Positions 1 through 64,000 of a stretch of DNA of 64,000 nt are shown piece after piece (position 1 is the first letter of the stretch; each line of letters opens with the position of its first letter). Both the position numbers and the translations under genes were made by a program. This DNA is from Salinibacterium sp. ZJ70 (GTDB lineage Bacteria; Actinomycetota; Actinomycetes; Actinomycetales; Microbacteriaceae), in contig NZ_CP061770.1 in the NCBI RefSeq assembly GCF_011751865.2, positions 434,001-498,000 of the forward strand, written 5' to 3'. The notes beneath the pieces are model-generated. The model was not told where the DNA came from and made no database searches. It worked only from the letters and a program-made list of their open reading frames with translations.

Positions 1-2
1 GT

Positions 3-128
3 GCTCGCGCCGAGCACGGCGGCGTACGATGCTGTGACTCCGTGATCGAGAAGAAGGCGCCGCATGTGCATGAGGACCACGACGTGATCGCCGCCCCGCT
101 TCGGCCGCGCAGCGGTGCACGCGGATGA
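3..128 (+). CDS. 3' end of an unidentified gene (partial)
   Basis: This frame is open from the window edge to a TGA at 126-128, which overlaps the ATG of the next gene in an ATGA junction. That arrangement suggests translational coupling with the membrane protein downstream. Only about 41 residues are visible, polar and histidine-rich near the middle, with no recognisable domain. The coupling is the only real support; it could be chance. Confidence 0.3.
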   Translation, partial: ARAEHGGVRCCDSVIEKKAPHVHEDHDVIAAPLRPRSGARG

Positions 129-523
129 GCGCGATCGACGCCGTCGGGATGATCGGCGAGCTGCTCTCGCTCGTGGGCCTCGTCGCCGGTGTGCCGTTCC
201 TCGTCGCCGCAGTCGCCCTCCGCTGGCGTGACGGACGGCGCGAGCCTGTCGACGTCGCGGTCGTCGACGTGCTGGAGTCGGAGCGCGTGGCGGTGTGGAG
301 CATCGGCGGACGCACGTTCTCTCGGCCGCTCACCGCTGCCGAGGACGCCTCCGATGCGGTGGCCGCGACGACGGTCACGGGGTACGCGTCGGCTCGGGAT
401 CCGCACCTCCTGGCGCTCGCGCGGCGGTCGCAGGGCGAGCGATCCTGCACCGCACTCGCGGCCACGTTCCTGGGCGTCGCGGCGATCGGGTTCGTGGCCT
501 CCCTCGCGCCGATGCTCTGGTGA
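125..523 (+). CDS. small membrane protein of unknown function
   Basis: The 132-residue product has a hydrophobic segment near residues 10-33 and a second at the C-terminus (about 110-130). Between them is a soluble stretch of about 75 residues with an alternating V/A pattern like a small beta domain (VDVAVVDVLESERVAVW). The topology would place this domain on one side of the membrane. The start is the ATG inside the ATGA overlap with the preceding frame. I do not recognise the family. Codon usage is typical of the neighbourhood, so I think it is a real gene. Confidence 0.6.
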   Translation: MSAIDAVGMIGELLSLVGLVAGVPFLVAAVALRWRDGRREPVDVAVVDVLESERVAVWSIGGRTFSRPLTAAEDASDAVAATTVTGYASARDPHLLALARRSQGERSCTALAATFLGVAAIGFVASLAPMLW

Positions 524-551
524 TGTCGCGGCGCGCTTCGGGGTGTTCACG

Positions 552-1157
552 TCAGCGCACGGGCCGCAGGATCTCGACGTTCACGCCCGCGCCGAGCGGG
601 CGACGCGCGACCATCTCGAAGCGCGTGAACGGGAAGCCGTCGCCGAACAGCCGCTTGCCCGATCCGAGCACGATCGGATACCGCACCAGCCGATACTCGT
701 CGATGAGGTTGTGCGCGGCGAGTGTCCGGATGAGCACGCTGCTGCCCCACACCCGGATCTCGCCAGCCAGGTCACGCCGACGCAGTTCGTCGACGGCGGC
801 GGGGACGTCGGGTACGAGCACGTGGGTGTTGCGCCACCTCGGATCGGTGAGGGTGCGCGAGGCGACGAACTTGGGGATGCGGTTGTAGATGCGCGTGAAC
901 TCGCCCTCGAGACCGGGCGCGTTCTCATCCCACACGCCCCACGATCTCGCGAAGATGTCGTACGTCCTGCGTCCGAGCAGCAGCGCTGCGGTCGACTGCT
1001 CCCACTCGGTGACGACCTCATCCACGCCCGAGCCCTCGCCGTAGCGGAACTGCCACCCGCCGTGCGCGAAGCCGTCATCGACGTCTTCGTCGCTCCCGCC
1101 CGGTGCCTGCATGACACCGTCGAGCGTGATGAACGTCTGAACCACGATCGAGCTCAT
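552..1157 (-). CDS. dihydrofolate reductase / RibD C-terminal domain family protein
   Basis: The 201-residue product opens with a beta strand followed by the typical phrase SLDG-like FITLDGVMQAPGG. It continues with LLLGRRTYDIFARSW and, near the C-terminus, a GSGKRLFGDG turn. These are hallmarks of the stand-alone DHFR-like RibD C-terminal family, NADPH-binding reductases of mostly unknown substrate that are common in actinobacteria. It lies just upstream of nothing obviously related; the cupin gene 1179-1532 is on the same strand, 21 bp before its start, so the two may be co-transcribed. Substrate cannot be inferred. Confidence 0.85.
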   Translation of the reverse strand: MSSIVVQTFITLDGVMQAPGGSDEDVDDGFAHGGWQFRYGEGSGVDEVVTEWEQSTAALLLGRRTYDIFARSWGVWDENAPGLEGEFTRIYNRIPKFVASRTLTDPRWRNTHVLVPDVPAAVDELRRRDLAGEIRVWGSSVLIRTLAAHNLIDEYRLVRYPIVLGSGKRLFGDGFPFTRFEMVARRPLGAGVNVEILRPVR

Positions 1158-1178
1158 GGGGTTCCCTCCATGCAGTGT

Positions 1179-1532
1179 TCAGGGCACAGGCGGTGCGACG
1201 GGGCCGAGTGCCGGATCCGCGGGGGAGCCTGCGGCATCGCCCTTCAACTCGATGAGGACCGTGTGCGTCGGGGTGTCGCCGGTGTTCGAGCCTGCGTGCT
1301 CCTGCGCGGCGAGCCAGACGGCCTTGCCCGGAGGCAGCACCACCTCGACCTCATGTCCACCCGACATGAGCTTGCGCTGGAACCCCGAGAGCGTCACCAT
1401 GACGCTGTTCGGATGCGTGTGGGCAGTGGTGGTCGTGCCCGGCACATCCGTGTACTCGAGCACCCGCACGAACTCGTTCTCCCACATGATTCGGTAGTTT
1501 TCGGGGTTGCTGACCGTCGGGTCGCTGCTCAT
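1179..1532 (-). CDS. small cupin-domain protein
   Basis: The product of 117 residues is a single cupin barrel. The first motif is visible as THPNSVMVTLSG and the second as the G-N-T-H stretch near residues 83-92 (GSNTGDTPTHTVLIELKG). One metal-ligand histidine pair (H37/H39 region) is present, but motif 2 is weak. Such proteins are often annotated as cytoplasmic or nickel-binding cupins with no known reaction. It starts with ATG at 1530-1532 and precedes the DHFR-like gene by 21 bp on the same strand, suggesting a two-gene transcript. Confidence 0.75.
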   Translation of the reverse strand: MSSDPTVSNPENYRIMWENEFVRVLEYTDVPGTTTTAHTHPNSVMVTLSGFQRKLMSGGHEVEVVLPPGKAVWLAAQEHAGSNTGDTPTHTVLIELKGDAAGSPADPALGPVAPPVP

Positions 1533-1660
1533 GGCGCGACCCTACGCCTCGTGCGCGCGGTTGTCGCCTGTCAGTTCGCTCCACATCTTCGCCGCCTCGC
1601 ATGGTGATCCAGGGCCGCCACACAAGGCCCCGCATCCGCCATACTGAGGGGCGCTCTGCT

Positions 1661-1674
1661 TGGGAGCGCTCCCA
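1661..1674. promoter_or_regulatory. CebR/LacI-family type operator
   Basis: A perfect 14-bp palindrome TGGGAGCGCTCCCA lies 15 bp upstream of the lipoprotein start codon. This exact sequence is the operator described for CebR, the cellobiose-responsive LacI-family repressor of Streptomyces (from memory). No CebR gene is in the window. The position between promoter and start fits repression. Confidence 0.6.
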
Positions 1675-1689
1675 CGGAAGGCTCCCACC

Positions 1690-2898
1690 ATGGCGACGAC
1701 GCCGGCTTTCATCTCCCGCGTGCTGCTCGGCACCGCACTCATCCTCGGTCTGAGTGGCTGCACTGCGCCCGCTCCCGCGGCGGTCGAAGACTTCTCTGCG
1801 GCCCTGGGCACTCTCCGCGAGTGCGTCGCCGCCTCGGACGGCGAGGCAACTCCGGGCACCCTGGTGTGGACCGTCGACCTCGGCTCCGAGTCGTGGTCGA
1901 CACCGGTCGTCGTGGGCTCGACCGCCTACCTCGGCGCAGATGACGGCGTGCTTCGCGCGGTCAACACGGCCACGGGCACCGTTGAATGGAAATTCGTCAC
2001 GGAGGGAGCGATCCGCAGCGAGCCCTTGCACGTCGACGACGCGCTCTATGTCGTGAGCGATGATGGCTTCGTCTATGCCGTCGGGCTCGACGGCAAGCTC
2101 CTCTGGTCGGCAGAGATCGGCGCGAACGACCGCGCGGGCGACTTCTCCAACTACGGGTCTCGCGCCGAGGCAGCCGGGAGCCTCCTCGTGGTCGCAGGCG
2201 GCAACGGTGTCGTGCACGCTCTCGAGCGGTCCAGCGGAGAACCGCGCTGGACCTTCGACACCGAGGGGCCGATCCAGGCCAATATCGCCGTGGGAGGTGG
2301 GCGAGCGTACGTCGCGAGCGACGTCGGCCGCATCTTCTCCCTCGACCTCGCCACGGGCGAGGAATCCTGGTCGTTGAGCACAGGTCTTCCCGCCACGACC
2401 CACCCCGCATACTCCGACGGCGTCGTCGTGGTCGGCAGTCGCTCGACCCGGCTGCTCGCGCTGGACGCCGCGACCGGCGATGAGCTGTGGAACAAGCAGT
2501 ACGGCACCTCGTGGGTGCAGTCCGGTGCCACGATCGTCGACGGTGTGATCATCACCGGCAGCTCCGACATCGGCGAGGTGCGCGCCTACACGATCGCATC
2601 GGGCGAGGCCGCCTGGAGGGTCACCATCGGAGGCTGGGCGTGGGGAACGCCGGTCGAATGCGACGGCGCGGTCTACATGACGAGCATGCGCCCGGAGCGC
2701 ATGCAGCCGTGGGATGTGGCCGTGCACGCTCTTGCCACGGCCGACGGCGCACTGATGTGGGAGGCGGGAACCGGCGAGGCGCGCGACTGGCACCCGGACG
2801 GCCTCGCAATGTACGGCGCGGGTGCCTCTGCGGCCGTCGCGCCCGGCGTCATCGTCGTGCCTGGGCTCGACGGCGTACTCTACGGGTTCCAGCGGTAG
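1690..2898 (+). CDS. PQQ-like beta-propeller lipoprotein
   Basis: The ATG at 1690 is preceded by GGAAGG. The 402-residue product has a hydrophobic signal ending in the lipobox LSGC (Cys about residue 24), so it should be exported and lipid-anchored. The rest is a series of repeats of the type G-x-V-Y-x-x-x-x-x-G-x-x-x-A-x-D-x-x-T-G-x-x-x-W (for example LRAVNTATGTVEWKF, VHALERSSGEPRWTF, LLALDAATGDELWNK), diagnostic of PQQ-type seven- or eight-bladed propellers. No PQQ-dehydrogenase residues are evident, so a structural or sugar/polymer-binding role is more likely than catalysis. The CebR-type operator upstream suggests carbohydrate control. Confidence 0.85.
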   Translation: MATTPAFISRVLLGTALILGLSGCTAPAPAAVEDFSAALGTLRECVAASDGEATPGTLVWTVDLGSESWSTPVVVGSTAYLGADDGVLRAVNTATGTVEWKFVTEGAIRSEPLHVDDALYVVSDDGFVYAVGLDGKLLWSAEIGANDRAGDFSNYGSRAEAAGSLLVVAGGNGVVHALERSSGEPRWTFDTEGPIQANIAVGGGRAYVASDVGRIFSLDLATGEESWSLSTGLPATTHPAYSDGVVVVGSRSTRLLALDAATGDELWNKQYGTSWVQSGATIVDGVIITGSSDIGEVRAYTIASGEAAWRVTIGGWAWGTPVECDGAVYMTSMRPERMQPWDVAVHALATADGALMWEAGTGEARDWHPDGLAMYGAGASAAVAPGVIVVPGLDGVLYGFQR

Positions 2899-2914
2899 CC
2901 CGGCATCGATCGCC

Positions 2915-3172
2915 ATGGCCGCTCGTGTGGTGGGCCGAGTAGGGAGACACTCCAACTATTCCGGCCGGGGTGCGCCGAGCCTCGCGCATTTGCAGAAGCT
3001 AGCGATTCTGGCGAAGTCGGCCCCACGTGAATTCGCCGATTCTGAGCCGGTGGAGCGCTGGTTGCTCGACCGTCGGCTCGATAACGCGACCATCACCGAG
3101 ATTGTTCGTCGCTACGAGCGTGGTGTCGGTACGCCGCAGCTCTGCCGCGATTTCAAACTGTCGAAGTGCTGA
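2915..3172 (+). pseudogene. recombinase C-terminal remnant cut by the IS
   Basis: The open frame carries RRLDNATITEIVRRYERG followed by a short helix-turn-helix-like phrase ending in CRDFKLSK. This resembles the C-terminal HTH found at the end of actinobacterial serine recombinases. It stops at TGA 3170-3172, which is formed by the first bases of the IS left end, so the protein is truncated by the insertion. No N-terminal catalytic domain is present upstream, where the neighbouring lipoprotein gene ends at 2898. The 5' limit is arbitrary. I consider it a remnant, not a functional gene. Confidence 0.5.
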
Positions 3173-3191
3173 ATCGGCCTGACTTTCGTTC

Positions 3192-4118
3192 CTATCGGGA
3201 GCCTTGTCCGGCAGGCGCCGGCCGGGCTGATTCCAGGTCAGCGTAGTACGCGTTCTCGGCCTCGATTGGGGTGCGCATGTCGAGCTCTCCGTGGAGTCGT
3301 GAGTTGTTCCACCACCACACCCATTCGAGGGTCGCGAGTTCGACCTGCTCGACGGTGTGCCAGGGGCCGCGCTGACGGATGAGCTCGGTCTTGTAGAGGT
3401 TGTTCACCGCCTCGGCCATCGCGTTATCAAAGCTGTCCCCGACGGTTCCGGTGGAGGGGACGGCGCCGAGTTCGACGACCCGGTCGGTGTAGACCATCGC
3501 CATGTAGTTCGAGCCGTGGTCCGAGTGGTGGGTCAGCCCGGTGAGGTCGCCGCCAGCGTCCCACGCGGCCATATCGAGCGCCTGCAGTGGCAGTATCTCG
3601 GCCTTGAGCGTGGCGGCGACGTTCCATCCCACGATCCGCCTCGAATAGACGTCGGTGACGAACGCGACATAGGCGAACCCAGACCATGTCGCGACGTAGG
3701 TCACGTCGCAGACCCAGAGCCGGCGCGGGCCGTCGGCCGTGAACCTCCGGTTGACGAGATCCTGCGGCAGCGACTGCGTCCGATCAGTCTTCGTCGTGAA
3801 CACCCGCTTCGACTTCTTCACCCCACGCACCCCGACCAGCCGCATCAGCCGCTCGGTCTGGTCGCGGCCGATGTCCCAGCCTTGCCGGCGCATCAGCGCA
3901 TGCATCTTCCGCCGCCCGTAGACGCCGTAGTTCTCCGCATGCAGCCTGGCGACCTCCGGAACGAGAAGGTCGTCGCGCAGCTGCCGGGCGGATGGGGCGC
4001 GATCTCTCGCGGCGCGGTATCCGCGGGAGGTGAGGAAGCCCTGCACTGCCGGTCGGAGGACACGGCAGATGAGCTCGACCCCGAAACGATCCCGGTGCTC
4101 GTCGATAAACCGGATCAT
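3192..4118 (-). CDS. IS3-family transposase OrfB
   Basis: The 308-residue product is the catalytic half of an IS3-type transposase. An HTH_21-like segment (YGVYGRRKMHALMRRQG) precedes an rve integrase core with the DDE triad visible as CDVTYV (first Asp), HHSDHGSNY (second Asp) and AMAEAVNNLYKTE (Glu). It is normally made as an OrfAB fusion by -1 frameshifting. The coding strand in the overlap reads GTGTTTTTCGCG (five A's at 4149-4153 on the plus strand), a plausible slip site, and the orfB frame is -1 relative to orfA and open through that point. Confidence 0.93.
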   Translation of the reverse strand: MIRFIDEHRDRFGVELICRVLRPAVQGFLTSRGYRAARDRAPSARQLRDDLLVPEVARLHAENYGVYGRRKMHALMRRQGWDIGRDQTERLMRLVGVRGVKKSKRVFTTKTDRTQSLPQDLVNRRFTADGPRRLWVCDVTYVATWSGFAYVAFVTDVYSRRIVGWNVAATLKAEILPLQALDMAAWDAGGDLTGLTHHSDHGSNYMAMVYTDRVVELGAVPSTGTVGDSFDNAMAEAVNNLYKTELIRQRGPWHTVEQVELATLEWVWWWNNSRLHGELDMRTPIEAENAYYADLESARPAPAGQGSR

Positions 4119-4123
4119 CTCGG

Positions 4124-4429
4124 TCAGGGGCGGTCGAGCTCCTTCGCGAAAAACACGCTCGCAGCCTTGAGGATCTCGTTCGCCTTCCGCAACTCCGAGA
4201 CCTCCTTCTCCAGCTGCTTGATCCTGGCGACGGCGTCGGTGGTGACGCCGGGCTTGGTGCCGGCGTCGACCTCGTAGCGGCGCTGCCAGAGCCGCAGCGT
4301 CTCCGGGCTCATCCCGAGCAGACCGGCGACGTGACGGACCGCGCTCATCATGTTCGGGTGCTCCGGCCGCGTCTCCGCGAGCATCCGCAACGCCCGCTCA
4401 CGCATCTCCGGCGAATACTTCCTGTTCAT
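4124..4429 (-). CDS. IS3-family transposase OrfA
   Basis: The 101-residue protein has the HTH_Tnp_1 fold: KYSPEMRERALRML, then the recognition part MSPETLRLWQRRYEVD. It ends in the leucine-zipper-like coiled coil IKQLEKEVSELRKANEILK and SVFFAKELDRP that marks OrfA of the IS3 family. It binds the element ends and dimerises. The stop lies 5 bp before the first ATG of orfB, and the two frames overlap by way of the slip site described for OrfB. Complete and apparently intact. Confidence 0.93.
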   Translation of the reverse strand: MNRKYSPEMRERALRMLAETRPEHPNMMSAVRHVAGLLGMSPETLRLWQRRYEVDAGTKPGVTTDAVARIKQLEKEVSELRKANEILKAASVFFAKELDRP

Positions 4430-4474
4430 TGAGTTCCATCCTTGCTTGAAGAACGGAACGAAAGTCAGGCCGAT

Positions 4475-4708
4475 TTAGTTGGCACTCGCGCTCCCGACAC
4501 GGTTCGCCGACACTGATGGACTCGCAATGCGCGCAGAATGCGTCGAGCGATATTCGACACGTTCGCCGACGATGGTGCCCGCATAGTGACCGGACGGGTC
4601 GAAGACGTAGTTGCCCTTGACCTTGCCGACGTATGTTCCCGAGCGCGCAAACACCTTGTCGCCGCTGCGCCGAAGCGGACGGCCGTTCTTCGCGTAGAGG
4701 TCTGCCAC
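4475..4708 (-). pseudogene. 4-fold beta-flag family protein, C-terminus lost to the IS
   Basis: The GTG start at 4708 gives a protein with repeated short strands (GDKVFARSGTYVGKVKG, then YVFDPSGHYAGTIVG, then RVEYRSTHSA). This is the pattern of a small family I know as 4-fold beta-flag proteins, of unknown function. Intact members continue after the S-A-N stretch. Here translation ends at a TAA made by the outermost bases of the IS right end (4475-4477), so the C-terminus is missing. The truncated product could still fold, but I treat it as a broken gene. Confidence 0.6.
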
Positions 4709-4834
4709 AAGCCAAGTATGCGCACTGCCTCAGACACCGCCAGTTCGGCCTAGATCAGGATGGCCCGCCCGAGTTGATCGAGCTCCTCGCCGCGCGACGC
4801 CTTAGCAAGCGCTCTTTGCGTTGGGCTGTCAGCG

Positions 4835-5914
4835 TCAGCGCCCGACCATCGCGTCGATTGTTCGCACCCTGGAAACCAGGCCGAGGCCAACTAGTGGCGC
4901 GATGACCGCGGCCAGCAGGAGCAGGGCCTCATCGATGAGGAAGGCGAACAGCGAGGGGGCGGTCATTTCCGACAAGCTAATTGTAGCGGCGACTCCCGCG
5001 CCGACGCCTATCGGCGCCGCCAACATCACAGCCGCCTCCACCAGCAGAGGACGCCAAATGCCAAACCTGGAGACGCCTAGGAGGCGATAGATCGCGAACT
5101 CGTTCCTTCTCGCCCACCATGCGGAAAGCACGAGGATGAGAAGAACGAGCGTCAAACCTGCAGGGAGAAGACGAGACGGACGCTCTCCAAGGCTGAACAT
5201 GCTTGCCACGCCTCCGGCCGGTTCGTCCACAGCGCTGCGCGTCGAGTACTTGATGTCGTGGAACTTGAAGGCGATCAGGCCGAGAGCGTGACGGAATGTC
5301 TCCGGCTCAAACTCCACGACGCAGCTCGAGGTTGTGCCCGCTGGCATCGTCACGAGGACTATCGCGTCATTCCAGTCGGCACTCCGAGAGGACGCAATCG
5401 CGACCGCGTCGACGGTCGCAGTCTGTCGTCCGGTCCTATCGCTTTCCCATGCGAGCGAGGAACCCGCCATCAAACCCAAGTGTGCGGTCAAGTTCTGCCC
5501 GACAACGACTCCCGTCGTTTGGCTGAACTGCTCGGCCGGGAACATGAGCTGGAGATACCCGGGCGTAACTGTCATCACGTAGGTCGGCAGGCCGGGTTGG
5601 GCGATTGTTCGGACTTCTTGAGTAGACAGGACAGCGCCCGCCGTACGCACACCGTCGAGGCCGCGCATCCCATCACACTTCGAGATTGGTAGGTTTTCAC
5701 CGCGAACCTCGAGGACGAAGCCCCCCGTCCTCGCGTAGTCCTGCAATCGCTCCTCGGCCTGATGCACGTCGGTCTGTCCCACAACTCCGACTAGGATCGC
5801 GCTCAGCAGCGCGCTGATGGCGATCACGGTGCATGCTACCCATCGGCTGCGTACGGCCCGGATGCCTTCAAGCCAAAGCTCGCGGCGCGGAAATCCTCCC
5901 TCTAGTTCGCCCAC
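4835..5914 (-). CDS. FtsX/MacB-like ABC transporter permease
   Basis: The 359-residue product has one N-terminal transmembrane helix (about 25-47), a large extracytoplasmic domain of roughly 200 residues, and three C-terminal helices (about 252-268, 290-312, 328-348). This is the layout of FtsX/MacB-type permeases, which move peptides, lipoproteins or antibiotics by mechanotransmission rather than by a channel. The start overlaps the end of the ATPase gene by 13 bp. It is the last gene of a five-gene minus-strand operon that begins with a small secreted peptide, so peptide export or self-protection is the likely role (inference). Confidence 0.8.
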   Translation of the reverse strand: MGELEGGFPRRELWLEGIRAVRSRWVACTVIAISALLSAILVGVVGQTDVHQAEERLQDYARTGGFVLEVRGENLPISKCDGMRGLDGVRTAGAVLSTQEVRTIAQPGLPTYVMTVTPGYLQLMFPAEQFSQTTGVVVGQNLTAHLGLMAGSSLAWESDRTGRQTATVDAVAIASSRSADWNDAIVLVTMPAGTTSSCVVEFEPETFRHALGLIAFKFHDIKYSTRSAVDEPAGGVASMFSLGERPSRLLPAGLTLVLLILVLSAWWARRNEFAIYRLLGVSRFGIWRPLLVEAAVMLAAPIGVGAGVAATISLSEMTAPSLFAFLIDEALLLLAAVIAPLVGLGLVSRVRTIDAMVGR

Positions 5915-6507
5915 GGTGCCAGCACCTCGTCCGCGAGTTCAGCGACAAACGGATCGTGTGTTGCGACGATCGTGGTGACCCCGCTGTGGGTGGCCTCCCG
6001 CAGAGCTTCGCATACCAATCGCCGGCTATCGGGATCGAGCGATGCAGTTGGCTCATCCGCCAGTAGTACGTTGCTGCGCGCCGAAACCGCCCGCGCGATC
6101 ATGACGCGTTGCCGCTCACCACCGGAAAGCTTGTGGGCTGGCGTGAGTGCTACCTCTGGGAGGCCAAGCCGCTCCAGAAGGTCGCCTGCGAGCGCTTGTG
6201 CTTCGCGCATCGGCAATCCCCGAGCCACTCCGCCGAGCGCAACGTTCGTCAGCGCGGTCCGCTCCATGAAGAGCGTCGCCGCCTGAGAGATGATCGAAAA
6301 CCTGGCTGGCCCCGTGGCCGACCTGGCAGTGATCGATCCGGAGTCAAGGTCCCGAAACCCCGCGATTGCCGCCAGAAGGGTCGACTTGCCTGCACCTGAA
6401 GGCCCAACCAGCGCGGTGAAGGAACCATCCTGGAACATGTGGGTCAGGTCGGTCACGAGAATGCGACTCCCGACCAGTATTCGGGCGCTGTCTACCACTA
6501 CCGGCAA
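5902..6507 (-). CDS. ABC transporter ATP-binding protein (MacB/LolD type)
   Basis: The short 201-residue ATPase carries Walker A GPSGAGKS at residues 35-42, the signature LSGGERQR, Walker B NVLLADEPTASLD and the switch histidine in IVATHDP. The length and the exact signature fit the LolD/MacB/FtsE class that pairs with FtsX-like permeases. It overlaps the fusion-protein gene by 10 bp and the permease gene by 13 bp, so the three are translationally linked. No auto-regulatory or extra domain is seen. Confidence 0.9.
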   Translation of the reverse strand: MPVVVDSARILVGSRILVTDLTHMFQDGSFTALVGPSGAGKSTLLAAIAGFRDLDSGSITARSATGPARFSIISQAATLFMERTALTNVALGGVARGLPMREAQALAGDLLERLGLPEVALTPAHKLSGGERQRVMIARAVSARSNVLLADEPTASLDPDSRRLVCEALREATHSGVTTIVATHDPFVAELADEVLAPWAN

Positions 6508-7607
6508 GGTGTGACTCCCGGTGACGGCAAACGAACCTGGGCCTCAGATCCGAGCCCCTCAGCCCGGATGACCGACGTACCGTTCGTGCCAGCAATGACG
6601 ATGACCGCCAGTTCAGCCGCTCGATTCTCTACACGCGCACACACTGTAGGCGCGTCTGCCGAGGAGACTGCGGCCGCCGGAACGACCACGTCACCTACGT
6701 TTGGGGGCGTGGTTGCGCTTGCCGCAAGCCGCGGGGGACGCCCAGTCACGGCTTCGCGGAGTAGCTCGACACTTGCCGCGTCGAGCCATCCAGACGCATC
6801 CGCAACGAGCGTGAGATCCCTGTACGTGATGGCCTCATTGGTCGACGGCGCAACGTAGGTCTCGTCGGTCCTCTGCACGAATGCCGGCTCAGACTCGAGC
6901 GCGTCGTCCTCGTCCAGGGACGATTCTGCTTGCTGAGTCAGGCGGGCTGCCGCAAGCGCAATTACCCCCGACGCCATCGCACTTCCAGTTGGTGGCGCAA
7001 CGGTGCCCACCTCGAGGTCTACAGAAGAGAGCGAAAGCGACGAATCGGACTCCAAGTAGACGATCCACGCAGGATCGAATGAGGAAACCGCTCGCAGGTC
7101 TTTCACCCCCACCGACTCCGCGTACGCACGCGACGCCCGGAGGGCCGCATAGTCGAAGCGGTCACCTTCGCTTTGGCTCCCATAAGGCGCGAGAATACGC
7201 TTCACATCGCTGACATCTGCCCCAGTGTCGCCGACGCTGAGTGGTCGATATAGCGGAGCGGCCGTATGGAACGCGCGCCGCTCCACCCCATCGACCACCG
7301 CGACCGGATCGCCGTCCTTGACCTCGCCGCCCGGCGCGATGTTCACACTTTGGATCAGCCCGCTCCAGCTGGGAGCGCGCAGGGTGCCGCTTGATTGCCA
7401 AAGCAGATCTACGGACAGCGTGCGCTGACTGTCCGAAACGGCCGGAGTGACCGTTACCCACAACTCTTGGCCCTGCTCGACCAGTTGTTGCCTATCCGCA
7501 GCCTGAACAAGAATTATGGCGGCCGTGACGGGTGCGGCGACCCAGACGATTGCACCAAGGACGGCGAGCCACGCCAATACGTGTTCCCGCCCAGCAGATC
7601 TAGTCAT
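6498..7607 (-). CDS. membrane-anchored periplasmic-adaptor-like protein
   Basis: The 369-residue product has a single N-terminal helix (about 13-34) followed by an extracytoplasmic region. A lipoyl/biotinyl-like half motif is visible (GLIQSVNIAPGGEVKDGDPVAVVDG, quoted in part: SVNIAPGGEVKDGDPVAVV), then a peptidoglycan-binding-like stretch (LSVGDTGADVSDVKRIL) and beta-rich C-terminal domains. This matches actinobacterial HlyD/MacA-like adaptors fused to a PG-binding-1 motif that accompany FtsX-type exporters. It sits between a lipoprotein gene (4 bp upstream) and the ATPase gene (overlapping), in line with an export complex. Confidence 0.75.
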   Translation of the reverse strand: MTRSAGREHVLAWLAVLGAIVWVAAPVTAAIILVQAADRQQLVEQGQELWVTVTPAVSDSQRTLSVDLLWQSSGTLRAPSWSGLIQSVNIAPGGEVKDGDPVAVVDGVERRAFHTAAPLYRPLSVGDTGADVSDVKRILAPYGSQSEGDRFDYAALRASRAYAESVGVKDLRAVSSFDPAWIVYLESDSSLSLSSVDLEVGTVAPPTGSAMASGVIALAAARLTQQAESSLDEDDALESEPAFVQRTDETYVAPSTNEAITYRDLTLVADASGWLDAASVELLREAVTGRPPRLAASATTPPNVGDVVVPAAAVSSADAPTVCARVENRAAELAVIVIAGTNGTSVIRAEGLGSEAQVRLPSPGVTPCR

Positions 7608-7610
7608 CGC

Positions 7611-8198
7611 CTAGAGAACGATAGTCCCCATTGGGTACGCGCTTGTCGCTGCGTTTGCGCAGCCAGTAACGCGCTCGAAGTTGGGATCCTCCTGGCCCTT
7701 GGGCAGCAACTCGCGAAGGTTCTTGGCGCTCCTATCGAACTCGACTCCGGCATTGTCGAGGCACGCCAGAATGTCGTTCATCACCTCGGTTACGACCACA
7801 TCGTCATGAGTTAGCTCGTAGCCCATCTCTACGTACCAGAGGAAACGGTACTGACAGCTCTCGAAAGCCGCGTTTGCCTCCTCCGCGCTTAGGCCCGTTC
7901 CATCCCACACGTACATGCGACGCCAACCATCCAGCGGATTGAATCCATAGTCCGTGTAGGTGAGGCCCTCCGAGGTGAAACACTCGAAGAGTCCCTCGGC
8001 GCTCGACTCAAGTTCCGCACGACTGACTTGGAGGTCGTCCAGCACCGTCACGGACTCGTCGAACCCGTCTCCCTTGGCAAGCTCAAGCACCTGCTCGATA
8101 GTTGTGCCAATGCTCGGCTGAGGCTCGGGCGCACACCCCGAAAGGACCAACAACGAGAGGCAAGCGGCGGCAACAGCGATCCCACGCGAGCCCGCCAC
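7611..8198 (-). CDS. lipoprotein of the peptide/ABC operon
   Basis: The GTG at 8198 overlaps the TAG of the secreted-peptide frame (TAGTG), giving a 195-residue product. The signal peptide ends in a lipobox LSGC near residue 22. The mature part is acidic and has five cysteines outside the lipobox, in ECFTSEGL, ESCQYRF, ACLDNAG and TGCANAA contexts. I know no family for it. Its place between the peptide gene and the adaptor gene suggests a surface partner of the exporter, for example an immunity or peptide-capture protein; this is inference from position only. Confidence 0.7.
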   Translation of the reverse strand: MAGSRGIAVAAACLSLLVLSGCAPEPQPSIGTTIEQVLELAKGDGFDESVTVLDDLQVSRAELESSAEGLFECFTSEGLTYTDYGFNPLDGWRRMYVWDGTGLSAEEANAAFESCQYRFLWYVEMGYELTHDDVVVTEVMNDILACLDNAGVEFDRSAKNLRELLPKGQEDPNFERVTGCANAATSAYPMGTIVL

Positions 8199-8547
8199 TA
8201 GTCGACCTGCGAAGTCCAAATGCTTCCGTTGGCGCTTCCCTTGTGATGTCCGCCGTTGTACAGGGCATTCACGTACGTCTGCACGAAGGTGCCGGTGGCC
8301 GTACCGGACCAGGTGCTGCCTCCGACCGAATACGCCACGCGTGCGTAGGCGCCAATGCATGGCGAGGATGAATACGTCGACGCGTAAGTGCGGGGAATGC
8401 TGGCAGCAGACCACGACTGGCCCGTTCTCCAGTTCAGCACGTGACGTCCCACAGCTGAGCCGTACCCGCATGCGCGGCCGTCGCTCCCCCGACTGCGACA
8501 ATCGTTCCCAACATGACGGCGACCGCAGCCTTCTTCAGAACCTTCAT
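8198..8547 (-). pseudogene. small secreted peptide gene with a frameshift
   Basis: From ATG 8547, after an A/G-rich GGGGGAAAGAA, the frame encodes a clean Sec signal peptide (MKVLKKAAVAVMLGTIVAVG, then GATAAHA) but ends at TGA 8434-8436 after 37 codons. The -1 frame then reads on for about 80 well-coded residues rich in S, T, G, Y and W (RTGQSWSAASIPRTYAS through NALYNGGHHKGSANG) to the TAG at 8198-8200. The two halves look like one precursor split by a single indel. It could be a sequencing error, a real knock-out or programmed frameshifting. A bacteriocin-like role is possible given the exporter genes; I could not match it to lactococcin 972. Confidence 0.55.
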
Positions 8548-8668
8548 TTCTTTCCCCCTTATGTGCAACCCGCAATCCGGACGCTAGTAAAAATCACCAA
8601 CGCCCGCAAGATCTTTCCTCAACTAAATGCGGGACCGAGATCCCACCTCGACCGAAAGGATTCACTGC

Positions 8669-9040
8669 ATGAGTGGCGTACGAATGACCCGCCGGTGGCT
8701 ATGGCTCCTCGCATGGGCCTGGATACTCGGCGTGATCTTCGCTACGGGGAGCTTTGGCCCCAGTGTCGGCAGCGGAGGTTGGATCCCGACGATCGCAATG
8801 GCCGGACTCGGCTTCCTCTTCGCGATTGTGGACAGCCGCATTGCACGAACGCTCGGCGGATCGGCGCCGTCTCCCGCGTTCGCCCTCTTGACGGCCTTTC
8901 CCTATCTAGCGCTGCGCGCTCGGTCTGATCCGGATCAGTACTCGGGCGCTTGGGGCCCGATGGGACTGGCGGCCGTCGGCACGGTTGTGGCGCTGGTGAT
9001 CATGGGGACCGTGAACCTCCTGGGCGCCGCGATCTACTAA
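8669..9040 (+). CDS. small polytopic membrane protein
   Basis: The ATG at 8669 follows GAAAGGA at a good distance. The 123-residue product has four predicted hydrophobic helices (about 8-24, 32-50, 65-82, 98-120) and no charged catalytic motif. It is divergent from the secreted-peptide operon, with a 121-bp intergenic region between the two starts that must hold both promoters. No known family is recognised. It may be an immunity-type membrane protein for the neighbouring peptide, but only the position suggests that. Confidence 0.6.
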   Translation: MSGVRMTRRWLWLLAWAWILGVIFATGSFGPSVGSGGWIPTIAMAGLGFLFAIVDSRIARTLGGSAPSPAFALLTAFPYLALRARSDPDQYSGAWGPMGLAAVGTVVALVIMGTVNLLGAAIY

Positions 9041-9138
9041 GCGCCCTGACGATCGCGCGTCGGTGGGTCGCGACACAGTGCGCCCGAGTCTGGATCTCGA
9101 GCGAGGAGAGGCCAAGCACGTGCGGCGGTGAGGCAGCC

Positions 9139-9297
9139 CTAGCGATGCGTGAACTCACTGATCGCTTCGACCGCGACTCGCAGCGTATTGGGGAGATCGG
9201 CGATGTCCGCTTCCAGCACAGCACTCCGATATGCATAGAGGTTCTTGGCGCGGAGCTCGACGCCTTCTTCTGCCAGCGCGGTTGTGAAGCTGGGCCA
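9139..9297 (-). pseudogene. possible gene remnant next to the recombinase
   Basis: On the minus strand this stretch reads as a plausible protein C-terminus (FTTALAEEGVELRAKNLY, then AVLEADIADLPNTLRVAV) ending at a TGA. The amino acid pattern is amphipathic and protein-like, and it stops resembling coding exactly where recombinase similarity starts on the other strand (about 9298). It may be the tail of a gene whose 5' part was replaced by the recombinase fragment. Weakly supported. Confidence 0.25.
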
Positions 9298-10401
9298 CGT
9301 TGGGCGTTCGAAGCGTACGCGACGGGGGAGTACAGCGTTGCTCAGCTGCGCGACGCTCTCTCGGACCAGGGCTTCACGACCCGTGCTACCGCAAAGTGGA
9401 AGTCGGGACAGGTATCCCTCAACCAGCTGAGCCTGATACTCAGGGATCCGTACTACCTCGGCATGGTGACGTACAAGGGCGAGGTTTTCGACGGGCGCCA
9501 CGAAGCGCTGATCTCCGCGGAGACCTTCGAACGCGTGCAGGAGATCTACGCAGAACGCAGCCGACCTGTTACGCGCGACCGCGTGCACCGCCACTTCCTT
9601 CGAGGCCTGATGTGCTGCGACCGGTGTCATCAGTCCGGCCGCCATCACCGGATGATCTACATCGAGGCAAAGAACCGTGCCGATCAGGTGTACGGCTACT
9701 ACATCTGCCGGGGGAGGCAGGACGGAGCCTGCGATCTTCAGCATCTTTCGGTTCGGAGTATCGAGCACGCGGTTGCCGCCACGGTGAAGGTGCTGACCCT
9801 GGAGCCTGGCTTCATCAGCGAGATGCGCCGCCACGTTCACGAGGCGGTTGAGCTGGAGCAGCGAGCCGAGCGCGCCTCCCGAGGCCGCATGACATCCCAA
9901 CTCCAAAAGCTAGAAACACATGAAGCGAACCTCATTGACGTCGCCGCCGATGGCGCACTCGCCACCGCCGCGGTGAAGGACCGCCTCCGAGAAATCGCCG
10001 TACAGCGCCGCAATCTACTCGACAAGCCCTCACGCAGTGAGGAGCAGGCTCGTCGGCAGGCGGACACAGTCTTGGCATACCTCGACCTGCTCGCTCGTCG
10101 CTATAGCTTCTACGTGACCGCCACCGACCAGATCCAGCGGAAGGTCCTCGAGGCGTTCTTCTCGAATATCTGGATCGAGGACGACGGGCACGAGATCGTC
10201 GCTCGCACCGAGTTTCACGAGCCGATCGTGCTCATCCAGGCGGCCGAGGCCGAATGGCAAATTGCCAACGCAAAGAGCGTCGGAGATGACTCCGACGCTC
10301 TGGACCGAACACCTAGCAACCTCTATCTCAAGGTCCTTTGTTCGGCTTGCTGCCGGATGTGGTGGGCCCGGAGGGGCTCGAACCCTCGACCCGCGGATTA
10401 A
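9298..10401 (+). pseudogene. large serine recombinase, N-terminal catalytic domain missing
   Basis: From about 9298 the translation matches the middle and C-terminal parts of large serine recombinases. It has the Recombinase domain (RWAFEAYATGEYSVAQLRDA, then SLILRDPYYLGMVTYKGE), a zinc ribbon with Cys pairs (CCDRCHQSGRHHR and YYICRGRQDGACDL), and a coiled coil around LQKLETHEANL. The resolvase domain with its catalytic serine is absent; the open frame continues upstream but does not resemble one. The 3' end runs into tRNA-Lys, giving the tail ARRGSNPRPAD. Likely the decayed integrase of the island. Confidence 0.75.
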
Positions 10402-10435
10402 AAGTCCGATGCTCTGCCAACTGAGCTACAGGCCC
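10360..10435 (-). tRNA. tRNA-Lys (anticodon TTT)
   Basis: On the minus strand the gene begins GGGCCTGTAGCTCAGTTGG and ends GGGCCCACCA with an encoded CCA. The 7-bp acceptor stem pairs (one G-T), the anticodon loop reads CTTTTAA, and the T loop reads GGTTCGAGCCC. Length is 76 nt with CCA. Its 3' end is the right boundary of the putative island. Confidence 0.97.
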
Positions 10436-10490
10436 TACCTTTCCAGGGTAGCGCCAGCGGCGCGAGCCGGATGCGGGGGACAATGGGGGG

Positions 10491-11120
10491 ATGGCCGACG
10501 ACTTCCGCAAACCCGTGCTGTTCGGCGGGCGCGAGTTCGAGGCGTTCGCGGGGTCGCGCGACCCGGCGGTCACCTTGCGCATCGCGCACGACACCGCGCA
10601 GGCGCTCGTGCGGCGGGTGCGTGAGAGCGACGACCCGGATGTCGTGAAGCGCGTCGTGCACTTCACCGACGAGCACGGCATCGACACCGTCGCGGAGCTG
10701 TGGGCTGTTGCCGGCCCGCTCACGCTCCCCGGCTCGCTGTGGCGCATCTACCTGCTGCGCGCGATGATCCTCAACGACCCGGAGCTGGCCGCACTGCTGT
10801 ACCGCCGAGGCACCGAGGTGCTCACCACGATCGACCCTGTCATCGCGGGCGCACCCACCCCGGCAGGGCCAGCGGAGGTCGTGGAGCTCGCCGACCGCAT
10901 TCTGCGGGGCGTGTTCCATGGCAACTTCGCACACGCTCTGGAGCGGGCAGCCGCGTTCTGCCGCGTCGAATCGGCGGGGGCGGCGAGCATCGCCGACGAT
11001 CAGGATGCGGCATCCGACACCCGCTCCGCGCTGCTCACCACACGCGCCGCGCGCCTCGCCACGATGGGTGACGAGCTCGCCGCATCCGCGCGTCTCTCGC
11101 GCGATGACGCCCTCGACTGA
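10491..11120 (+). CDS. conserved actinobacterial protein of unknown function
   Basis: The 209-residue product is soluble and mostly helical. It has no signal peptide and no motif I can assign; the N-terminus reads MADDFRKPVLFGGREFEAFA and the C-terminal 40 residues are a charged helix. Similar proteins occur in Microbacteriaceae genomes, sometimes under a misleading RNA-polymerase label (from memory). It stands alone, 55 bp from tRNA-Lys and upstream of a repeat-rich gap. Confidence 0.7.
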   Translation: MADDFRKPVLFGGREFEAFAGSRDPAVTLRIAHDTAQALVRRVRESDDPDVVKRVVHFTDEHGIDTVAELWAVAGPLTLPGSLWRIYLLRAMILNDPELAALLYRRGTEVLTTIDPVIAGAPTPAGPAEVVELADRILRGVFHGNFAHALERAAAFCRVESAGAASIADDQDAASDTRSALLTTRAARLATMGDELAASARLSRDDALD

Positions 11121-11507
11121 GCCGCGCTCGCCGCACCACTGAGCCTCCCCGCAGGGGGCCCTGGCAAGCGCCTGGGTGCGCTACGAGGCGGTCGTGCGTC
11201 ACGTAAGCTTGTTCGGCCGGGCCGCAGTAACCCCGGGCTCCAATTTTCGCCGCTTCGAGCGGCCTTCCGCCGAGAGGCGTTTCTGCGGCTCGGTTTCTCT
11301 CTGCCCGCCGGCTGCCCCCTGCCAGCCCACCCGTTGTGCAGGAACCCCGTGCGGTTGTGCAGGAGCCTCAGCCGCATCCGGGCGCGGGTCAACCCCTGAA
11401 GGTTGCAGGACCGGCCCGGAGCTGGGCGGGATCCTGCACAACACATCCGGGATCCTGCACAACAGATCCGGGATCCTGCACAACGGCAAGAGGCTCAGTG
11501 CGTGGGA
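11121..11507. other. 387-bp gene-free gap
   Basis: No convincing gene is seen between the two convergent genes. The left part holds a short hairpin CCGCTTCGAGCGG (about 11250) and a longer one around CCGAG...CTCGG followed by a T-rich stretch near 11290, which may end transcription of the gene at 10491-11120. The right part holds the inverted and tandem repeats annotated at 11333-11484. Confidence 0.6.
11333..11484. repeat. inverted/tandem 21-bp-period repeat cluster
   Basis: The unit GGGATCCTGCACAAC occurs three times in direct orientation at 11428, 11449 and 11470, exactly 21 bp apart. Its inverse, GTTGTGCAGGA, occurs twice at 11333 and 11354, also 21 bp apart. The whole can fold into alternative long hairpins. 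It lies between convergent genes (10491-11120 and pstB). Confidence 0.8.
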
Positions 11508-12287
11508 TCACCCGAACTTGCCGGAGACGTAGTCTTCGGTGGCCTTCACCGACGGCATCGAGAAGATCTTCGTCGTGTCGTCGTATTCGATGAGCTTGCC
11601 GGGCTTGCCGGTGCCCTCGATGTTGAAGAACGCGGTCTTGTCCGAGACACGCGAAGCCTGCTGCATGTTGTGGGTCACGATGACGATCGTGTACTCCTGC
11701 TTGAGCTCCTCGATGAGATCCTCGATCGCGAGGGTCGAGATGGGGTCGAGGGCCGAGCACGGCTCGTCCATGAGGATGATCTCGGGGCTCACGGCGATCG
11801 TGCGGGCGATGCAGAGACGCTGCTGCTGGCCGCCGGAGAGGCTCGAACCGGGCTTGTCGAGGCGGTCCTTCACCTCGTTCCACAGGTTGGCGCCGCGCAG
11901 CGACTGCTCGACGAGCGCATCCGCATCCGACTTCGCCATGCGCCGGTTGTTGAGGCGCACGCCCGCGAGCACGTTCTCGCGGATCGACATCGTGGGGAAG
12001 GGGTTCGGACGCTGGAACACCATCCCCACCTGGCGGCGCACGAGCACCGGGTCGACACCCGGGCCGTACAGGTTGTTGCCGTCGATGAGCACCTCACCGT
12101 CGACGCGCGCACCGGGGATCACCTCGTGCATGCGGTTGAGGGTGCGCAGGAACGTGGACTTGCCGCATCCGGACGGACCGATGAACGCGGTCACCGTGCG
12201 GGGTTCGATCGTGAGGTTGATGCCCTCCACGGCGAGGAAGCTGCCGTAGTAGACGTCGAGATCGTTGACTTCGATGCGCTTGGACAT
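11508..12287 (-). CDS. pstB: phosphate ABC transporter ATP-binding protein PstB
   Basis: The 259-residue ATPase has Walker A GPSGCGKS (37-44), the PstB phrase [10 protein letters not shown], the Q-loop VFQRPNPFP, signature LSGGQQQR and Walker [14 protein letters not shown]. These strings identify PstB, which powers high-affinity phosphate import on the cytoplasmic side of PstCA. It is the last gene of pstSCAB, 10 bp after pstA, and should be expressed when phosphate is low. Confidence 0.97.
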
Positions 12288-12297
12288 CGGGTTCCCT

Positions 12298-13383
12298 TCA
12301 GCGGCCGGTCTTCGGCGCGAAGATCTTCGCGACGAGTCGAGCGACCAGGTTGAGCAGCATGACGATGAGGATCAGGGTGAGCGCGCCCGCCCAGGCGCGG
12401 TCGAGGGATGAGGTGGGGTCGGTGCCCTGGCTCACATACGAGTTGTAGACGAACACCGGCAGCGACTGCATGCGGCCGTCGAACAGGTCGGCGTTCATGT
12501 TGGCGGTGAATCCGGCGGTGACGAGCAGCGGGGCCGTCTCGCCGATGACGCGCGAGATCGCGAGCATGATGCCCGTCGTGATGCCGGCGATCGAGGTGGG
12601 CAGCACGACCTTCACGACCGTGAGCCACTTGGGCACACCGAGCGCGAGCGACGCTTCGCGCAGCTCGTTGGGCACGAGCCGCAGCATCTCCTCGCTCGAG
12701 CGCACCACCACCGGGATCATGAGCACCGACAGGGCGATCGCACCCACGATGCCCATGCGGGTTCCCGGTCCGAGGATCATCGCGAACAGCGCGTAGGCGA
12801 ACAGTCCCGCGACGATCGAGGGGATGCCGGTCATCACATCCACGAAGAATGTGATCGCGCGCGCGAGCGGTCCGCGTCCGTACTCGACCAGGTAGATCGC
12901 GGTGAGGAGTCCGATGGGCACCGAGATGAGGGTCGCGGCTCCCGTGATGAGGAGCGTTCCCTGGATCGCGTGGAGCCCGCCGCCGCCTTCGCCGACGACG
13001 TTGCGCATCGACCAGGTGAAGAACTGCAGGTCGAAGCGGTTCGACCCGCGCGTGATGACGGTGAACAGCAGCGAGATGAGCGGAAGCAGTGCGATCGTGA
13101 ACGCGAGCGACACGAGCGCCGTCACGAGGCGGTCCATCGCGCGCCGCGCGCCCTCGACGAGGCGCGAGGCGATGTAGATCGCGACCGTGTACAGCAGGAC
13201 GCCCGCGAACACCGCACCCACGATGTTGTAGTCGCCGACGGCGTCTTCGCTCAGCCACAGGAAGAGGAAGAATCCGGCGCTCACCCCGAGGCTGGCCGAG
13301 AGGATGCTCCACGGGGTGCCGCGGCGCAGGCGCCCCGATGCGTACGCGTTCACCACGCGGCGAGGGCTCGTCGTCGTGCTCAT
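12298..13383 (-). CDS. pstA: phosphate ABC transporter permease PstA
   Basis: The 361-residue membrane protein has about eight hydrophobic helices, longer than the six of E. coli PstA because of two extra N-terminal helices (about 28-60), as is usual in actinobacteria. The permease (EAA) loop is visible as [14 protein letters not shown], and the family phrase [12 protein letters not shown] is present. It pairs with PstC, whose stop overlaps this start in an ATGA junction. Confidence 0.95.
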
Positions 13384-14336
13384 CAGTTGGCTCCCGAGAA
13401 GTCCTTGCGGCGGTTCACGATGAACCGGGCGAACGTGTTGACGACGAGCGTGATCGCGAACAGCATGAGGCCGGTCGCGATGAGCACGTTGACGTTGACC
13501 CCGTACGCCTCAGGGAAGCTGAGCGCGATGTTGGCGGCGATCGTCGACGGGTTGGTGGAGCTGATGAGGTTGAGGCTGATCACTCCGGATGCCGAGAGCA
13601 CCATCGCGACGGCCATCGTCTCGCCGAGGGCGCGGCCGAGGCCGAGCATCGCCGCGGACACGATGCCGCCGCGGGCGAACGGCAGCACGGCCATCGTGAT
13701 CATCTCCCAGCGCGTCGCGCCGAGCGCGAGCGCAGCCTCCTCGTGCAGCACAGGCGTCTGCAGGAAGACCTCGCGGCAGATCGCGGTGATGATCGGGATC
13801 ACCATGACGGCGAGCACGATCGAGGCGGTGAGGATGGTGCGGCCGGTTCCCGAGGGCGGGCCCGCGAACAGGGGGATCCAGCTGAGGTTCTCCCACAGCC
13901 AGGTGTAGATCGGCTGCACGCTGCCGGCGAGCACACTGCCGCCCCACAGGCCGAAGACGACCGACGGCACCGCGGCGAGCAGGTCGATCACGTATCCGAG
14001 GAGCGATGCGAGACGGCGCGGGGCATAGTGCGAGATGAACAGCGCGATGCCGATCGACAGCGGCACAGCCATCACGAGCGCGAGGGTCGCAGCCCACAGC
14101 GTGCCGAAGATGAGCGGCCACGCGTACTCCCAGATGTTCCGCCCCCGCAGGATCGACGCATCCGCGGGGTCCACGGCGATTCCGGGCGCGCCCTGCAGCA
14201 GCAGGAACCCGGTGACGGCGGCGAGCGTCGCGAGGATGAGGGAGCCGGCGGCGAGCGTCGTCCCGGAGAAGATGCGATCGCCCGGGCGCTGATAGGCGCG
14301 GACGGATGTCCGCGATGCGCTGGCGGTGGACGTCAT
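13383..14336 (-). CDS. pstC: phosphate ABC transporter permease PstC
   Basis: The 317-residue permease has six main hydrophobic helices and the PstC-typical strings AAVPSVVFGLWGG, EEAALALGATRWEM (EAA loop) and GRALGETMAVAMVL. It forms the phosphate channel with PstA. The gene lies 109 bp after pstS and overlaps pstA by the ATGA junction. No anomaly seen. Confidence 0.96.
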   Translation of the reverse strand: MTSTASASRTSVRAYQRPGDRIFSGTTLAAGSLILATLAAVTGFLLLQGAPGIAVDPADASILRGRNIWEYAWPLIFGTLWAATLALVMAVPLSIGIALFISHYAPRRLASLLGYVIDLLAAVPSVVFGLWGGSVLAGSVQPIYTWLWENLSWIPLFAGPPSGTGRTILTASIVLAVMVIPIITAICREVFLQTPVLHEEAALALGATRWEMITMAVLPFARGGIVSAAMLGLGRALGETMAVAMVLSASGVISLNLISSTNPSTIAANIALSFPEAYGVNVNVLIATGLMLFAITLVVNTFARFIVNRRKDFSGAN

Positions 14337-14445
14337 GGGCGCCTGTCTCGTCTCTCGTCTCGGTGGATGGTTCGGTGGGTGGGGCTGTCGTGCCGAATCC
14401 CGGCACCGGGTCCGAAGACCCGGTGCCGGGATGTGTGTCAGTCGC

Positions 14446-15537
14446 TCAGCGCATGGCCTTCACAGCCGCGGAGGCCTTCTGGTAGAGCTGACCGGAGATG
14501 GGAGCGGACCCGGCCGACTCGGCCGCGACCGCCTGGCCTTCGCTGCTGATGACGTACGAGAAGTACGCCTTCGCGAGCTCGCCCAGGGCGGCATCCTGGT
14601 ACTCGGTGCAGCCGATGAGGTAGCTCACGAGCACGATCGGGTACACCCCGGACGCGTCGGTGCCACGGTCGAGCGCGATCGCGAGGTCGCTCTCACCACG
14701 GCCCTCCTCGAGGGGCGAGGCGTCGACGACAGCGGCAGCCGCCGTGGTCGAGTAGGGCACGTACTCGTCGCCCACCTTGACGGCGACGGTTCCGAGTCCG
14801 CCGGCGCGCGAGGCATCCGCGTAGCCGATCGTGCCGATGCCGCCGGAGACGGTGTCGATCATGCCGGAGGTCTGCGAGGCGGCCTCGCCGCCCTGCAGCG
14901 GCCACACACCGTCAGGGGCGTACGTCCACACGTCGGGGGCCGCGGCTCCGAGGTACTCGGTGAAGTTCTCCGTGGTGCCCGAGTCGTCGGCGCGGTGCAC
15001 GGCGGCGATGGGGGTGGCGGGGAGGGCGACATCCGGGTTCTGCGACGCGATCGCCGGGTCGTTCCAGACCGTGATCTCGCCCAGGAAGATACGCGCGAGG
15101 GTCGCGGCGTCGAGGTCGAGCGACTCGATGCCGTCGAGGTTGAAGATGACGGCGATGGGCGAGATGTAGGCGGGGATCTCGACGATGCCCGACCCGGCCA
15201 CGCAGGAGCCGAACGTGCCCTTCTCGATCTCGTCCACCGTGAAGGCGCGGTCGGAGCCGGCGAAGGCGGCACCACCGGCGAGGAACGTGTCGCGGCCGCT
15301 GCCGGATCCGGCGGGGTCGTACTCGACGGTCACGTCGGGGTGGGCGCTCTGGAAGGCGGCGATCCAGGCCTCCTGGGCGCTGCCCTGGCTGGATGCGCCC
15401 GAACCGACGAGCGTGCCCGTGAGGCCCGATTCGGCGCCCGCGCCCGCGCCCACCTCGTTGGCGGCGGTGCACGAGCTGAGCGCGAGCGCGCCCACGAGTG
15501 CGATGGCGGCGGCGCCACCCATACGCATGTTCTTCAC
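14446..15537 (-). CDS. pstS: phosphate-binding lipoprotein PstS
   Basis: The GTG start at 15537 follows GAAGGGAA. The 363-residue product has a signal peptide with lipobox LSSC (Cys 23) and the PstS phosphate-binding strings LVGSGASSQG, YDPAGSGSGRD and RADDSGTTENF. It captures phosphate outside the membrane and hands it to PstCA. It is the first gene of pstSCAB, and PHO-box-like repeats lie about 90 bp upstream of the start. Confidence 0.96.
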   Translation of the reverse strand: MKNMRMGGAAAIALVGALALSSCTAANEVGAGAGAESGLTGTLVGSGASSQGSAQEAWIAAFQSAHPDVTVEYDPAGSGSGRDTFLAGGAAFAGSDRAFTVDEIEKGTFGSCVAGSGIVEIPAYISPIAVIFNLDGIESLDLDAATLARIFLGEITVWNDPAIASQNPDVALPATPIAAVHRADDSGTTENFTEYLGAAAPDVWTYAPDGVWPLQGGEAASQTSGMIDTVSGGIGTIGYADASRAGGLGTVAVKVGDEYVPYSTTAAAAVVDASPLEEGRGESDLAIALDRGTDASGVYPIVLVSYLIGCTEYQDAALGELAKAYFSYVISSEGQAVAAESAGSAPISGQLYQKASAAVKAMR

Positions 15538-15628
15538 TGTGTTCCCTTCGGGAATTCGGTCAGGTTGAGGCTCTTGGCGGCCTCGATGCCGACGCTACGA
15601 AGTGATGGTGTCCACAGTGCAGGGTGTT

Positions 15629-15648
15629 GGTGAACGGAAGGTGAACGG
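15629..15648 (-). promoter_or_regulatory. PHO-box-like direct repeats upstream of pstS
   Basis: On the minus strand two copies of GTTCACC occur exactly 11 bp apart (plus-strand GGTGAAC at 15629-15635 and 15640-15646). Direct repeats of GTTCACC with 11-bp spacing are the PhoP box of Streptomyces (from memory); a PhoP/RegX3-type regulator probably acts here. The distance to the pstS start is about 92 bp. Confidence 0.65.
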
Positions 15649-15652
15649 CCGG

Positions 15653-15710
15653 TGAGGTGTCAGTTCGTGCCGCCTCGGCTGCGCCGCGAGCGGCACGAAC
15701 TGACACCTCA
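15653..15710. repeat. long perfect hairpin repeat, copy 1
   Basis: Arms of 21 bp (15653-15673 and 15690-15710) are perfectly complementary with a 16-nt loop. The core of the arm is GGTGTCAGTTCGTGCCGC. Copy 2, with T for C at one arm position, lies at 22879-22936. It ends 4 bp before the mutT1 stop codon and could terminate transcription in either direction. Confidence 0.9.
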
Positions 15711-15713
15711 AGG

Positions 15714-16651
15714 TCAGGCAGCGGGGCCGTGCACCTCGATCGCGACGATCCCGGATGCGGGGTCGTCGAGCGGGATGTGCAGCACCGCGTACTCGCCCGT
15801 CGAGAGCGCGGCCGCGCGGTGCAGTTCGCCGTTGCCGTGGTAGCCCGCGTGCTCGGCGATGGAGGCGATGATCTGCGGCAGCACCGGTCCGTGGCTGCAC
15901 AGCACCGTGGTCTCGCGCGCGGCGAGCACCTCTCCGACGAACGCGTGCACCTCGGCGCCGCCCGCGCGGTACGCATCCTGGCTGATGACCTCGCGCTGGG
16001 TGACATCGAGTCCCGTCACGCGCGCGGTCGGGGCGATGGTCGCGACGCAGCGCACAGCGGTCGAGCTGATGAGGCGCTTCGGTCGGTAGGCGGCGACAGC
16101 GGGTGCGACGCTCACCGACTGCATCTCGCCCTTCGGGAGCAGCGGACGCGTGGCGTCGGGTCCGTCCCACTGGTCGCGCGCGAGCGCCTTGCCGTGGCGC
16201 AGCGCGATGATCGCGAAGGTGCGCGCGCGGCCCAGTTCGTGCAGTTCGGCGAAGCGCTCGACGATGTCGAGGTCGTGCGCGTAGGTGAGCACCTTGCGCG
16301 CCTTCTCAACGGTCACCCAGCGCAGCTCGGCGATCTCGTCGTTCGCGACGAACGTGGAGTTGGCGCGCGCCTGATCGGTGACTTCGCCTGCCCAGTAGTA
16401 CACGGCCTTGTCGCGTCCGCTCGGCAGCACGTACTCGATCACGCCGAGGGGCACGCCCAGCGCGATGATGAGGCCGGTCTCCTCGGCGATCTCGCGCACC
16501 GCCGTCTCGGGGAGCGTCTCGCCCGGATCGAGCTTGCCCTTCGGCAGCGAGACGTCCTTGTGCTGCGTGCGGTGCACGACGAGCACCTTGAGCTTGCCCT
16601 TCTTCGACACCCGCCAGCAGAGAGCGCCAGCGGCGAGCTGGGGATCCTGGC

Positions 16652-16655
<4 letters not shown>
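15714..16655 (-). CDS. mutT1: Nudix hydrolase-histidine phosphatase fusion (MutT1)
   Basis: The ATG at 16655 sits in an ATGA overlap with the end of ppk. Residues 1-135 are a Nudix domain with an almost complete Nudix box, [20 protein letters not shown]. Residues 150-313 are a histidine phosphatase domain starting with IALRHGKA. The same fusion next to ppk1 is known in Mycobacterium as MutT1, which hydrolyses 8-oxo-(d)GTP and diadenosine polyphosphates. The phosphatase half keeps the RHG motif and a CSHGPVLP second histidine. A hairpin repeat follows the stop. Confidence 0.88.
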
Positions 16656-18820
<2,165 letters not shown>

Positions 18821-18847
18821 CGGCCTATCTTGCCAGGTCAGGCCGGA

Positions 18848-19525
18848 CTAGGAGGCGTCCGCGCTGTCCTCGTCGTACACATTGAAGCGGTAGCCGACAT
18901 TGCGCACCGTGCCGATGAGCGACTCGAGGTCGCCGAGCTTCGCCCGCAGGCGCCGCACGTGCACATCCACGGTCCGGGTGCCGCCGAAGTAGTCGTAGCC
19001 CCAGACCTCACTCAGCAGCTGCTCGCGCGTGAACACACGCGAGGGGTTGCTCGCGAGGAAGCGCAGCAGCTCGAACTCCTTGAACGTGAGGTCGAGCGGG
19101 CGGCCGTGCACCTTCGCCGAATAGCTCGCCTCGTCGATCACGACGCCGGAGGCCTGGATTTTGCTCGTCGAACCGTCCTTCGCGACGCGATCGATCACGA
19201 GACGGATGCGCGCGTCGACCTCCGCAGGCCCCGCGGTCGTGAGGATGACCTCGTCGATGCCCCAATCCGCCGACACGGCCGTCAGGCCGCCCTCGGTGAT
19301 CGCGAGGATCACCGGAACGCTGTTGCCGCTCGAGTGCAGGATCTTGCAGAGCGCGCGTGCGTGCGCCAGATCCTGACGCGCATCCACGACGATCGCATCC
19401 ACGCGGGGCGCGTCGACGAGCGACGACGGATCGGCAGGGATCGTGCGCACGCGGTGGCTGAGGAGTCCCAGGGCCGGGAGGGCGTCCGTGTCTGCCGCTG
19501 AGCTCAACACCAGGAGCTGCGCCAC
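18848..19525 (-). CDS. glnR: nitrogen-responsive regulator GlnR
   Basis: The GTG start at 19525 gives 225 residues of an OmpR-family regulator. The receiver-like half ([38 protein letters not shown]) matches actinobacterial GlnR, an orphan regulator without a cognate kinase. The winged helix is strongly conserved ([20 protein letters not shown] and [18 protein letters not shown]). In relatives GlnR activates nitrogen assimilation and cross-talks with phosphate control, which fits its place beside ppk and pst. It is transcribed alone, 27 bp before ppk on the same strand. Confidence 0.9.
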
Positions 19526-19596
19526 ACGGGTTCCTTCCGAGCGTGCAGTGCATCTGACGCCTACGCGACAGTGTAGAACGCCCGTAGCATGGGCGG

Positions 19597-19872
19597 GTGC
19601 CCATCTCGTTGCGCAGTGTCATCCCGGTCTGGGTCGCGGCCGCCGTCGGCGCGATCGCGGTCGGAGTGTTCGCGTCGTCCGCACCTCTCGCGTGGCTTCC
19701 CGTCGTCATGGCCGGTGCCATCCTGCTGACCTTCGCGATCCAGCTCGGCGTGAGTCGGAAGGAGGGGTTCGTGGAGCGCATCGCCGCAAGTCTCGGGGGC
19801 GCGCTCGTGATCCTCGCGGCGGCGACCCTCGTGCTCTCGCTGTGGGCATCCTCCGTGTCCGGTGCGAACTGA
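19597..19872 (+). CDS. small three-helix membrane protein
   Basis: The GTG start at 19597 gives 91 residues with three hydrophobic helices (about 7-25, 30-50, 64-84). No charged motif is conserved to my knowledge. It is divergent from glnR with a 71-bp gap, and followed 22 bp later by a 36-codon gene. The gene order glnR / small membrane protein / nitrobindin-like / ygfZ seems conserved in Microbacteriaceae (memory, not checked). Confidence 0.65.
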
Positions 19873-19894
19873 GCGGCGTGGGTAGAATCACACC

Positions 19895-20005
19895 ATGATG
19901 CTGGCGCTCGAGCTCTTCTTCATCGGCCTCCTCGGTCTCGCGACGCTCGCTATTGCGGGCGTCTCCGGGGTCGTGCTGTACAACCTCTTCCGCGGCCAGC
20001 GCTGA
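19895..20005 (+). CDS. 36-residue single-helix membrane peptide
   Basis: ATG ATG at 19895 opens a frame of 36 codons, a hydrophobic helix with a short basic tail (YNLFRGQR) and a TGA at 20003-20005. The tail would keep the C-terminus in the cytoplasm. The frame is in the same direction as its neighbours, starts 22 bp after one gene and ends 4 bp before the next. It is too short for ordinary ORF thresholds, but codon third positions are mostly G/C and the composition is clearly transmembrane. Confidence 0.6.
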   Translation: MMLALELFFIGLLGLATLAIAGVSGVVLYNLFRGQR

Positions 20006-20009
20006 GCTC

Positions 20010-20648
20010 GTGTTCGAGCTCGACGTCGATCTGCCGGCGGAACTTGTTCCGCTCTCCTGGCTGATCGGGGTCTGGGAGGGCAGCGGTGTGCTCGCCTACA
20101 AGGTGGGCGACGACATCGTCGAGCGCGAGTTCGGCCAGCGCGTGTCCTTCAGCCACGACGGCACCCCGCACCTCACCTATCGCAACGACGCGTGGCTGCT
20201 GCCCGAATCGGGTGAACCGGATGCCGACGCGGCCGCCGATGGTCCCGCATCCCCTCAGCCGCTCTTCTCCGAGATCGGATTCTGGCGGCTCTCTCGCCCG
20301 CTCGGCGACGGCGACAACGGTCCCGGCATGCTTCCGGCCACCGCTGCTCCCGCCTTCCAGACGGCGGATGAGGTCGAGACTCTCCGCAATGCCGACGGCG
20401 CCTTCGAGATCGAGGTGCTGCTCGTGCAGCCGGGGGGTGTGAGCGAGCTCTACCTCGGCCAGATCAAGGGCCCCCGCATCGACCTCGCGAGCGACGCCGT
20501 GCTGCGCTCCGCGACCGCCAAGGAGTACAGCTCCGCGACGCGCCTCTACGGGCTCGTCGACAACCATCTGCTGTGGGCGTGGGACATCGCCGCCCTCGGG
20601 CAGAGCCTGCGCACACACGCCTCGGGGCGACTCGCGAGGGCGGAATGA
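20010..20648 (+). CDS. nitrobindin-like (FABP/THAP4-type) heme-binding protein
   Basis: I place the start at GTG 20010, 4 bp after the small peptide gene, giving 212 residues. The family signature LSWLIGVWEGSGVL is at the N-terminus, and the barrel strands end with the C-terminal LLWAWDIAALGQ, where the heme-ligand His of nitrobindins normally lies. A visible His in VDNHLLWAWD fits the ligand position. Nitrobindins bind heme and isomerise peroxynitrite; a disordered P/A/D insert near residues 68-80 is lineage-specific. It overlaps ygfZ in an ATGA junction. Confidence 0.8.
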   Translation: MFELDVDLPAELVPLSWLIGVWEGSGVLAYKVGDDIVEREFGQRVSFSHDGTPHLTYRNDAWLLPESGEPDADAAADGPASPQPLFSEIGFWRLSRPLGDGDNGPGMLPATAAPAFQTADEVETLRNADGAFEIEVLLVQPGGVSELYLGQIKGPRIDLASDAVLRSATAKEYSSATRLYGLVDNHLLWAWDIAALGQSLRTHASGRLARAE

Positions 20649-21727
20649 CCTCCCCGTTCGCCGGCCGTGACGGCGCCGTCGGCGACCCGCCGCAGCACTA
20701 CGGCGACCCGATCGGCGAACAGCGGGGACTCGCATCCGGCGCGCGCATCGTCGACCTCTCGCACCGCGACGTGGTCACCGTCGCCGGCCCCGACCGCCTC
20801 ACCTGGATCGACTCGCTCACCAGCCAGTCGGTCGCGCGCCTCGCCCCCGGCGACTCCGCCGAGACGCTTCTGCTCGACCCCTCGGGGCGTGTGCAGTACG
20901 CCGCCCGCATCGTCGACGACGGCGAGACCGCCTGGCTTCTCATGGATGAGGGAACGGGTGCCGGATTCGCGGCGTTCCTCGAGCGGATGCGGTTCATGCT
21001 GCGCGTCGAGGTCGCGGATCGCAGCGCCGACTACGCGACGATCGGCACCTTCGGCGACGCCCCCGCCGCGACCGCGGTGTCGAACGACGTGCCGCTCGTG
21101 TGGTGCGACCCGTGGGCCGCCGTGCAGCCGGGAGGTCACCAGTACGCCTCCGGTGCGCACGACTACGCCGAGTGGACCTACCGTGAGGCGCTCGTCGAGC
21201 GCGCGCGTCTCAGCGAGCTCGCCGACCTCCCCGCAGCCGGCACCTACGCACTCGACGCCCTCCGCATCGCCGCGTGGCGGCCGCGCGCTTCCTCCGAGCT
21301 CGACGCCACCACCATCCCGCACGAACTCGACTGGCTGCGCTCCGCCGTGCACCTCGCGAAGGGCTGCTACCGCGGGCAGGAGACCGTCGCCAAGGTGCAC
21401 AACCTGGGCCACCCGCCGCGCCGCCTCGTGATGCTCCACCTCGACGGCTCCGACGCGGTGCTCCCCGAGCCTGGCGCCGAGGTGCGACTCGGGCGCCCGG
21501 ATGCCGACGGCGCCGTCGTCGGCCGTGTCACCGCATCCGCGCACCATCACGAACTCGGACCCATCGCGCTCGCCGTGGTGAAGCGCAGCGCCGACCCCGC
21601 ATCCGAGCTCACCGTCGACGCCGACGGCGTGCTCGTCCCGGCCGCCCAGGAGGTCATCGTGCCGCCGAGCGCCGGCGCCACCGCCGACGTGCCGCGCATC
21701 CCGCGCCTCGGCTCGGTCCGGCGCTAG
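20645..21727 (+). CDS. ygfZ: folate-binding protein YgfZ/GcvT family
   Basis: The 360-residue product contains the YgfZ signature KGCYRGQET (around residue 240), whose Cys is conserved in this family. The GcvT-like folate barrel is evident (RDVVTVAGPDRLTWIDSLTS at the N-terminus). YgfZ proteins use tetrahydrofolate to help assemble or repair iron-sulfur clusters. The gene starts in an ATGA overlap with the nitrobindin-like gene, so heme/NO and Fe-S protection may be linked. The stop TAG is directly followed by the GTG of the next gene. Confidence 0.92.
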   Translation: MTSPFAGRDGAVGDPPQHYGDPIGEQRGLASGARIVDLSHRDVVTVAGPDRLTWIDSLTSQSVARLAPGDSAETLLLDPSGRVQYAARIVDDGETAWLLMDEGTGAGFAAFLERMRFMLRVEVADRSADYATIGTFGDAPAATAVSNDVPLVWCDPWAAVQPGGHQYASGAHDYAEWTYREALVERARLSELADLPAAGTYALDALRIAAWRPRASSELDATTIPHELDWLRSAVHLAKGCYRGQETVAKVHNLGHPPRRLVMLHLDGSDAVLPEPGAEVRLGRPDADGAVVGRVTASAHHHELGPIALAVVKRSADPASELTVDADGVLVPAAQEVIVPPSAGATADVPRIPRLGSVRR

Positions 21728-22852
21728 GTGCGCGCCCGCGGGGACTCCTTCGGGAGCGAGCTCCGGCGACTCGAGAAGCGGGTGCGCCGACAGGCCGACA
21801 TCCGCGCCTCACTGCGACGCGTGGGGGAGTCGCTGCCCGCGATCGTGCAGATCCTCGTGGCGGTGGGCGTCGCCTACTCGATCACGCACTGGGGCCTCGG
21901 GCATGCGGTGCCGCTCCTCGCCGTCACGGTGACGATCAACTCGCTCGGGTTCGCGCGTGACGCGCGGCCGGTGCGTGTGGCCGAGACGGTGCTCGGCATC
22001 GTGCTCGGCGTGGTGCTGGGCGATGCGATCTCGATGCTCGTGGGCCGCGGGCTCTGGCAGCTGCTCATCGTGCTGGCCACGGTGCTGCTCGTCGGTCGGC
22101 TCATGGCGCAGAACCCCGCATTCTCGATCGCGGCCGCCGTGCCCTCGGCGATCGTGGTCATGCTCCCGGATGCGACGGTCGGTCCGTTCTCGCGCTCCCT
22201 CGACGCCCTGATCGGCGGGGTCGTGGCGCTCGCCGTCACCGCACTCGTTCCGCGGGATCCGCGCCGTGCCGCAGCCCGAGATGCGCGCGCCCTCTTCTCG
22301 GTGCTGCGCGAGTCGCTCGCCTCGATCGACGATGCGCTGCGTCACGCGGATCCGGGTGCCGCCGAGCTCGCCCTCACGCGCCTGCGCCGCACGCAGCCGC
22401 TCATCGACGCCTGGACCGCGTCCCTCGACACGGCCGTCTCGATCGCGCGCATCTCGCCGTGGGTGCGCCGGCACCTGGGAGAGCTGAAGCGCCTCACGCG
22501 CGTGCTGCGGGTCGCCGATCTCGCGGTGCGGCACATCCGCACGCTCTCCCGGCGCATCGACTTCCTCGTGCGCGACGGGCGCCCGCGCCCCGAGCTCGCG
22601 GAGCTGCTGCTCGCGATCACGCACGCGGTGCGGCTGCTGGGGGAGTCGATCGACGAGCCGACGCGCGCCGATGTCGCCCGCCTCGAGCTCGCGGGCCTCG
22701 CGGAGCGCCTCGACCCGGAGGTCGTGGTGCCGGGTGCGCCCGTCACCGATGCGGCCGTCGTGCTGATGCTGCGCCCGCTCATGGTCGACCTGCTCGACGG
22801 CGCGGGCCTCGACCCCGACGCCGCGCGCGCCCTCCTCCCGAAGCTCGACTGA
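21728..22852 (+). CDS. FUSC/aromatic-acid-exporter-like membrane protein
   Basis: The GTG start touches the stop of ygfZ. Residues about 37-175 contain four to six hydrophobic helices in the FUSC/ArAE pattern (VVLGDAISMLVGRG and AVPSAIVVMLPDA). The C-terminal 190 residues are cytoplasmic and helical, rich in Arg/Leu. Half-size FUSC proteins like this probably act as dimers; substrate unknown. Transcribed with the preceding genes and followed by hairpin copy 2. Confidence 0.75.
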   Translation: MRARGDSFGSELRRLEKRVRRQADIRASLRRVGESLPAIVQILVAVGVAYSITHWGLGHAVPLLAVTVTINSLGFARDARPVRVAETVLGIVLGVVLGDAISMLVGRGLWQLLIVLATVLLVGRLMAQNPAFSIAAAVPSAIVVMLPDATVGPFSRSLDALIGGVVALAVTALVPRDPRRAAARDARALFSVLRESLASIDDALRHADPGAAELALTRLRRTQPLIDAWTASLDTAVSIARISPWVRRHLGELKRLTRVLRVADLAVRHIRTLSRRIDFLVRDGRPRPELAELLLAITHAVRLLGESIDEPTRADVARLELAGLAERLDPEVVVPGAPVTDAAVVLMLRPLMVDLLDGAGLDPDAARALLPKLD

Positions 22853-22878
22853 CGCGCGGGCCCTGCCGCACCAGACCC

Positions 22879-22936
22879 CGAGGTGTCAGTTTGTGCCGCC
22901 TCGCGCCGGGCGCGGGCGGCACAAACTGACACCTCG
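22879..22936. repeat. long perfect hairpin repeat, copy 2
   Basis: Arms of 22 bp (22879-22900 and 22915-22936) are perfectly complementary around a 14-nt loop. The arm core GGTGTCAGTTTGTGCCGC differs from copy 1 (15653-15710) by one base, with the compensating change in the other arm. It lies between convergent genes and can serve both as a terminator. Confidence 0.9.
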
Positions 22937-22968
22937 CGGGGTAGGTGGCGGAGGGCTTGCGGATGCGG

Positions 22969-23769
22969 TCAGCGCGGGGCGACGGCGGACCACGGGAGCG
23001 TCAGCTCCCCGAGGCGGAAGCGCCCGCGTCCGCCGAGGGGTGGCGTCGAGAGCACAGGCCAGCCCGCGTCGCGCACCGTCGCGACCGTCGCCTGCCAGCG
23101 CTGCACCGGTCCGTAGACGCCGAGGGCCGCGTGCGTCGCCCACGCCCGGTCGAGATCCACGAGGAGGTCGTGGATGCGCTCGCCCGGCACATTGCGATGG
23201 ATGAGCGCCTTCGGCAGGCGCTCCGCGACGATCGACGGCGCCTCGAGCTCCGCGAGCCGCAGGCCGATCGTGAACCACTGGGGCCCGGATGCGTCGAGCG
23301 TCACCCAGCTGCCCACCCGCCCCAGTTCGCTGCAGGTGCCCTCGACGAGCGCGCCTCCGGGCGCGAGGCGCGCCAGCATCCGCGCCCACGCATCCGGCAC
23401 CTCCGACTCGTCATACTGCCGCAGCACGTTGAGGGCACGGATGATGGCAGGTCGACGCTCGCCCGTCGGCACCTCGAAGCCGCCCAGGCGGAAGCTCACA
23501 CCCGGGCGTGCGGCGAGCGACGCGATGCGCACCCGCTCGGGGTCGATCTCGATGCCGATCACCTCGACATCCGGGCGCACCGCCGACAGACGCTCATGCA
23601 GCTCGTTCGACGTCGTGGCGGATGCGCCGTAGCCGAGGTCGACGACGAGCGGATCGGCGGCGGTGCGGAACGCGGGCAGGGCGGCGATCCAGCGATCCAC
23701 GCGGCGCAGGCGATTCGCGCCCGTCGTGCCGCGCGTGATGCGGCCCTCCGGCTTGCTCGCTCTGCTCAT
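22969..23769 (-). CDS. class I SAM-dependent methyltransferase-like protein
   Basis: The glycine-rich SAM motif appears as [20 protein letters not shown] and the following acidic strand as [11 protein letters not shown]. The C-terminal half is helical and family-specific. The substrate is unknown. The start is ambiguous: GTG at 23778 has no clear ribosome site, while ATG at 23769 has AGGAGG directly adjacent; I give the latter. It is divergent from gpmA with about 38 bp between starts. Confidence 0.75.
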
Positions 23770-23807
23770 CCTCCTCACGCTACCCGCGCGTCGGTAGGCT
23801 GGAGCGC

Positions 23808-24554
23808 ATGTCCTCCACCCTCATCCTGTTGCGCCACGGCAACTCCGAATGGAACCAGAAGAACCTCTTCACCGGATGGGTCGACGTGCGACTCTCCGAG
23901 CAGGGCGTCATCGAGGCGAAGCGCGCCGGCGAGATGCTCTCCGAGTCGGGCCTCAAGCCCGAGGTCCTCTACACGAGCCTCCTCACCCGCGCCATCCAGA
24001 CCGCGAACCTCGCCCTCGAGGTCGCCGATCGTCTGTGGATCCCGGTGAAGCGCTCCTGGCGCCTCAACGAGCGCCACTACGGCGCCCTTCAGGGCCTCGA
24101 TAAGGCCGAGACGCTTGAGAAGTACGGCCCCGAGCTGTTCCAGACCTGGCGCCGCAGCTTCGACACCCCGCCACCCCCGCTCGCGGATGACGCCGAGTAC
24201 AGCCAGGTGGGCGACGAGCGCTACGCCGACATCCCGGATGCCGAGCTGCCGCGCACCGAGAGCCTCAAGCTCGTCATCGAGCGGATGCTGCCCTACTGGG
24301 AGTCCGACATCACGAAGGACCTCGCGGCGGGCAAGACGGTGCTCGTCACGGCCCACGGCAACTCGCTGCGCGCGCTCGTGAAGCACCTCGAAGGCATCTC
24401 GGATGACGCGATCGCCGAGCTCAACATCCCCACGGGCATCCCGCTCGTGTACGAGCTCGACGACGACTTCCGCCCCACGGGCCCCGGCCGCTACCTCGAC
24501 CCGGAGGCCGCCGCCGCCGGCGCCGCCGCGGTCGCCGCGCAGGGCAAGAAGTAA
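23808..24554 (+). CDS. gpmA: 2,3-bisphosphoglycerate-dependent phosphoglycerate mutase
   Basis: The 248-residue enzyme interconverts 3- and 2-phosphoglycerate in glycolysis. The phospho-accepting histidine is in [10 protein letters not shown], the substrate-binding region in [15 protein letters not shown], and the second histidine in [10 protein letters not shown]. The length is the family norm. A strong hairpin follows 19 bp after the stop. Confidence 0.97.
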
Positions 24555-24573
24555 CCAGCACCTCTGGTTTCAG

Positions 24574-24603
24574 GAAGGGCGTCGACTGCGGTCGACGCCC
24601 TTC
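24574..24603 (+). terminator. hairpin terminator after gpmA
   Basis: A 13-bp perfect stem (24574-24586 with 24591-24603) and a TGCG loop lie 19 bp after the stop of gpmA. The following bases GCTGTTGTTC are only moderately T-rich, as is common in high-GC actinobacteria. Confidence 0.75.
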
Positions 24604-24646
24604 GCTGTTGTTCAGAGGGCGACATCGCCCTAGCTGAACGGGTGGA

Positions 24647-25057
24647 TCAGGCGGATGCCGCCGTGAGGCTTCCGAGCGGGACCACGGGTGCGGTCGGCTG
24701 AGCGAAATCGATGTTGACGGTCTTCCAGCGCTGCAGCGCGGGCGCAACCCAGAACAGGTAGATGCCGAGCGTGATGATCGACAGCAGGAACCACTTGATC
24801 CAATGTCCGAAGAGGCCGGTCGCCGAGCCGGTGAACACGAGCTGCTGCCCGTCGATGAACGTGTGCTTAGCCTTCCAGCGTTCGGTGAGGACGAGCGCGA
24901 ACGGGTAGCAGATACCCAGGGTGAGGGTGGTGATGGCAGCGCCACTCGCGCTCGTCCCCCTAGAGGGGCAGACTGGGTCGGAACCCCCAGGAGGCTCTCC
25001 ATGCTCGTCGCTTTCTCCGTCGCCCCCACCAGCAGCAATGTCGATGGTTCGATCCAC
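24647..25057 (-). CDS. DUF898-like membrane protein, 5' end uncertain
   Basis: The C-terminal 85 residues match the DUF898 pattern: TLTLGICYPFALVLTERWKA, then GLFGHWIKWFLLSIITLGIY and FWVAPALQRWK, with two membrane helices. The only in-frame start (ATG 25057) gives a charged N-terminus that is antisense to the thiamine-binding gene at 25001, which is unlikely to be real. Members of this family usually have more residues before the first helix. The gene may be 5'-truncated, or use a non-standard start near 24960. Confidence 0.45.
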   Translation of the reverse strand: MDRTIDIAAGGGDGESDEHGEPPGGSDPVCPSRGTSASGAAITTLTLGICYPFALVLTERWKAKHTFIDGQQLVFTGSATGLFGHWIKWFLLSIITLGIYLFWVAPALQRWKTVNIDFAQPTAPVVPLGSLTAASA

Positions 25058-25312
25058 GATGCCGTCGCGGCTGCCGTGAAGGTGGTGCGCGAGTCGGGGC
25101 TGCCGAACCGCACGACATCGATGTTCACGGAGATCGAGGGCGAGTGGGACGAGGTGTTCGACGTCGTGAAGCGCGCGACGGAGGCGGTCGCCGCCTATGG
25201 GTCGCGCGTCTCGCTCGTGCTGAAGGCCGACATCCGTCCGGGTCGCACGGGGGAGATCGACGGCAAGATCGAGCGCCTCGAGCGTGCAATCGAGGATGGC
25301 CGCGGGAGCTGA
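25001..25312 (+). CDS. thiamine-binding (DUF77/MTH1187) family protein
   Basis: ATG 25001 follows CAGGAGG. The 103-residue product has the ferredoxin-like fold signature of the family: MLVAFSVAPTSSN, then IHDAVAAAVKVVRESGL, TSMFTEIEGEWDEVF and SLVLKADIRPG. Members form tetramers that bind thiamine or hydroxymethylpyrimidine-like ligands. It is 2 bp upstream of the TfoX-like gene. Confidence 0.85.
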   Translation: MLVAFSVAPTSSNVDGSIHDAVAAAVKVVRESGLPNRTTSMFTEIEGEWDEVFDVVKRATEAVAAYGSRVSLVLKADIRPGRTGEIDGKIERLERAIEDGRGS

Positions 25313-25314
25313 CC

Positions 25315-25650
25315 ATGAGCGGCGTGCAGCAGATCCTGGTCGCGAGGCTCCGCGATCTGCTGGACGGCGTGGGCGCGGTGCGCGAGGTGCCGATGTTCGG
25401 CGGGCGGGCGTTCATGCTGGATGACCGCATGGTCGTGAGCGCAAAGCAGTCGGGTGGGCTGCTGGTGCGGGTGCCGCCTGAGCGACACGCGGAGCTGCTG
25501 TCGCGTCCTGGGGCGGCGCAGGCCACGATAGGTGCCGACCGCACGATGGGCGTCGGATGGATCGAGGTCTCCCATGACGACATCTCTGAGGATGCCGACC
25601 TCGAGTTCTGGGTCGATCTCGCGGTGACGCACCGCGCCGCGCAGGCGTGA
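25315..25650 (+). CDS. TfoX N-terminal domain protein
   Basis: The 111-residue product matches the stand-alone TfoX N-terminal domain, with the strings VREVPMFGGRAFMLDDRM and GGLLVRVPPERHAELL. Function is unknown outside competence control in gamma-proteobacteria; actinobacterial copies are common and unlinked to DNA uptake. It starts 2 bp after the thiamine-binding gene and is probably co-transcribed. Confidence 0.85.
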   Translation: MSGVQQILVARLRDLLDGVGAVREVPMFGGRAFMLDDRMVVSAKQSGGLLVRVPPERHAELLSRPGAAQATIGADRTMGVGWIEVSHDDISEDADLEFWVDLAVTHRAAQA

Positions 25651-25689
25651 CCCGCTCCCCCTGAGCGTGGGCGCCCGTCTCGGCAGATA

Positions 25690-25708
25690 TACTTCCATTT
25701 CGAAAGTA
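25690..25708. promoter_or_regulatory. putative MarR operator
   Basis: The imperfect palindrome TACTTCCATTTCGAAAGTA lies 8 bp upstream of the marR-type gene start. It overlaps a TATACT-like -10 box (25688-25693). MarR repressors usually bind such sites in their own promoters. Confidence 0.5.
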
Positions 25709-25716
25709 GGTGACGG

Positions 25717-26232
25717 ATGGCTCGCAAGCTCGATCGCACGGAACCGGCGCAGGCCGCTCCGCGCATCCCGCACTACGCCAACGACGTGACGCAGTCGCTC
25801 GTCCGCGTGACGCAGATCTGGATGTCGGTCGACTACCACGCGCAGTTCGGCCGGCCCTCTGGCATCCCCGACGAACCGCACGCCGTCGCCACGATCTTCC
25901 AGCTCGTCTGGCGGGGGCCGATGCGCCCGACCGCGCTCGCCGCAGCCCTCGGTATCTCCGCCGCCGGGACGAGCCGCCTTCTCGAGGCGCTCGCGAACGC
26001 GGGCCTCGTCACGCGCACACCCGATCCGGATGACGCGCGCGCCACCCTCATCGCCCTCACCGAGCAGGGGGTCGCCGCGGCGACCATGCTGCACGAGGAG
26101 GGGGACCGCCTGTCTCAGCGCCTGCTCGCCGGATGGAGCGACGACGAGCGCAGCACCTTCACCCGACTCCTGCACCGCTACGCCGACGCCGTCGAGGACG
26201 ACGCCCGCGCAGCACGACCCACCCGCCCCTGA
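25717..26232 (+). CDS. MarR-family regulator
   Basis: The 171-residue product has a winged helix typical of MarR: MRPTALAAALGISAAGTSRL as the HTH, then the wing VTRTPDPDDARATLIALTEQ. It is followed 15 bp later by the SDR gene 26248-27114, so it probably controls that enzyme in response to a small aromatic or steroidal ligand. A palindrome in its promoter (25690-25708) is the likely operator. The N-terminal 25 residues are longer than usual for the family. Confidence 0.85.
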   Translation: MARKLDRTEPAQAAPRIPHYANDVTQSLVRVTQIWMSVDYHAQFGRPSGIPDEPHAVATIFQLVWRGPMRPTALAAALGISAAGTSRLLEALANAGLVTRTPDPDDARATLIALTEQGVAAATMLHEEGDRLSQRLLAGWSDDERSTFTRLLHRYADAVEDDARAARPTRP

Positions 26233-26247
26233 AAGGACACCCGCACC

Positions 26248-27114
26248 ATGACCACATTCGCTGTCACCGGCTCCGCCTCCGGAATGGGCAAGGCCTCCGC
26301 TGAGCGCCTGCGCGCGGCCGGCCACACCGTGATCGGCATCGACCTCAAGGATGCCGACGTCATCGCCGACCTGTCGACGGCCGAGGGCCGCCAGTCCGCC
26401 GTCGCCGCCGTGCTCGAGAAGACCGGCGGCGTGCTCGACGGCGCCGTACTCGCGGCCGGTCTCGGACCGCACCCGGGCCGCGAGAAGCTCATCGCCCAGG
26501 TGAACTACTTCGGCGTGATCGATCTGCTCACCGGATGGCACGACGCCTTCGCGAAGGCCGGCGACGCGCGCGTCGTCGTGTTCGGTTCGAACGCCACCAC
26601 CTCGACCCCGATGGTGCCCGCCAAGACGGTGCGCGCGTTCCTCGAGGGCGACGCGGAGGCGGCGATCGCCGCGACCCGCAAGTTCAAAGACAGCGCCTCG
26701 GCGATGGTCTACGCCGGTTCGAAGATCGCCGTCTCGCGCTGGGTTCGTCGCAACGCGGTCACGCCCGAGTGGGCCGAGGCGGGCATCCGCGTGAACGTGG
26801 TCGCTCCTGGCGCGATCCTCACCCCCATGGTCGAGGCGCAGCTCGCCGACCCGCACCAGCGCGGCGCCATCGAGGCGTTCCCGGTGCCGGTGGGCCGCCA
26901 CGGGCAGGCCGAGGAGGTCGCCGAGGCTGTCATGTTCCTGCTGGGGCCTGCATCCGGCTTCATGGTCGGCACGGTGCTGTTCGTCGACGGCGGCACGGAC
27001 GCCTACTTCCGCGCCGACGATTGGCCCACGCAGGTGCCGTTCACGGGTCTGCGTCGCTACATCCGCCTCGCTCGCGAGTACGCGGCGCGCAAGGGCGTCA
27101 AGCCGATCGTCTGA
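26248..27114 (+). CDS. 3-alpha-hydroxysteroid dehydrogenase/carbonyl reductase-like SDR
   Basis: The 288-residue short-chain dehydrogenase has the cofactor motif TGSASGMGKA, the acidic NAD loop GIDLKDADVIADLSTAEGR and the YxxxK catalytic motif YAGSKIAVSRW. The D-x-K-D-A-x-V-I-A-D-L-S-T-A-E-G-R phrase, GLGPH and VNYFG closely resemble 3-alpha-HSD/carbonyl reductase of Comamonas testosteroni (HsdA, as I remember it). That enzyme oxidises the 3-alpha-hydroxyl of steroids, a first step in bile-acid or androsterone use. It is about 30 residues longer at the C-terminus. Probably one transcript with marR, ended by the hairpin at 27147. Confidence 0.8.
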   Translation: MTTFAVTGSASGMGKASAERLRAAGHTVIGIDLKDADVIADLSTAEGRQSAVAAVLEKTGGVLDGAVLAAGLGPHPGREKLIAQVNYFGVIDLLTGWHDAFAKAGDARVVVFGSNATTSTPMVPAKTVRAFLEGDAEAAIAATRKFKDSASAMVYAGSKIAVSRWVRRNAVTPEWAEAGIRVNVVAPGAILTPMVEAQLADPHQRGAIEAFPVPVGRHGQAEEVAEAVMFLLGPASGFMVGTVLFVDGGTDAYFRADDWPTQVPFTGLRRYIRLAREYAARKGVKPIV

Positions 27115-27146
27115 GGCGACGCTGGCGCGGCAGTGCGCCAGCGATC

Positions 27147-27181
27147 GCAGTGGGACACCCGTGCTGCGGGTGTCCCACTGC
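27147..27181 (+). terminator. hairpin terminator after the steroid SDR
   Basis: A 15-bp perfect stem with a 5-nt loop (arms 27147-27161 and 27167-27181) lies 33 bp after the SDR stop. No long T run follows. It separates the marR unit from the KstR2-controlled gene downstream. Confidence 0.75.
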
Positions 27182-27241
27182 CGTCGGGCGGCGGGGCGCG
27201 TTGACGTGAGGGCTGAGCGCGGCTTTACTGATCACGTCCTA

Positions 27242-27255
27242 AACAAGCGCTTGGT
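27242..27255. promoter_or_regulatory. KstR2-type operator (perfect)
   Basis: AACAAGCGCTTGGT matches the KstR2 consensus AnCAAGnnCTTGnT at all ten fixed positions. It lies 15 bp upstream of the ATG of the EthD-like gene. Confidence 0.8.
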
Positions 27256-27270
27256 TACTTGAGGAGCTCC

Positions 27271-28044
27271 ATGTTCGCCGACCTCGCCTTCTTCTCGTTC
27301 ATCGCGTTGACCGACCCCACCGCCCACCGCGCGTACAACGAGTGGCACCAGCTCGACCACCTCCCCGAGAACCTCGCGCTGCCCGGCGTCGCCCACGGCC
27401 AACGCTGGGCTCGTCGTGGCGAGTGCGGCCAGGCCGGTCGCACATCCCCCGAATTCGCGGGCGTCGACTACGCCGCGATGTATTGGTTCCGCTCGCCGCT
27501 CGAGGAGTCGCTGCGTGAGTGGGACCGGCTCGGCGAAGCGTCGTTCCAGTGGGGCCGCGGCCCGATCTTCCCGGGGGTCGCCCGCCCCTTCCTCGGCTTC
27601 TTCCGCCCCGTCGCCGGCATCGCCGCCGGGCGCATCGGCGTGAGCAGCGAGGTGCTGCCTTTCCGACCCAACCGCGGCGTCCACCTCACCATGTCGCGCT
27701 ACCGCGACCACCACGGGCTCGCGACTCACGAGCGCTACCGTTGGGAGAACTCCGAGCTGCTGCCCGCGCTCACCGGGCTTCCGGGCGTCGCCGGGGCGTG
27801 GACGTTCTCGTTCAGCCACGCTCAGCGTCACTCTTCGCTGTCGTTCGGAAACGACCAGTCACCCGAGCCTGGCAGCCTCCGGGTGCGCCTGGTCTACCTC
27901 GATGGCGACCCGATCGAGACCTCCGTCGCCATCGCACACACCACCGCCGAGGTCGACCGTTCGGCGACGGCCCTCGCCCGCGACGCCGAAGAGGTGCTGT
28001 TCTCGTCGCCGCTGTCGACGATCATCCCCTGGCAGGACTGGTAG
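27271..28044 (+). CDS. EthD-like (dimeric alpha-beta barrel) protein of unknown function
   Basis: ATG 27271 is preceded by GAGGAG at the right distance. The 257-residue product has no signal or membrane segment. It shows the phrase RAYNEWHQLDHLPENLALPG, which resembles the histidine-containing active-site strand of EthD/dimeric alpha-beta barrel enzymes. A second related half may follow around residues 125-165 (HLTMSRYRDHHGLATHERYR). A perfect KstR2 operator directly upstream makes it part of the steroid regulon, but no canonical step is assigned. It overlaps the convergent MFS gene by 23 bp. Confidence 0.7.
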   Translation: MFADLAFFSFIALTDPTAHRAYNEWHQLDHLPENLALPGVAHGQRWARRGECGQAGRTSPEFAGVDYAAMYWFRSPLEESLREWDRLGEASFQWGRGPIFPGVARPFLGFFRPVAGIAAGRIGVSSEVLPFRPNRGVHLTMSRYRDHHGLATHERYRWENSELLPALTGLPGVAGAWTFSFSHAQRHSSLSFGNDQSPEPGSLRVRLVYLDGDPIETSVAIAHTTAEVDRSATALARDAEEVLFSSPLSTIIPWQDW

Positions 28045-29419
28045 GCCGCACCTTCGGCAGCGCCACGGCGATCGCCGCTGCGAGGGCGGCGGCGATGCCC
28101 ACGGTGATGAACCCCACATCCAATCCCTCCGAGGTGAGGTACTCAGCGTTCCCGTGCCAGGGGTAGGCCGTCATCAGCAGTGCGAAGGCCGAGCTTGTCA
28201 TCGCGGCGGAGAGCGACCGGATCAGCCCGTTCACCCCGGACGCCGCAGCCGCCTCGTGCGCCGGAACCGAGTCGAGGATGAGGGTCGGTGTCGCAGCGAA
28301 GGCGAACGCCGTGCCCACTCCCACGAGGAAGGTGCACAGCACGATCGATCCGACGCTCGGCTCGGTCCAGAGTCGGATCCAGAACCCCGCGGACATGATG
28401 GCCGCGCCGAGCGCGAGCGGAATCCGACCCCCGTAGCGGCCGAGTGCCTTGCCCACGACGGGGGACAGCACGACGAGCATGAACGCCGACGGCATGAGCA
28501 GAAGACCCGCCTGGGTCGCCTCGAGCCCGAGCCCGGATCCGGTGCTCTCGGGCGCGCGTGCCTGATTGAGGGTGAGGAAATGGTTGGCGAACATCCCCAC
28601 CGAGGCGAAAAACGCGGCGATGTTGGTCTGCATCACACCGCGCCGCATGCTCGTGCGCAGGTTGACGACGGGGTCCGGGGTGCGCAGCTGGTGCGGGATC
28701 CAGATGGCGAAGGCGAGCACGGCGATGCTCGCGAACAGGAGCGTGGGTGTGCTGGCCCAGCCCCACTCGAGCCCCTTCGAGACGACGAGCAGAAACGCAG
28801 CGAGGCAGACAGCGAGGATGCTCGCGCCGACGAGGTCGAAGCGCCCGCCGCTGCGGATGCGCGACGGCGTGACGAAGAGCGGCACGAGGATCAGGAAGAC
28901 AGCCCCCAGGATCGCAGAGAACCAGAAGATGGCGGGGATTCCGCCGGCCTCGAGCAGGATGCCGGCGAGCGGCAGGCCGATCGTCGATCCGATTCCGATC
29001 GTCGCGCTCATGGCGGCGATCGCGCTCGAGGAGCGCTCGCGGCTGAGCTGTTCGCGCATGATGCTGATGCCGATCGGCACGAGAGATGTGGCGAAGCCCT
29101 GGCAGGCGCGCCCGATCATGACGGTCGTGTAAGTCATCCCGATGGCGGCCAGCATCGAGCCGAGGGTGAGGATCGCGAGGCAGGCGATGAAGATGCGGCG
29201 CCTGCCGTACATGTCGGCCATACGTGCCACGATGGGGGTGCCGATGGTGCCGGCGAGCATGCTGATCGTGACCACCCAAGCCGCGTCCGTCGCGCTGACG
29301 TCGAGCGCGGAGGGGATCTCTGGTAGCGCCGGGACGGTGAGCGTGAACTGGAACGATGTCAGCATCCCCGCCCCGGCGAGGGTCGCGATGCTGAGCAGTT
29401 CACGGTGACGGGACGTCAT
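28022..29419 (-). CDS. MFS transporter, DHA2-like
   Basis: The 465-residue protein has about 14 hydrophobic segments and the MFS signature loop ARMADMYGRRRIF after helix 2, plus a motif-C-like helix GIGSTIGLPLAG, typical of drug:H+ antiporters of the DHA2 group. It is the third gene of a minus-strand unit (flavin oxidoreductase, thioesterase, transporter) headed by a KstR2-type site. Export of a toxic intermediate or steroid uptake are both possible. ATGA overlap with the thioesterase gene. Confidence 0.85.
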   Translation of the reverse strand: MTSRHRELLSIATLAGAGMLTSFQFTLTVPALPEIPSALDVSATDAAWVVTISMLAGTIGTPIVARMADMYGRRRIFIACLAILTLGSMLAAIGMTYTTVMIGRACQGFATSLVPIGISIMREQLSRERSSSAIAAMSATIGIGSTIGLPLAGILLEAGGIPAIFWFSAILGAVFLILVPLFVTPSRIRSGGRFDLVGASILAVCLAAFLLVVSKGLEWGWASTPTLLFASIAVLAFAIWIPHQLRTPDPVVNLRTSMRRGVMQTNIAAFFASVGMFANHFLTLNQARAPESTGSGLGLEATQAGLLLMPSAFMLVVLSPVVGKALGRYGGRIPLALGAAIMSAGFWIRLWTEPSVGSIVLCTFLVGVGTAFAFAATPTLILDSVPAHEAAAASGVNGLIRSLSAAMTSSAFALLMTAYPWHGNAEYLTSEGLDVGFITVGIAAALAAAIAVALPKVRPTSPARG

Positions 29420-29874
29420 GCCTGCCAGGTCTCAAGGCGCGCGCGCATATCGTCGGGGATCGGCACGGTGGTCTGCGCGGGGGAGACGGTCACGATCGTG
29501 TTGGCGGCTCGTGCAACGCGCACCCCGTCGGAGACGCGGGTCATCTCGAACTCGAACCGCACGGAGGAGGTGCCGACCCTGCCGAGGCGCATGTCCACCC
29601 GGATCTCGTCGAAGAGCGCGGCGGCGGCGAGGTACTCGCATTCGGTGGCGCGCGACACGAACCACCACCCGCGCTCATTCTTGAGTCGGTCGGCGTGGAT
29701 TCCCTGCAGGTAAAGGAACTCCGTCTGCACATACTCCATCTGGGGGAACCAGGCGCCGTAGTAGAGGATGCCCGCGGGGTCGGTGTCGGCGTAGCTGAGG
29801 CGGACGGTGCGGCTGTGGAGCGCGCGCGATGTCCCGGAGTTTCCGTCGGGGTTCCGGGGTCCGGTGGCGCTCAC
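29416..29874 (-). CDS. acyl-CoA thioesterase, 4HBT hot-dog family
   Basis: I place the start at GTG 29874, which overlaps the stop of the oxidoreductase gene (GTGA), giving 152 residues. The 4HBT catalytic phrase YADTDPAGILYYGAWF is present with its Asp. The rest is a single hot-dog fold. Such enzymes hydrolyse acyl-CoA esters; in this setting it may free CoA from a dead-end steroid intermediate (inference). ATGA overlap with the MFS gene shows it is part of the same transcript. Confidence 0.85.
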   Translation of the reverse strand: MSATGPRNPDGNSGTSRALHSRTVRLSYADTDPAGILYYGAWFPQMEYVQTEFLYLQGIHADRLKNERGWWFVSRATECEYLAAAALFDEIRVDMRLGRVGTSSVRFEFEMTRVSDGVRVARAANTIVTVSPAQTTVPIPDDMRARLETWQA

Positions 29875-30746
29875 GCGAGGAGCTCGGCGAGCGCGTGGAG
29901 CTGCTCGAGGTAATGGCTCGCGCTCGTCGCGTCGATGGTGACGTTGGCGTCGGTGGCTCCTGCGGTGCGCATGCTGCGGAGCTCGGCGAGTGCTGCCTCG
30001 GGCGCGGCGATGGGGTCGAGTCGCGGGGTGCCGAGCACGACGCGGAAGTCGGCGGGAGGCTGGGCGCGCTCGAGCATCTGCTGCACCGTGTCGTGGGGGA
30101 GCGAGAAGGGCACCCATCCGTCGCCACGGCGGACCGCGCGGCGGAGTGAGATCCCGGTGCGGCCACCGAGGATGAGGTCGACGTGGCGCCGCGGGGAGCT
30201 GGGGGTCACGTCGACGGAGTCGAACGCGTAGTACGGACCGTTGTGGTGCGGTCTGGGGGTGCCCCAGGCGGCGCGGAGGGCGTCGATGGCGTCGTCGGCG
30301 CGGGCGCCGCGGTCTTCGAAGGGCGCGTCGAGGAGGGCGAACTCTGCTTCGAGGCTGCCCACCCCGAGGCCGAGCGTGACGCGGCCGCCGCTCAGGAGGT
30401 CGAGGGTGCCGTAGCTCTTCGCGATCTGGAGCGGGTGGTGGTAGCCGAGCACGAGCACGGTGGTGAACAGGGTGATGCGTTCGGTGCGCGCGGCGAGGTA
30501 GGCGAGGGTCGCGAGTGGATCCCAGTATGTGCCGCCGCGTTCGTCGGCGATCTGCGTGGGCACGGCGGTGTGCTCGGCGCAGGTCAGGTGGGAGTACCCG
30601 AGGCGGTCGGCGGTCTCGGCGATGAGGGCCAGCTCGACGGCCCCGGCGCGAGTCTCCCAGCCGGCCGCGGGGGGCGGGTAGGTAGTCACAACGGGGGTGT
30701 TGAGGCCGATCCGCGCCGGGATGTCAGTGCGTGGCGTGCGCTCCAT
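29871..30746 (-). CDS. luciferase-like flavin-dependent oxidoreductase
   Basis: ATG 30746 (MERTPRTD) gives 291 residues; it lies just downstream of the KstR2-like site, whereas an upstream ATG at 30806 would place the operator inside the gene. The LLM fold is visible as RIGLNTPVV, LGYSHLTCAEHTAVP, ITLFTTVLVLGYHHPLQIAK and the flavin loop GRVTLGLGVGS. It uses F420H2 or FMN. Substrate is unknown; the operon context (thioesterase, MFS, divergent SDR-thiolase) suggests a steroid-CoA or ketone intermediate. Confidence 0.85.
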   Translation of the reverse strand: MERTPRTDIPARIGLNTPVVTTYPPPAAGWETRAGAVELALIAETADRLGYSHLTCAEHTAVPTQIADERGGTYWDPLATLAYLAARTERITLFTTVLVLGYHHPLQIAKSYGTLDLLSGGRVTLGLGVGSLEAEFALLDAPFEDRGARADDAIDALRAAWGTPRPHHNGPYYAFDSVDVTPSSPRRHVDLILGGRTGISLRRAVRRGDGWVPFSLPHDTVQQMLERAQPPADFRVVLGTPRLDPIAAPEAALAELRSMRTAGATDANVTIDATSASHYLEQLHALAELLA

Positions 30747-30754
30747 ATCGCCAA

Positions 30755-30768
30755 ACCTAGCATTTGGT
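30755..30768. promoter_or_regulatory. KstR2-type operator (8/10)
   Basis: ACCTAGCATTTGGT keeps 8 of the 10 fixed bases of AnCAAGnnCTTGnT; the two changes are symmetrical. It lies between the divergent flavin-oxidoreductase and SDR-thiolase units and can serve both. Confidence 0.6.
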
Positions 30769-30809
30769 TGGTAGTCTGGCGCCGCTCGTGCACAAGGGAA
30801 AGGCACCGT

Positions 30810-31613
30810 ATGTCCATCGCGATCGACCTGAGCGGCTGGGTCGTCCTCATCACCGGCGGCGCGCGCGGCGTCGGCAGGGGCATCGCCTCCCGCTTCCGCG
30901 AAGCCGGGGCCTTCGTCGAGATATGCGGCCGCTCTGAATCCGCCGAGATCGCCCCCGTCGATGACCCCGGTATCACCTACAGCTCGCTCGACGTACGCGA
31001 CGCCGACGCCGTCGAAGGCTGGATAGCCGACGTGGTCGCCCGACGTGGCCGCATCGACGTCGTCGTCAACAACGCGGGGGGGTCGCCCTTCGGAGCCTTC
31101 GAAGAAGGCTCGGCGCGCTACATGCGCGCGCTCACCGACCTCAACTTCCTATCCGCGGCGTTCGTGGCGCGCGCCGCACATCCGCACCTTGCCGCCTCCC
31201 CTCAGGGGAGCGTGATCAACATCACGTCGATCAGTGCGCGGCGCCCGAGCCCCGGCACAGCTGTCTACGGCGCAGCGAAGGCCGCACTGGAGAGCCTCAC
31301 CGAGAGCCTCGCCGTCGAGTGGGCGCCGCGGGTGCGCGTCAACGCAGTCAGTTGCGGGCTCGTCGCCACGGAGGCAGCGGCGTCGCACTACGGCGATGCG
31401 GAGCAGTTCGCGAAGGTGGCTGCGACGATCCCGCGAGGTCAGCTCGCCGACCCGCTCGAGATCGGCTGGGCGTGCGTCATGCTCGCCGCCCCGCACTCCA
31501 GCCACATCACAGGCGCCGTCGTCGATGTCGACGGCGGCGGCGAGTGGCCCGCCTTCCTCAGTCACACGCCCCACGCAGGTTTCGTCACCCGTTCGCAAGG
31601 AGCAACATCATGA
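30810..31613 (+). CDS. SDR-family dehydrogenase
   Basis: The 267-residue SDR shows the TGGARGVGRG cofactor motif, NNAGG, and the YGAAK catalytic motif preceded by SISARRPSPGTAV with the catalytic Ser. It overlaps the thiolase gene in an ATGA junction, so the two should be consecutive enzymes: a 3-hydroxyacyl-CoA (or ring alcohol) dehydrogenase followed by thiolysis. Behind a KstR2-like operator. The exact steroid step is unknown; it is distinct from ipdF (43465). Confidence 0.85.
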   Translation: MSIAIDLSGWVVLITGGARGVGRGIASRFREAGAFVEICGRSESAEIAPVDDPGITYSSLDVRDADAVEGWIADVVARRGRIDVVVNNAGGSPFGAFEEGSARYMRALTDLNFLSAAFVARAAHPHLAASPQGSVINITSISARRPSPGTAVYGAAKAALESLTESLAVEWAPRVRVNAVSCGLVATEAAASHYGDAEQFAKVAATIPRGQLADPLEIGWACVMLAAPHSSHITGAVVDVDGGGEWPAFLSHTPHAGFVTRSQGATS

Positions 31614-32830
31614 CCGAAGCAGTCATCGTCCAGGCGGTGCGCTCGCCGATCGGGCGCGCCGGCAAGGGATCGCTGAAAGATGTGCGACCCGACGATCTGC
31701 TCGCGCAGATGATCGACGCCGCCCTCGCAAGCATCCCCGAACTCGACCCGGCGCAGATCGACGACCTCATGACGGGCTGTGCGCAACCCGCGGGGATCCA
31801 GGGGTACAACATCGCCCGGATCGCGGCGCTCCAGCTCGGGCTCGACAGCGTTCCGGGCACGACAGTGCACCGGTACTGCTCGTCGTCGCTGCAGACCACC
31901 CGGATGGCGTTCCATGCCATCAAGGCGGGGGAGGGTGACGTGTTCATCTCGGCGGGCGTCGAATCGGTCTCGCACTTCGGCGCCGGCAAGTCGGACGGCA
32001 TGCCCGACACCAAGCACCCCCGTTTCGCAGAGGCCATGGCGCGCACCGCGGCGAACGCGGCCGATCCCGACTTCGTGTGGTCGGATCCGCGCACCCGGGG
32101 CGAGCTGCCCGACATCTACATCCAGATGGGCGACACGGCCGAGAACGTCGCTCAGCTGAAGTCGGTGTCGCGCCGGGCGCAGGACGAGTGGGCCGTGCTG
32201 TCGCAGAACCGCGCGGAAGCAGCCGCGATGCGCGGATTCTGGGAGACCGACATCACCCCGGTACGGCTCGCGGATGGCTCGCTCGTGACGACGGATGATG
32301 GTCCGCGTCGCGGCGTGACGCTCGAAGCGGTCTCGGCGATGAACCCCGTGTTCCGCGAGCACGGCACTGTCACCGCGGCCAACTGCTGCCCGCTCAACGA
32401 CGGCGCAGCCGCTCTCGTCATCATGAGCGACGCGAAGGCTGCCGAGCTCGGTCTCACCCCGCTCGCGCGCATCGTGGCCACGGGTGTATCGGCGCTCAGT
32501 CCCGAGGTCATGGGTCTCGGGCCTGTCGACGCCGTGAGCCGCGCCCTCGCGAGCGCGCGCATGTCGATCGGCGACATGGACATCATGGAGCTCAACGAGG
32601 CGTTCGCCGCGCAGGTGCTGCCCGCGATCGACGAGATCGGCATCGACCCGGAGCGCGTCAACGTCAACGGCGGGGCGATCGCGCTCGGCCATCCGTTCGG
32701 TATGACGGGCGCGCGCCTGGCGACCACGGCGATCCACGCCCTCCAGGAGCGCGACGAGCAGTTCGCGATCGAGACGATGTGCGTGGCGGGCGGGCAGGGG
32801 ATGGCTCTCATCCTCGAGCGCCTCAGCTGA
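31610..32830 (+). CDS. thiolase (acetyl-CoA acyltransferase)
   Basis: The 406-residue thiolase has the acylation Cys at residue 90 in HRYCSSSLQ, the His of ALGHPFGMTG and the base Cys in METMCVAGGQGM-like ETMCVAGGQGM. A 20-residue insert (GAGKSDGMPDTKHPRF) follows the first domain. It is not the canonical FadA6, which lies at 44278, and I cannot match it to FadA5 with confidence. It probably removes acetyl-CoA or propionyl-CoA after the adjacent SDR step. Confidence 0.9.
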   Translation: MTEAVIVQAVRSPIGRAGKGSLKDVRPDDLLAQMIDAALASIPELDPAQIDDLMTGCAQPAGIQGYNIARIAALQLGLDSVPGTTVHRYCSSSLQTTRMAFHAIKAGEGDVFISAGVESVSHFGAGKSDGMPDTKHPRFAEAMARTAANAADPDFVWSDPRTRGELPDIYIQMGDTAENVAQLKSVSRRAQDEWAVLSQNRAEAAAMRGFWETDITPVRLADGSLVTTDDGPRRGVTLEAVSAMNPVFREHGTVTAANCCPLNDGAAALVIMSDAKAAELGLTPLARIVATGVSALSPEVMGLGPVDAVSRALASARMSIGDMDIMELNEAFAAQVLPAIDEIGIDPERVNVNGGAIALGHPFGMTGARLATTAIHALQERDEQFAIETMCVAGGQGMALILERLS

Positions 32831-32843
32831 GGCGCTGCGCACC

Positions 32844-32879
32844 AGAAGGGGCCGGGCCGTGGTGGGACCGACCCCTTCT
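32844..32879. terminator. bidirectional hairpin between thiolase and fadD3
   Basis: AGAAGGGG (32844-32851) pairs with CCCCTTCT (32872-32879), with further pairing inside the arms. It lies between convergent genes and can end both transcripts. Confidence 0.6.
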
Positions 32880-32885
32880 CGCGCA

Positions 32886-34517
32886 TCAGGCGCGAGCTGC
32901 TGTTTCCTGGCGAGCGCGGTCGCGCAGCTCTCCCTTGAGGATCTTGCCCGCACCGGTTCGCGGGAAGTCGCTCACGAAGACGAACTCGCGGGGCACCTTG
33001 AAATTCGCGAGGTGGGTGCGGCAGAAGTCGTGCAGCGACTCGGGGGTGATGTCGGCGGGGGCGTCATGGCGAAGCACGACGTAGGCGCGGCCCACATTCC
33101 CGAGGCGCGCGTCGTCGATGCCGATGACCGCTGACTCGTTGACCGCGGGATGCTTGCGCAGCACGTTCTCGATCTCTGCCGGGTACACGTTGAATCCGCC
33201 GACGATGTACATGTCCTTGAGGCGGTCGGTGATCTTGAGGCAGCCGTGCTCGTCGAGCTGGCCGATGTCGCCCGTGTGGAGCCAGCCGTCGGGGTCGATC
33301 GCGGCCGCGGTGGCCTCTGGGTCGTCGTAGTAGCCGCGCATCACGTCCGCGCCCCGCAGGAGGATCTCGCCGTCCTCGCCCGTCGCCACGGCCACCCCGT
33401 CTGCGTTGACGACCTTGATCTCGATGCCAGCGACGGCAGGACCCGAGGTCTGTTTGACGTGATCGATGTCGTCTTCCTTGCGCGTCATGGTGGCGACGAC
33501 GCATTCGCTGAGCCCGTAGGCCTGTGCGACGCGATCGAAGCCGAGAACGCTCTTCATGTCCTGGAAGAGGGTCTCGGGGGCTGTCGCGGCGCCTGCGGTG
33601 GCGAAGCGCAGCGACGACGTGTCACGGGTGGCCACCTCGGGATGGTCGAGGAGGGAGGTGAACACCGTGGGGACGCCGGGGAGCACACTGATGCGCTCGC
33701 GCTCGATCAGGTCCAGGAGTCCCGTGGTGTCGAGGGTCGCGAGGGGGTAGACCGTGGCGCCGGCGACGATGCACGTGATGAGCCCGGCCTTGTAGCCGAA
33801 GCCGTGGAACATGGGGTTGACGACCGCGTACCTGTCGGACGGCGAGAGCTCAGCCCCGAGGGCCCAGGCGTAGGCGACGCTGATGGTCTGCCGCTGCGTG
33901 CTCGGCACGCCCTTGGGCGCGCCAGTCGTGCCGGAGGTGAAGAGGAGGTCGGCGATGTCGTCGGGGCTCACCTGCGCGGTCGCGGCGCTCAGCGCGTCTT
34001 CGCTGACCGCGGCTCCGCGTGCGAGGTATCCGGCCCACTCGTGGTCGTCGGTGCCGGTCGCATCGTCCAGGTGCACGATGGTGCGCAGGGTCGGGAGCGC
34101 AGGAACGGGTCCGCTGCCGGCGGCGGCCTGATCGGCGAGGGCATCGCGCAACATCCCCGCGTAGGATTTGCCGAGGAAGCCGTCAGAGACGACGAGCACT
34201 CGCGCCCCGGAACGCTCGAGCAGCTCGGCTGCTTCGCGGCCGGTGAATCGGGTGTTGAGCGGCACCACGCTCGCCCCGATGAGCTGTGCTCCGAGGAGCG
34301 CGAGGGCGAATTCGATGCGGTTCTCTGCCCAGATGGCGATTCGATCCCCGCGCGTGACGCCGTCGGCAAGGTAGGCTCGCGCCGCATGATGTGAGAGTTC
34401 CGAGAGTTCGCGGTAGCTGACCACTCGGCTTCCGTCCACGAGTGCGGGGTGGGCGTCGAGCTGCGCCCGCTCTGCAAGGAGCTGGGGGATGGTGCGGGCG
34501 GTGGAGAGCGACGTCAC
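32886..34517 (-). CDS. fadD3: HIP-CoA ligase FadD3-like
   Basis: I start it at GTG 34517, behind AGAAAGGA; an upstream ATG lacks support. The 543-residue enzyme has the AMP-binding motif LLFTSGTTGAPKGVP (191-205), the YGLSE motif and the C-terminal Lys region RTGAGKILKGELR. In steroid degraders FadD3 activates the C/D-ring propionate HIP to HIP-CoA, whose CoA ester is also the KstR2 inducer. The divergent kstR2 gene and the perfect operator between them repeat the known logic. Specificity for HIP is inferred from context. Confidence 0.8.
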   Translation of the reverse strand: MTSLSTARTIPQLLAERAQLDAHPALVDGSRVVSYRELSELSHHAARAYLADGVTRGDRIAIWAENRIEFALALLGAQLIGASVVPLNTRFTGREAAELLERSGARVLVVSDGFLGKSYAGMLRDALADQAAAGSGPVPALPTLRTIVHLDDATGTDDHEWAGYLARGAAVSEDALSAATAQVSPDDIADLLFTSGTTGAPKGVPSTQRQTISVAYAWALGAELSPSDRYAVVNPMFHGFGYKAGLITCIVAGATVYPLATLDTTGLLDLIERERISVLPGVPTVFTSLLDHPEVATRDTSSLRFATAGAATAPETLFQDMKSVLGFDRVAQAYGLSECVVATMTRKEDDIDHVKQTSGPAVAGIEIKVVNADGVAVATGEDGEILLRGADVMRGYYDDPEATAAAIDPDGWLHTGDIGQLDEHGCLKITDRLKDMYIVGGFNVYPAEIENVLRKHPAVNESAVIGIDDARLGNVGRAYVVLRHDAPADITPESLHDFCRTHLANFKVPREFVFVSDFPRTGAGKILKGELRDRARQETAARA

Positions 34518-34596
34518 TGTCGTCCTTTCTGGAGGCGGTTCGCGGAGCGCTTGTGTCGATTGTGTGCTGAAGATGAGCCGGGATGCGGCAGACTTG

Positions 34597-34610
34597 AGCA
34601 AGTGCTTGAT
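34597..34610. promoter_or_regulatory. KstR2-type operator (perfect)
   Basis: AGCAAGTGCTTGAT matches AnCAAGnnCTTGnT at all fixed positions. It lies between the divergent fadD3 and kstR2 starts, where it can control both and autoregulate kstR2. Confidence 0.88.
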
Positions 34611-34636
34611 TGGTCACTGAGGTGAGGGAGACCCGA

Positions 34637-35242
34637 ATGAGCCCGAAGACGGAGCGGACCGAGCACGGGTCCGAGCGCCGCGCGCAGCTTCTGGCGATCG
34701 CCGCGAAGCTTATCGCCGAGCGCGGCTACACGGCGACGACCGTGCGCGACATCGCCGACGAGGCGGGCATCCTCTCTGGGAGCCTGTACCACCACTTTGC
34801 GTCGAAGGAGGAGATCCTCGAGGAGGTGCTGCGCAGCTTCATGGACCCGTTGCTCGAGCGCTTCGAGGAGATCGCGTCGAGCGGCGACAGCCCGCGGGTG
34901 ATCCTCGACCGGCTCATCGAGCACTCGTTCGAGACGATCGAGCAGAAGCCTGCGGCGGTCGGTCTCTACCAGAACGAGTCCGCGTTCCTGCTTCGTCAAC
35001 CGGGCTTCGAGTTCGTGGGCGAGAAGAGCCGTCGCATCGAGGAGATCTGGCTCGCTGTCATCCAGGATGGTCAGCGCCAGGGGGTGTTCCGCGACACGAT
35101 CGACGCCGGCATCGCCTACCGCTTCATCCGCGACGCGGTGTGGTCGACGGTGCGCTGGTTCAAGCCGGGCGGGCGCCACACGGCGCAGAGCCTGAGCGCC
35201 CACTACCTCGACCTGCTTCACGGCGGACTCGTCAGCAGCTGA
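34637..35242 (+). CDS. kstR2: TetR-family steroid regulator KstR2
   Basis: ATG 34637 follows GGGAG and gives 201 residues, the size of mycobacterial KstR2. The DNA-binding helix region ATTVRDIADEAGILSGSLYH and the following HHFASKEEILEEVLR are nearly the same as in KstR2 as I remember it, and so is the C-terminal AYRFIRDAVWSTVRWFKPGG. KstR2 represses the genes for rings C and D and is released by HIP-CoA. An earlier TTG in frame (34610) would overlap the operator and is unlikely. Confidence 0.9.
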   Translation: MSPKTERTEHGSERRAQLLAIAAKLIAERGYTATTVRDIADEAGILSGSLYHHFASKEEILEEVLRSFMDPLLERFEEIASSGDSPRVILDRLIEHSFETIEQKPAAVGLYQNESAFLLRQPGFEFVGEKSRRIEEIWLAVIQDGQRQGVFRDTIDAGIAYRFIRDAVWSTVRWFKPGGRHTAQSLSAHYLDLLHGGLVSS

Positions 35243-35245
35243 CGT

Positions 35246-36001
35246 TCAGTCGGGGATTTCGCGCGTGCGAGCGCCGCGCGGGTCGAGGACCTCGCGGATG
35301 ATGCGGAGCTCCTCGCCCGACGGGATGCGCGTCGCCGGAGCCGCGCTCGCATCGATCGGAAAGCCGGTCTGCTCCTCGACAGTCGCGGGATCGACGCCGG
35401 GGTGCACCGACCGCACGCGCATGGCGCCGTCCGAGTCGAAGTCGAGCACTGCGAGGTCGGTCACCACCACACCGAGCTGATGGAACCGCAGCTCGCGGGC
35501 GTGCTCGCGCGCGCGGTCGTTGCCCACGCCCGAGACCATGTCGACCTTGTCGACGAAGACGCGGGCCGAGTGGCGTGGCACCCAGTAGTCCACACGGTGG
35601 TTGGCGGTGTTGCCCGGGGCGCCGCGCACGCCGATCAGCTGGCGGCGCGGGGCGCTCCAGTCGCCGATCAGCGAGATGTTCTGGTTGCCGAACCGGTCGA
35701 TCTGGCTGGCGCCCATCATCGACTGGCGCCGTCCGGTGGCGAGGATCTCGAAGATGCGCCCGAATGGCGCCCAGCCTTCGACTACGCCGCCTGCAGAGGC
35801 CGAGCGCCCGAGCGGCGGCGGCTCGGCCATCAGGAACGCCTCGCCGTCGGTGAGAACGATGTCGGGGGAGGAAGTGAGCTTCGCGAGGCGGGCGCCGATG
35901 GTGGGGATGGTACCCACGGCATGCGCGAGAATCTCGCCGGATTCGAGATAGGTGTCAGCGCAGGCCGCGACGCAGATCTCCGCGATGGTGGCGTTGCTCA
36001 T
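35246..36001 (-). CDS. ipdB: IpdB, beta subunit of the ring C hydrolase (pair 1)
   Basis: The 251-residue product belongs to the CoA-transferase beta fold (NATIAEICVAACADTYLESG, GASQIDRFGNQNISLIGDW). It pairs with ipdA through an ATGA overlap. IpdAB opens the last steroid ring (COCHEA-CoA hydrolysis) and is a hydrolase despite its transferase fold. The genes converge on kstR2, whose stop is 3 bp away. A second pair lies at 46571-48153. Confidence 0.88.
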   Translation of the reverse strand: MSNATIAEICVAACADTYLESGEILAHAVGTIPTIGARLAKLTSSPDIVLTDGEAFLMAEPPPLGRSASAGGVVEGWAPFGRIFEILATGRRQSMMGASQIDRFGNQNISLIGDWSAPRRQLIGVRGAPGNTANHRVDYWVPRHSARVFVDKVDMVSGVGNDRAREHARELRFHQLGVVVTDLAVLDFDSDGAMRVRSVHPGVDPATVEEQTGFPIDASAAPATRIPSGEELRIIREVLDPRGARTREIPD

Positions 36002-36864
36002 CGTGCTCCCTCCTGGGCGTGGAAGCGGGTAACGGCTTCCTGGTAGCTGGACTCGTCTCCGGAGAGGAACTCCTCACGGAACGCCTGCCACGCCGCGGGG
36101 TCCTTGGCTGCGGCTGCGTAGTGACGCTGGAACGCCTCGTCCCGCTCGTAGTCCGGTGCGCACGTGGTGAAGTGGGCTCCCCGCGGCGTCTCGACGACGG
36201 CATCCACGTACATCCGGCTTACGAGCAGGGTGTGGAAGCTCGCGTCGTCGAGAAGCGACGCGGTGGGGATGATCTTCTCGGTCGACATGATCGTGCGCGT
36301 GGCCGCCATGGCGAAGAGGTCGTCGAAGTAGGGGTCGGGGCCGAGGAACTGGCCGTTCCCACCCGCGTCGGAGCGGTTCATGTGGATGAGCGCCACGTCG
36401 AGTTGGAGGGCGGGCACCGCGACGTACTGCTCGTCGCTGTAGGGCGAGCTCACCATGCGCAGGTCGGGGTTGGCGGGGAGTACATCGGATCCGATGCCCG
36501 CGCGGATGGGCATGAAGTCGAGGCGGGCGGCCGCGGCCTTGAGGCCCGCGACGAACATGCCCTCGTCGTATTCGGTGACGTCGAGTCCGCCGCGCTCGCG
36601 CGCCTGCGTGAAGAGGGGGTCGAGCGGGATGCTGTCGAGCGAGACGAACCCGTATACGAGTCTGCGCACCTTGCCGGCGTCGACGAGCAGTCCCACGTCG
36701 GGGCCGCCGAAGGCGACGACGGTCAGGTCGGTCACGTCGGTGCGCAGCAGCTCGCGTACGAGGGCCATGGGCTTGCGGCGTGAACCCCATCCGCCGATGC
36801 CGATCGTCATGCCGCTCTCGATGAGGCTCACAGCCTCGCTCAGGGGTGTGATCTTGTCGGGCAT
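35998..36864 (-). CDS. ipdA: IpdA, alpha subunit of the ring C hydrolase (pair 1)
   Basis: ATG 36864 (MPDKITPL) has GAGGAG six bases upstream; the in-frame ATG at 36888 lacks one. The 288-residue product shows GMTIGIGGWGSRRKPMALVR, FGGPDVGLL and GAHFTTCAPDYERDEAFQRH, very close to mycobacterial IpdA as I remember it. The Glu of the YDEGM motif corresponds to the one reported as important for hydrolysis (memory). A near-perfect KstR2 site lies 43 bp upstream of the start. Confidence 0.9.
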   Translation of the reverse strand: MPDKITPLSEAVSLIESGMTIGIGGWGSRRKPMALVRELLRTDVTDLTVVAFGGPDVGLLVDAGKVRRLVYGFVSLDSIPLDPLFTQARERGGLDVTEYDEGMFVAGLKAAAARLDFMPIRAGIGSDVLPANPDLRMVSSPYSDEQYVAVPALQLDVALIHMNRSDAGGNGQFLGPDPYFDDLFAMAATRTIMSTEKIIPTASLLDDASFHTLLVSRMYVDAVVETPRGAHFTTCAPDYERDEAFQRHYAAAAKDPAAWQAFREEFLSGDESSYQEAVTRFHAQEGAR

Positions 36865-36906
36865 CGGTGCTCCTCGGGTGTTGCTCATCGCGGATCGACC
36901 GCAAAA

Positions 36907-36920
36907 ACCTAGCGCTTGTT
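36907..36920. promoter_or_regulatory. KstR2-type operator (9/10)
   Basis: ACCTAGCGCTTGTT differs from AnCAAGnnCTTGnT at one fixed base. It lies upstream of ipdA and just after the stop of the VOC gene. Confidence 0.7.
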
Positions 36921-36925
36921 TGGTG

Positions 36926-37435
36926 TCAGGCTAGCATGGCTGAGGTCGCCGGATGTGGCCGCGAGGGGCAGTGCGGCACGCTGTGTTCCCGCGGCTGGGG
37001 GGCCTCGAGAAGCTCGAGACGCACCTCGTCCGGGCCGATGAGATACACGTAGCGCCAGCCCTCCAACGGACCCTGTGTGGCGACCTGGGGTGCGCTCGTC
37101 GGGGCGACGCCGAGTGTCGCGGCACGCGCGAGCGCGTCGTCCAGATCCGCGACGATGAGCGCGGCGTGGCACGAGCCGACGCGCGAGGGTTGCGGATCGA
37201 TCGGGTCCCCAGGGGCCCCGCGGTACTCGAGCAGCTCGATGACGGCGCCGCCGCCTGCGGGGGTGACGAACGCCTGCGCGATCTGGGCTCCGCTCGCCCC
37301 CGTCACGGCTTCGACGGCAGGGCCCGACTTGATCAGGGGACCCGTCGCGCTCCCTGCACTCACCGCCGAGTAGAAGCGGATGGCCTCGTCGATGTTGCTC
37401 ACCGTGATGCCGATGTGGTGAAGTGAACTCCTCAA
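36926..37435 (-). CDS. VOC-family (glyoxalase/epimerase-like) protein
   Basis: The start is probably TTG 37435, because the fold begins at once with SSLHHIGITVSNIDEAIRFY. The 169-residue product has two beta-alpha-beta-beta-beta units with metal-ligand candidates His (HHIGI), Glu (IELLEYRG), His (CHAALIV) and Glu (VRLELLEAP). The opening resembles methylmalonyl-CoA epimerase, so an epimerase for a methyl-branched acyl-CoA is possible, but dioxygenase-like VOC proteins look alike. It has its own KstR2-like site, shared with the divergent hexapeptide-repeat gene. Confidence 0.78.
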   Translation of the reverse strand: MRSSLHHIGITVSNIDEAIRFYSAVSAGSATGPLIKSGPAVEAVTGASGAQIAQAFVTPAGGGAVIELLEYRGAPGDPIDPQPSRVGSCHAALIVADLDDALARAATLGVAPTSAPQVATQGPLEGWRYVYLIGPDEVRLELLEAPQPREHSVPHCPSRPHPATSAMLA

Positions 37436-37440
37436 GACCC

Positions 37441-37454
37441 ACCTAACGCTTGGT
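37441..37454. promoter_or_regulatory. KstR2-type operator (8/10)
   Basis: ACCTAACGCTTGGT keeps 8 of 10 fixed bases, with an intact CTTGnT half. It lies between the divergent VOC and hexapeptide-repeat genes, 5 bp before the VOC start codon. Confidence 0.55.
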
Positions 37455-37497
37455 TGTGACGCAGAGCCTACCCGCGCCGCAGGAGAGAGAGGGACCC

Positions 37498-38130
37498 GTG
37501 CCCGCCTACGCGATCGACGGCGTGATCCCCGTCGTGCACCCCCGCGCCTTCGTGCACCCGACCGCGAGCCTCATCGGCGACGTGGAGGTCGGGGCGGACT
37601 GCTACATCGGACCGCACGCCAGCCTGCGGGGCGACTTCGGCCGGATCATCGTCGGCGAGGGGGCGAACGTGCAGGACTCGTGCGTGATCCACGCCTTCCC
37701 GGGTCAGGACGCCGTCATCCGGCCGAACGGCCACATCGGTCACTCTGCAGTGCTCCATGGGTGCACCGTCGGATCGTTCGCCCTCGTGGGGATCGGCGCG
37801 ATCGTGCTCGACGGCGCCGAGATCGGGGACGACGCGCTCGTCGCCGCGGGCTCGCTCGTGCCTGCCCAGAAGCAGATTCCGCCGCGCATGCTCGCGCTCG
37901 GCCGGCCCGTGCAGATCGTGCGCGAGCTCGACGACGACACTCTCGAGTGGAAGCGCAACGGCGTGCGGGTGTATCAGAACCTCGCGGCACGCAGCCTCGC
38001 GACGCTCGTCGAGGTCGCTCCGCTGCCGTGGGCTGACGAGGCACGCCCCCGCGTGAGCACCGGGGCGGACGTCGCCCGCCCGCTTCACGAACGACGCGGG
38101 CATCAGGACGAAGCGGACGCTCCCACCTGA
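37498..38130 (+). CDS. PaaY/gamma-carbonic-anhydrase-like hexapeptide-repeat protein
   Basis: GTG 37498 is preceded by AGGAGAGAGAGGG. The 210-residue product is a left-handed beta-helix (VHPTASLIGDVEVGADCYIG, ASLRGDFGRIIVGEGANVQD, GHIGHSAVLHGC) with the three His ligands of gamma-carbonic anhydrases. PaaY of this family is a thioesterase that rescues CoA in phenylacetate breakdown, a role that would fit here too (inference). Its 3' end overlaps the convergent acyl-CoA dehydrogenase gene by 28 bp. Confidence 0.85.
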   Translation: MPAYAIDGVIPVVHPRAFVHPTASLIGDVEVGADCYIGPHASLRGDFGRIIVGEGANVQDSCVIHAFPGQDAVIRPNGHIGHSAVLHGCTVGSFALVGIGAIVLDGAEIGDDALVAAGSLVPAQKQIPPRMLALGRPVQIVRELDDDTLEWKRNGVRVYQNLAARSLATLVEVAPLPWADEARPRVSTGADVARPLHERRGHQDEADAPT

Positions 38131-39221
38131 TGCGCCGCGTAGGCGCGTCGCACCTCGTGGGGCTGCCCGAACAGCTGGCCGAGGGCGTGGGCGCGCTTGA
38201 AGATCAGGTGCGCGTCGTGCTCCCAGGTGATCGCGATGCCGCCGTGCAGCTGGATGGCTTCGCTCGCCGTGAGAGAGAGCGCCTCGCTGCACCACGACTT
38301 CGCGGCGAGCGACAGACGCTCGGCGTCGGGGTCGCCCGCGGCGAGAGCCGCGGTGGCAGCACGCGCGATGGAGCGCGCCGTCTCGACCTTCACGTGCATA
38401 TCGGCCATCCGATGCTTGAGTGCCTGGAAGGAGCCGATCTGGCGCCCGAACTGCACGCGCTGCAGTGAGTACTCGACCGTCATATCGAGCGCCCGCTGGG
38501 CCACCCCCACCTGCATCGCGCTGATGGATGCGCGAGCGAGCGTGGCGATGCGCGAGATGACGTCCGCATCCGCGCTCAGCAGGCGAGCCTGCGCGGCCTC
38601 GAGCTCGACGCGCGCGACGCGCAGCATCGGGTCCAGCGCCGGCGTGGGCGTGATGGTCGCGTCATCCATCGCCCCAAGCTCGAACAGCGCGGGGCCGTCG
38701 GGAGTGCGCGCGAGGACGATGAGCACGTCCGCACCCTCGCCGTCGAGCACGAGCGGCGCGGATCCGGTGAGCATCCAGGCGTCGTCGCGCGGCGCCGCAG
38801 CGATCCCCACAGCCGTCGGATCCCAGCGTCCGCTCGGAGCAGCCCACGCGAGGGCGGCGCGCTGGCTGCCTGAGGCGATCGCGGGCAGTAAGCGCGCGCA
38901 GCTGTCGGCCTCGCCAGCGGCGAGGATCGCCTGACCGGCGAGCATCGCCGAGGCGAGGTAGGGCGTCGGCGCGAGAGAGTAGCCGAGCTCTTCGAGCACG
39001 ATGCCCGCCTCGACGAGGGTCGCGCCCAATCCGTCGAACTCCTCGGGGATCGCCACGGCCGCCGCGCCCATCTCCTCGACGAGCATCCCCCACAGCTTCG
39101 CGTCGAAGCCGGAAGGGCTCTCCGCGGCGGCGCGGGACGCGCCCGTGGGCGCGTGGCGTTCGAGAAGTGCGCGGACGGCGCCCGCGAGTTCGCTCTGCTC
39201 TTCGGTGAGTCCGGTGTCCAC
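38103..39221 (-). CDS. acyl-CoA dehydrogenase (FadE33-like position)
   Basis: GTG 39221 with AAGGA upstream gives 372 residues, the third dehydrogenase of the run. The flavin-binding C-terminal region QRVQFGRQIGSFQALKHRMA and ITWEHDAHLIFKRAH are typical. In Mycobacterium, FadE31, FadE32 and FadE33 lie in this order and form alpha2beta2 heteromers that oxidise C/D-ring-derived CoA esters. The N-terminal domain is longer than in FadE33. Ten base pairs separate it from the next gene upstream. Confidence 0.85.
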   Translation of the reverse strand: MDTGLTEEQSELAGAVRALLERHAPTGASRAAAESPSGFDAKLWGMLVEEMGAAAVAIPEEFDGLGATLVEAGIVLEELGYSLAPTPYLASAMLAGQAILAAGEADSCARLLPAIASGSQRAALAWAAPSGRWDPTAVGIAAAPRDDAWMLTGSAPLVLDGEGADVLIVLARTPDGPALFELGAMDDATITPTPALDPMLRVARVELEAAQARLLSADADVISRIATLARASISAMQVGVAQRALDMTVEYSLQRVQFGRQIGSFQALKHRMADMHVKVETARSIARAATAALAAGDPDAERLSLAAKSWCSEALSLTASEAIQLHGGIAITWEHDAHLIFKRAHALGQLFGQPHEVRRAYAAHQVGASASS

Positions 39222-39231
39222 TGTGCTGTCC

Positions 39232-40194
39232 TTAGGAGGCGAGAAGGCTGCGGGCGATGCGGTCGCGGTGGTGCTCCTGGGTGCCCCAGGCCTGGTCATG
39301 GGCGACCGCGCGGGCGAGCCAGATGCTCACATCGTGCTCGCGGGTGTAGCCGATGGCGCCGTGCACCTGCAGCGCGGTCTGAGCCGCCAGGCGCGCCGCT
39401 GCGCCCGCTGCGACCTTGGCGGCCGACACGTCGCGAGAATGCTTGCTCGTGCCCGCGCTGAGGGCTGCGCCCCAGACGAGCGGCCGGGCGAAGCTCAGCG
39501 CCACGCGCACATCGGCGAGCTGGTGCTTGAGCGACTGGTACTGGCCTACAGGCGCCCCGAATTGCTCGCGGACCTTCGCGTACTCGACGGACTCTGCGAG
39601 GAGGCGCTCACCCGTGCCGACGAGTCCCGCCGCACAGGCGAGAGTCGTCTCGTCCACCGCTGATGCGATGACGGCGGGGTCGACATCACGGGGGCTTCCC
39701 GTGGCGGTGAGCGGGAACAGCCTCCGCGCTGGGTCGATGGAGGCGATCGCCCCCCCGGGGTCGGCGGCCGCCACGTGCGATTCGGCGATCGCGTAGTGGC
39801 GGTTCGCGACGTGCGCGTCGAGCGCGAGCGGGGCGATGCCGGCGACGGTAGCGGTGCCGATGAGCGTGCCGTCGGCGAGGCCGGCGCGATCCTCGTCGTC
39901 GACGAGGTGCGGCAGGAGCGCGATACTCTCGAGCATCGGTCCGGGCACGCTGTGCCAGCCCAGGCGCTCCGCGACCACGACGAGGTCGCTCGTGGAGCCG
40001 CCGAAGCCGCCCAGTGCCTCGTCGACGCGCAGGCCCATGAGGCCCGCCTCGGCGAGCTGCGCCCACAGGGCGAGCCCCGGCGCGGTGTCGCCGTCGACCC
40101 AGGCGCGGGCGACCCGGGCTCCGCCGTTGGCCGAGATGATGTCGTCGACTGCGTCGACGATCGCGAGCTGCTCGTCGGTGGACAGGAAGCGCAT
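39232..40194 (-). CDS. acyl-CoA dehydrogenase (FadE32-like)
   Basis: The 320-residue product is short for an acyl-CoA dehydrogenase, but that is the known size of FadE32 (from memory), a subunit of a heteromeric enzyme. It shows YAKVREQFGAPVGQYQSLKH and HGAIGYTREHDVSIWLARA. It starts inside the stop of the preceding dehydrogenase (ATGA), which supports a complex of the two. Probably acts on MOODA-CoA or a related degradation product. Confidence 0.85.
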   Translation of the reverse strand: MRFLSTDEQLAIVDAVDDIISANGGARVARAWVDGDTAPGLALWAQLAEAGLMGLRVDEALGGFGGSTSDLVVVAERLGWHSVPGPMLESIALLPHLVDDEDRAGLADGTLIGTATVAGIAPLALDAHVANRHYAIAESHVAAADPGGAIASIDPARRLFPLTATGSPRDVDPAVIASAVDETTLACAAGLVGTGERLLAESVEYAKVREQFGAPVGQYQSLKHQLADVRVALSFARPLVWGAALSAGTSKHSRDVSAAKVAAGAAARLAAQTALQVHGAIGYTREHDVSIWLARAVAHDQAWGTQEHHRDRIARSLLAS

Positions 40195-41363
40195 CACGCC
40201 TTCTTTCCGTCGCGCGGAAGCCCGAGGATGCGCTCCGCGATGATGTTGCGCTGGATTTCGTTCGTGCCCGCGTAGATCGGGCCGGCGAGGGAAAAGAGGT
40301 AGTCGTCGACCCAGCGGCCACCGTCGACGGCACCGCTGCCGCGCAGCTCGCCTTCGGCTCCCAGCATCCGCAGTCCCGTCGCCTGGATGTCCCGGTCGAG
40401 CTCCGACCAGAAGACCTTGTTCATGCTGCCCTCGGCGCCGACCGACTCCCCGTCGAGCATCCGGCTGACGGTGCCCCAGGTGAAGAGGCGGTACGCCTGC
40501 GCTCCGATCCATGCGTCGACCACGTCGTCGGCGGTGCGGGTGCCGACCGTGCCGCGCTCGCGGAACAGCTCGGTGAGACGGGCGCTCGCGGCGAGGAACC
40601 GACCGGGCGCACGCAACGACAACCCCCGCTCGTTGCCGGCGGTGCTCATCGCCACGCGCCAGCCGTCCCCGGGGGCGCCCAGCACGTCGCTGTCGGGAAC
40701 GAAGACGTCGTCGAAGTAGATCTCGGCGAATCCGGTGTCGCCGTCGATCTGGGTGATCGGGCGCACCGTGATGCCCTCGGCGTCGAGCGGGAACAGGAAG
40801 TAGGTGAGGCCCGCGTGACGCGACGCGCTCGGGTCGGAGCGGAACAGTCCGAATCCGCGGTCGGCCCAGACAGCGCGCGAGCTCCACGTCTTCTGCCCGT
40901 TGAGGAGCCATCCGCCGCGCGCGTTGTCACGGGTAGCGGTGCTGCGGATGCTCGCGAGATCGCTGCCAGCGCCCGGCTCCGACCACGCCTGTGCCCAGAT
41001 GAGCGAGCCGTCGGTCATGTGCGGGAGGTAGCGGGCGTGCTGCTCGGGAGTGCCGTACTCGAACAGGATCGGCGCGAGCAGCGAGATCCCGTTCTGGGAG
41101 ACGCGCGTGGGGGCGCCGGAGAGGTAGTACTCCTCCTCGAACAGCACCCATTCGATCAGTCCGGCGTCGCGCCCGCCGTACTCGGCGGGCCAGGAGACGA
41201 CCGACCATCCGCCCGCGTGCAGGGTGGCCTCCCATTCCCGATGGGCGCGGAATCCTGCTTCGCTGTCCATCGAGGGCAGCGGGGAGACTGGCACGTTCTC
41301 GGCCAGCCAGGTGCGAGCCTCGAGACGGAAGGCGTCCTGCTCGGGGGTGAGGTCGAGGTTCAT
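40194..41363 (-). CDS. acyl-CoA dehydrogenase (FadE31-like)
   Basis: The 389-residue full-length dehydrogenase has QAWSEPGAGSDLASIRSTAT and GGWLLNGQKTWSSRAVWAD (FAD/substrate strand) and ends with PIYAGTNEIQRNIIAERILG. It is coupled by ATGA overlaps to both the hydratase upstream and the short dehydrogenase downstream. The three-dehydrogenase order matches fadE31-fadE32-fadE33. Electrons would go to the ETF genes at 60833-62612. Confidence 0.88.
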   Translation of the reverse strand: MNLDLTPEQDAFRLEARTWLAENVPVSPLPSMDSEAGFRAHREWEATLHAGGWSVVSWPAEYGGRDAGLIEWVLFEEEYYLSGAPTRVSQNGISLLAPILFEYGTPEQHARYLPHMTDGSLIWAQAWSEPGAGSDLASIRSTATRDNARGGWLLNGQKTWSSRAVWADRGFGLFRSDPSASRHAGLTYFLFPLDAEGITVRPITQIDGDTGFAEIYFDDVFVPDSDVLGAPGDGWRVAMSTAGNERGLSLRAPGRFLAASARLTELFRERGTVGTRTADDVVDAWIGAQAYRLFTWGTVSRMLDGESVGAEGSMNKVFWSELDRDIQATGLRMLGAEGELRGSGAVDGGRWVDDYLFSLAGPIYAGTNEIQRNIIAERILGLPRDGKKA

Positions 41364-42202
41364 GCGCTCGCCTTCTTGATGTCGGACACGTTGATGTTGC
41401 CAAGGGAGTCGGACTGCACCTCGGCGTTGTGGGAGTGCGCCACGTGGTGGAGGCCGAAGATGGAGTCCATGCCTGAGCGCATGCCCATGAGGTCCTCGGC
41501 CTGGTTGACGGCCATCTTGGTCAGGGCGAGCCCGAACCGCGGCATGCGGGCGATCCGCTCCGCGATCGCGAGGGTGCGGTCTTCGAGTTCGTCGCGCGGG
41601 ACGACATGGTTGACCATGCCGAGTTCGTACGCACGCTGGGCAGGCATCCGCTCGCCGGTGTAGAGGAACTCCTTGGCTGCGCGCGGGTTCATGACCCAAG
41701 GGTGGGCGAAGAATTCGACCCCGGGGATGCCCATCTGCACCACCGGGTCCGAGAAGAAGGCGTCGTCGCTCGCGACGATGAAGTCGCACGACCAGGCCAG
41801 CATGAGCCCGCCCGCGATGCAGGCCCCCTGCACCATCGCGATGACCGGCTTCGGGATGGCGCGCCAGCGACGGCACATCCCGAGGTAGACCTCGGATTCG
41901 CGCGCGATGCGCGAGTCGGCGCCGAGGGCTCCGACGTGGTCCCACCAGATCACCGCTCGGCGGTCGAAGCTCTGGTCGATGTCGCGTCCGGGTGTGCCGA
42001 TGTCGTGTCCAGCGCAGAAGTGGGTTCCCGCTCCGCCGAGGATGATGACGGCGACCTCATCGTCGTCGACGGCACGTGCGAAGGCCGAGTCGAGCGCGTA
42101 GGTCATCTGGGAGTTCTGGGCGTTGCGGTACTCCGGACGGTTGAGCCGGATGATCGCGGTGCTCCCCCGGAGCTCGTATGTGACGACGTCGGTGTCTGTC
42201 AT
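41360..42202 (-). CDS. enoyl-CoA hydratase/isomerase family protein
   Basis: The 280-residue crotonase has the oxyanion-hole strings GGAGTHFCAGHDIG and GACIAGGLMLAWSCDF. It is first in a four-gene minus-strand operon with three acyl-CoA dehydrogenases and has a perfect KstR2 operator 25 bp upstream of the start. AGGTGG precedes the ATG at 42202. A 20-residue insert (DQSFDRRAVIWWDHVG) follows the first motif. It likely hydrates the enoyl-CoA formed by the dehydrogenases. It is not EchA20, which lies at 48150. Confidence 0.85.
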   Translation of the reverse strand: MTDTDVVTYELRGSTAIIRLNRPEYRNAQNSQMTYALDSAFARAVDDDEVAVIILGGAGTHFCAGHDIGTPGRDIDQSFDRRAVIWWDHVGALGADSRIARESEVYLGMCRRWRAIPKPVIAMVQGACIAGGLMLAWSCDFIVASDDAFFSDPVVQMGIPGVEFFAHPWVMNPRAAKEFLYTGERMPAQRAYELGMVNHVVPRDELEDRTLAIAERIARMPRFGLALTKMAVNQAEDLMGMRSGMDSIFGLHHVAHSHNAEVQSDSLGNINVSDIKKASA

Positions 42203-42227
42203 CGCGCCCCACCTTTCGAATCGACCA

Positions 42228-42241
42228 ATCAAGTGCTTGGT
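42228..42241. promoter_or_regulatory. KstR2-type operator (perfect)
   Basis: ATCAAGTGCTTGGT matches AnCAAGnnCTTGnT at all fixed positions. It lies between the divergent hydratase-dehydrogenase operon and the fadE30-ipdF-fadA6 operon. Confidence 0.87.
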
Positions 42242-42298
42242 TGCTAGCATACGGGAAGTTGGGAAGCCGGTCTCGAAGAGATCCGAGTGGAGGTGAAC

Positions 42299-43468
42299 GT
42301 GGGAGCGAGCAGCGAATCGCCCGAAGATGCAGCGTTCCGTGCGGAGATCCGCACATGGCTGGATGAGAACCTCACCGGCGATTTCGCCGCGCTGAAAGGT
42401 CTCGGAGGCTCCGGCCGCGAGCACGAGGCCTTCGACGAGCGCCGCGCGTGGAACCAGCACATGGCCGCACATGGCTGGACGTGCGTCGGCTGGCCGAAGG
42501 AGCATGGCGGACGCGGTCTCAGCCTGCAGCAGCAGGTGATCTTCCACGAGGAGTACGCGCGCTCGGAAGCCCCCGCGCGCATCAACCATCTCGGAGAGGA
42601 GCTGCTCGGGCCGACCCTCATCGCGCACGGCACCCCCGAGCAGCAGGCGCGGTTCCTCCCCGGTATCCGCGACGTCACGGAGCTGTGGTGTCAGGGCTAT
42701 TCGGAGCCGGGCGCGGGAAGCGACCTCGCGAACGTCTCCACCCGGGCGCGGCTCGACGGCGATCGCTGGGTGATCAACGGCCAGAAGGTGTGGACCTCGC
42801 TCGCGACGCAGGCGATGTGGTGCTTCGTCGTCGCGCGCACTGGAGAAGGCACGCGGCGCCACGACGGGCTCTCCTACCTGCTCGTTCCCATGGACCAGCC
42901 CGGAGTCGAAGTGCGTCCGATCGTGCAGCTCACCGGCACGAGCGAGTTCAACGAGGTCTTCTTCACCGATGCTGTCACCGACGCATCCCTGGTGGTCGGC
43001 CCCGTCGGCGGAGGATGGCCCGTCGCGATGGCGACACTCGGCTTCGAGCGAGGCGTCTCGACCCTCGCGCAGCAGATCGCCTTCCGTCGCGAGCTCGACG
43101 CCATCATCGACACGGCTCGTGCGTACGGCCTGCTCGACGACGCCGTCATCGTCGACCGGATCGTGCGCGCCCAGATCGGACTCGACGTGATGCGCCACCA
43201 TGCGCTGCGCACGCTCGGCGGAGAGCAGGGCTACGGGGCCTCTGTGGCGAAACTGCTCTGGTCGGGATGGCATCGGGATCTCGGCGAGCTCGCGATGCTC
43301 GTTCGTGGACCGAGCGCCCTCACCGTCGAGGCGCCCTATGAGCTCGACGTCGATCAGTCCCTCTTCCTCTTCACGCGCGCGGATACCCTCTACGGAGGCT
43401 CCGATGAGGTGCAGCGCAACGTCATCGCCGAGCGCGTGCTCGGCCTACCTCGAGAGGCTCGCGCATGA
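42299..43468 (+). CDS. fadE30: acyl-CoA dehydrogenase FadE30
   Basis: GTG 42299 has GGAGG at good spacing; an upstream GTG at 42287 lacks one. The 389-residue product has FAALKGLGGSGREHEAFDER, GEELLGPTLIAHGTPEQQ and VTELWCQGYSEPGAGSDLA, almost the same as mycobacterial FadE30 as I remember it. FadE30 starts beta-oxidation of the propionyl side chain of (5-OH-)HIP-CoA. It leads an operon with ipdF (ATGA overlap) and fadA6. Confidence 0.92.
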   Translation: MGASSESPEDAAFRAEIRTWLDENLTGDFAALKGLGGSGREHEAFDERRAWNQHMAAHGWTCVGWPKEHGGRGLSLQQQVIFHEEYARSEAPARINHLGEELLGPTLIAHGTPEQQARFLPGIRDVTELWCQGYSEPGAGSDLANVSTRARLDGDRWVINGQKVWTSLATQAMWCFVVARTGEGTRRHDGLSYLLVPMDQPGVEVRPIVQLTGTSEFNEVFFTDAVTDASLVVGPVGGGWPVAMATLGFERGVSTLAQQIAFRRELDAIIDTARAYGLLDDAVIVDRIVRAQIGLDVMRHHALRTLGGEQGYGASVAKLLWSGWHRDLGELAMLVRGPSALTVEAPYELDVDQSLFLFTRADTLYGGSDEVQRNVIAERVLGLPREARA

Positions 43469-44256
43469 GACCCGCACGGACCCCGGACTACGTTCCCGCT
43501 CACGGTCTGCTCGCAGGACGCCGAGTCGTCGTCACGGCGGCCGCCGGTGCGGGCATCGGCTCCGCGGTTGCAACGCGCGTGCTCGAAGAGGGCGCCGCGC
43601 TCGTCGTGATCGGCGACACGCACGATGGCCGACTCGACGCGGCCCGCGCGGAGCTCGCGGAGCGCTTCGGCGACGACCGCGTGCGCGCCGCCGTGTGCGA
43701 CGTCACCGACGAGACTCAGGTGTCGGCGCTGTTCGAACTCGCCGACGACGCCGGAGGCTTCGACATCCTCATCAACAACGCCGGACTCGGCGGCGAGGTC
43801 TCGGTCCTCGACATGCAGGACGACCAGTGGGCGAAGGTCATCGACGTCACGCTCACCGGCACGTTCCGCTGCATCCGCGCCGCAGGCCGCCGCTGGGTCG
43901 CCTCCGGCACCCGGGGCGTGATCGTTAACAACGCCTCCGTCATCGGATGGCGCGCGCAGGAGGGGCAGGCGCACTATGCTGCGGCGAAGGCGGGCGTCAT
44001 GGCGCTCACCCGCTCGGCGGCGATGGACCTGGCCGAGCACGGCATTCGGGTCAACGCGGTGTCTCCGAGCCTCGCGATGCATCCGTTCCTCGCCAAGGTG
44101 ACCACGCCCGAGCGTCTTGAGGAGCTCACCTCGCGTGAGGCGTTCGGCCGCGCGGCCGAGCCGTGGGAAGTCGCCAATGTGATGGTCTTCCTCGCGAGCG
44201 ACTATTCGTCGTATATGACCGGCGAAGTGGTCTCGGTCAGCAGTCAGCACGCCTAA
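43465..44256 (+). CDS. ipdF: SDR dehydrogenase IpdF
   Basis: The 263-residue SDR shows VVVTAAAGAGIGSAVATRVL, INNAGLGGEVSVLDMQDDQW and HYAAAKAGVMALTRSAAMDL, then FLASDYSSYMTGEVVSVSSQH. All of these match mycobacterial IpdF closely (from memory). IpdF oxidises the 5-hydroxyl of the HIP-derived CoA ester during C/D-ring breakdown. The catalytic YxxxK is intact. It follows fadE30 by overlap and precedes fadA6 by 21 bp, the same neighbours as in Mycobacterium. Confidence 0.9.
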   Translation: MRPARTPDYVPAHGLLAGRRVVVTAAAGAGIGSAVATRVLEEGAALVVIGDTHDGRLDAARAELAERFGDDRVRAAVCDVTDETQVSALFELADDAGGFDILINNAGLGGEVSVLDMQDDQWAKVIDVTLTGTFRCIRAAGRRWVASGTRGVIVNNASVIGWRAQEGQAHYAAAKAGVMALTRSAAMDLAEHGIRVNAVSPSLAMHPFLAKVTTPERLEELTSREAFGRAAEPWEVANVMVFLASDYSSYMTGEVVSVSSQHA

Positions 44257-44277
44257 CCCCAGCCAGAGGAGTCAACG

Positions 44278-45429
44278 ATGACCATCGCATATCTCGTCGA
44301 CGCGGTTCGCAGCCCCGTCGGTAAGCGGGGCGGCAGCCTCGCCGGCATCCACTCTGCCGACCTCGCAGCACACGCCATCACCGCACTCGTCGAGCGCTCG
44401 GGTGTGGATCCGGGGCGGATCGATGATGTGATCCTCGGCTGCACCGACACGCTCGGCTCCCAAGCTGGCAACATCGCGCGCACCGCGTGGCTCGTCGCCG
44501 GCTATCCCGAGCATGTTCCGGGAGTCACGGTCGACCGCCAGTGCGGGTCGAGCCAGCAGGCGGTGCACTTCGCCGCGCAGGCCGTCATGAGCGGCACGCA
44601 GGATCTGGTGATCGCGGGCGGTGTGCAGAACATGTCGGCGATCCCCATCTCGTCCGCCATGATCGTCGGCCAGCAGTACGGCTTCAGCACCCCGTTCGCC
44701 GAGTCGGACGGCTGGCGTGCGCGCTTCGGCGACCAGGAGGTCTCGCAGTTCCGGGCGGCCCAGATGATCGCCGACCGCTGGAGTCTCACGCGCGAGCAGA
44801 TGGAGCAGTTCGCGTTCGAGAGCCACCAGCGAGCGATCGCCGCCGCCGACGAGGGGCGGTTCGCACGCGAGATCGCCCCGATCGCCGGGCTCGGTCACGA
44901 CGAGGGGCCTCGCCGTGACACGTCGCTCGAGCGCATGGCGGGGCTCGACCCGCTCGCGGAGGGCGGCAGCATCACCGCGGCTGTCGCCTCGCAGCTTTCC
45001 GACGCCTCGAGCGCCGTCCTGGTCGCATCCGAACGGGCCGTGCAGGAGCACTCGCTCACCCCGCGCGCGCGGATCCACCACCTGAGTGTGCGGGCCGCGG
45101 ATCCGGTGTGGATGCTGACGGCACCCATCCCGGCGACGCAGCACGCCCTCGAGCGCGCGGGGATGTCGGTCGACGACATCGACCTGTTCGAGGTGAACGA
45201 GGCATTCGCGTCGGTCGTGCTGGCGTGGCAGAAGGAGCTTGGAATCGAACGCGAGCGCGTCAACGTCAATGGCGGAGGCATTGCCCTCGGACACCCAATC
45301 GGAGCCACCGGCACCCGGCTGATGACCACCCTGCTGAACGAGCTCGAGCGCACCGGGGGGCGCTACGGCCTGCAGACGATGTGCGAGGGCGGCGGAGTCG
45401 CCAACGTCACCATCATCGAACGGCTCTGA
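44278..45429 (+). CDS. fadA6: thiolase FadA6
   Basis: The 383-residue thiolase has the acylation Cys89 in VDRQCGSSQQ, the His in ALGHPIGATG and the base Cys in LQTMCEGGGVANVTIIERL. The strings VGKRGGSLAGIHSADLA and GVQNMSAIPISSAMIVG match FadA6 of Mycobacterium (memory). FadA6 cleaves the beta-ketoacyl-CoA after IpdF and again after ring opening. It ends the fadE30-ipdF-fadA6 operon, facing ipdC. Confidence 0.92.
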   Translation: MTIAYLVDAVRSPVGKRGGSLAGIHSADLAAHAITALVERSGVDPGRIDDVILGCTDTLGSQAGNIARTAWLVAGYPEHVPGVTVDRQCGSSQQAVHFAAQAVMSGTQDLVIAGGVQNMSAIPISSAMIVGQQYGFSTPFAESDGWRARFGDQEVSQFRAAQMIADRWSLTREQMEQFAFESHQRAIAAADEGRFAREIAPIAGLGHDEGPRRDTSLERMAGLDPLAEGGSITAAVASQLSDASSAVLVASERAVQEHSLTPRARIHHLSVRAADPVWMLTAPIPATQHALERAGMSVDDIDLFEVNEAFASVVLAWQKELGIERERVNVNGGGIALGHPIGATGTRLMTTLLNELERTGGRYGLQTMCEGGGVANVTIIERL

Positions 45430-45451
45430 CCGTCACACGACGCACGGAGAG

Positions 45452-45478
45452 GCGGCGATGCGAGACCCGGATCGCCGC
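45452..45478. terminator. hairpin between convergent fadA6 and ipdC
   Basis: GCGGCGAT (45452-45459) pairs with ATCGCCGC (45471-45478) around an 11-nt loop. It lies in the 71-bp gap between convergent stops and may terminate both operons. No T run follows. Confidence 0.5.
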
Positions 45479-45500
45479 GCACCCTCACGTCGCGACCGCA

Positions 45501-46574
45501 TCAGCGCACGATCATCGCGGAGGCCGTCTCGAGCTGGCCGACAGCCTCGGCGATGATGCGGTCGACGAGCTGCTCGCACGTGGGGATGTCGTCGATCACG
45601 CCCACCACCTGTCCCGCCGCGAGCATCCCCGCGGTGAGGTCGCCCTCGACGAGCCCGGCGCGGAGCATCTCGGGGGTGTTGGCGGCGAGCATCATCTGCG
45701 ACCAGTTGCGCCCGGACGCCTTCTTCATCGCGACGGCGTCCCGTGCCAGCGCAGGCCAGCTGAGTCCGCTGCGGCGCTTGAAGTCGAACGAGCGACGCAC
45801 GGTCGGAAGAAGCTGGCCCATCCCGCTGCCGCGCGTGAGCTGCTCGATGAACGGGGTTCGGAGCAGTCGGTGCGGCATGCCGTCGGCCTTCGTAGTGACC
45901 ACGGTGCCGTCGAGGCCGTAGCCGAGATAGTGCCGCTTGACGGCGTCGGGCACGTCGCTGTCCTGCGTGAGCAGGAACCGCGTTCCCATGCCGATCCCAG
46001 CCGCACCCCAGGAGAGCGCGGCTGCGAGCCCGCGACCATCGGAGAAGCCTCCCGCGGCGATCACCGGAAGGTCGACGGCGGCGACCACCGACGGCACGAG
46101 AAGGGAGGTCGGGATCGCTCCGGTGTGCCCGCCGCCCTCGCCGCCCTGGACCATCACGGCGTCGGCTCCCCATGCGGCGACCTTCTCGGCGTGCCGCACG
46201 GCCCCCACTGACGGCATCACGACGATGCCCGCGTCCTTGAGCTGCTTGATGAGGTCTTCGCGCGGGGCGAGAGCGAATGAGGCGACGGCGACGTGCTCGC
46301 GGATCAGCAGCTCGACACGTTCGCGGGCGTCACCTGCATCCGAGCGGAGGTTGACGCCGAACGGCCGATCGGTGCCCTCCTTCACCGTGCGGATGGTCTG
46401 TTCGAGCTCGGCGTAGTTCATCGTCGCGGAGGCGATGATGCCGAGCGCTCCGGCGTTCGCGGAGCCGATCACGAGCGACGCGCCGGAGACCCAGCCCATG
46501 CCGGTCTGGACGATCGGATGATCCACTCCCGCGAGTTCGGTGAGCGGGGTTCGGAGTCGCTGAGGTGTGGTCAT
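45501..46574 (-). CDS. ipdC: IpdC, nitronate-monooxygenase-like flavoprotein
   Basis: The 357-residue product is a TIM-barrel flavoprotein with VDHPIVQTGMGWVSGASLVI, MVQGGEGGGHTGAI and the FMN phosphate loop PVIAAGGFSDGRG, GIGMGTRFLLTQDS. It resembles 2-nitropropane dioxygenases, but in steroid degraders this branch is IpdC, an oxidoreductase of the 5-OH-HIC-CoA step. The size fits. It overlaps ipdB (pair 2) in an ATGA junction; the order echA20-ipdA-ipdB-ipdC is that of Mycobacterium. Confidence 0.88.
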   Translation of the reverse strand: MTTPQRLRTPLTELAGVDHPIVQTGMGWVSGASLVIGSANAGALGIIASATMNYAELEQTIRTVKEGTDRPFGVNLRSDAGDARERVELLIREHVAVASFALAPREDLIKQLKDAGIVVMPSVGAVRHAEKVAAWGADAVMVQGGEGGGHTGAIPTSLLVPSVVAAVDLPVIAAGGFSDGRGLAAALSWGAAGIGMGTRFLLTQDSDVPDAVKRHYLGYGLDGTVVTTKADGMPHRLLRTPFIEQLTRGSGMGQLLPTVRRSFDFKRRSGLSWPALARDAVAMKKASGRNWSQMMLAANTPEMLRAGLVEGDLTAGMLAAGQVVGVIDDIPTCEQLVDRIIAEAVGQLETASAMIVR

Positions 46575-47329
46575 GGTTCGGGGATCTCGCGTTCTCGGTG
46601 GCGGTCGGGGTCGATCCGCTCTCGGATGAGTGTGAGTTCGTGGGCGTCGGGCGCGCGGGTTTCGGGCGTCACTGCAGGCACGTGGAGGGCGCATCCCGTC
46701 GCCTCGACGACGGCGGCGACCTCGACCCCGGGGTGCACGGTGCGCAGGGCGAGCGTGCCGCCCGGGCCGCTCAGGTCGAGCACAGCGAGGTCGGTGATGA
46801 TCGCGCGGATGTCGTGGAATCTCGCAGCGGGGCCGAGCGCGCGGGCGCGGTCGCTTCCGATTCCGGTGACGGTGTCGACGCGGTCCACGAACACGCGCGG
46901 CTGGTGGCGCGCGACGAAGTAGCTCGTGGGGTGGTTGATCGTGTTGGCGGCCGCGGCGCGGGCACCGAGAAGCTGGCGGGTGGGGCGATCGTGCGGGCCG
47001 ATGGCGGAGAGGTTCTGGTTGCCGTGGCGATCGAGCTGGGCTGCACCCATGATGACGTGGCGTCGCCCGCTCGCGATGAGCTCGAAGAGCGCGCGATAGG
47101 GGAGCGAGCCTTCGCGCACCTCGAAGGGGTGCCCGATGGGCGGGGTGTCGGCGTACAGGGTCGCCGCGCCGTCGCTCAGCAGCAGTGCGGGGTTGTGCGT
47201 CAATCGGGCGAGCCGTGCTCCGATGCTCGGGATGATGCCCGTGGGACTCGCGAGAATCGCCCCGGCTCCGAGGAAGAGGTCGCCGCAGGCGGTCGCGGCG
47301 ATCTCGGCGCGAGTGGCGGCGGCGCTCAT
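46571..47329 (-). CDS. ipdB2: IpdB-like beta subunit (pair 2)
   Basis: The 252-residue product has the same CoA-transferase beta fold as pair 1 (ATRAEIAATACGDLFLGAGA, GAAQLDRHGNQNLSAIG, YFVARHQPRVFVDRVDTVTG). It overlaps both neighbours by ATGA junctions. By position (between ipdA and ipdC, after echA20) it is the syntenic IpdB, although pair 1 looks closer to the mycobacterial sequence. The symbol with the suffix 2 is only a label. Confidence 0.82.
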   Translation of the reverse strand: MSAAATRAEIAATACGDLFLGAGAILASPTGIIPSIGARLARLTHNPALLLSDGAATLYADTPPIGHPFEVREGSLPYRALFELIASGRRHVIMGAAQLDRHGNQNLSAIGPHDRPTRQLLGARAAAANTINHPTSYFVARHQPRVFVDRVDTVTGIGSDRARALGPAARFHDIRAIITDLAVLDLSGPGGTLALRTVHPGVEVAAVVEATGCALHVPAVTPETRAPDAHELTLIRERIDPDRHREREIPEP

Positions 47330-48153
47330 CGCGGCTCCGCTCCGGCGGCACCCGCGACGAATCCGGCGAGGTAGGCGCGGCGGGTCTCGTCATGGTCCGC
47401 CGCCGCCGCATAGCTGCGCTGCGCGTTCTCGTCGCGCGAGCGCAGCGGCGGGTTGGCGGTGAAGCCGACAGAGTCCTCGACGACGACGACATGATCCACG
47501 ACGGTGCGGGGGATGTGCAGCGTCGAGGGGTGGGCTGCGCCGAGCTCTTCCGTCTCGACGAGGAGATCCGTCGAGACGATGGTGGTTGCGGCGGCGCCCG
47601 CGAACAGATCGTCGAGGTGCGGGTCCTCGCCGAGGCACTGCACGTTCCCGCGCCGGTCGGCGCGGTCGGCGTGGAGCAGCGCGAGATCGAGGGGGATCGC
47701 GGGCATGGCGACGAGCGTCTCGCCTGTGTAGGGGCAGGGAATGGTGCGGATGCCGGACCCTTCGCGCAGCGCGTCGCTTCCGAGGCCGGCGCGGGTGGCC
47801 TCGAACCCGAGGCGCCGCGAGGCGGCGCGCAGCCCTGCCCCGAGCATCGCTTCGTCGAGTTCGAGGGTCTCGACCTCGCCCGCCTGACGGGCCCGCGCGA
47901 AGTGCGGGTCGATGGGGATGCTGTCGAGGGTGACGAAGCCGTGGACAATGCGTCGCGCCTGTCCGCTGGCGCAGAGGAGGCCGACGTCCGGCCCGCCAAA
48001 GCTCACGATGGTGAGATTCTTCGCGCCGGACGAGATGACGGCGCGCACGAGCGCGAGGGGCTTGCGGCGCGAACCCCACCCTCCGATGCCGATGGTCATC
48101 CCGTCGCGGATGAGCGTCGGCACGTCGCGCTCGGCGAGCGTGATGTCGATCAC
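47326..48153 (-). CDS. ipdA2: IpdA-like alpha subunit (pair 2)
   Basis: GTG 48153 overlaps the echA20 stop (GTGA). The 275-residue product keeps GMTIGIGGWGSRRKPLALVR and FGGPDVGLLCASG. It also keeps the LDEAM version of the catalytic-Glu motif. Its C-terminus differs: where pair 1 has GAHFTTCAPDYERDE, this copy has SVGFTANPPLRSRDENAQRS. The sequence difference suggests a different ring substrate or a diverging copy. Confidence 0.82.
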   Translation of the reverse strand: MIDITLAERDVPTLIRDGMTIGIGGWGSRRKPLALVRAVISSGAKNLTIVSFGGPDVGLLCASGQARRIVHGFVTLDSIPIDPHFARARQAGEVETLELDEAMLGAGLRAASRRLGFEATRAGLGSDALREGSGIRTIPCPYTGETLVAMPAIPLDLALLHADRADRRGNVQCLGEDPHLDDLFAGAAATTIVSTDLLVETEELGAAHPSTLHIPRTVVDHVVVVEDSVGFTANPPLRSRDENAQRSYAAAADHDETRRAYLAGFVAGAAGAEPR

Positions 48154-48908
48154 GTACGGAGGTTTCGCCCGTCGGCGACGAAGGCATCGCGGTGCTCGTC
48201 GGCCACACCGGCGAGGTTGAGCTCGAAGGTGAAGCCCTGCTCGAACCGGTAGCTGCGGTTGACATCGATGGGGTCGATCCCGTTGAGCGCTTCCTTGGCA
48301 GCGCGGATGACTCGGGTGTCCTTCGCAGCGATCTCCGTGGCGAAGGCGAGTGCTGTGTCGTCGAGCTGGTCACGCGGGACGACGTTCTCGACGGTGCCCC
48401 AGTCTGCGAGCTGGCGGGCGGTGATGGTGCTGCTCGTGTAGTACATCGCGCGCAGCTTGTGGTGCGGCACGAGGCGCGAGAGGTGGGTGGCCGCGCCGAG
48501 CGCACCGCGGTCGACCTCGGGGACGCCGAAGTAGGCGTCGTCGGAGGCGATGATCACGTCGCTGTTGCCGGCGAGTCCGACGCCTCCGCCGAGGCAGAAC
48601 CCGTTGACGGCTGCGATGACGGGGATGGAGCACTCGTAGATGGCTTTGAAGGCAGCGTAGCAACCCCGGTTGGCGCCGAGGATGCCCGAGAAGTCGGCGA
48701 TGGCCTGCATCTCCTTGATGTCGACGCCCGCGTTGAAGCCGCGCCCTTCCGCGCGGAGCACGACGGCGCAGGTGTTCGCGTCGAGCGAGGCCTCGGCGAG
48801 GGCGTCCGCGACATCGAACCAGCCGGCGACGGGGAGTGCGTTGACCGGCGGGTAGTCCATGGTGATCACGCGCACGCCACGATGGTGCATCGTTGATGTG
48901 ACAGCCAT
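48150..48908 (-). CDS. echA20: ring D hydrolase EchA20
   Basis: The 252-residue crotonase shows VITMDYPPVNALPVAGWFDV, LRAEGRGFNAGVDIKEMQ, GGGVGLAGNSDVIIASDDAY, EVDRGALGAATHLSRLVPHH and the C-terminal TFELNLAGVADEHRDAFV, all very close to EchA20 of Mycobacterium (memory). EchA20 opens ring D of HIEC-CoA, giving the substrate of IpdAB. It is the first gene of the echA20-ipdA-ipdB-ipdC operon; GGAGGAA precedes the ATG. Confidence 0.92.
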   Translation of the reverse strand: MAVTSTMHHRGVRVITMDYPPVNALPVAGWFDVADALAEASLDANTCAVVLRAEGRGFNAGVDIKEMQAIADFSGILGANRGCYAAFKAIYECSIPVIAAVNGFCLGGGVGLAGNSDVIIASDDAYFGVPEVDRGALGAATHLSRLVPHHKLRAMYYTSSTITARQLADWGTVENVVPRDQLDDTALAFATEIAAKDTRVIRAAKEALNGIDPIDVNRSYRFEQGFTFELNLAGVADEHRDAFVADGRNLRT

Positions 48909-48943
48909 TTGGGTTCCTCCCCGTCGGTTGCTATGTTTACCCT

Positions 48944-48957
48944 AGCATTTGCTTGGT
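48944..48957. promoter_or_regulatory. KstR2-type operator (8/10)
   Basis: AGCATTTGCTTGGT keeps 8 of 10 fixed bases with an intact right half. It lies between echA20 and the divergent hydrolase gene. The surrounding CCTAGCATTTGCTTGGT recurs almost unchanged at 59030-59046. Confidence 0.55.
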
Positions 48958-49056
48958 CGCCTGCTGAGAAGGATCTCCATCCCGTTCAGTGAGACGCGAG
49001 GCGGCGCCCCGCCGCACCGCGCCGCAGACTCAGGCACCACGACGAGGAGGTCGACA

Positions 49057-49905
49057 ATGCTCGATTACGAAGACACCCGCCGAACTGTCTCAGTCAACGG
49101 CCACGAGTTCTCCTTCCACGAGGCAGGTTCCGGCACCCCGCTGCTGATGTTGCACGGTTCAGGGCCCGGCGTGAGTGCCTGGTCGAACTTCCAGCACAAC
49201 CTGCCGGTGCTCGCCGAGCACTTCCGCGTGATCATGCCCGACCTGCCCGGCTTCGGGCGCTCTGACCTGCCCCACATCGATGAGGTCTACCCGGCGTTCG
49301 CCGCGCGGTGGATGCTCCACCTGATGGATGCCCTTGAGATCGAGTCGGCGCACGTCGTCGGAAACTCGATGGGCGGCTCGATCGCCGCAGAGCTCGCCGA
49401 TCTCGCTCCGGAGCGGGTCACCCGTCTCGCCCTCATGGGTCCCGGGGGGCTCGCGGTGAGCGTGTTCAACTCCGACCCCAGCGAAGGCGCCAAGCGCCTC
49501 TTCGAGTTCCTCGACGATCCCACGCGCGAGCGCATGGTCGCCTGGGTGGAGTGCATGGTCGCCGACCCGGCGCGCATCACCGACGAGCTCATCGACGAGC
49601 GGATGGCGAACGCTACCGCTCCCGGCGCCGTCGAGCGGGCCAAGGAGATCTTCGGCTCGATCTTCAACCCGGCTCTCGCCTCGCGCCACCGCCCGCTGTG
49701 GACGCGTGCCGCCGGAATCCAGACCCCGACCCTCATCATCTGGGGGCGTGAGGACCGCATGCTGCCGTACGACCAGGCGCACTTCGCCGTCCGCCAGATG
49801 CCCGACGGCGAGCTGCACACCTTCGCCCGTTGCGGGCATTGGGCGCAGATCGAACGCAAGAACGAATTCGAGCGCCTCGTTATCGAGTTCTTCACCCGGG
49901 ACTGA
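49057..49905 (+). CDS. meta-cleavage-product hydrolase (HsaD/MhpC/BphD family)
   Basis: ATG 49057 has GAGGAGG upstream and gives 282 residues. The alpha/beta hydrolase triad is Ser104 in GNSMGGS, Asp in WGREDRML and His in CGHWAQIE. The oxyanion region LHGSGPGVSAW is typical of C-C hydrolases of dienoate ring-cleavage products. In steroid degraders HsaD splits 4,9-DSHA into HIP and a hydroxyhexadienoate, which link fadD3 and hsaEFG, both encoded here. Substrate is inferred; no extradiol dioxygenase is nearby. Confidence 0.85.
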   Translation: MLDYEDTRRTVSVNGHEFSFHEAGSGTPLLMLHGSGPGVSAWSNFQHNLPVLAEHFRVIMPDLPGFGRSDLPHIDEVYPAFAARWMLHLMDALEIESAHVVGNSMGGSIAAELADLAPERVTRLALMGPGGLAVSVFNSDPSEGAKRLFEFLDDPTRERMVAWVECMVADPARITDELIDERMANATAPGAVERAKEIFGSIFNPALASRHRPLWTRAAGIQTPTLIIWGREDRMLPYDQAHFAVRQMPDGELHTFARCGHWAQIERKNEFERLVIEFFTRD

Positions 49906-49958
49906 CCCAGTCCCACCGCCGGATTGGCGCAGAGTCGCGCCAACGAGTAAGGAGAAAG

Positions 49959-51521
49959 ATGAACACCCGACGCACCAGTCGGCGCTGGCTCGCCCAAGCA
50001 GCGCTCGCAACCACCCTGCCCGTCGCGCTCGTCCTGAGCGGTTGCGCGCCGTCCGCCGAAACCAGCAATGACGCCCCCGCGGGAGAGCCTCGCACCTCGA
50101 TCGTCATCGGATCGACCTACGAGCACGACGGCTTCGACCCGATGAACCCCGCCTCGGCCTCGGCCAACGGCGAGCGTCTCGTCCCCGTGTTCGACACGCT
50201 GCTGCGCGTCGACACGAACGGCGCAGCGGTGCCGCAGCTCGCCGCCTCCGTCGAGTCGCCCGATGGGGCCACCTGGCGCTTCGGCCTGCGCGAGGGGGTC
50301 ACATTCACGGACGGCACCCCGCTGAATGCCGACGCCGTGATCTACAACCTCGAACGCCACCGTGCACCCGACTCGCCCTCGTCGAGCCAGTACCTGCTCG
50401 CCGACGTCGTGAGCATGGTCGCCGAGGATGACCTCACCGTCGTCATCACCCTGGGCTCGCCGAACTTCTCGTTCCCGTACAGCTTCACGGCGTCGGGCGC
50501 GCTCGGACTCATCGGATCGCCCGCCGCGTTCGAGGCCGACCCCGAGGGCTTCAACCGCGCCCCCATCGGCGCTGGTCCCTACATCGTCGAAGAGTGGGTT
50601 CCGGACGACTACGTCAAGATGACCGCCAACCCCGACTACTGGGCGGGTGAGCCGGAGATCAAGGAGCTCACCTACCGAGTGCTCCCCGACGGCCAGTCGC
50701 GTGAGAACGCGCTCGTGAGCGGCCAGCTCGACATCACCGTCGCCGCGGGCAACTTCGAGGCGATCTCGAACAACAGCGACCTCACCGTCTACGCCCACGG
50801 CGCACGCGGCGGCATGTCGTTGCTCCCGAATACGAGCGTCGCCCCGCTCGACGACCAGCGTATCCGCGAGGCGATCCTCATCGCCTTCGACTCGGCGAAC
50901 TCCAAGCAGGTGTTCTTCGGCAACTCGGACATCTGGGACGGCACTCGCGGCTGCATTCCGTTCGGTGCGGGCACCCCGCAGTGCGAGCCGAGCTCGGTGA
51001 AGACCGACGTCGAGCGCGCCAAGCAGCTCGTCGCCGAGTACGTCGCCGAGGGCAAGAGCGCAGCGCTCGAGATCATGACTACCGGATGGCTCGGCTCGTC
51101 GGCTGAGTACGTCGACCAGGTGCTCAAGTCGATCGGCATCGAGTCGACCATCAACTCGGTCAACCCCGGCGACTACATCCCCACCCTCTACGGCGGTGAC
51201 TTCCAGCTCGGCATGTGGCAGATGGTTCCATTCGAGTCGTTCTACCCGCTCGGCTACACCATCTTCAGCAACCAGGCGCGCAACGTCATCCAGCAGCAGG
51301 ATGCGGAGTTCGAGGCCGCTCTGCAGACCGGCGTCAACGCCGCCACGCAGGCCGAACGCGACGCAGGCCTCCGCGAGATGCAGAAGCAGTGGAACGACAA
51401 GGCGTACGTCACCTGGATCAGCCCCATGGCACAGGTCGTCGTCAGCCGGGCCGACGTGAGCCTCGGCGAGGGTTACCTCGGCGGACTCGCCTTCTACCCG
51501 CAGGACATCAGCATCGGCTGA
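49959..51521 (+). CDS. ABC transporter substrate-binding lipoprotein (SBP family 5)
   Basis: ATG 49959 follows AAGGAGAA. The 520-residue product has a signal peptide with lipobox LSGC (Cys 28) and the family-5 SBP signature around ATWRFGLREGVTFTDGTPLN. The ligand-contact region includes IGAGPYIVEEWVPDDYVKM. Family-5 proteins bind peptides, but also bile-acid conjugates, opines and glycosides. It begins a five-gene transporter operon set between steroid genes, which suggests uptake of a steroid-related ligand (inference). Confidence 0.88.
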   Translation: MNTRRTSRRWLAQAALATTLPVALVLSGCAPSAETSNDAPAGEPRTSIVIGSTYEHDGFDPMNPASASANGERLVPVFDTLLRVDTNGAAVPQLAASVESPDGATWRFGLREGVTFTDGTPLNADAVIYNLERHRAPDSPSSSQYLLADVVSMVAEDDLTVVITLGSPNFSFPYSFTASGALGLIGSPAAFEADPEGFNRAPIGAGPYIVEEWVPDDYVKMTANPDYWAGEPEIKELTYRVLPDGQSRENALVSGQLDITVAAGNFEAISNNSDLTVYAHGARGGMSLLPNTSVAPLDDQRIREAILIAFDSANSKQVFFGNSDIWDGTRGCIPFGAGTPQCEPSSVKTDVERAKQLVAEYVAEGKSAALEIMTTGWLGSSAEYVDQVLKSIGIESTINSVNPGDYIPTLYGGDFQLGMWQMVPFESFYPLGYTIFSNQARNVIQQQDAEFEAALQTGVNAATQAERDAGLREMQKQWNDKAYVTWISPMAQVVVSRADVSLGEGYLGGLAFYPQDISIG

Positions 51522-51591
51522 TGGCCTCGCGCGGGGCGGGCGTCAGCCCGCCCCGCGCACCCCTCCCTCCCTATCCCGGAAGGAACCACAG

Positions 51592-52611
51592 ATGGCGTCA
51601 CTGCCGATGCCGACGCAGGCGATCCCTGCCGTCGCTCCTCGCAGGAGGCGGATCGACACGCGCGCTCTGCGCCGCATCGGGATGCGAGCCGCGCACCTGC
51701 TGATCGTGCTGTTCTCGGTCACGTTCCTGCTCTCGTTCATGCTCGATCTGCTGCCCGGCGATCCAGCCGCGACCATCGCGGGGGAGAGCGCGAGCGACGC
51801 GCAGATCGAACGCGTGCGCCAGGAGCTCAACCTCGATGAGCCGGTCATCGTCCGCTATGGCCTGTGGGTCGCCGATGTTGTCTCCGGCGACCTCGGCACG
51901 TCATACCGCACCACCCAGCCGGTCGGCGAAGCGCTCCTTCAGCGTCTCCCGGTGTCGCTCGAGCTCATGCTCCTCGCGCAGATCATCGCGCTCGGCATCG
52001 CGGTGCCCACGGCCGTCTACTCGGCCTGGCGCCCACGCTCGTGGGTGGGCCGGATCACCACGCCGGGATCGACCTTTGCGATCTCCACGCCGGAGTTCGT
52101 CGTCGCGATCGGGCTCATCCTTGTGGGGGCGATGTGGCTGCGCTGGTTCCCCGCGACTGGATACACCCCCTTGGACCACGGGCTCTGGCTCAATCTCGTC
52201 TCGTTGACCCTGCCGGCCATCGCGATCGCGATGGAACCCGCAGGCTCCTACACCCGGATCCTCCGCTCGGACATGTCGCGCACGCTCGGGCAGGACTTCA
52301 TGCTCGCGGCGAAGGCCAAGGGCATGCCCGTGCGCAACCTCCTCTTTCGCCAGGCGCTGCGGCCCTCGTCGCTGTCGATCGCGACTCTCGCAGGGCTCAA
52401 CATCGCGCGGCTCCTCGGCACGGTCGTCGTCATCGAGACGCTCTTCGGGCTCCCCGGCATCGGACGCCTCCTCGTCGAGTCCATCAACAACGCCGACATC
52501 GTGATGCTCCAGGGCGTCGTGTGCGTGATCGCCATCGCGTACGTCGCCGTCAACATCCTCACCGACCTGGCTTATGCCCTCATCGATCCGCGGGTGCGCC
52601 ATGGCCGCTGA
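51592..52611 (+). CDS. ABC transporter permease (DppB/OppB type)
   Basis: The 339-residue permease has six helices, the first at about residues 38-58 after a 36-residue cytoplasmic N-terminus. The permease loop is DFMLAAKAKGMPVRNLLFRQ and the typical LPGDPAATIAGESASDAQIE follows helix 1. It forms the channel with the DppC-type subunit, whose start overlaps its 3' end by 11 bp. Confidence 0.92.
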   Translation: MASLPMPTQAIPAVAPRRRRIDTRALRRIGMRAAHLLIVLFSVTFLLSFMLDLLPGDPAATIAGESASDAQIERVRQELNLDEPVIVRYGLWVADVVSGDLGTSYRTTQPVGEALLQRLPVSLELMLLAQIIALGIAVPTAVYSAWRPRSWVGRITTPGSTFAISTPEFVVAIGLILVGAMWLRWFPATGYTPLDHGLWLNLVSLTLPAIAIAMEPAGSYTRILRSDMSRTLGQDFMLAAKAKGMPVRNLLFRQALRPSSLSIATLAGLNIARLLGTVVVIETLFGLPGIGRLLVESINNADIVMLQGVVCVIAIAYVAVNILTDLAYALIDPRVRHGR

Positions 52612-53443
52612 CAAGACCCTCTCCATCCTCCGCACGCGCCGCCGTCTCTCGGTCGCCGAGCTGCTGGCCCTCACCTGGCTCAGCCTCCTCATCCTGGGTG
52701 CGGTGTTCGTCGATCTGCTTCCCATCCCGAACCCCGAGGTTCCCGACTACTCGGCCTACATGTCGCCGCCGACCGACGGTCACCTGCTGGGTACCGATGA
52801 GCTCGGACGCGACATTCTCGCGCGCCTGCTCCACGGAGCACGCATCTCGCTGTCGCTCGCGGCGGCGGCCGTGGCGGCCGGTCTCATCCTGGGGCTCTCG
52901 CTCGGGCTCCTCGCCGGGTACTTCCGCGGCTGGCTCGACGCCGTCGTCGGCGTCATCACCGACACGATCCTCGCGTTCCCGGTGCTCATCATGATCATGG
53001 TGATCGTCGCCATCCGGGGTCCGTCGTACGAAGGGCTCATCGCGGGCCTCGCCATCGGAACCATGCCGGCGTTCGCCCGCATGGCGCGAGCCAACACCCT
53101 CACGTGGGCCAAGCGCGAGTTCGTGGTGGCCTCCGCCGGCCTCGGAGCACGGCACCCGCGACTGCTGGTGACGTCGGTGCTGCCCATGGTGGTCCCGCCG
53201 CTGCTCGTCTACGGCCTCGTGGTGGCGGCGCTCGTGATGATGGCCGAAGGGTCGCTGAGCTTCCTCGGTTACGGGGTGCCCGCACCCGCGGCGAGCTGGG
53301 GCAGCATGATCGCCTCCGGCCGTCAGGTGATGCAACAGGCGCCTCACGTGGTGCTCATTCCGGCGATGGCGCTGATCGCGACGGTGATGGCGCTCAACAT
53401 TCTCGGCGACCGGCTCGACCGGCGAGGGGGGGACCTGCGATGA
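52601..53443 (+). CDS. ABC transporter permease (DppC/OppC type)
   Basis: ATG 52601 gives 280 residues; the overlap with the previous gene explains a weak ribosome site. The DppC signature HLLGTDELGRDILARLLHGA is present, followed by the EAA loop REFVVASAGLGARHPRLLVT and the phrase [20 protein letters not shown]. Six helices. ATGA overlap with the next ATPase gene. Confidence 0.92.
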   Translation: MAADKTLSILRTRRRLSVAELLALTWLSLLILGAVFVDLLPIPNPEVPDYSAYMSPPTDGHLLGTDELGRDILARLLHGARISLSLAAAAVAAGLILGLSLGLLAGYFRGWLDAVVGVITDTILAFPVLIMIMVIVAIRGPSYEGLIAGLAIGTMPAFARMARANTLTWAKREFVVASAGLGARHPRLLVTSVLPMVVPPLLVYGLVVAALVMMAEGSLSFLGYGVPAPAASWGSMIASGRQVMQQAPHVVLIPAMALIATVMALNILGDRLDRRGGDLR

Positions 53444-54462
53444 CCTCGGCCACCGTGCTCGACGCGCGCAACCTGACTGTCGACATCGACACCGCGCGGG
53501 CGCGCATCCGCGTCGTCGCCGGAGTCGACCTGGAACTGCAGGCCGGTGAGGCCCTCGGGCTCGTCGGGGAGTCCGGCTCGGGCAAGTCGGTCTTCTCACG
53601 CTCCGCGATGGGACTGCACGAGGACGACGACATCGTCACCGTCGCCGGCTCCTCGGAGCTTCTCGGCGAGGAGGTGATCGGCGCCCGCGTCGGTCGGCTG
53701 CGCCAGCGCTGGGGCTCCGACATCTCGATCGTTCTCCAGGATCCGCTGGCCTCCCTCAACCCGGTGCGCCGGATCGGAACCCAGCTCACGGAGACGATCC
53801 GTCGACACCGTCCCCACCTGAAGCGAGCTGAGGCGCGCGCCATCGCGCTCGACCTCATGCGCAAGGTAGGCATCGCCGACCCGGTGCGGCGGCTGCGGGT
53901 CTACCCGCACGAGCTCTCCGGCGGCATGCGGCAACGGGTGATGATCGCGATGGCGCTGAGCGGCAACCCGAGCGTGCTGATTGCCGACGAGCCTACGACC
54001 GCGCTCGATGTGACGGTGCAGGCGCAGATCCTCGACCTGCTCGACCGTGAGCGGCGTGCCAGGCAGATGGGTCTCATACTGGTGACCCACGATCTCTCGA
54101 TCGTCGCCGCACGCACCGACCGCGTGGCCGTGATGTACGCAGGTCAGATCGTCGAAGAGGCGCCCACAGCCCGCATCTTCGCCGGCCCCCGTATGCCCTA
54201 TACGCGTGCGCTCCTCGACGCGGTACCTCCCCTCGAGGGGCCCACTCACGTGCGTCTCGCGGCGATCCCCGGATCTCCGCCCGACCCGTCGGTACCCGTC
54301 GCAGGGTGCCGCTTCGCGGACCGTTGTGCGTTCGCTGAGGAGCGCTGCCGCGCCGAGCAGCCGGAGCTGCGGCCGATAGACGGCGACGCGAGTCACCGAG
54401 TGCGGTGCCACTTCCCGCTACAGCCCACAGCAGTCGCCGAACCGGTGGGAGAAGCAGTATGA
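53440..54462 (+). CDS. ABC transporter ATPase (DppD/OppD type)
   Basis: The 340-residue ATPase has Walker A GESGSGKS (43-50), signature LSGGMRQR, Walker B VLIADEPTTALDV. A C-terminal oligopeptide-family region has cysteine spacing GCRFADRCAFAEERC, which binds a 4Fe-4S cluster in some relatives. It pairs with the DppF-type ATPase that begins in its stop codon. Confidence 0.93.
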   Translation: MTSATVLDARNLTVDIDTARARIRVVAGVDLELQAGEALGLVGESGSGKSVFSRSAMGLHEDDDIVTVAGSSELLGEEVIGARVGRLRQRWGSDISIVLQDPLASLNPVRRIGTQLTETIRRHRPHLKRAEARAIALDLMRKVGIADPVRRLRVYPHELSGGMRQRVMIAMALSGNPSVLIADEPTTALDVTVQAQILDLLDRERRARQMGLILVTHDLSIVAARTDRVAVMYAGQIVEEAPTARIFAGPRMPYTRALLDAVPPLEGPTHVRLAAIPGSPPDPSVPVAGCRFADRCAFAEERCRAEQPELRPIDGDASHRVRCHFPLQPTAVAEPVGEAV

Positions 54463-55448
54463 GCGCACAGGGAGCCAGCATGACCGGAGCAGAAGCGCCG
54501 CTCCTGCGGATCGAGGATCTCGTCGTCGAATACGGATCGCTTCGCGCGGTGGCGGGGGTGAGCTTCGATGTCGCTCGCGGCGAAACCCTGGGCATCGTGG
54601 GGGAGTCGGGGTGCGGCAAGTCGTCGATGGGGCGCGCGATCGTGCAGATGCCGCCGCCCACCGAAGGGTCGGTGGTTTTCGGCGGTGAGGATCTCACGAC
54701 CATGTCGTCGCGCGAGCTGCGCCGCAAGCGGCTCGACCTGCAGATGGTCTTCCAGGATCCGCGGTCGTCGCTTCACCCGCAGCGAACGGTGCTCGACATC
54801 GTCGAGGAGCCCCTGCGCATCTGGAGAGTCGGCACCCGCGAATCTCGTCGTGAGGTCGTCGAAGAGACCCTCCGCGCCGTCGGCCTCGACCCCGAGGTGC
54901 ATGGTCCTCGTCGCCCGGGCGCTCTCTCGGGCGGCCAGTGCCAGCGGGTCGCGATCGCACGCGCGCTCGTGGCGGGAGCCAAGGTTCTGGTCTGCGACGA
55001 GCCGATCTCCTCACTCGATGTATCGCTGCGCGCTACGGTGCTCAATCTGCTCGAGGAGCTGAAGGCCCAGCGTGACCTGACGGTCATCTTCATCGCCCAT
55101 GATCTCGCGGTGGTGCGCAATGTGTCGGATCGCATCATGGTCATGTACCTCGGCACGGTCGTTGAGGTCGCGGAGTCGGCGGAGCTTTTCCTGTCGCCCC
55201 GGCATCCCTATACGCGCGCTCTGATTGCGTCGGTGCCGACGGTGGGGGAGCCTGCCCCTGCTCCGCTCGCCGGCGACCCGCCGTCTCCGCATGACGTTCC
55301 GACAGGCTGCCGCTTCCGGACACGCTGTCCGATCGCTGTCGACCGCTGCGCTCGCGAGACTCCGCGGCTGCGTGACGTCGGGGACGGTCACCTGGCGGCG
55401 TGCCACTTCGCGGATGCTGCCGCTCCCGCCGGTGCCATCACGGGCTGA
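54459..55448 (+). CDS. ABC transporter ATPase (DppF/OppF type)
   Basis: The 329-residue ATPase shows Walker A GESGCGKS (48-55), Q-loop MVFQDPRSSLHPQRTVLDIV, Walker B VLVCDEPISSLDV and the C-terminal cysteine region GCRFRTRCPIAVDRC. The signature reads LSGGQCQR, with Cys in place of the usual Gln, a small oddity. It is the last transporter gene; the IclR gene follows after 6 bp. Confidence 0.92.
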   Translation: MSAQGASMTGAEAPLLRIEDLVVEYGSLRAVAGVSFDVARGETLGIVGESGCGKSSMGRAIVQMPPPTEGSVVFGGEDLTTMSSRELRRKRLDLQMVFQDPRSSLHPQRTVLDIVEEPLRIWRVGTRESRREVVEETLRAVGLDPEVHGPRRPGALSGGQCQRVAIARALVAGAKVLVCDEPISSLDVSLRATVLNLLEELKAQRDLTVIFIAHDLAVVRNVSDRIMVMYLGTVVEVAESAELFLSPRHPYTRALIASVPTVGEPAPAPLAGDPPSPHDVPTGCRFRTRCPIAVDRCARETPRLRDVGDGHLAACHFADAAAPAGAITG

Positions 55449-55454
55449 CGCGCG

Positions 55455-56234
55455 ATGTCGATGGTCGAGCCGGCGGGTTCGAGCAGCCCGAACGCGATGG
55501 TGGATCGCGTCGTGCTGATCATGAACGCCTTCAAGGGGTCGCGCGCGCGTCTGGGGCTCGCCGATGTGGTCGAAGCGACGGGGCTGCCTCGGTCGAGCGC
55601 GCACCGGATCCTCCAGCAGCTGGCGGGCGCCGGCTGGCTGGAGCGGGAGCACAACGGCTACCGGCTGGGTCTCGGGATCTTCGAGCTCGGCGCGCTCGTC
55701 GGCTACCGCAGTCGCATCACACACGCGGCCCGTCCGCTGCTCAGGGAGCTGAGTGCAGGCCGCTACGTCGCGCACCTCGCCGTGCTGGATGGCACGGATG
55801 TGGTGTATCTGGACAAGGTCGCCGGCGCGACGCCCGCGAGGCTCCCGTCCCGCGTAGGGGGACGCGTGGCGGCGCACGCCACGGGCGTGGGGAAGGCGAT
55901 CCTCGCTCACTCCTCGAACGAGATCGTCGATGCGTACATCGCGCGGGGGCTCGAACGGTACACCTCCACGACGCTCACCGAACCGGGGGAGCTCCTCGCC
56001 GAGCTGTCGCGGATCCGCACGCGCGGTGCCGCTTTCGACGACGGGGAGGCGGTTCCCGGGGTCTCGTGTGTCGCCGTGCCGATTTTCGATCGAGGTGCGG
56101 TGCACGCGGCGGTCTCGGTGTGCGCGGCAGCGGAGTCGCTCGATGTCCAGTCTCTTCAGGGGAGGGTGCGTGCGACAGCCGCGGCGATCGAGCGCCGTCT
56201 CGCGGAGGCGCGCCTGCCCGCGCCGTCAACGTAG
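55455..56234 (+). CDS. IclR-family regulator
   Basis: The 259-residue product has an N-terminal winged helix (LGLADVVEATGLPRSSAHRI) and the IclR effector domain (VAAHATGVGKAILAHSSNE, VPGVSCVAVPIFDRGAVHAA). It is 6 bp after the transporter and 63 bp before hsaE, so it may control both units in response to a dienoate or steroid ligand. An inverted repeat follows its stop (56236-56259) and could be its own operator. Confidence 0.88.
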   Translation: MSMVEPAGSSSPNAMVDRVVLIMNAFKGSRARLGLADVVEATGLPRSSAHRILQQLAGAGWLEREHNGYRLGLGIFELGALVGYRSRITHAARPLLRELSAGRYVAHLAVLDGTDVVYLDKVAGATPARLPSRVGGRVAAHATGVGKAILAHSSNEIVDAYIARGLERYTSTTLTEPGELLAELSRIRTRGAAFDDGEAVPGVSCVAVPIFDRGAVHAAVSVCAAAESLDVQSLQGRVRATAAAIERRLAEARLPAPST

Positions 56235-56235
56235 T

Positions 56236-56259
56236 CATCTCGCTCAGCGGGACGAGATG
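56236..56259. promoter_or_regulatory. inverted repeat between iclR-type gene and hsaE
   Basis: CATCTCG (56236-56242) and CGAGATG (56253-56259) flank a 10-nt spacer. It could be an IclR operator for the hsaEGF unit or a weak terminator; no T run follows. Confidence 0.45.
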
Positions 56260-56297
56260 CACTGAAAACGACGAGCGATTGTGAGCATGACAACGTG

Positions 56298-57083
56298 ATG
56301 GATCAGACAACTATCCACGAGACGGCCGAGGAGCTGCTCCGCGCCGAACGCTCGCGCACCCCGGTCGCCCCGCTCGCGCCTCGCCTCGTCGGGATGACGG
56401 TCGACGACGCCTATGCGATCCAGTCCCGCGTCATCGAAGCGAAGCGCCGCGAGGGCGACGAGATCGTGGGGCACAAGATCGGTCTCACCTCGGGCGTGAT
56501 GCAGCAGATGATGGGTGTCGACAGCCCCGACTTCGGACACCTGCTCGGCAGCATGATGCTGTCGGCGGAGGAGCCGGTTCCGCTCGGAGCGTTCATCCAG
56601 CCGCGCATCGAGGTGGAGTTCGCCTACATCCTGGGCGCCGACCTTCCTCAGGAGGGGTGCACGGCGGCTGATGTCGACGCCGCCACCGAGTGGGTTGTCC
56701 CCTGCCTCGAGCTGATCGACTCGCGGATCGTCGACTGGAGGATCGGCCTGCTCGACACGGTCGCCGACAACGCGTCGTCCGCCGCGGTCGTGCTCGGGAC
56801 CGAGCGGATCCGCCCCTCCGACATCGACCTCACCGACCTCGCAGCGCGGCTCGACATCAACGGCGAGACGGTCGCGACCGGTTCCACCGCCGACGTGCTC
56901 GGCACGCCCGCGGGGGCCGTCGCGTGGCTCGCGAACGCTGTGGGCCAGTACGGGGTGCGCCTGAAGGCGGGCCATGTGGTCCTGTCGGGGTCGTGCACGC
57001 GGGCCATCGATGTAGTGCCCGGCGATGTCGCCGCGGCGGTTTTCACCGGACGTGAGCCGCTCACTGCGCGGTTCACCGACTGA
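56298..57083 (+). CDS. hsaE: 2-hydroxydienoate hydratase (HsaE/MhpD)
   Basis: GTG 56295 and ATG 56298 are adjacent; I give the ATG. The 261-residue product has the hydratase/decarboxylase fold with [32 protein letters not shown] and [12 protein letters not shown]. The conserved Glu-x-Glu metal pair (IEVE) is intact. It hydrates 2-hydroxyhexa-2,4-dienoate, the A/B-ring fragment released by HsaD. Length equals that of mycobacterial HsaE. Confidence 0.9.
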
Positions 57084-57094
57084 CAGGGAGAGCG

Positions 57095-58000
57095 ATGACT
57101 AAGGCGACTGCCGCGATCGTCGGATCGGGCAACATCGGCACCGATCTGATGTACAAGCTCATGCGGTCCGAGAACATCGAGCTGAAGTGGATGATCGGCA
57201 TCGACCCCGACAGCGACGGCCTTCGCCGCGCTGCCGACCTCGGCCTCATGACCTCGGCGGAGGGGGTGGACTGGCTTCTGCGGCAGGACCCGCTGCCCGA
57301 CATGGTGTTTGAAGCGACCTCCGCCTACGCTCATGCGGCGAGTGCGCCCCGATATGAGGAGCTCGGCATCATCGCCGTCGACCTCACGCCCGCGGCGGTA
57401 GGCCCTGCTGTTGTTCCGGCGGTGAACGAGGGGGAGCACCTCGAGCGCCGCAACGTGAGCCTCATCACGTGCGGCGGACAGGCGACGATCCCGATCGTCG
57501 CGGCCGTCTCGCGGGTGGTCCCGGTGGAGTACGCCGAGATCGTCGCGAGCGTGTCGTCCCCGTCTGCTGGCCCGGGAACCCGGGCCAACATCGACGAGTT
57601 CACCCGCACCACCTCGCGCGGCATCGAGACGATCGGCGGCGCGAAGCGCGGCAAGGCGATCATCATCCTGAACCCGGCGAAGCCGCCGATGCTCATGCGC
57701 GACACCGTGTTCTGCCAGATCCCCGACGATGCCGACCAGGATGCGATCACGCAGTCGATCCTGAAGACGGTCGCCGATGTGGCCGAATATGTGCCCGGAT
57801 ACCGGCTTCGTGCGGAGCCCCAGTACGCCCCGGCGGACCCGGAGACTCTGTCGCCAGCCCGCGTGGCCGTGTTCCTCGAAGTCGAGGGCGCGGGCGACTA
57901 CCTGCCGGCCTACGCCGGGAACCTCGACATCATGACCGCCGCGGCCACCCGTGCGGGGGAGCGCCTGGCGGCGCAGATCATCTCGACCCGGGAGGCATGA
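57095..58000 (+). CDS. hsaG: acylating aldehyde dehydrogenase (HsaG/MhpF)
   Basis: The 301-residue enzyme has the NAD motif [16 protein letters not shown], the catalytic Cys in [14 protein letters not shown] and [20 protein letters not shown]. It turns propionaldehyde or acetaldehyde into the CoA ester and works in a complex with the aldolase HsaF. It starts 11 bp after hsaE and ends 1 bp before hsaF. CAGGGAG precedes the ATG. Confidence 0.93.
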
Positions 58001-58001
58001 C

Positions 58002-59033
58002 ATGCCCTTTTCCGACACTCTCGACTTCCGCATCACGGACTCGTCGCTGCGCGATGGATCCCATGCGATGCGTCACATGTTCACGCATGAGCAGGTGCGC
58101 GATGTGGTGCGAGGCCTCGACGACGCCGGTGTGCCGGTCATCGAGGTCAGCCACGGTGACGGCCTGGGCGGGTCGTCGTTCAACTACGGCTTCGGCGCGA
58201 CCTACGATCTCGATCTGATCTCGACGGCGGTCGAGACCGCGACGCGCGCCAAGATCGCATTCCTCATGCTCCCGGGCCTCGGCGTGAAGGACGACATCCT
58301 CACCGCCGCCGACCGCGGGGCAGCCATCTGCCGGATCGCGACGCACGCCACCGAGGCGGATGTCGCGGCGCAGCACTTCGGTCTCGCGCGTGAGCGTGGG
58401 CTCGAGACGGTGGGCTTCCTGATGATGTCGCACAGTGTCTCGCCCGAGGAGCTGGCGAAGCAGGCGCGCATCATGGCCGATGCGGGCTGCCAGTGCGTGT
58501 ACGTGGTGGACTCCGCGGGGGCACTGGTGCTCGATGACGTCTCGGACCGGGTCTCGGCTCTCGTGGCGGAGCTGGGCTCGGATGCGCAAGTGGGCTTCCA
58601 CGGGCACGAGAACCTCGCGCTCGCCGTGGCGAACTCGATCATCGCGTATCGGGCGGGTGCCGTGCAGATCGATGCGTGCACGCGACGGCTCGGCGCGGGC
58701 GCGGGTAACACCCCCACCGAGGCGCTCGCCGTGGTGGCGGAGCGGCTCGGCCTGAAGACCGGGGTGGATCCGGTGAAGATGATGGACGTCGCCGAGGATG
58801 TGGTGCGCCCGATCATGTTCGACGACTGCAAGCTCGATCGCCTCGCTCTCACGATGGGCTATGCGGGCGTGTACTCGAGCTTCCTGAAGCACGCGGAGCG
58901 TCAGGCGGAGCGTTACGGCGTCTCGGGTGCGCTTGTGCTGCGTGAGGCGGGGCGTCGAGGGCTGGTGGGCGGCCAGGAGGACCAGCTCATCGAGATCGCG
59001 GCGTCGATGGCGTCAGGTAAACTACCTGCCTAG
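58002..59033 (+). CDS. hsaF: 4-hydroxy-2-oxoacid aldolase (HsaF/MhpE)
   Basis: ATG 58002 follows GGAGG. The 343-residue aldolase has the metal-binding [14 protein letters not shown], the [15 protein letters not shown] ligand pair and the DmpG-type C-terminal communication domain ([20 protein letters not shown]). It splits 4-hydroxy-2-oxohexanoate into pyruvate and propanal and channels the aldehyde to HsaG. The last gene of the hsaEGF unit; a KstR2-like site begins at its stop. Confidence 0.93.
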
Positions 59034-59046
59034 CGTTTGCTTGGTT
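59033..59046. promoter_or_regulatory. degenerate KstR2-type operator (7/10)
   Basis: AGCGTTTGCTTGGT keeps only the right half of the palindrome intact, but the surrounding CCTAGCGTTTGCTTGGT is nearly the same as at 48941-48957. It lies 30 bp upstream of the SDR gene and may control the SDR-MaoC-ETF operon. Confidence 0.45.
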
Positions 59047-59075
59047 AGGACCGCACGAGGCAGGGAGGCCGACCG

Positions 59076-59981
59076 ATGACAGGAATGCTCGACGGACGCG
59101 TGGCGATCGTGACAGGAGCTGGTCGGGGACTCGGGCGCGCCCACGCGCTCGAGCTCGCCGGACAGGGGGCGCACGTGGTGGTCAACGACCTCGGCACGAG
59201 CCTCGACGGCAACGGGGCCTCCACCGACCCCGGCCAGAGCGTGGTCGAGGAGATCATCGCCGGGGGAGGCAGCGCGGTCTCCAACGGCGCGGACATCTCC
59301 GACTTCGACCAGGCCGCCGGCCTCGTGAACCAGGCGATCGATGCGTTCGGCCAGCTCGACATCCTCGTCAACAACGCCGGGTTCGTGCGCGACCGGATGC
59401 TCGTCAACGCCGACATCGACGAGTGGGAAGCCGTGATCCGCGTGCACCTCACCGGCCACTTCGCCACGATGCGCCATGCGGCGGCGTACTGGCGACAGGA
59501 GTCGAAGGAGGGTCGCCAGCCCGACGCGCGTATTATCAACACCTCCTCGGGTGCCGGACTCCAGGGATCGATCGGACAGTCCGCGTATTCCGCAGCGAAG
59601 GGCGGGATCGCGAGCCTCACGATCGTGGCCGCCGCCGAGCTCGCGCGGTACGGGGTCACTGTCAACGCGCTCGCTCCCTCGGCCCGCACCCGCATGACCG
59701 AGGGGCCGTTCGCCGCTCAGATGGCGGCGCCCGAGGACGGGTTCGACCGCATGGACCCAGCCAACGTCTCGCCCGTGGTCGCCTGGCTCGCGAGCGCCGA
59801 CGCGGCCGACGTCACCGGACGGGTCATCGAGATCGGCGGCGGCGCGCTCACGGTCGAGCACGGATGGCGTCACGGCCGCACCATCGACCTCGAGCGCCGC
59901 TGGGATGCGTGCGAGGTCGGAGCCGCCGTCCGAGAGCTCATCGCCGAAGGCCCCGCTCCCGAACCGGTGTACGGCACGTGA
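59076..59981 (+). CDS. SDR of the multifunctional-enzyme-2 type (3-hydroxyacyl-CoA dehydrogenase)
   Basis: The 301-residue product has VAIVTGAGRGLGRAHALELA, VVVNDLGTSLDG, LVNNAGFVRDRMLVN and YSAAKGGIASLTIVAAAELA. These strings are typical of the dehydrogenase half of peroxisomal multifunctional enzyme 2 and of bacterial Hsd4A-like proteins that oxidise steroid side-chain 3-hydroxyacyl-CoA. It overlaps the hydratase gene in a GTGA junction, which together makes a split MFE-2. Confidence 0.85.
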   Translation: MTGMLDGRVAIVTGAGRGLGRAHALELAGQGAHVVVNDLGTSLDGNGASTDPGQSVVEEIIAGGGSAVSNGADISDFDQAAGLVNQAIDAFGQLDILVNNAGFVRDRMLVNADIDEWEAVIRVHLTGHFATMRHAAAYWRQESKEGRQPDARIINTSSGAGLQGSIGQSAYSAAKGGIASLTIVAAAELARYGVTVNALAPSARTRMTEGPFAAQMAAPEDGFDRMDPANVSPVVAWLASADAADVTGRVIEIGGGALTVEHGWRHGRTIDLERRWDACEVGAAVRELIAEGPAPEPVYGT

Positions 59982-60763
59982 GCGCCGCGGACTGGATCGG
60001 CCGCGACCTCGGCACGCGCGTCGTGGCGTACACCGAGTACGACGCGATCCTGTACGCGCTCGCCGTGGGCGCGCCCGCCGATCGACTCGACCTCGTCTTC
60101 GAGGACCAGCTGCGCGTGCTCCCGACCTTCGGGCTCACCCTCGCGCAGTGGGCGCCCGACGTCCTCGCGCACGCGGGCGCCTTCGACAGCCGATCCGTGC
60201 ATGGCGCGCAGACGCTCACCGTGCATCGGCCGCTGCCGCGATCGGGTGAGCTGGAGCTGTGCGCGCGCGTCTCGGGCGTGTGGGACAAGGGGGCGGCGGC
60301 GATCTTCGAGATCGATGTCCAGTGCGCCGAGTTCACCGCGCGATGGTCGATCTTTGCCCCGGGCGCGGGAGGCTTCGGAGGCGACCGCGGTCCCGCGCGC
60401 ACGCCGGCTGTCGAGGCCCCGGTCACCGCCGAAGTCGAATTGCCGCTCGCGCCCAACATGGCGGCGCTGTACCGCCTCACAGGCGACCGCCACCACATCC
60501 ACATCGACCCGGCGGCGGCATCGCGCATCGGGCAGGACAAACCCATCATGCAGGGGCTGTGCACTCTCGCCGCGGCGGTGCTGCGACTCGCCGATGCCAG
60601 CGACGCGCATCCGGCGGAGCTGACCCGACTCGAGGGCCGATTCACCGGCCCAGCGCTCCCCGGAGACGTGCTGCGCATCCGCCAGCAGGGCGAGGGGCAC
60701 TTCGACGTCGCCTCGCCCGCCGGCTCTCCCGTCATCAGCGACGGCAAGGCCGTCTTCTCATAG
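59978..60763 (+). CDS. MaoC-like enoyl-CoA hydratase 2 (Hsd4B-like)
   Basis: The GTG start is inside the SDR stop. The 261-residue product has two hot-dog halves; the second carries the hydratase-2 motif YRLTGDRHHIHIDP followed by PIMQGLCTLAAAVLR, with catalytic Asp and His. It hydrates enoyl-CoA to the 3R-hydroxyacyl-CoA for the SDR. In Mycobacterium and Rhodococcus such a pair acts on cholesterol or bile-acid side chains. Confidence 0.88.
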   Translation: MSAADWIGRDLGTRVVAYTEYDAILYALAVGAPADRLDLVFEDQLRVLPTFGLTLAQWAPDVLAHAGAFDSRSVHGAQTLTVHRPLPRSGELELCARVSGVWDKGAAAIFEIDVQCAEFTARWSIFAPGAGGFGGDRGPARTPAVEAPVTAEVELPLAPNMAALYRLTGDRHHIHIDPAAASRIGQDKPIMQGLCTLAAAVLRLADASDAHPAELTRLEGRFTGPALPGDVLRIRQQGEGHFDVASPAGSPVISDGKAVFS

Positions 60764-60832
60764 ACCGCGCACTGCGAGCCACCTTTTCGAACCGCGCGCA
60801 TCCGTGCGCCCCACGCCCACAGAGGAGTCACC

Positions 60833-61606
60833 GTGAAGATCCTGGTATTCACCAAGGAGGTTCCCGACACCTACGGAACCCGAGCCCTCGACCTGCACAC
60901 CGGTCTCGTCGATCGCGCAGGCGGCGACCGCGTGCTCGACGAGATCGGCGAACGCGCGCTCGAGGCAGCACTCGCTCTACGGGACGCGGGACGCGAGGTC
61001 GAGATCGTCGTGGTCACCATGGGGCCGGATGAGGTGGCTGCGTCTGTGCGCAAGGCGCTCGCGATGGGTGCCGACCGCGCGATCCACGTGAGCGACCAGG
61101 AGCTCGTGGGCGCCGACCTCGCCACGACCGCCCAGGTGCTCGCCGCCGTCGCCCGCCGGGAGAACCCCGATCTCGCGATCTTCGGCAACGTGTCGACCGA
61201 CGGTGCGGGCGGAGTCATCCCGGTGATGGTCGCCGAGCACCTCGGCGTGGGAGCCCTGACGGCACTCACGACGCTCAACCTCGACGGCGCCGAGGTCCGA
61301 GGGTTGCGGGTGGCGGACGGAGCGGCCGCTGACGTGCGCGCCGCGCTGCCCGCGGTGGTGTCGATCACCGAGGCTTTCCCCGAAGCACGATTCCCCAACT
61401 TCAAGGGCATCATGGCCGCGAAGAAGAAGCCCTACGAGCAGTTCGCCCTCGCCGATCTCGACCTCGCCGTGCGGATCGACGAACCGAGGACCATCCTCGT
61501 CGCTGTCGCCCAGAAGCCCGCCCGCACGCAGGGCACCATCGTCGTCGACGCCGGAGATGGGGGCGAGCAGCTCGCCCAGTTCCTGCTGTCGAAGAAGCTC
61601 GTCTGA
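60833..61606 (+). CDS. etfB: electron transfer flavoprotein beta subunit
   Basis: GTG 60833 with AGAGGAG gives 257 residues. The FixA/EtfB strings MKILVFTKEVPDTYGTRALD and VVTMGPDEVAASVRKALAMG are present, followed by the AMP-binding region. EtfAB takes electrons from acyl-CoA dehydrogenases. It is followed 13 bp later by etfA. A 69-bp gap separates it from the MaoC gene. Confidence 0.93.
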   Translation: MKILVFTKEVPDTYGTRALDLHTGLVDRAGGDRVLDEIGERALEAALALRDAGREVEIVVVTMGPDEVAASVRKALAMGADRAIHVSDQELVGADLATTAQVLAAVARRENPDLAIFGNVSTDGAGGVIPVMVAEHLGVGALTALTTLNLDGAEVRGLRVADGAAADVRAALPAVVSITEAFPEARFPNFKGIMAAKKKPYEQFALADLDLAVRIDEPRTILVAVAQKPARTQGTIVVDAGDGGEQLAQFLLSKKLV

Positions 61607-61619
61607 GAGGCCGTTCACC

Positions 61620-62612
61620 ATGACCGCATACCCGGCAGACGCCATCCTCGTCCTCACCGAATCCGCCGACGGCACCCTCACCGGCAGCGCGGCTGAGCTT
61701 CTCGGTGCCGCATCGCTCATCGGCACTCCCGTCGCCCTCGTCGTGGGCGACAGCGAAGCTCTCCCCGGTCTCGCCGCACAGGCCGCCAAGCGTGGCGCCG
61801 CACGCGTGATCACGGCCGCGCACCCGCGTGACTCCGAGCTCCTCGGCGCACCGGCCGTCGCCGCCCTGCACGCCGCGTTCGACGACGTGCGCCCGAGCGC
61901 CGTGCTCGCACCTCACTCGATAGACGGGCGGGATGTCGCGGCGCGGTTCGCCGTGCGCGCGGGCCTCGCGCTCATCGTCGATGCGGTGGCAGTCGAGCGA
62001 GATGACGAGGGAATCGTCGCGCGGCACTCGGTCTACGGTGGCGACTTCGAAGCTGTGTCGGCGGCCACGTTCGCGGCGCCGGTCATCACCGTTCGCGTCG
62101 GAGCGATCGATGCGCGCGCAGAGGCCGCGGCTCTCGACATCCGAGAGCTCTCGGCACCCCTGCCGGGGGACGCGAGCGCCACCGGAGCGGCGCCGATTCG
62201 GGCCGCAGTCAGTACGGACCGTCCCGCGCTCCGCGGCGCTCGGGCGGTCGTCTCGGGCGGGCGAGGTGTCGGGTCCGCCGAGAGCTTCTCCCTCGTGGAG
62301 CGACTCGCCGACTCGCTGGGTGCCGCCGTCGGCGCCTCGCGCGCCGCAGTGGACGCGGGCTACATCCCCGCGTCTCACCAGGTGGGGCAGACGGGCGTGT
62401 CGGTCTCTCCCGAGCTGTATGTCGCTCTCGGAATCTCCGGCGCCATCCAGCACCGTGCCGGAATGCAGACCTCGAAGTTCATCGTCGCGGTGAATTCCGA
62501 CGCGGACGCCCCGATCTTCCAGGTGGCCGACTTCGGGGTCGTAGGAGACCTCTTCACCGTCGTGCCGCAGCTCATCGAGGCGATCGAGGCAGCGAAGGCA
62601 GCACGAGGATGA
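61620..62612 (+). CDS. etfA: electron transfer flavoprotein alpha subunit
   Basis: ATG 61620 gives 330 residues. The FAD domain is diagnostic: [59 protein letters not shown] and [20 protein letters not shown]. The ATGA overlap with the cytochrome b gene is notable, as ETF normally passes electrons to a separate ETF:quinone oxidoreductase. Confidence 0.95.
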
Positions 62613-63976
62613 CGACCACTGCGGATGCGACCCGGATCAGACGGGGGCTCCCGCGGTCCCCGGGGGGTGCGCAGTGGCCCATCGTCGAGACGCCCGACGA
62701 CGAGCTTCTTGCCGTCGCTGAGACGGCCGCACCTGAGGGCATCGTGCATGAGGCGACGGACGCCGCGCCGTCCGCGCACCCGACCGGAACCGCGGAGGTC
62801 GACTCCGGGCACTCCCAGCCCGATGAGCCGCTGGTCGTCGCAGCGCGCGGGGAGACGCTGTTGCGTCGTGGACTTCCCCGCGTCTTGGGCGGCTCGCCCT
62901 GGCCTCCTGCTGGCGCAGCACGCGACAGGTGGGCGCGTGCACTCGCCGAGGCGGAGGGCCCTTCTGCGGTCATCGCCGAGACGATCCAGGCCGATCACGC
63001 GGCGCACCCCTCTGACGAGGAGCGAGGGCAGTCGCCCGTCGAGCTGACGGCGCAGACCCGTGCGGCATCCCGGGAACCCCGACGGATCGGAGGGATCCCC
63101 CTGTCGCGCGCGGTCGCGATCGTCGCCGTTGCGCTCGTTCTCGCGGTCGCCGCGGTGCTGGGGGCGCAGTGGTTCCGAGGGCAGCAGTTCGGCATGGACT
63201 TCATCGAGACCTATCCCGGCGCGACGCCCCTGCCCGACGGGGCTCCCGAGGGCCTCCCGGCGTGGCTCAACTGGCAGCACTTCCTCAACGCCTTCCTCAT
63301 GGTGCTCATCATCAAGACGGGCATCCAGGTGCGCCGCGAGACCCGCCCCAGTGCCTACTGGTCGCCTCGGTGGAAGCCGACCCGCAAGATCTCCATCAGC
63401 ATCTGGCTGCACCAGGCGGTAGACCTTCTCTGGCTCGTCAACGGCGTGATCTTCGTCATCCTGTTGGCCGCCACCGGTCAGTGGGTGCGCGTCGTGCCTC
63501 TCGATGTCGGCGTCCTTCCGAACGCGGTCAGCGCCGGCATCCAGTACCTGTCGCTGGACTGGCCCGCCGACGAGAACGGCTGGGTTCACTACAACGCCCT
63601 GCAGATGCTCACGTACTTCACCACGATCTTCATCGCGGCACCGCTGGCCGCTCTGACGGGGGTGCGCATGAGCGGGATCTGGCCTTCGGGGAGCGAACGA
63701 CTCAACCGTCTGTACCCGCTCGAATGGGCTCGCGCTGTCCACTTCCCGGTGATGCTCTACTTCGTGGCGTTCATCTTCGTGCATGTCGCCCTGGTGCTGT
63801 CGACCGGAACGCTGCGCAACCTCAACCACATGTATGCGGGGCAGGATGCGACCCACTGGTGGGGGCTCGTGATCTTCCTCGTGAGCGTCAGCGTGATGGC
63901 TCTGGGGGCGATCGTAGCCAGGCCGGTTGTCGTCGCACCCATCGCCAAGCTCTTCGGCTCGGTCACGAGCCGCTGA
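62609..63976 (+). CDS. cytochrome b-type membrane protein with repeat-bearing N-terminus
   Basis: The 455-residue product starts in the etfA stop. Residues 1-160 are hydrophilic and contain two copies of RRGLPRxxGGxxWP (11-24 and 86-99). After a helix at about 167-187 comes a b561-like core with four helices and histidines at 224 and 269 ([24 protein letters not shown]) and in [20 protein letters not shown], enough for one or two hemes b. By fusion of gene order it should accept electrons from ETF and reduce quinone. The N-terminal repeats are unexplained. Confidence 0.8.
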
Positions 63977-64000
63977 GTCGGCGGCGTCAGCTCGACGGCG

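What the first reader, a model, noticed from the sequence alone, without database searches (positions are those of the whole stretch)
27242..48957. KstR2-type regulon for steroid ring C/D breakdown in a Microbacteriaceae-like genome
KstR2, fadD3, fadE30, ipdF, fadA6, ipdC, ipdAB and echA20 are present with mycobacterial-like order inside operons, but the operons are rearranged and mixed with other genes. Three perfect AnCAAGnnCTTGnT palindromes sit at divergent promoters. This module is best known from Mycobacteriales; its presence in a genome with Microbacteriaceae style suggests a steroid-degrading lineage or transfer.
Basis: partly seen in the sequence, partly recalled or inferred. Interest (0 to 1): 0.72.

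Follow-up and report, generated by a model that had tools for sequence, protein, structure and literature searches.

The report
Stand-alone steroid ring C/D island
A soil-type actinobacterium carries, as one inserted block of genes, the pathway that finishes the breakdown of steroids, but three key enzymes needed to start that breakdown were not found in its genome, so it may live on half-digested steroids leaked by other bacteria.

Summary
A KstR2 orthologue and homologues of all 14 listed genes of the mycobacterial/rhodococcal KstR2 (HIP, ring C/D) regulon lie in the window, with seven KstR2-type operators. Three are perfect, the only perfect ones in the 2.84-Mb genome; two of these three are at divergent promoters.

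The interpretation changes. (1) The module (27115 to about 64640) is a ~37.5-kb insertion: congener G180 has the same flanks 17 bp apart. ipdC is in 1 of 9 genomes of the genus and 3 of 349 of the family, this genome counted. (2) Its kin are other Micrococcales, in a well-supported sub-lineage with a second, divergent ipdAB pair. (3) No recognisable KshA, HsaC or KstD was found in the complete genome. Of 45 ipdC-bearing genomes tested, all 10 Microbacteriaceae lack strong HsaC and KshA matches; all 3 Micrococcaceae have KshA and an HsaC relative (below the HsaC cut-off).

Best reading: a horizontally acquired lower-pathway island, probably used to finish late steroid intermediates (HIP) from outside. 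A published survey that required KshA and HsaC could not have listed such genomes. Substrate and uptake are inferred; a non-steroid hydrindane substrate or an unrecognised upper pathway is not excluded.

The parts
27115..63986 (.). Island inside the window; it continues to about 64640 (coaE-like gene 63987-64643, minus strand, crosses the window's right end)
   Evidence: Absent between orthologous flanks in congener G180; right end read from the window joined with L003
27242..27255 (+). Perfect KstR2 operator AACAAGCGCTTGGT, 15 bp upstream of the 257-aa gene
27271..28044 (+). 257-aa protein of no Pfam/NCBIfam family; homologues (56-59%) near the module in G275 and Glutamicibacter, with a 1-mismatch operator in G275
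28022..29419 (-). DHA2-type MFS transporter
   Evidence: best model below its cut-off
29416..29874 (-). 4HBT thioesterase
29871..30746 (-). Luciferase-like (F420 type, TIGR03619) oxidoreductase; homologues (55-60%) lie beside the Streptomyces HIP modules L040, L063, L064, L070
30755..30768 (+). KstR2-like operator (2 mismatches), divergent promoter
30810..31613 (+). SDR PRK07856 (Rv3549c position)
   Evidence: 310 bits vs cut-off 255; order in Nocardioides L025
31610..32830 (+). Thiolase PRK07851
   Evidence: 692 bits vs cut-off 580
32886..34517 (-). fadD3, HIP-CoA synthetase-like ligase
   Evidence: best model FadD3 family, 616 bits, below its cut-off of 657
34597..34610 (+). Perfect KstR2 operator AGCAAGTGCTTGAT, divergent fadD3/kstR2 promoter
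34637..35242 (+). kstR2, TetR repressor
   Evidence: 187 bits to Mtb KstR2 (4w97, 4w1u); 188 bits to 2ibd
35246..36001 (-). ipdB2, canonical-type IpdB
   Evidence: 259 bits to 6con_B
35998..36864 (-). ipdA2, canonical-type IpdA
   Evidence: 334 bits to 6con_A; groups with canonical IpdA in the tree
36907..36920 (-). KstR2-like operator (1 mismatch); its reverse complement AACAAGCGCTAGGT recurs upstream of ipdA2 in six of ten relatives scanned
36926..37402 (-). Glyoxalase-fold protein
37441..37454 (+). KstR2-like operator (2 mismatches), divergent promoter
37498..38130 (+). PaaY/gamma-carbonic-anhydrase-like protein
   Evidence: below cut-offs
38103..39221 (-). Acyl-CoA dehydrogenase, fadE33 position (IpdE2-like)
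   Evidence: IpdE2 model 255 bits, below its cut-off of 450; 139 bits to 6wy8
39232..40194 (-). Acyl-CoA dehydrogenase, fadE32 position
40194..41363 (-). Acyl-CoA dehydrogenase, fadE31 position
41360..42202 (-). Enoyl-CoA hydratase PRK08290
   Evidence: 444.5 bits vs cut-off 280
42228..42241 (+). Perfect KstR2 operator ATCAAGTGCTTGGT, divergent hydratase/fadE30 promoter; a perfect or 1-mismatch site lies there in the ten relatives scanned
42287..43468 (+). fadE30
43465..44256 (+). ipdF
   Evidence: PRK07831, 422 bits vs cut-off 336
44278..45429 (+). fadA6
   Evidence: PRK07801, 688 bits vs cut-off 591
45501..46574 (-). ipdC
   Evidence: FabK-like, below the FabK cut-off; 71-74% to Microbacterium homologues in syntenic loci
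46571..47329 (-). ipdB, partner of the divergent IpdA
   Evidence: 260 bits to 6co6_B
47326..48153 (-). ipdA, divergent Micrococcales copy, catalytic Glu kept
   Evidence: 231 bits to 6co6_A; separate clade; DE(A/G/S) motif
48150..48908 (-). echA20
   Evidence: PRK07938, 406 bits vs cut-off 260 (run from the GTG at 48875); ATG start at 48908
48944..48957 (+). KstR2-like operator (2 mismatches), divergent echA20/hsaD promoter
49057..49905 (+). HsaD-like meta-cleavage hydrolase
   Evidence: 321 bits vs HsaD cut-off 400; 222 bits to Mtb HsaD
49959..55448 (+). Opp/Dpp-type ABC importer (SBP_bac_5, two permeases, two ATPases)
55461..56234 (+). IclR-family regulator
56295..59033 (+). hsaE-hsaG-hsaF-like genes
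   Evidence: 72-74% (hsaG, hsaF) to genes beside the Streptomyces HIP modules L060, L067, L076, L083
59076..59981 (+). SDR PRK07791 (Rv3548c position)
   Evidence: 466 bits vs cut-off 373
59978..60763 (+). MaoC-type hydratase
60833..63976 (+). ETF beta, ETF alpha and cytochrome b561-like protein
   Evidence: same set beside the module in L016 and Glutamicibacter

Best explanation
The block is a horizontally acquired, self-contained lower steroid pathway. FadD3 turns HIP into HIP-CoA. HIP-CoA releases KstR2 from its operators, and acyl-CoA dehydrogenases, hydratases, IpdF, FadA6, IpdC, EchA20 and IpdAB shorten the side chain and open rings D and C to give central CoA-esters. Because no recognisable KstD, KshA or HsaC is encoded, the host is unlikely to run the standard 9,10-seco pathway on intact steroids. 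The most likely substrate is HIP, or a similar late intermediate, released by other degraders and taken up by the linked importer. HsaD-E-G-F may also let it enter one step earlier, at a meta-cleavage product. Shown: gene content, operator sequences, insertion, no match to the three upper-pathway families. Inferred: induction by HIP-CoA, substrate, uptake, cross-feeding.
For: All 14 genes of the regulon listed in PMC5380842 have a homologue here. Operators fit the published motif of PMC3068626. KstR2 keeps an R-x-x-x-W motif that I count to Mtb positions 162/166 and recall as effector-contact residues (the paper was not held). No KshA_C match, no HsaC match at E 0.001, no KstD among the six strong FAD_binding_2 proteins. 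The only LigB-type match is in a separate mhp-type cluster with its own hydrolase. Empty site in congener G180. Same separation in all 10 Microbacteriaceae of the 45 genomes tested, while the 3 Micrococcaceae with a module of the same sub-lineage have KshA (278-287 bits) and an HsaC relative (324-329 bits). ABC importers beside the modules: a Liv-type one in G275 by Pfam, similar layouts in three Microbacterium, Opp-type here.
Against: No substrate, growth or expression data. FadD3 is below its curated cut-off (616 vs 657), so HIP specificity is not assured. The HsaC relatives of the Micrococcaceae are also below the HsaC cut-off of 450, so the contrast with Microbacteriaceae is one of degree of match. 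A non-homologous upper pathway cannot be excluded; HsaA, HsaB and the estrogen enzymes AedA/AedB were not searched in the genome, and my P450 search used too strict a threshold to prove absence. Relatives G275 and G096 have other oxygenases beside the module (P450, Rieske, flavin monooxygenase), so some members may have a different upper pathway. Eight other Microbacteriaceae and one MAG show weak extradiol-type matches (34-51 bits). HsaD is a downstream enzyme without an evident upstream partner. Importer specificity is unknown.
Confidence: 0.6

Rival explanations
1. The organism degrades whole steroids (for example estrogens) through an upper pathway whose enzymes are too distant to be recognised, and the island is simply its C/D part.
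For: Estrogen-degrading Microbacterium strains are reported, and M. resistens MZT7 was annotated with fadD3 and kshB (passages). G096 has a KshA_C-type Rieske oxygenase (97.5-98.7 bits) 20 kb from ipdC, and G275 has a P450 and a flavin monooxygenase in its cluster.
Against: The complete genome has no KshA_C match, no HsaC-type extradiol dioxygenase at E 0.001 and no KstD among the strong candidates. No oxygenase other than the luciferase-like protein was recognised in the island.
Confidence: 0.2
2. The module serves a non-steroid bicyclic compound (a terpenoid or other hydrindane acid), with HIP enzymes recruited for it and KstR2 tuned to that CoA-ester.
For: A second, fast-evolving IpdAB pair is found in 14 Micrococcales loci. 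Relatives carry epoxide hydrolase, P450 and FMO-like genes in the cluster. FadD3 is below its cut-off.
Against: Canonical IpdAB, IpdC, IpdF, FadA6 and EchA20 are all conserved, and Micrococcaceae with KshA and an HsaC relative carry the same sub-lineage.
Confidence: 0.15
3. Vertical inheritance with massive loss: the module is ancestral to Microbacteriaceae and was deleted in nearly all lineages, upper pathway first.
For: The Microbacteriaceae modules apart from Salinibacterium form one clade, with one unclassified MAG. 16S does not reject a clade of this genus with G096, its neighbour in the tree (p-AU 0.11).
Against: Present in 3 of 349 family genomes and 1 of 9 of the genus, this genome counted; clean empty site; G275 and Microbacterium ASV81 are sisters in the module tree (100/99), which 16S rejects (p-AU 3e-42).
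Confidence: 0.05

Closest known systems
KstR2 regulon of Mycobacterium tuberculosis, M. smegmatis and Rhodococcus jostii RHA1 (Kendall 2010; Crowe 2017)
   Same: KstR2, 14-bp operator, homologues of the 14 listed genes, echA20-ipdA-ipdB-ipdC order
   Different: Split into rearranged operons with seven putative operators instead of three; extra hydratase, thiolase, PaaY-like, glyoxalase-like, thioesterase, MFS and 257-aa genes; two IpdAB pairs, the canonical one beside kstR2; no KshA, HsaC or KstD found in the genome
Second ipdAB copy of Rhodococcus equi (mentioned in Crowe 2017)
   Same: Two IpdAB pairs in one genome
   Different: Here the second pair is shared by 14 Micrococcales loci and forms its own clade; relation to the R. 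equi copy was not tested
Glutamicibacter/Arthrobacter HIP modules (L032, L024)
   Same: Same sub-lineage, same operon blocks, perfect operator between fadE30 and the hydratase
   Different: Those genomes also have KshA and an HsaC-like dioxygenase

Membership tests
KstR2 regulon (HIP catabolism) | KstR2 repressor | tested here: met
   187-188 bits to the solved Mtb and RHA1 proteins, best of 43 structures at E 1e-8
KstR2 regulon (HIP catabolism) | AnCAAGnnCTTGnT operators at regulon promoters | tested here: met
   3 perfect and 4 imperfect sites, all 8-99 bp upstream of starts; binding not tested
KstR2 regulon (HIP catabolism) | The 14 genes of Table 1 of PMC5380842 | tested here: met
   A homologue of each; several below the strict NCBIfam cut-offs (fadD3, IpdE2-type), SDRs and fadE31-33 assigned by position
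KstR2 regulon (HIP catabolism) | IpdA catalytic glutamate (Ala in 6coj) | tested here: met
   Kept in both copies
KstR2 regulon (HIP catabolism) | De-repression by HIP-CoA | not testable with these tools
   Needs protein and ligand
[quoted passage not shown]
   0 matches to KshA_C in the complete genome
[quoted passage not shown]
   0 matches at E 0.001; 5 and 4 candidates scored
[quoted passage not shown]
   Of 18 FAD_binding_2 matches, the six strong ones are SdhA- and NadB-like by inspection plus PRK12834, PRK07121 and two TcuA-like by model; KstD models score at most 157 against cut-offs near 790. The 12 weak matches (28.5 bits or less) were not looked at
[quoted passage not shown]
[quoted passage not shown]
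   HsaD-like 321 bits vs cut-off 400; hydratase below its cut-offs; HsaG- and HsaF-like above cut-off, but those models are general acetaldehyde dehydrogenase and aldolase models

The most novel reading that the evidence does not exclude
Microbacteriaceae (and some Streptomyces) contain a guild of 'finishers': bacteria that carry a mobile KstR2-controlled ring C/D island, with its own importer and a second Micrococcales-specific ring hydrolase, but no ring A/B pathway. They live on HIP-type intermediates excreted by other steroid degraders. Such bacteria are invisible to surveys that define steroid degraders by KshA and HsaC.
Probability: 0.45. Interest if true: 0.65.

Novelty: new variant of a known kind. 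Interest (0 to 1): 0.52.

Why it matters
HIP is where aerobic and anaerobic steroid pathways are said to converge. If a lineage keeps only the half after HIP, steroid breakdown in soil and water is shared between species, HIP is a public good, and surveys that require KshA and HsaC, such as Bergstrand 2016, undercount the bacteria involved. It also offers a likely non-pathogenic actinobacterial setting for ring C/D enzymes that in tuberculosis are virulence-linked, and poses a clear question: what the second IpdAB does.

Tried and rejected
Rejected as unlikely: a recent import of a mycobacterial regulon. IpdC is 64% to R. hoagii and to a Mycobacteriaceae MAG against 71-74% to Microbacterium, and KstR2 is 34-46% to plasmid-borne Rhodococcus and Nocardia copies against 56-71% to Microbacteriaceae. 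L041, labelled R. rhodnii, lies in a 12.4-Mb genome, so its label is doubtful. Rejected: IpdAB as ordinary CoA-transferases. Rejected: HsaD of the window as partner of the genome's only LigB match, since that cluster at 2.466-2.471 Mb has its own hydrolase and hydratase. Rejected: a missing gene between fadE31 and fadE30; my first gene caller overlooked the hydratase at 41360-42202. Led nowhere: direct or inverted repeats shared by the island ends (longest exact match 11 and 9 bases, as in shuffles; one search had looked only inside each end); tRNA at the ends (none); GC contrast (none); close plasmid kin (6 records, all under 60% identity); FadD3 against solved structures at E 1e-80 (0 matches, a strict limit); the motif in PMC7807495 (not printed there); the place of the window's module inside the Microbacteriaceae clade (unresolved); the P450 search, whose limit of 1e-20 missed a P450 that Pfam sees in G275, so it proves no absence.
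Full report
What was checked. Genes were called in the window by a codon-usage script and many of them identified with NCBIfam and Pfam. PRK-level NCBIfam models (general names such as SDR, thiolase, enoyl-CoA hydratase) are passed by ipdF, fadA6, echA20, the two SDRs and the PRK08290 hydratase; fadD3 (616 vs 657 bits) and the IpdE2-type dehydrogenase (255 vs 450) have the expected best model but fall below the curated cut-off. Against solved structures, the TetR protein at 34637 is closest to 2ibd and to KstR2 of M. tuberculosis (4w97, 4w1u) at 187-188 bits; the fourth-best structure has 88 bits. That 2ibd is the RHA1 KstR2 is recalled; the entry is titled 'possible transcriptional regulator'. 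Both CoA-transferase-like pairs are closest to the entries 6co6, 6co9, 6coj and 6con, which I recall as RHA1 and Mtb IpdAB, far ahead of acetate or glutaconate CoA-transferases.

Operators. Kendall et al. (PMC3068626, passages seen) give the motif AnCAAGnnCTTGnT and three sites per genome in M. tuberculosis, M. smegmatis and R. jostii, 22-82 bp from the regulated starts they list. The window's genome has exactly three perfect sites, all in the window. Allowing two mismatches, the island has 14 matches, of which 7 are non-coding although only 3.6% of the island is non-coding; these 7 lie 8-99 bp upstream of start codons. In relatives the perfect site ACCAAGCACTTGTT between fadE30 and the hydratase recurs in Glutamicibacter, Microbacterium ASV81, Salinibacterium, Amycolatopsis and Arthrobacter; the other five scanned (G275, G096, G351, G353, G355) have a one-mismatch site there. 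The variant AACAAGCGCTAGGT recurs upstream of ipdA2 in six of the ten. The site at 27242 serves one gene, a 257-aa protein of no known family; its homologue in G275 also has a one-mismatch site close to its start.

Completeness. Crowe et al. (PMC5380842, section 4 and passages seen) list 14 KstR2 regulon genes. Each has a homologue here. The two SDR genes (30810+, 59076+) and the three dehydrogenases were matched by their order in Nocardioides L025, which shows the mycobacterial order as far as its locus reaches; the mycobacterial order itself is taken from the table and my knowledge.

An inserted block. Both flanks are core-type genes. In congener G180 the order gpmA, DUF, small ORF, MarR, SDR is followed 17 bp later by a hydrolase and then phoU-senX3-regX3-carD (gene names by inspection). 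In the window's genome the same SDR ends at 27114 and the same hydrolase ends at 64640, with 37.5 kb between. Five congeners were read. G269, G127, G058 and G228 also lack the block between gpmA and the senX3/regX3/carD group, but none shows the exact site: G127, G058 and G228 lack the MarR-SDR pair too, G269 shows no hydrolase or phoU call, and G228 has two unrelated genes there. ipdC is in 1 of 9 genomes of the genus and 3 of 349 of the family (E at most 1e-60, at most five candidates scored per genome), this genome counted in both. The ends share no repeat beyond chance and carry no tRNA gene, so the mechanism of entry is unknown.

Who its kin are. A genome scan with IpdC kept the best 80 of 520 loci. 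A tree of six proteins used 48 of 83 sources (those with at least five of the six; the rest were dropped, and no Mycobacteriales row remained). It puts the window with Microbacterium, G096, G275 and one MAG (10 rows, SH-aLRT 100), then with Salinibacterium, Glutamicibacter and Arthrobacter (14 rows, 100), then with Amycolatopsis and three Nocardioides (18 rows, 98); Streptomyces and others lie outside. A second tree joins G275 to Microbacterium ASV81 (100/99), which 16S rejects (p-AU 3e-42), so the module has probably moved between genera. The window's own place there is unresolved; holding it with G275 alone, or with G275 and Salinibacterium, which 16S similarity suggests, is rejected (p-AU 0.003 and 3e-100). 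Against this, 16S does not reject joining its genus to G096 (p-AU 0.11), its neighbour. These groups were named after the trees were seen.

Two IpdAB pairs. The pair in the echA20-ipdC operon is the divergent one: in a tree of 41 IpdA rows from chosen loci, G275, G096 and the window, the Micrococcales operon copies form one clade (14 rows, SH-aLRT 100), while the pair beside kstR2 groups with canonical IpdA. The window's operon copy has a long branch (0.82). The glutamate that is alanine in 6coj is present in 13 of the 14 operon copies; the fourteenth (L019) could not be read there, perhaps a sequencing error. Crowe et al. call a second copy fairly unique to R. equi; here it is shared by a clade.

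No upper pathway found. The genome has no KshA_C match, no HsaC match at E 0.001 and, among 18 FAD_binding_2 matches of which the six strong ones were looked at, no KstD. I then tested 45 genomes with ipdC (the window's genome, G096, G275 and the genomes of 42 of the 80 loci; the other 38 loci, mostly Streptomyces and short contigs, were left out). HsaC passes its cut-off in 21 of 45, and 9 more have a 273-339-bit relative; KshA_C at 268 bits or more is in 28 of 45. Fifteen lack both: all 10 Microbacteriaceae (G000, G096, G275, six Microbacterium, Salinibacterium), one unclassified MAG whose module lies among Microbacterium, and four Streptomyces (one with a 167-bit HsaC relative). Weak HsaC-model matches (34-51 bits) occur in G096, the six Microbacterium, Salinibacterium and the MAG. 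G096 has a weaker KshA_C protein (98.7 bits, over the Pfam cut-off) 20 kb from ipdC. Two MAGs have HsaC or a relative without a strong KshA. All three Micrococcaceae (Arthrobacter, two Glutamicibacter) have KshA and an HsaC relative of 324-329 bits, below the cut-off of 450. Most of these are draft genomes whose completeness was not told; this one is complete.

The right half of the island. In most other Microbacteriaceae loci echA20 faces the SDR_3548-MaoC operon directly (G275 has one SDR between; Se63.02b is rearranged). In the window an HsaD-like hydrolase, an Opp-type importer, an IclR regulator and hsaE-G-F genes lie between. HsaD is closest to Mtb HsaD among structures (222 bits; BphD 196) but below the HsaD cut-off, and its homologues reach Agrobacterium. 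The hsaG and hsaF genes are 72-74% identical to genes beside four Streptomyces HIP modules, which hints at a steroid role. G275 has a Liv-type importer beside the module (solute-binding protein by Pfam), and three Microbacterium show a similar layout.

Literature. Bergstrand et al. (PMC4810484; abstract, passages and parts 1-2 of 7 of section 3 seen) named putative steroid degraders only if KshA and HsaC were among at least six of eight key enzymes, so genomes like this were excluded by design; 'Microbacteri' does not occur in the held text. The held text of Holert et al. (PMC5790920, passages) does not contain it either. A bile-acid review (PMC8399759, passages) discusses cross-feeding of intermediates and KstR2 relief by HIP-CoA esters. 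An estrogen review (PMC12507874, passages) and the MZT7 paper (PMC9518027, passages) report estradiol-degrading Microbacterium, MZT7 annotated with fadD3 and kshB. Ten searches listed no paper on a C/D-only Microbacteriaceae, in a library that lacks most subscription papers; supplements could not be read. Growth of a streptomycete on HIP (1977) is cited in PMC5380842; I saw the citation only.

Verdict. Real, more than chance, and ordinary in its enzymes. Unusual in being a free-standing, inserted lower pathway in a family where few genomes have it, without a recognisable upper pathway. Identity of the module: very likely. Use on externally supplied HIP: probable but unproven.

Noticed in passing
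window 9145-10401 and 10360-10435: A serine-recombinase gene (PF07508) ends at a tRNA-Lys(ttt) gene, in a stretch of lower GC (4-12 kb, 63-65% against 69%): probably a small separate integrated element.
   Followed up: partly
window 63987 to L003:643 (minus strand): A dephospho-CoA kinase (CoaE) gene is the last gene of the island; homologues (45-46%) lie beside the HIP modules of Microbacterium sufflavum and Se63.02b. Whether the genome has another coaE was not tested.
   Followed up: partly
Microbacterium sp. Se63.02b (L109, L019): A second cluster with ipdC-like (55%), ipdB-like (56%) and two more kstR2-like genes (51%, 60%) with a perfect operator lies upstream of its main HIP module.
   Followed up: no
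G275 (L100, L101) and G096 (L103, L104): P450 with reductase and epoxide hydrolase, flavin monooxygenase-like and old-yellow-enzyme genes (G275), and a KshA_C-type Rieske oxygenase with ligase and beta-oxidation-type genes (G096), are set into or beside the module: possible varied upper pathways.
   Followed up: partly
L060, L067, L076, L083 (Streptomyces): hsaE-hsaG-hsaF genes sit directly beside the HIP module; KshA and HsaC were not tested in these genomes.
   Followed up: no
G000:C1:2465789-2470701 (L153): An mhp-like cluster (hydroxylase, LigB dioxygenase, hydrolase, hydratase, aldolase-like) for phenylpropionates.
   Followed up: partly
L021, L107, L108 (Microbacterium sp. NIBRBAC000506063): Several module genes are split in two, probably sequencing errors or decay.
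   Followed up: no
L041 (labelled Rhodococcus rhodnii): Its genome is 12.4 Mb and its locus resembles that of Kibdelosporangium L039, so the species label looks doubtful.
   Followed up: no
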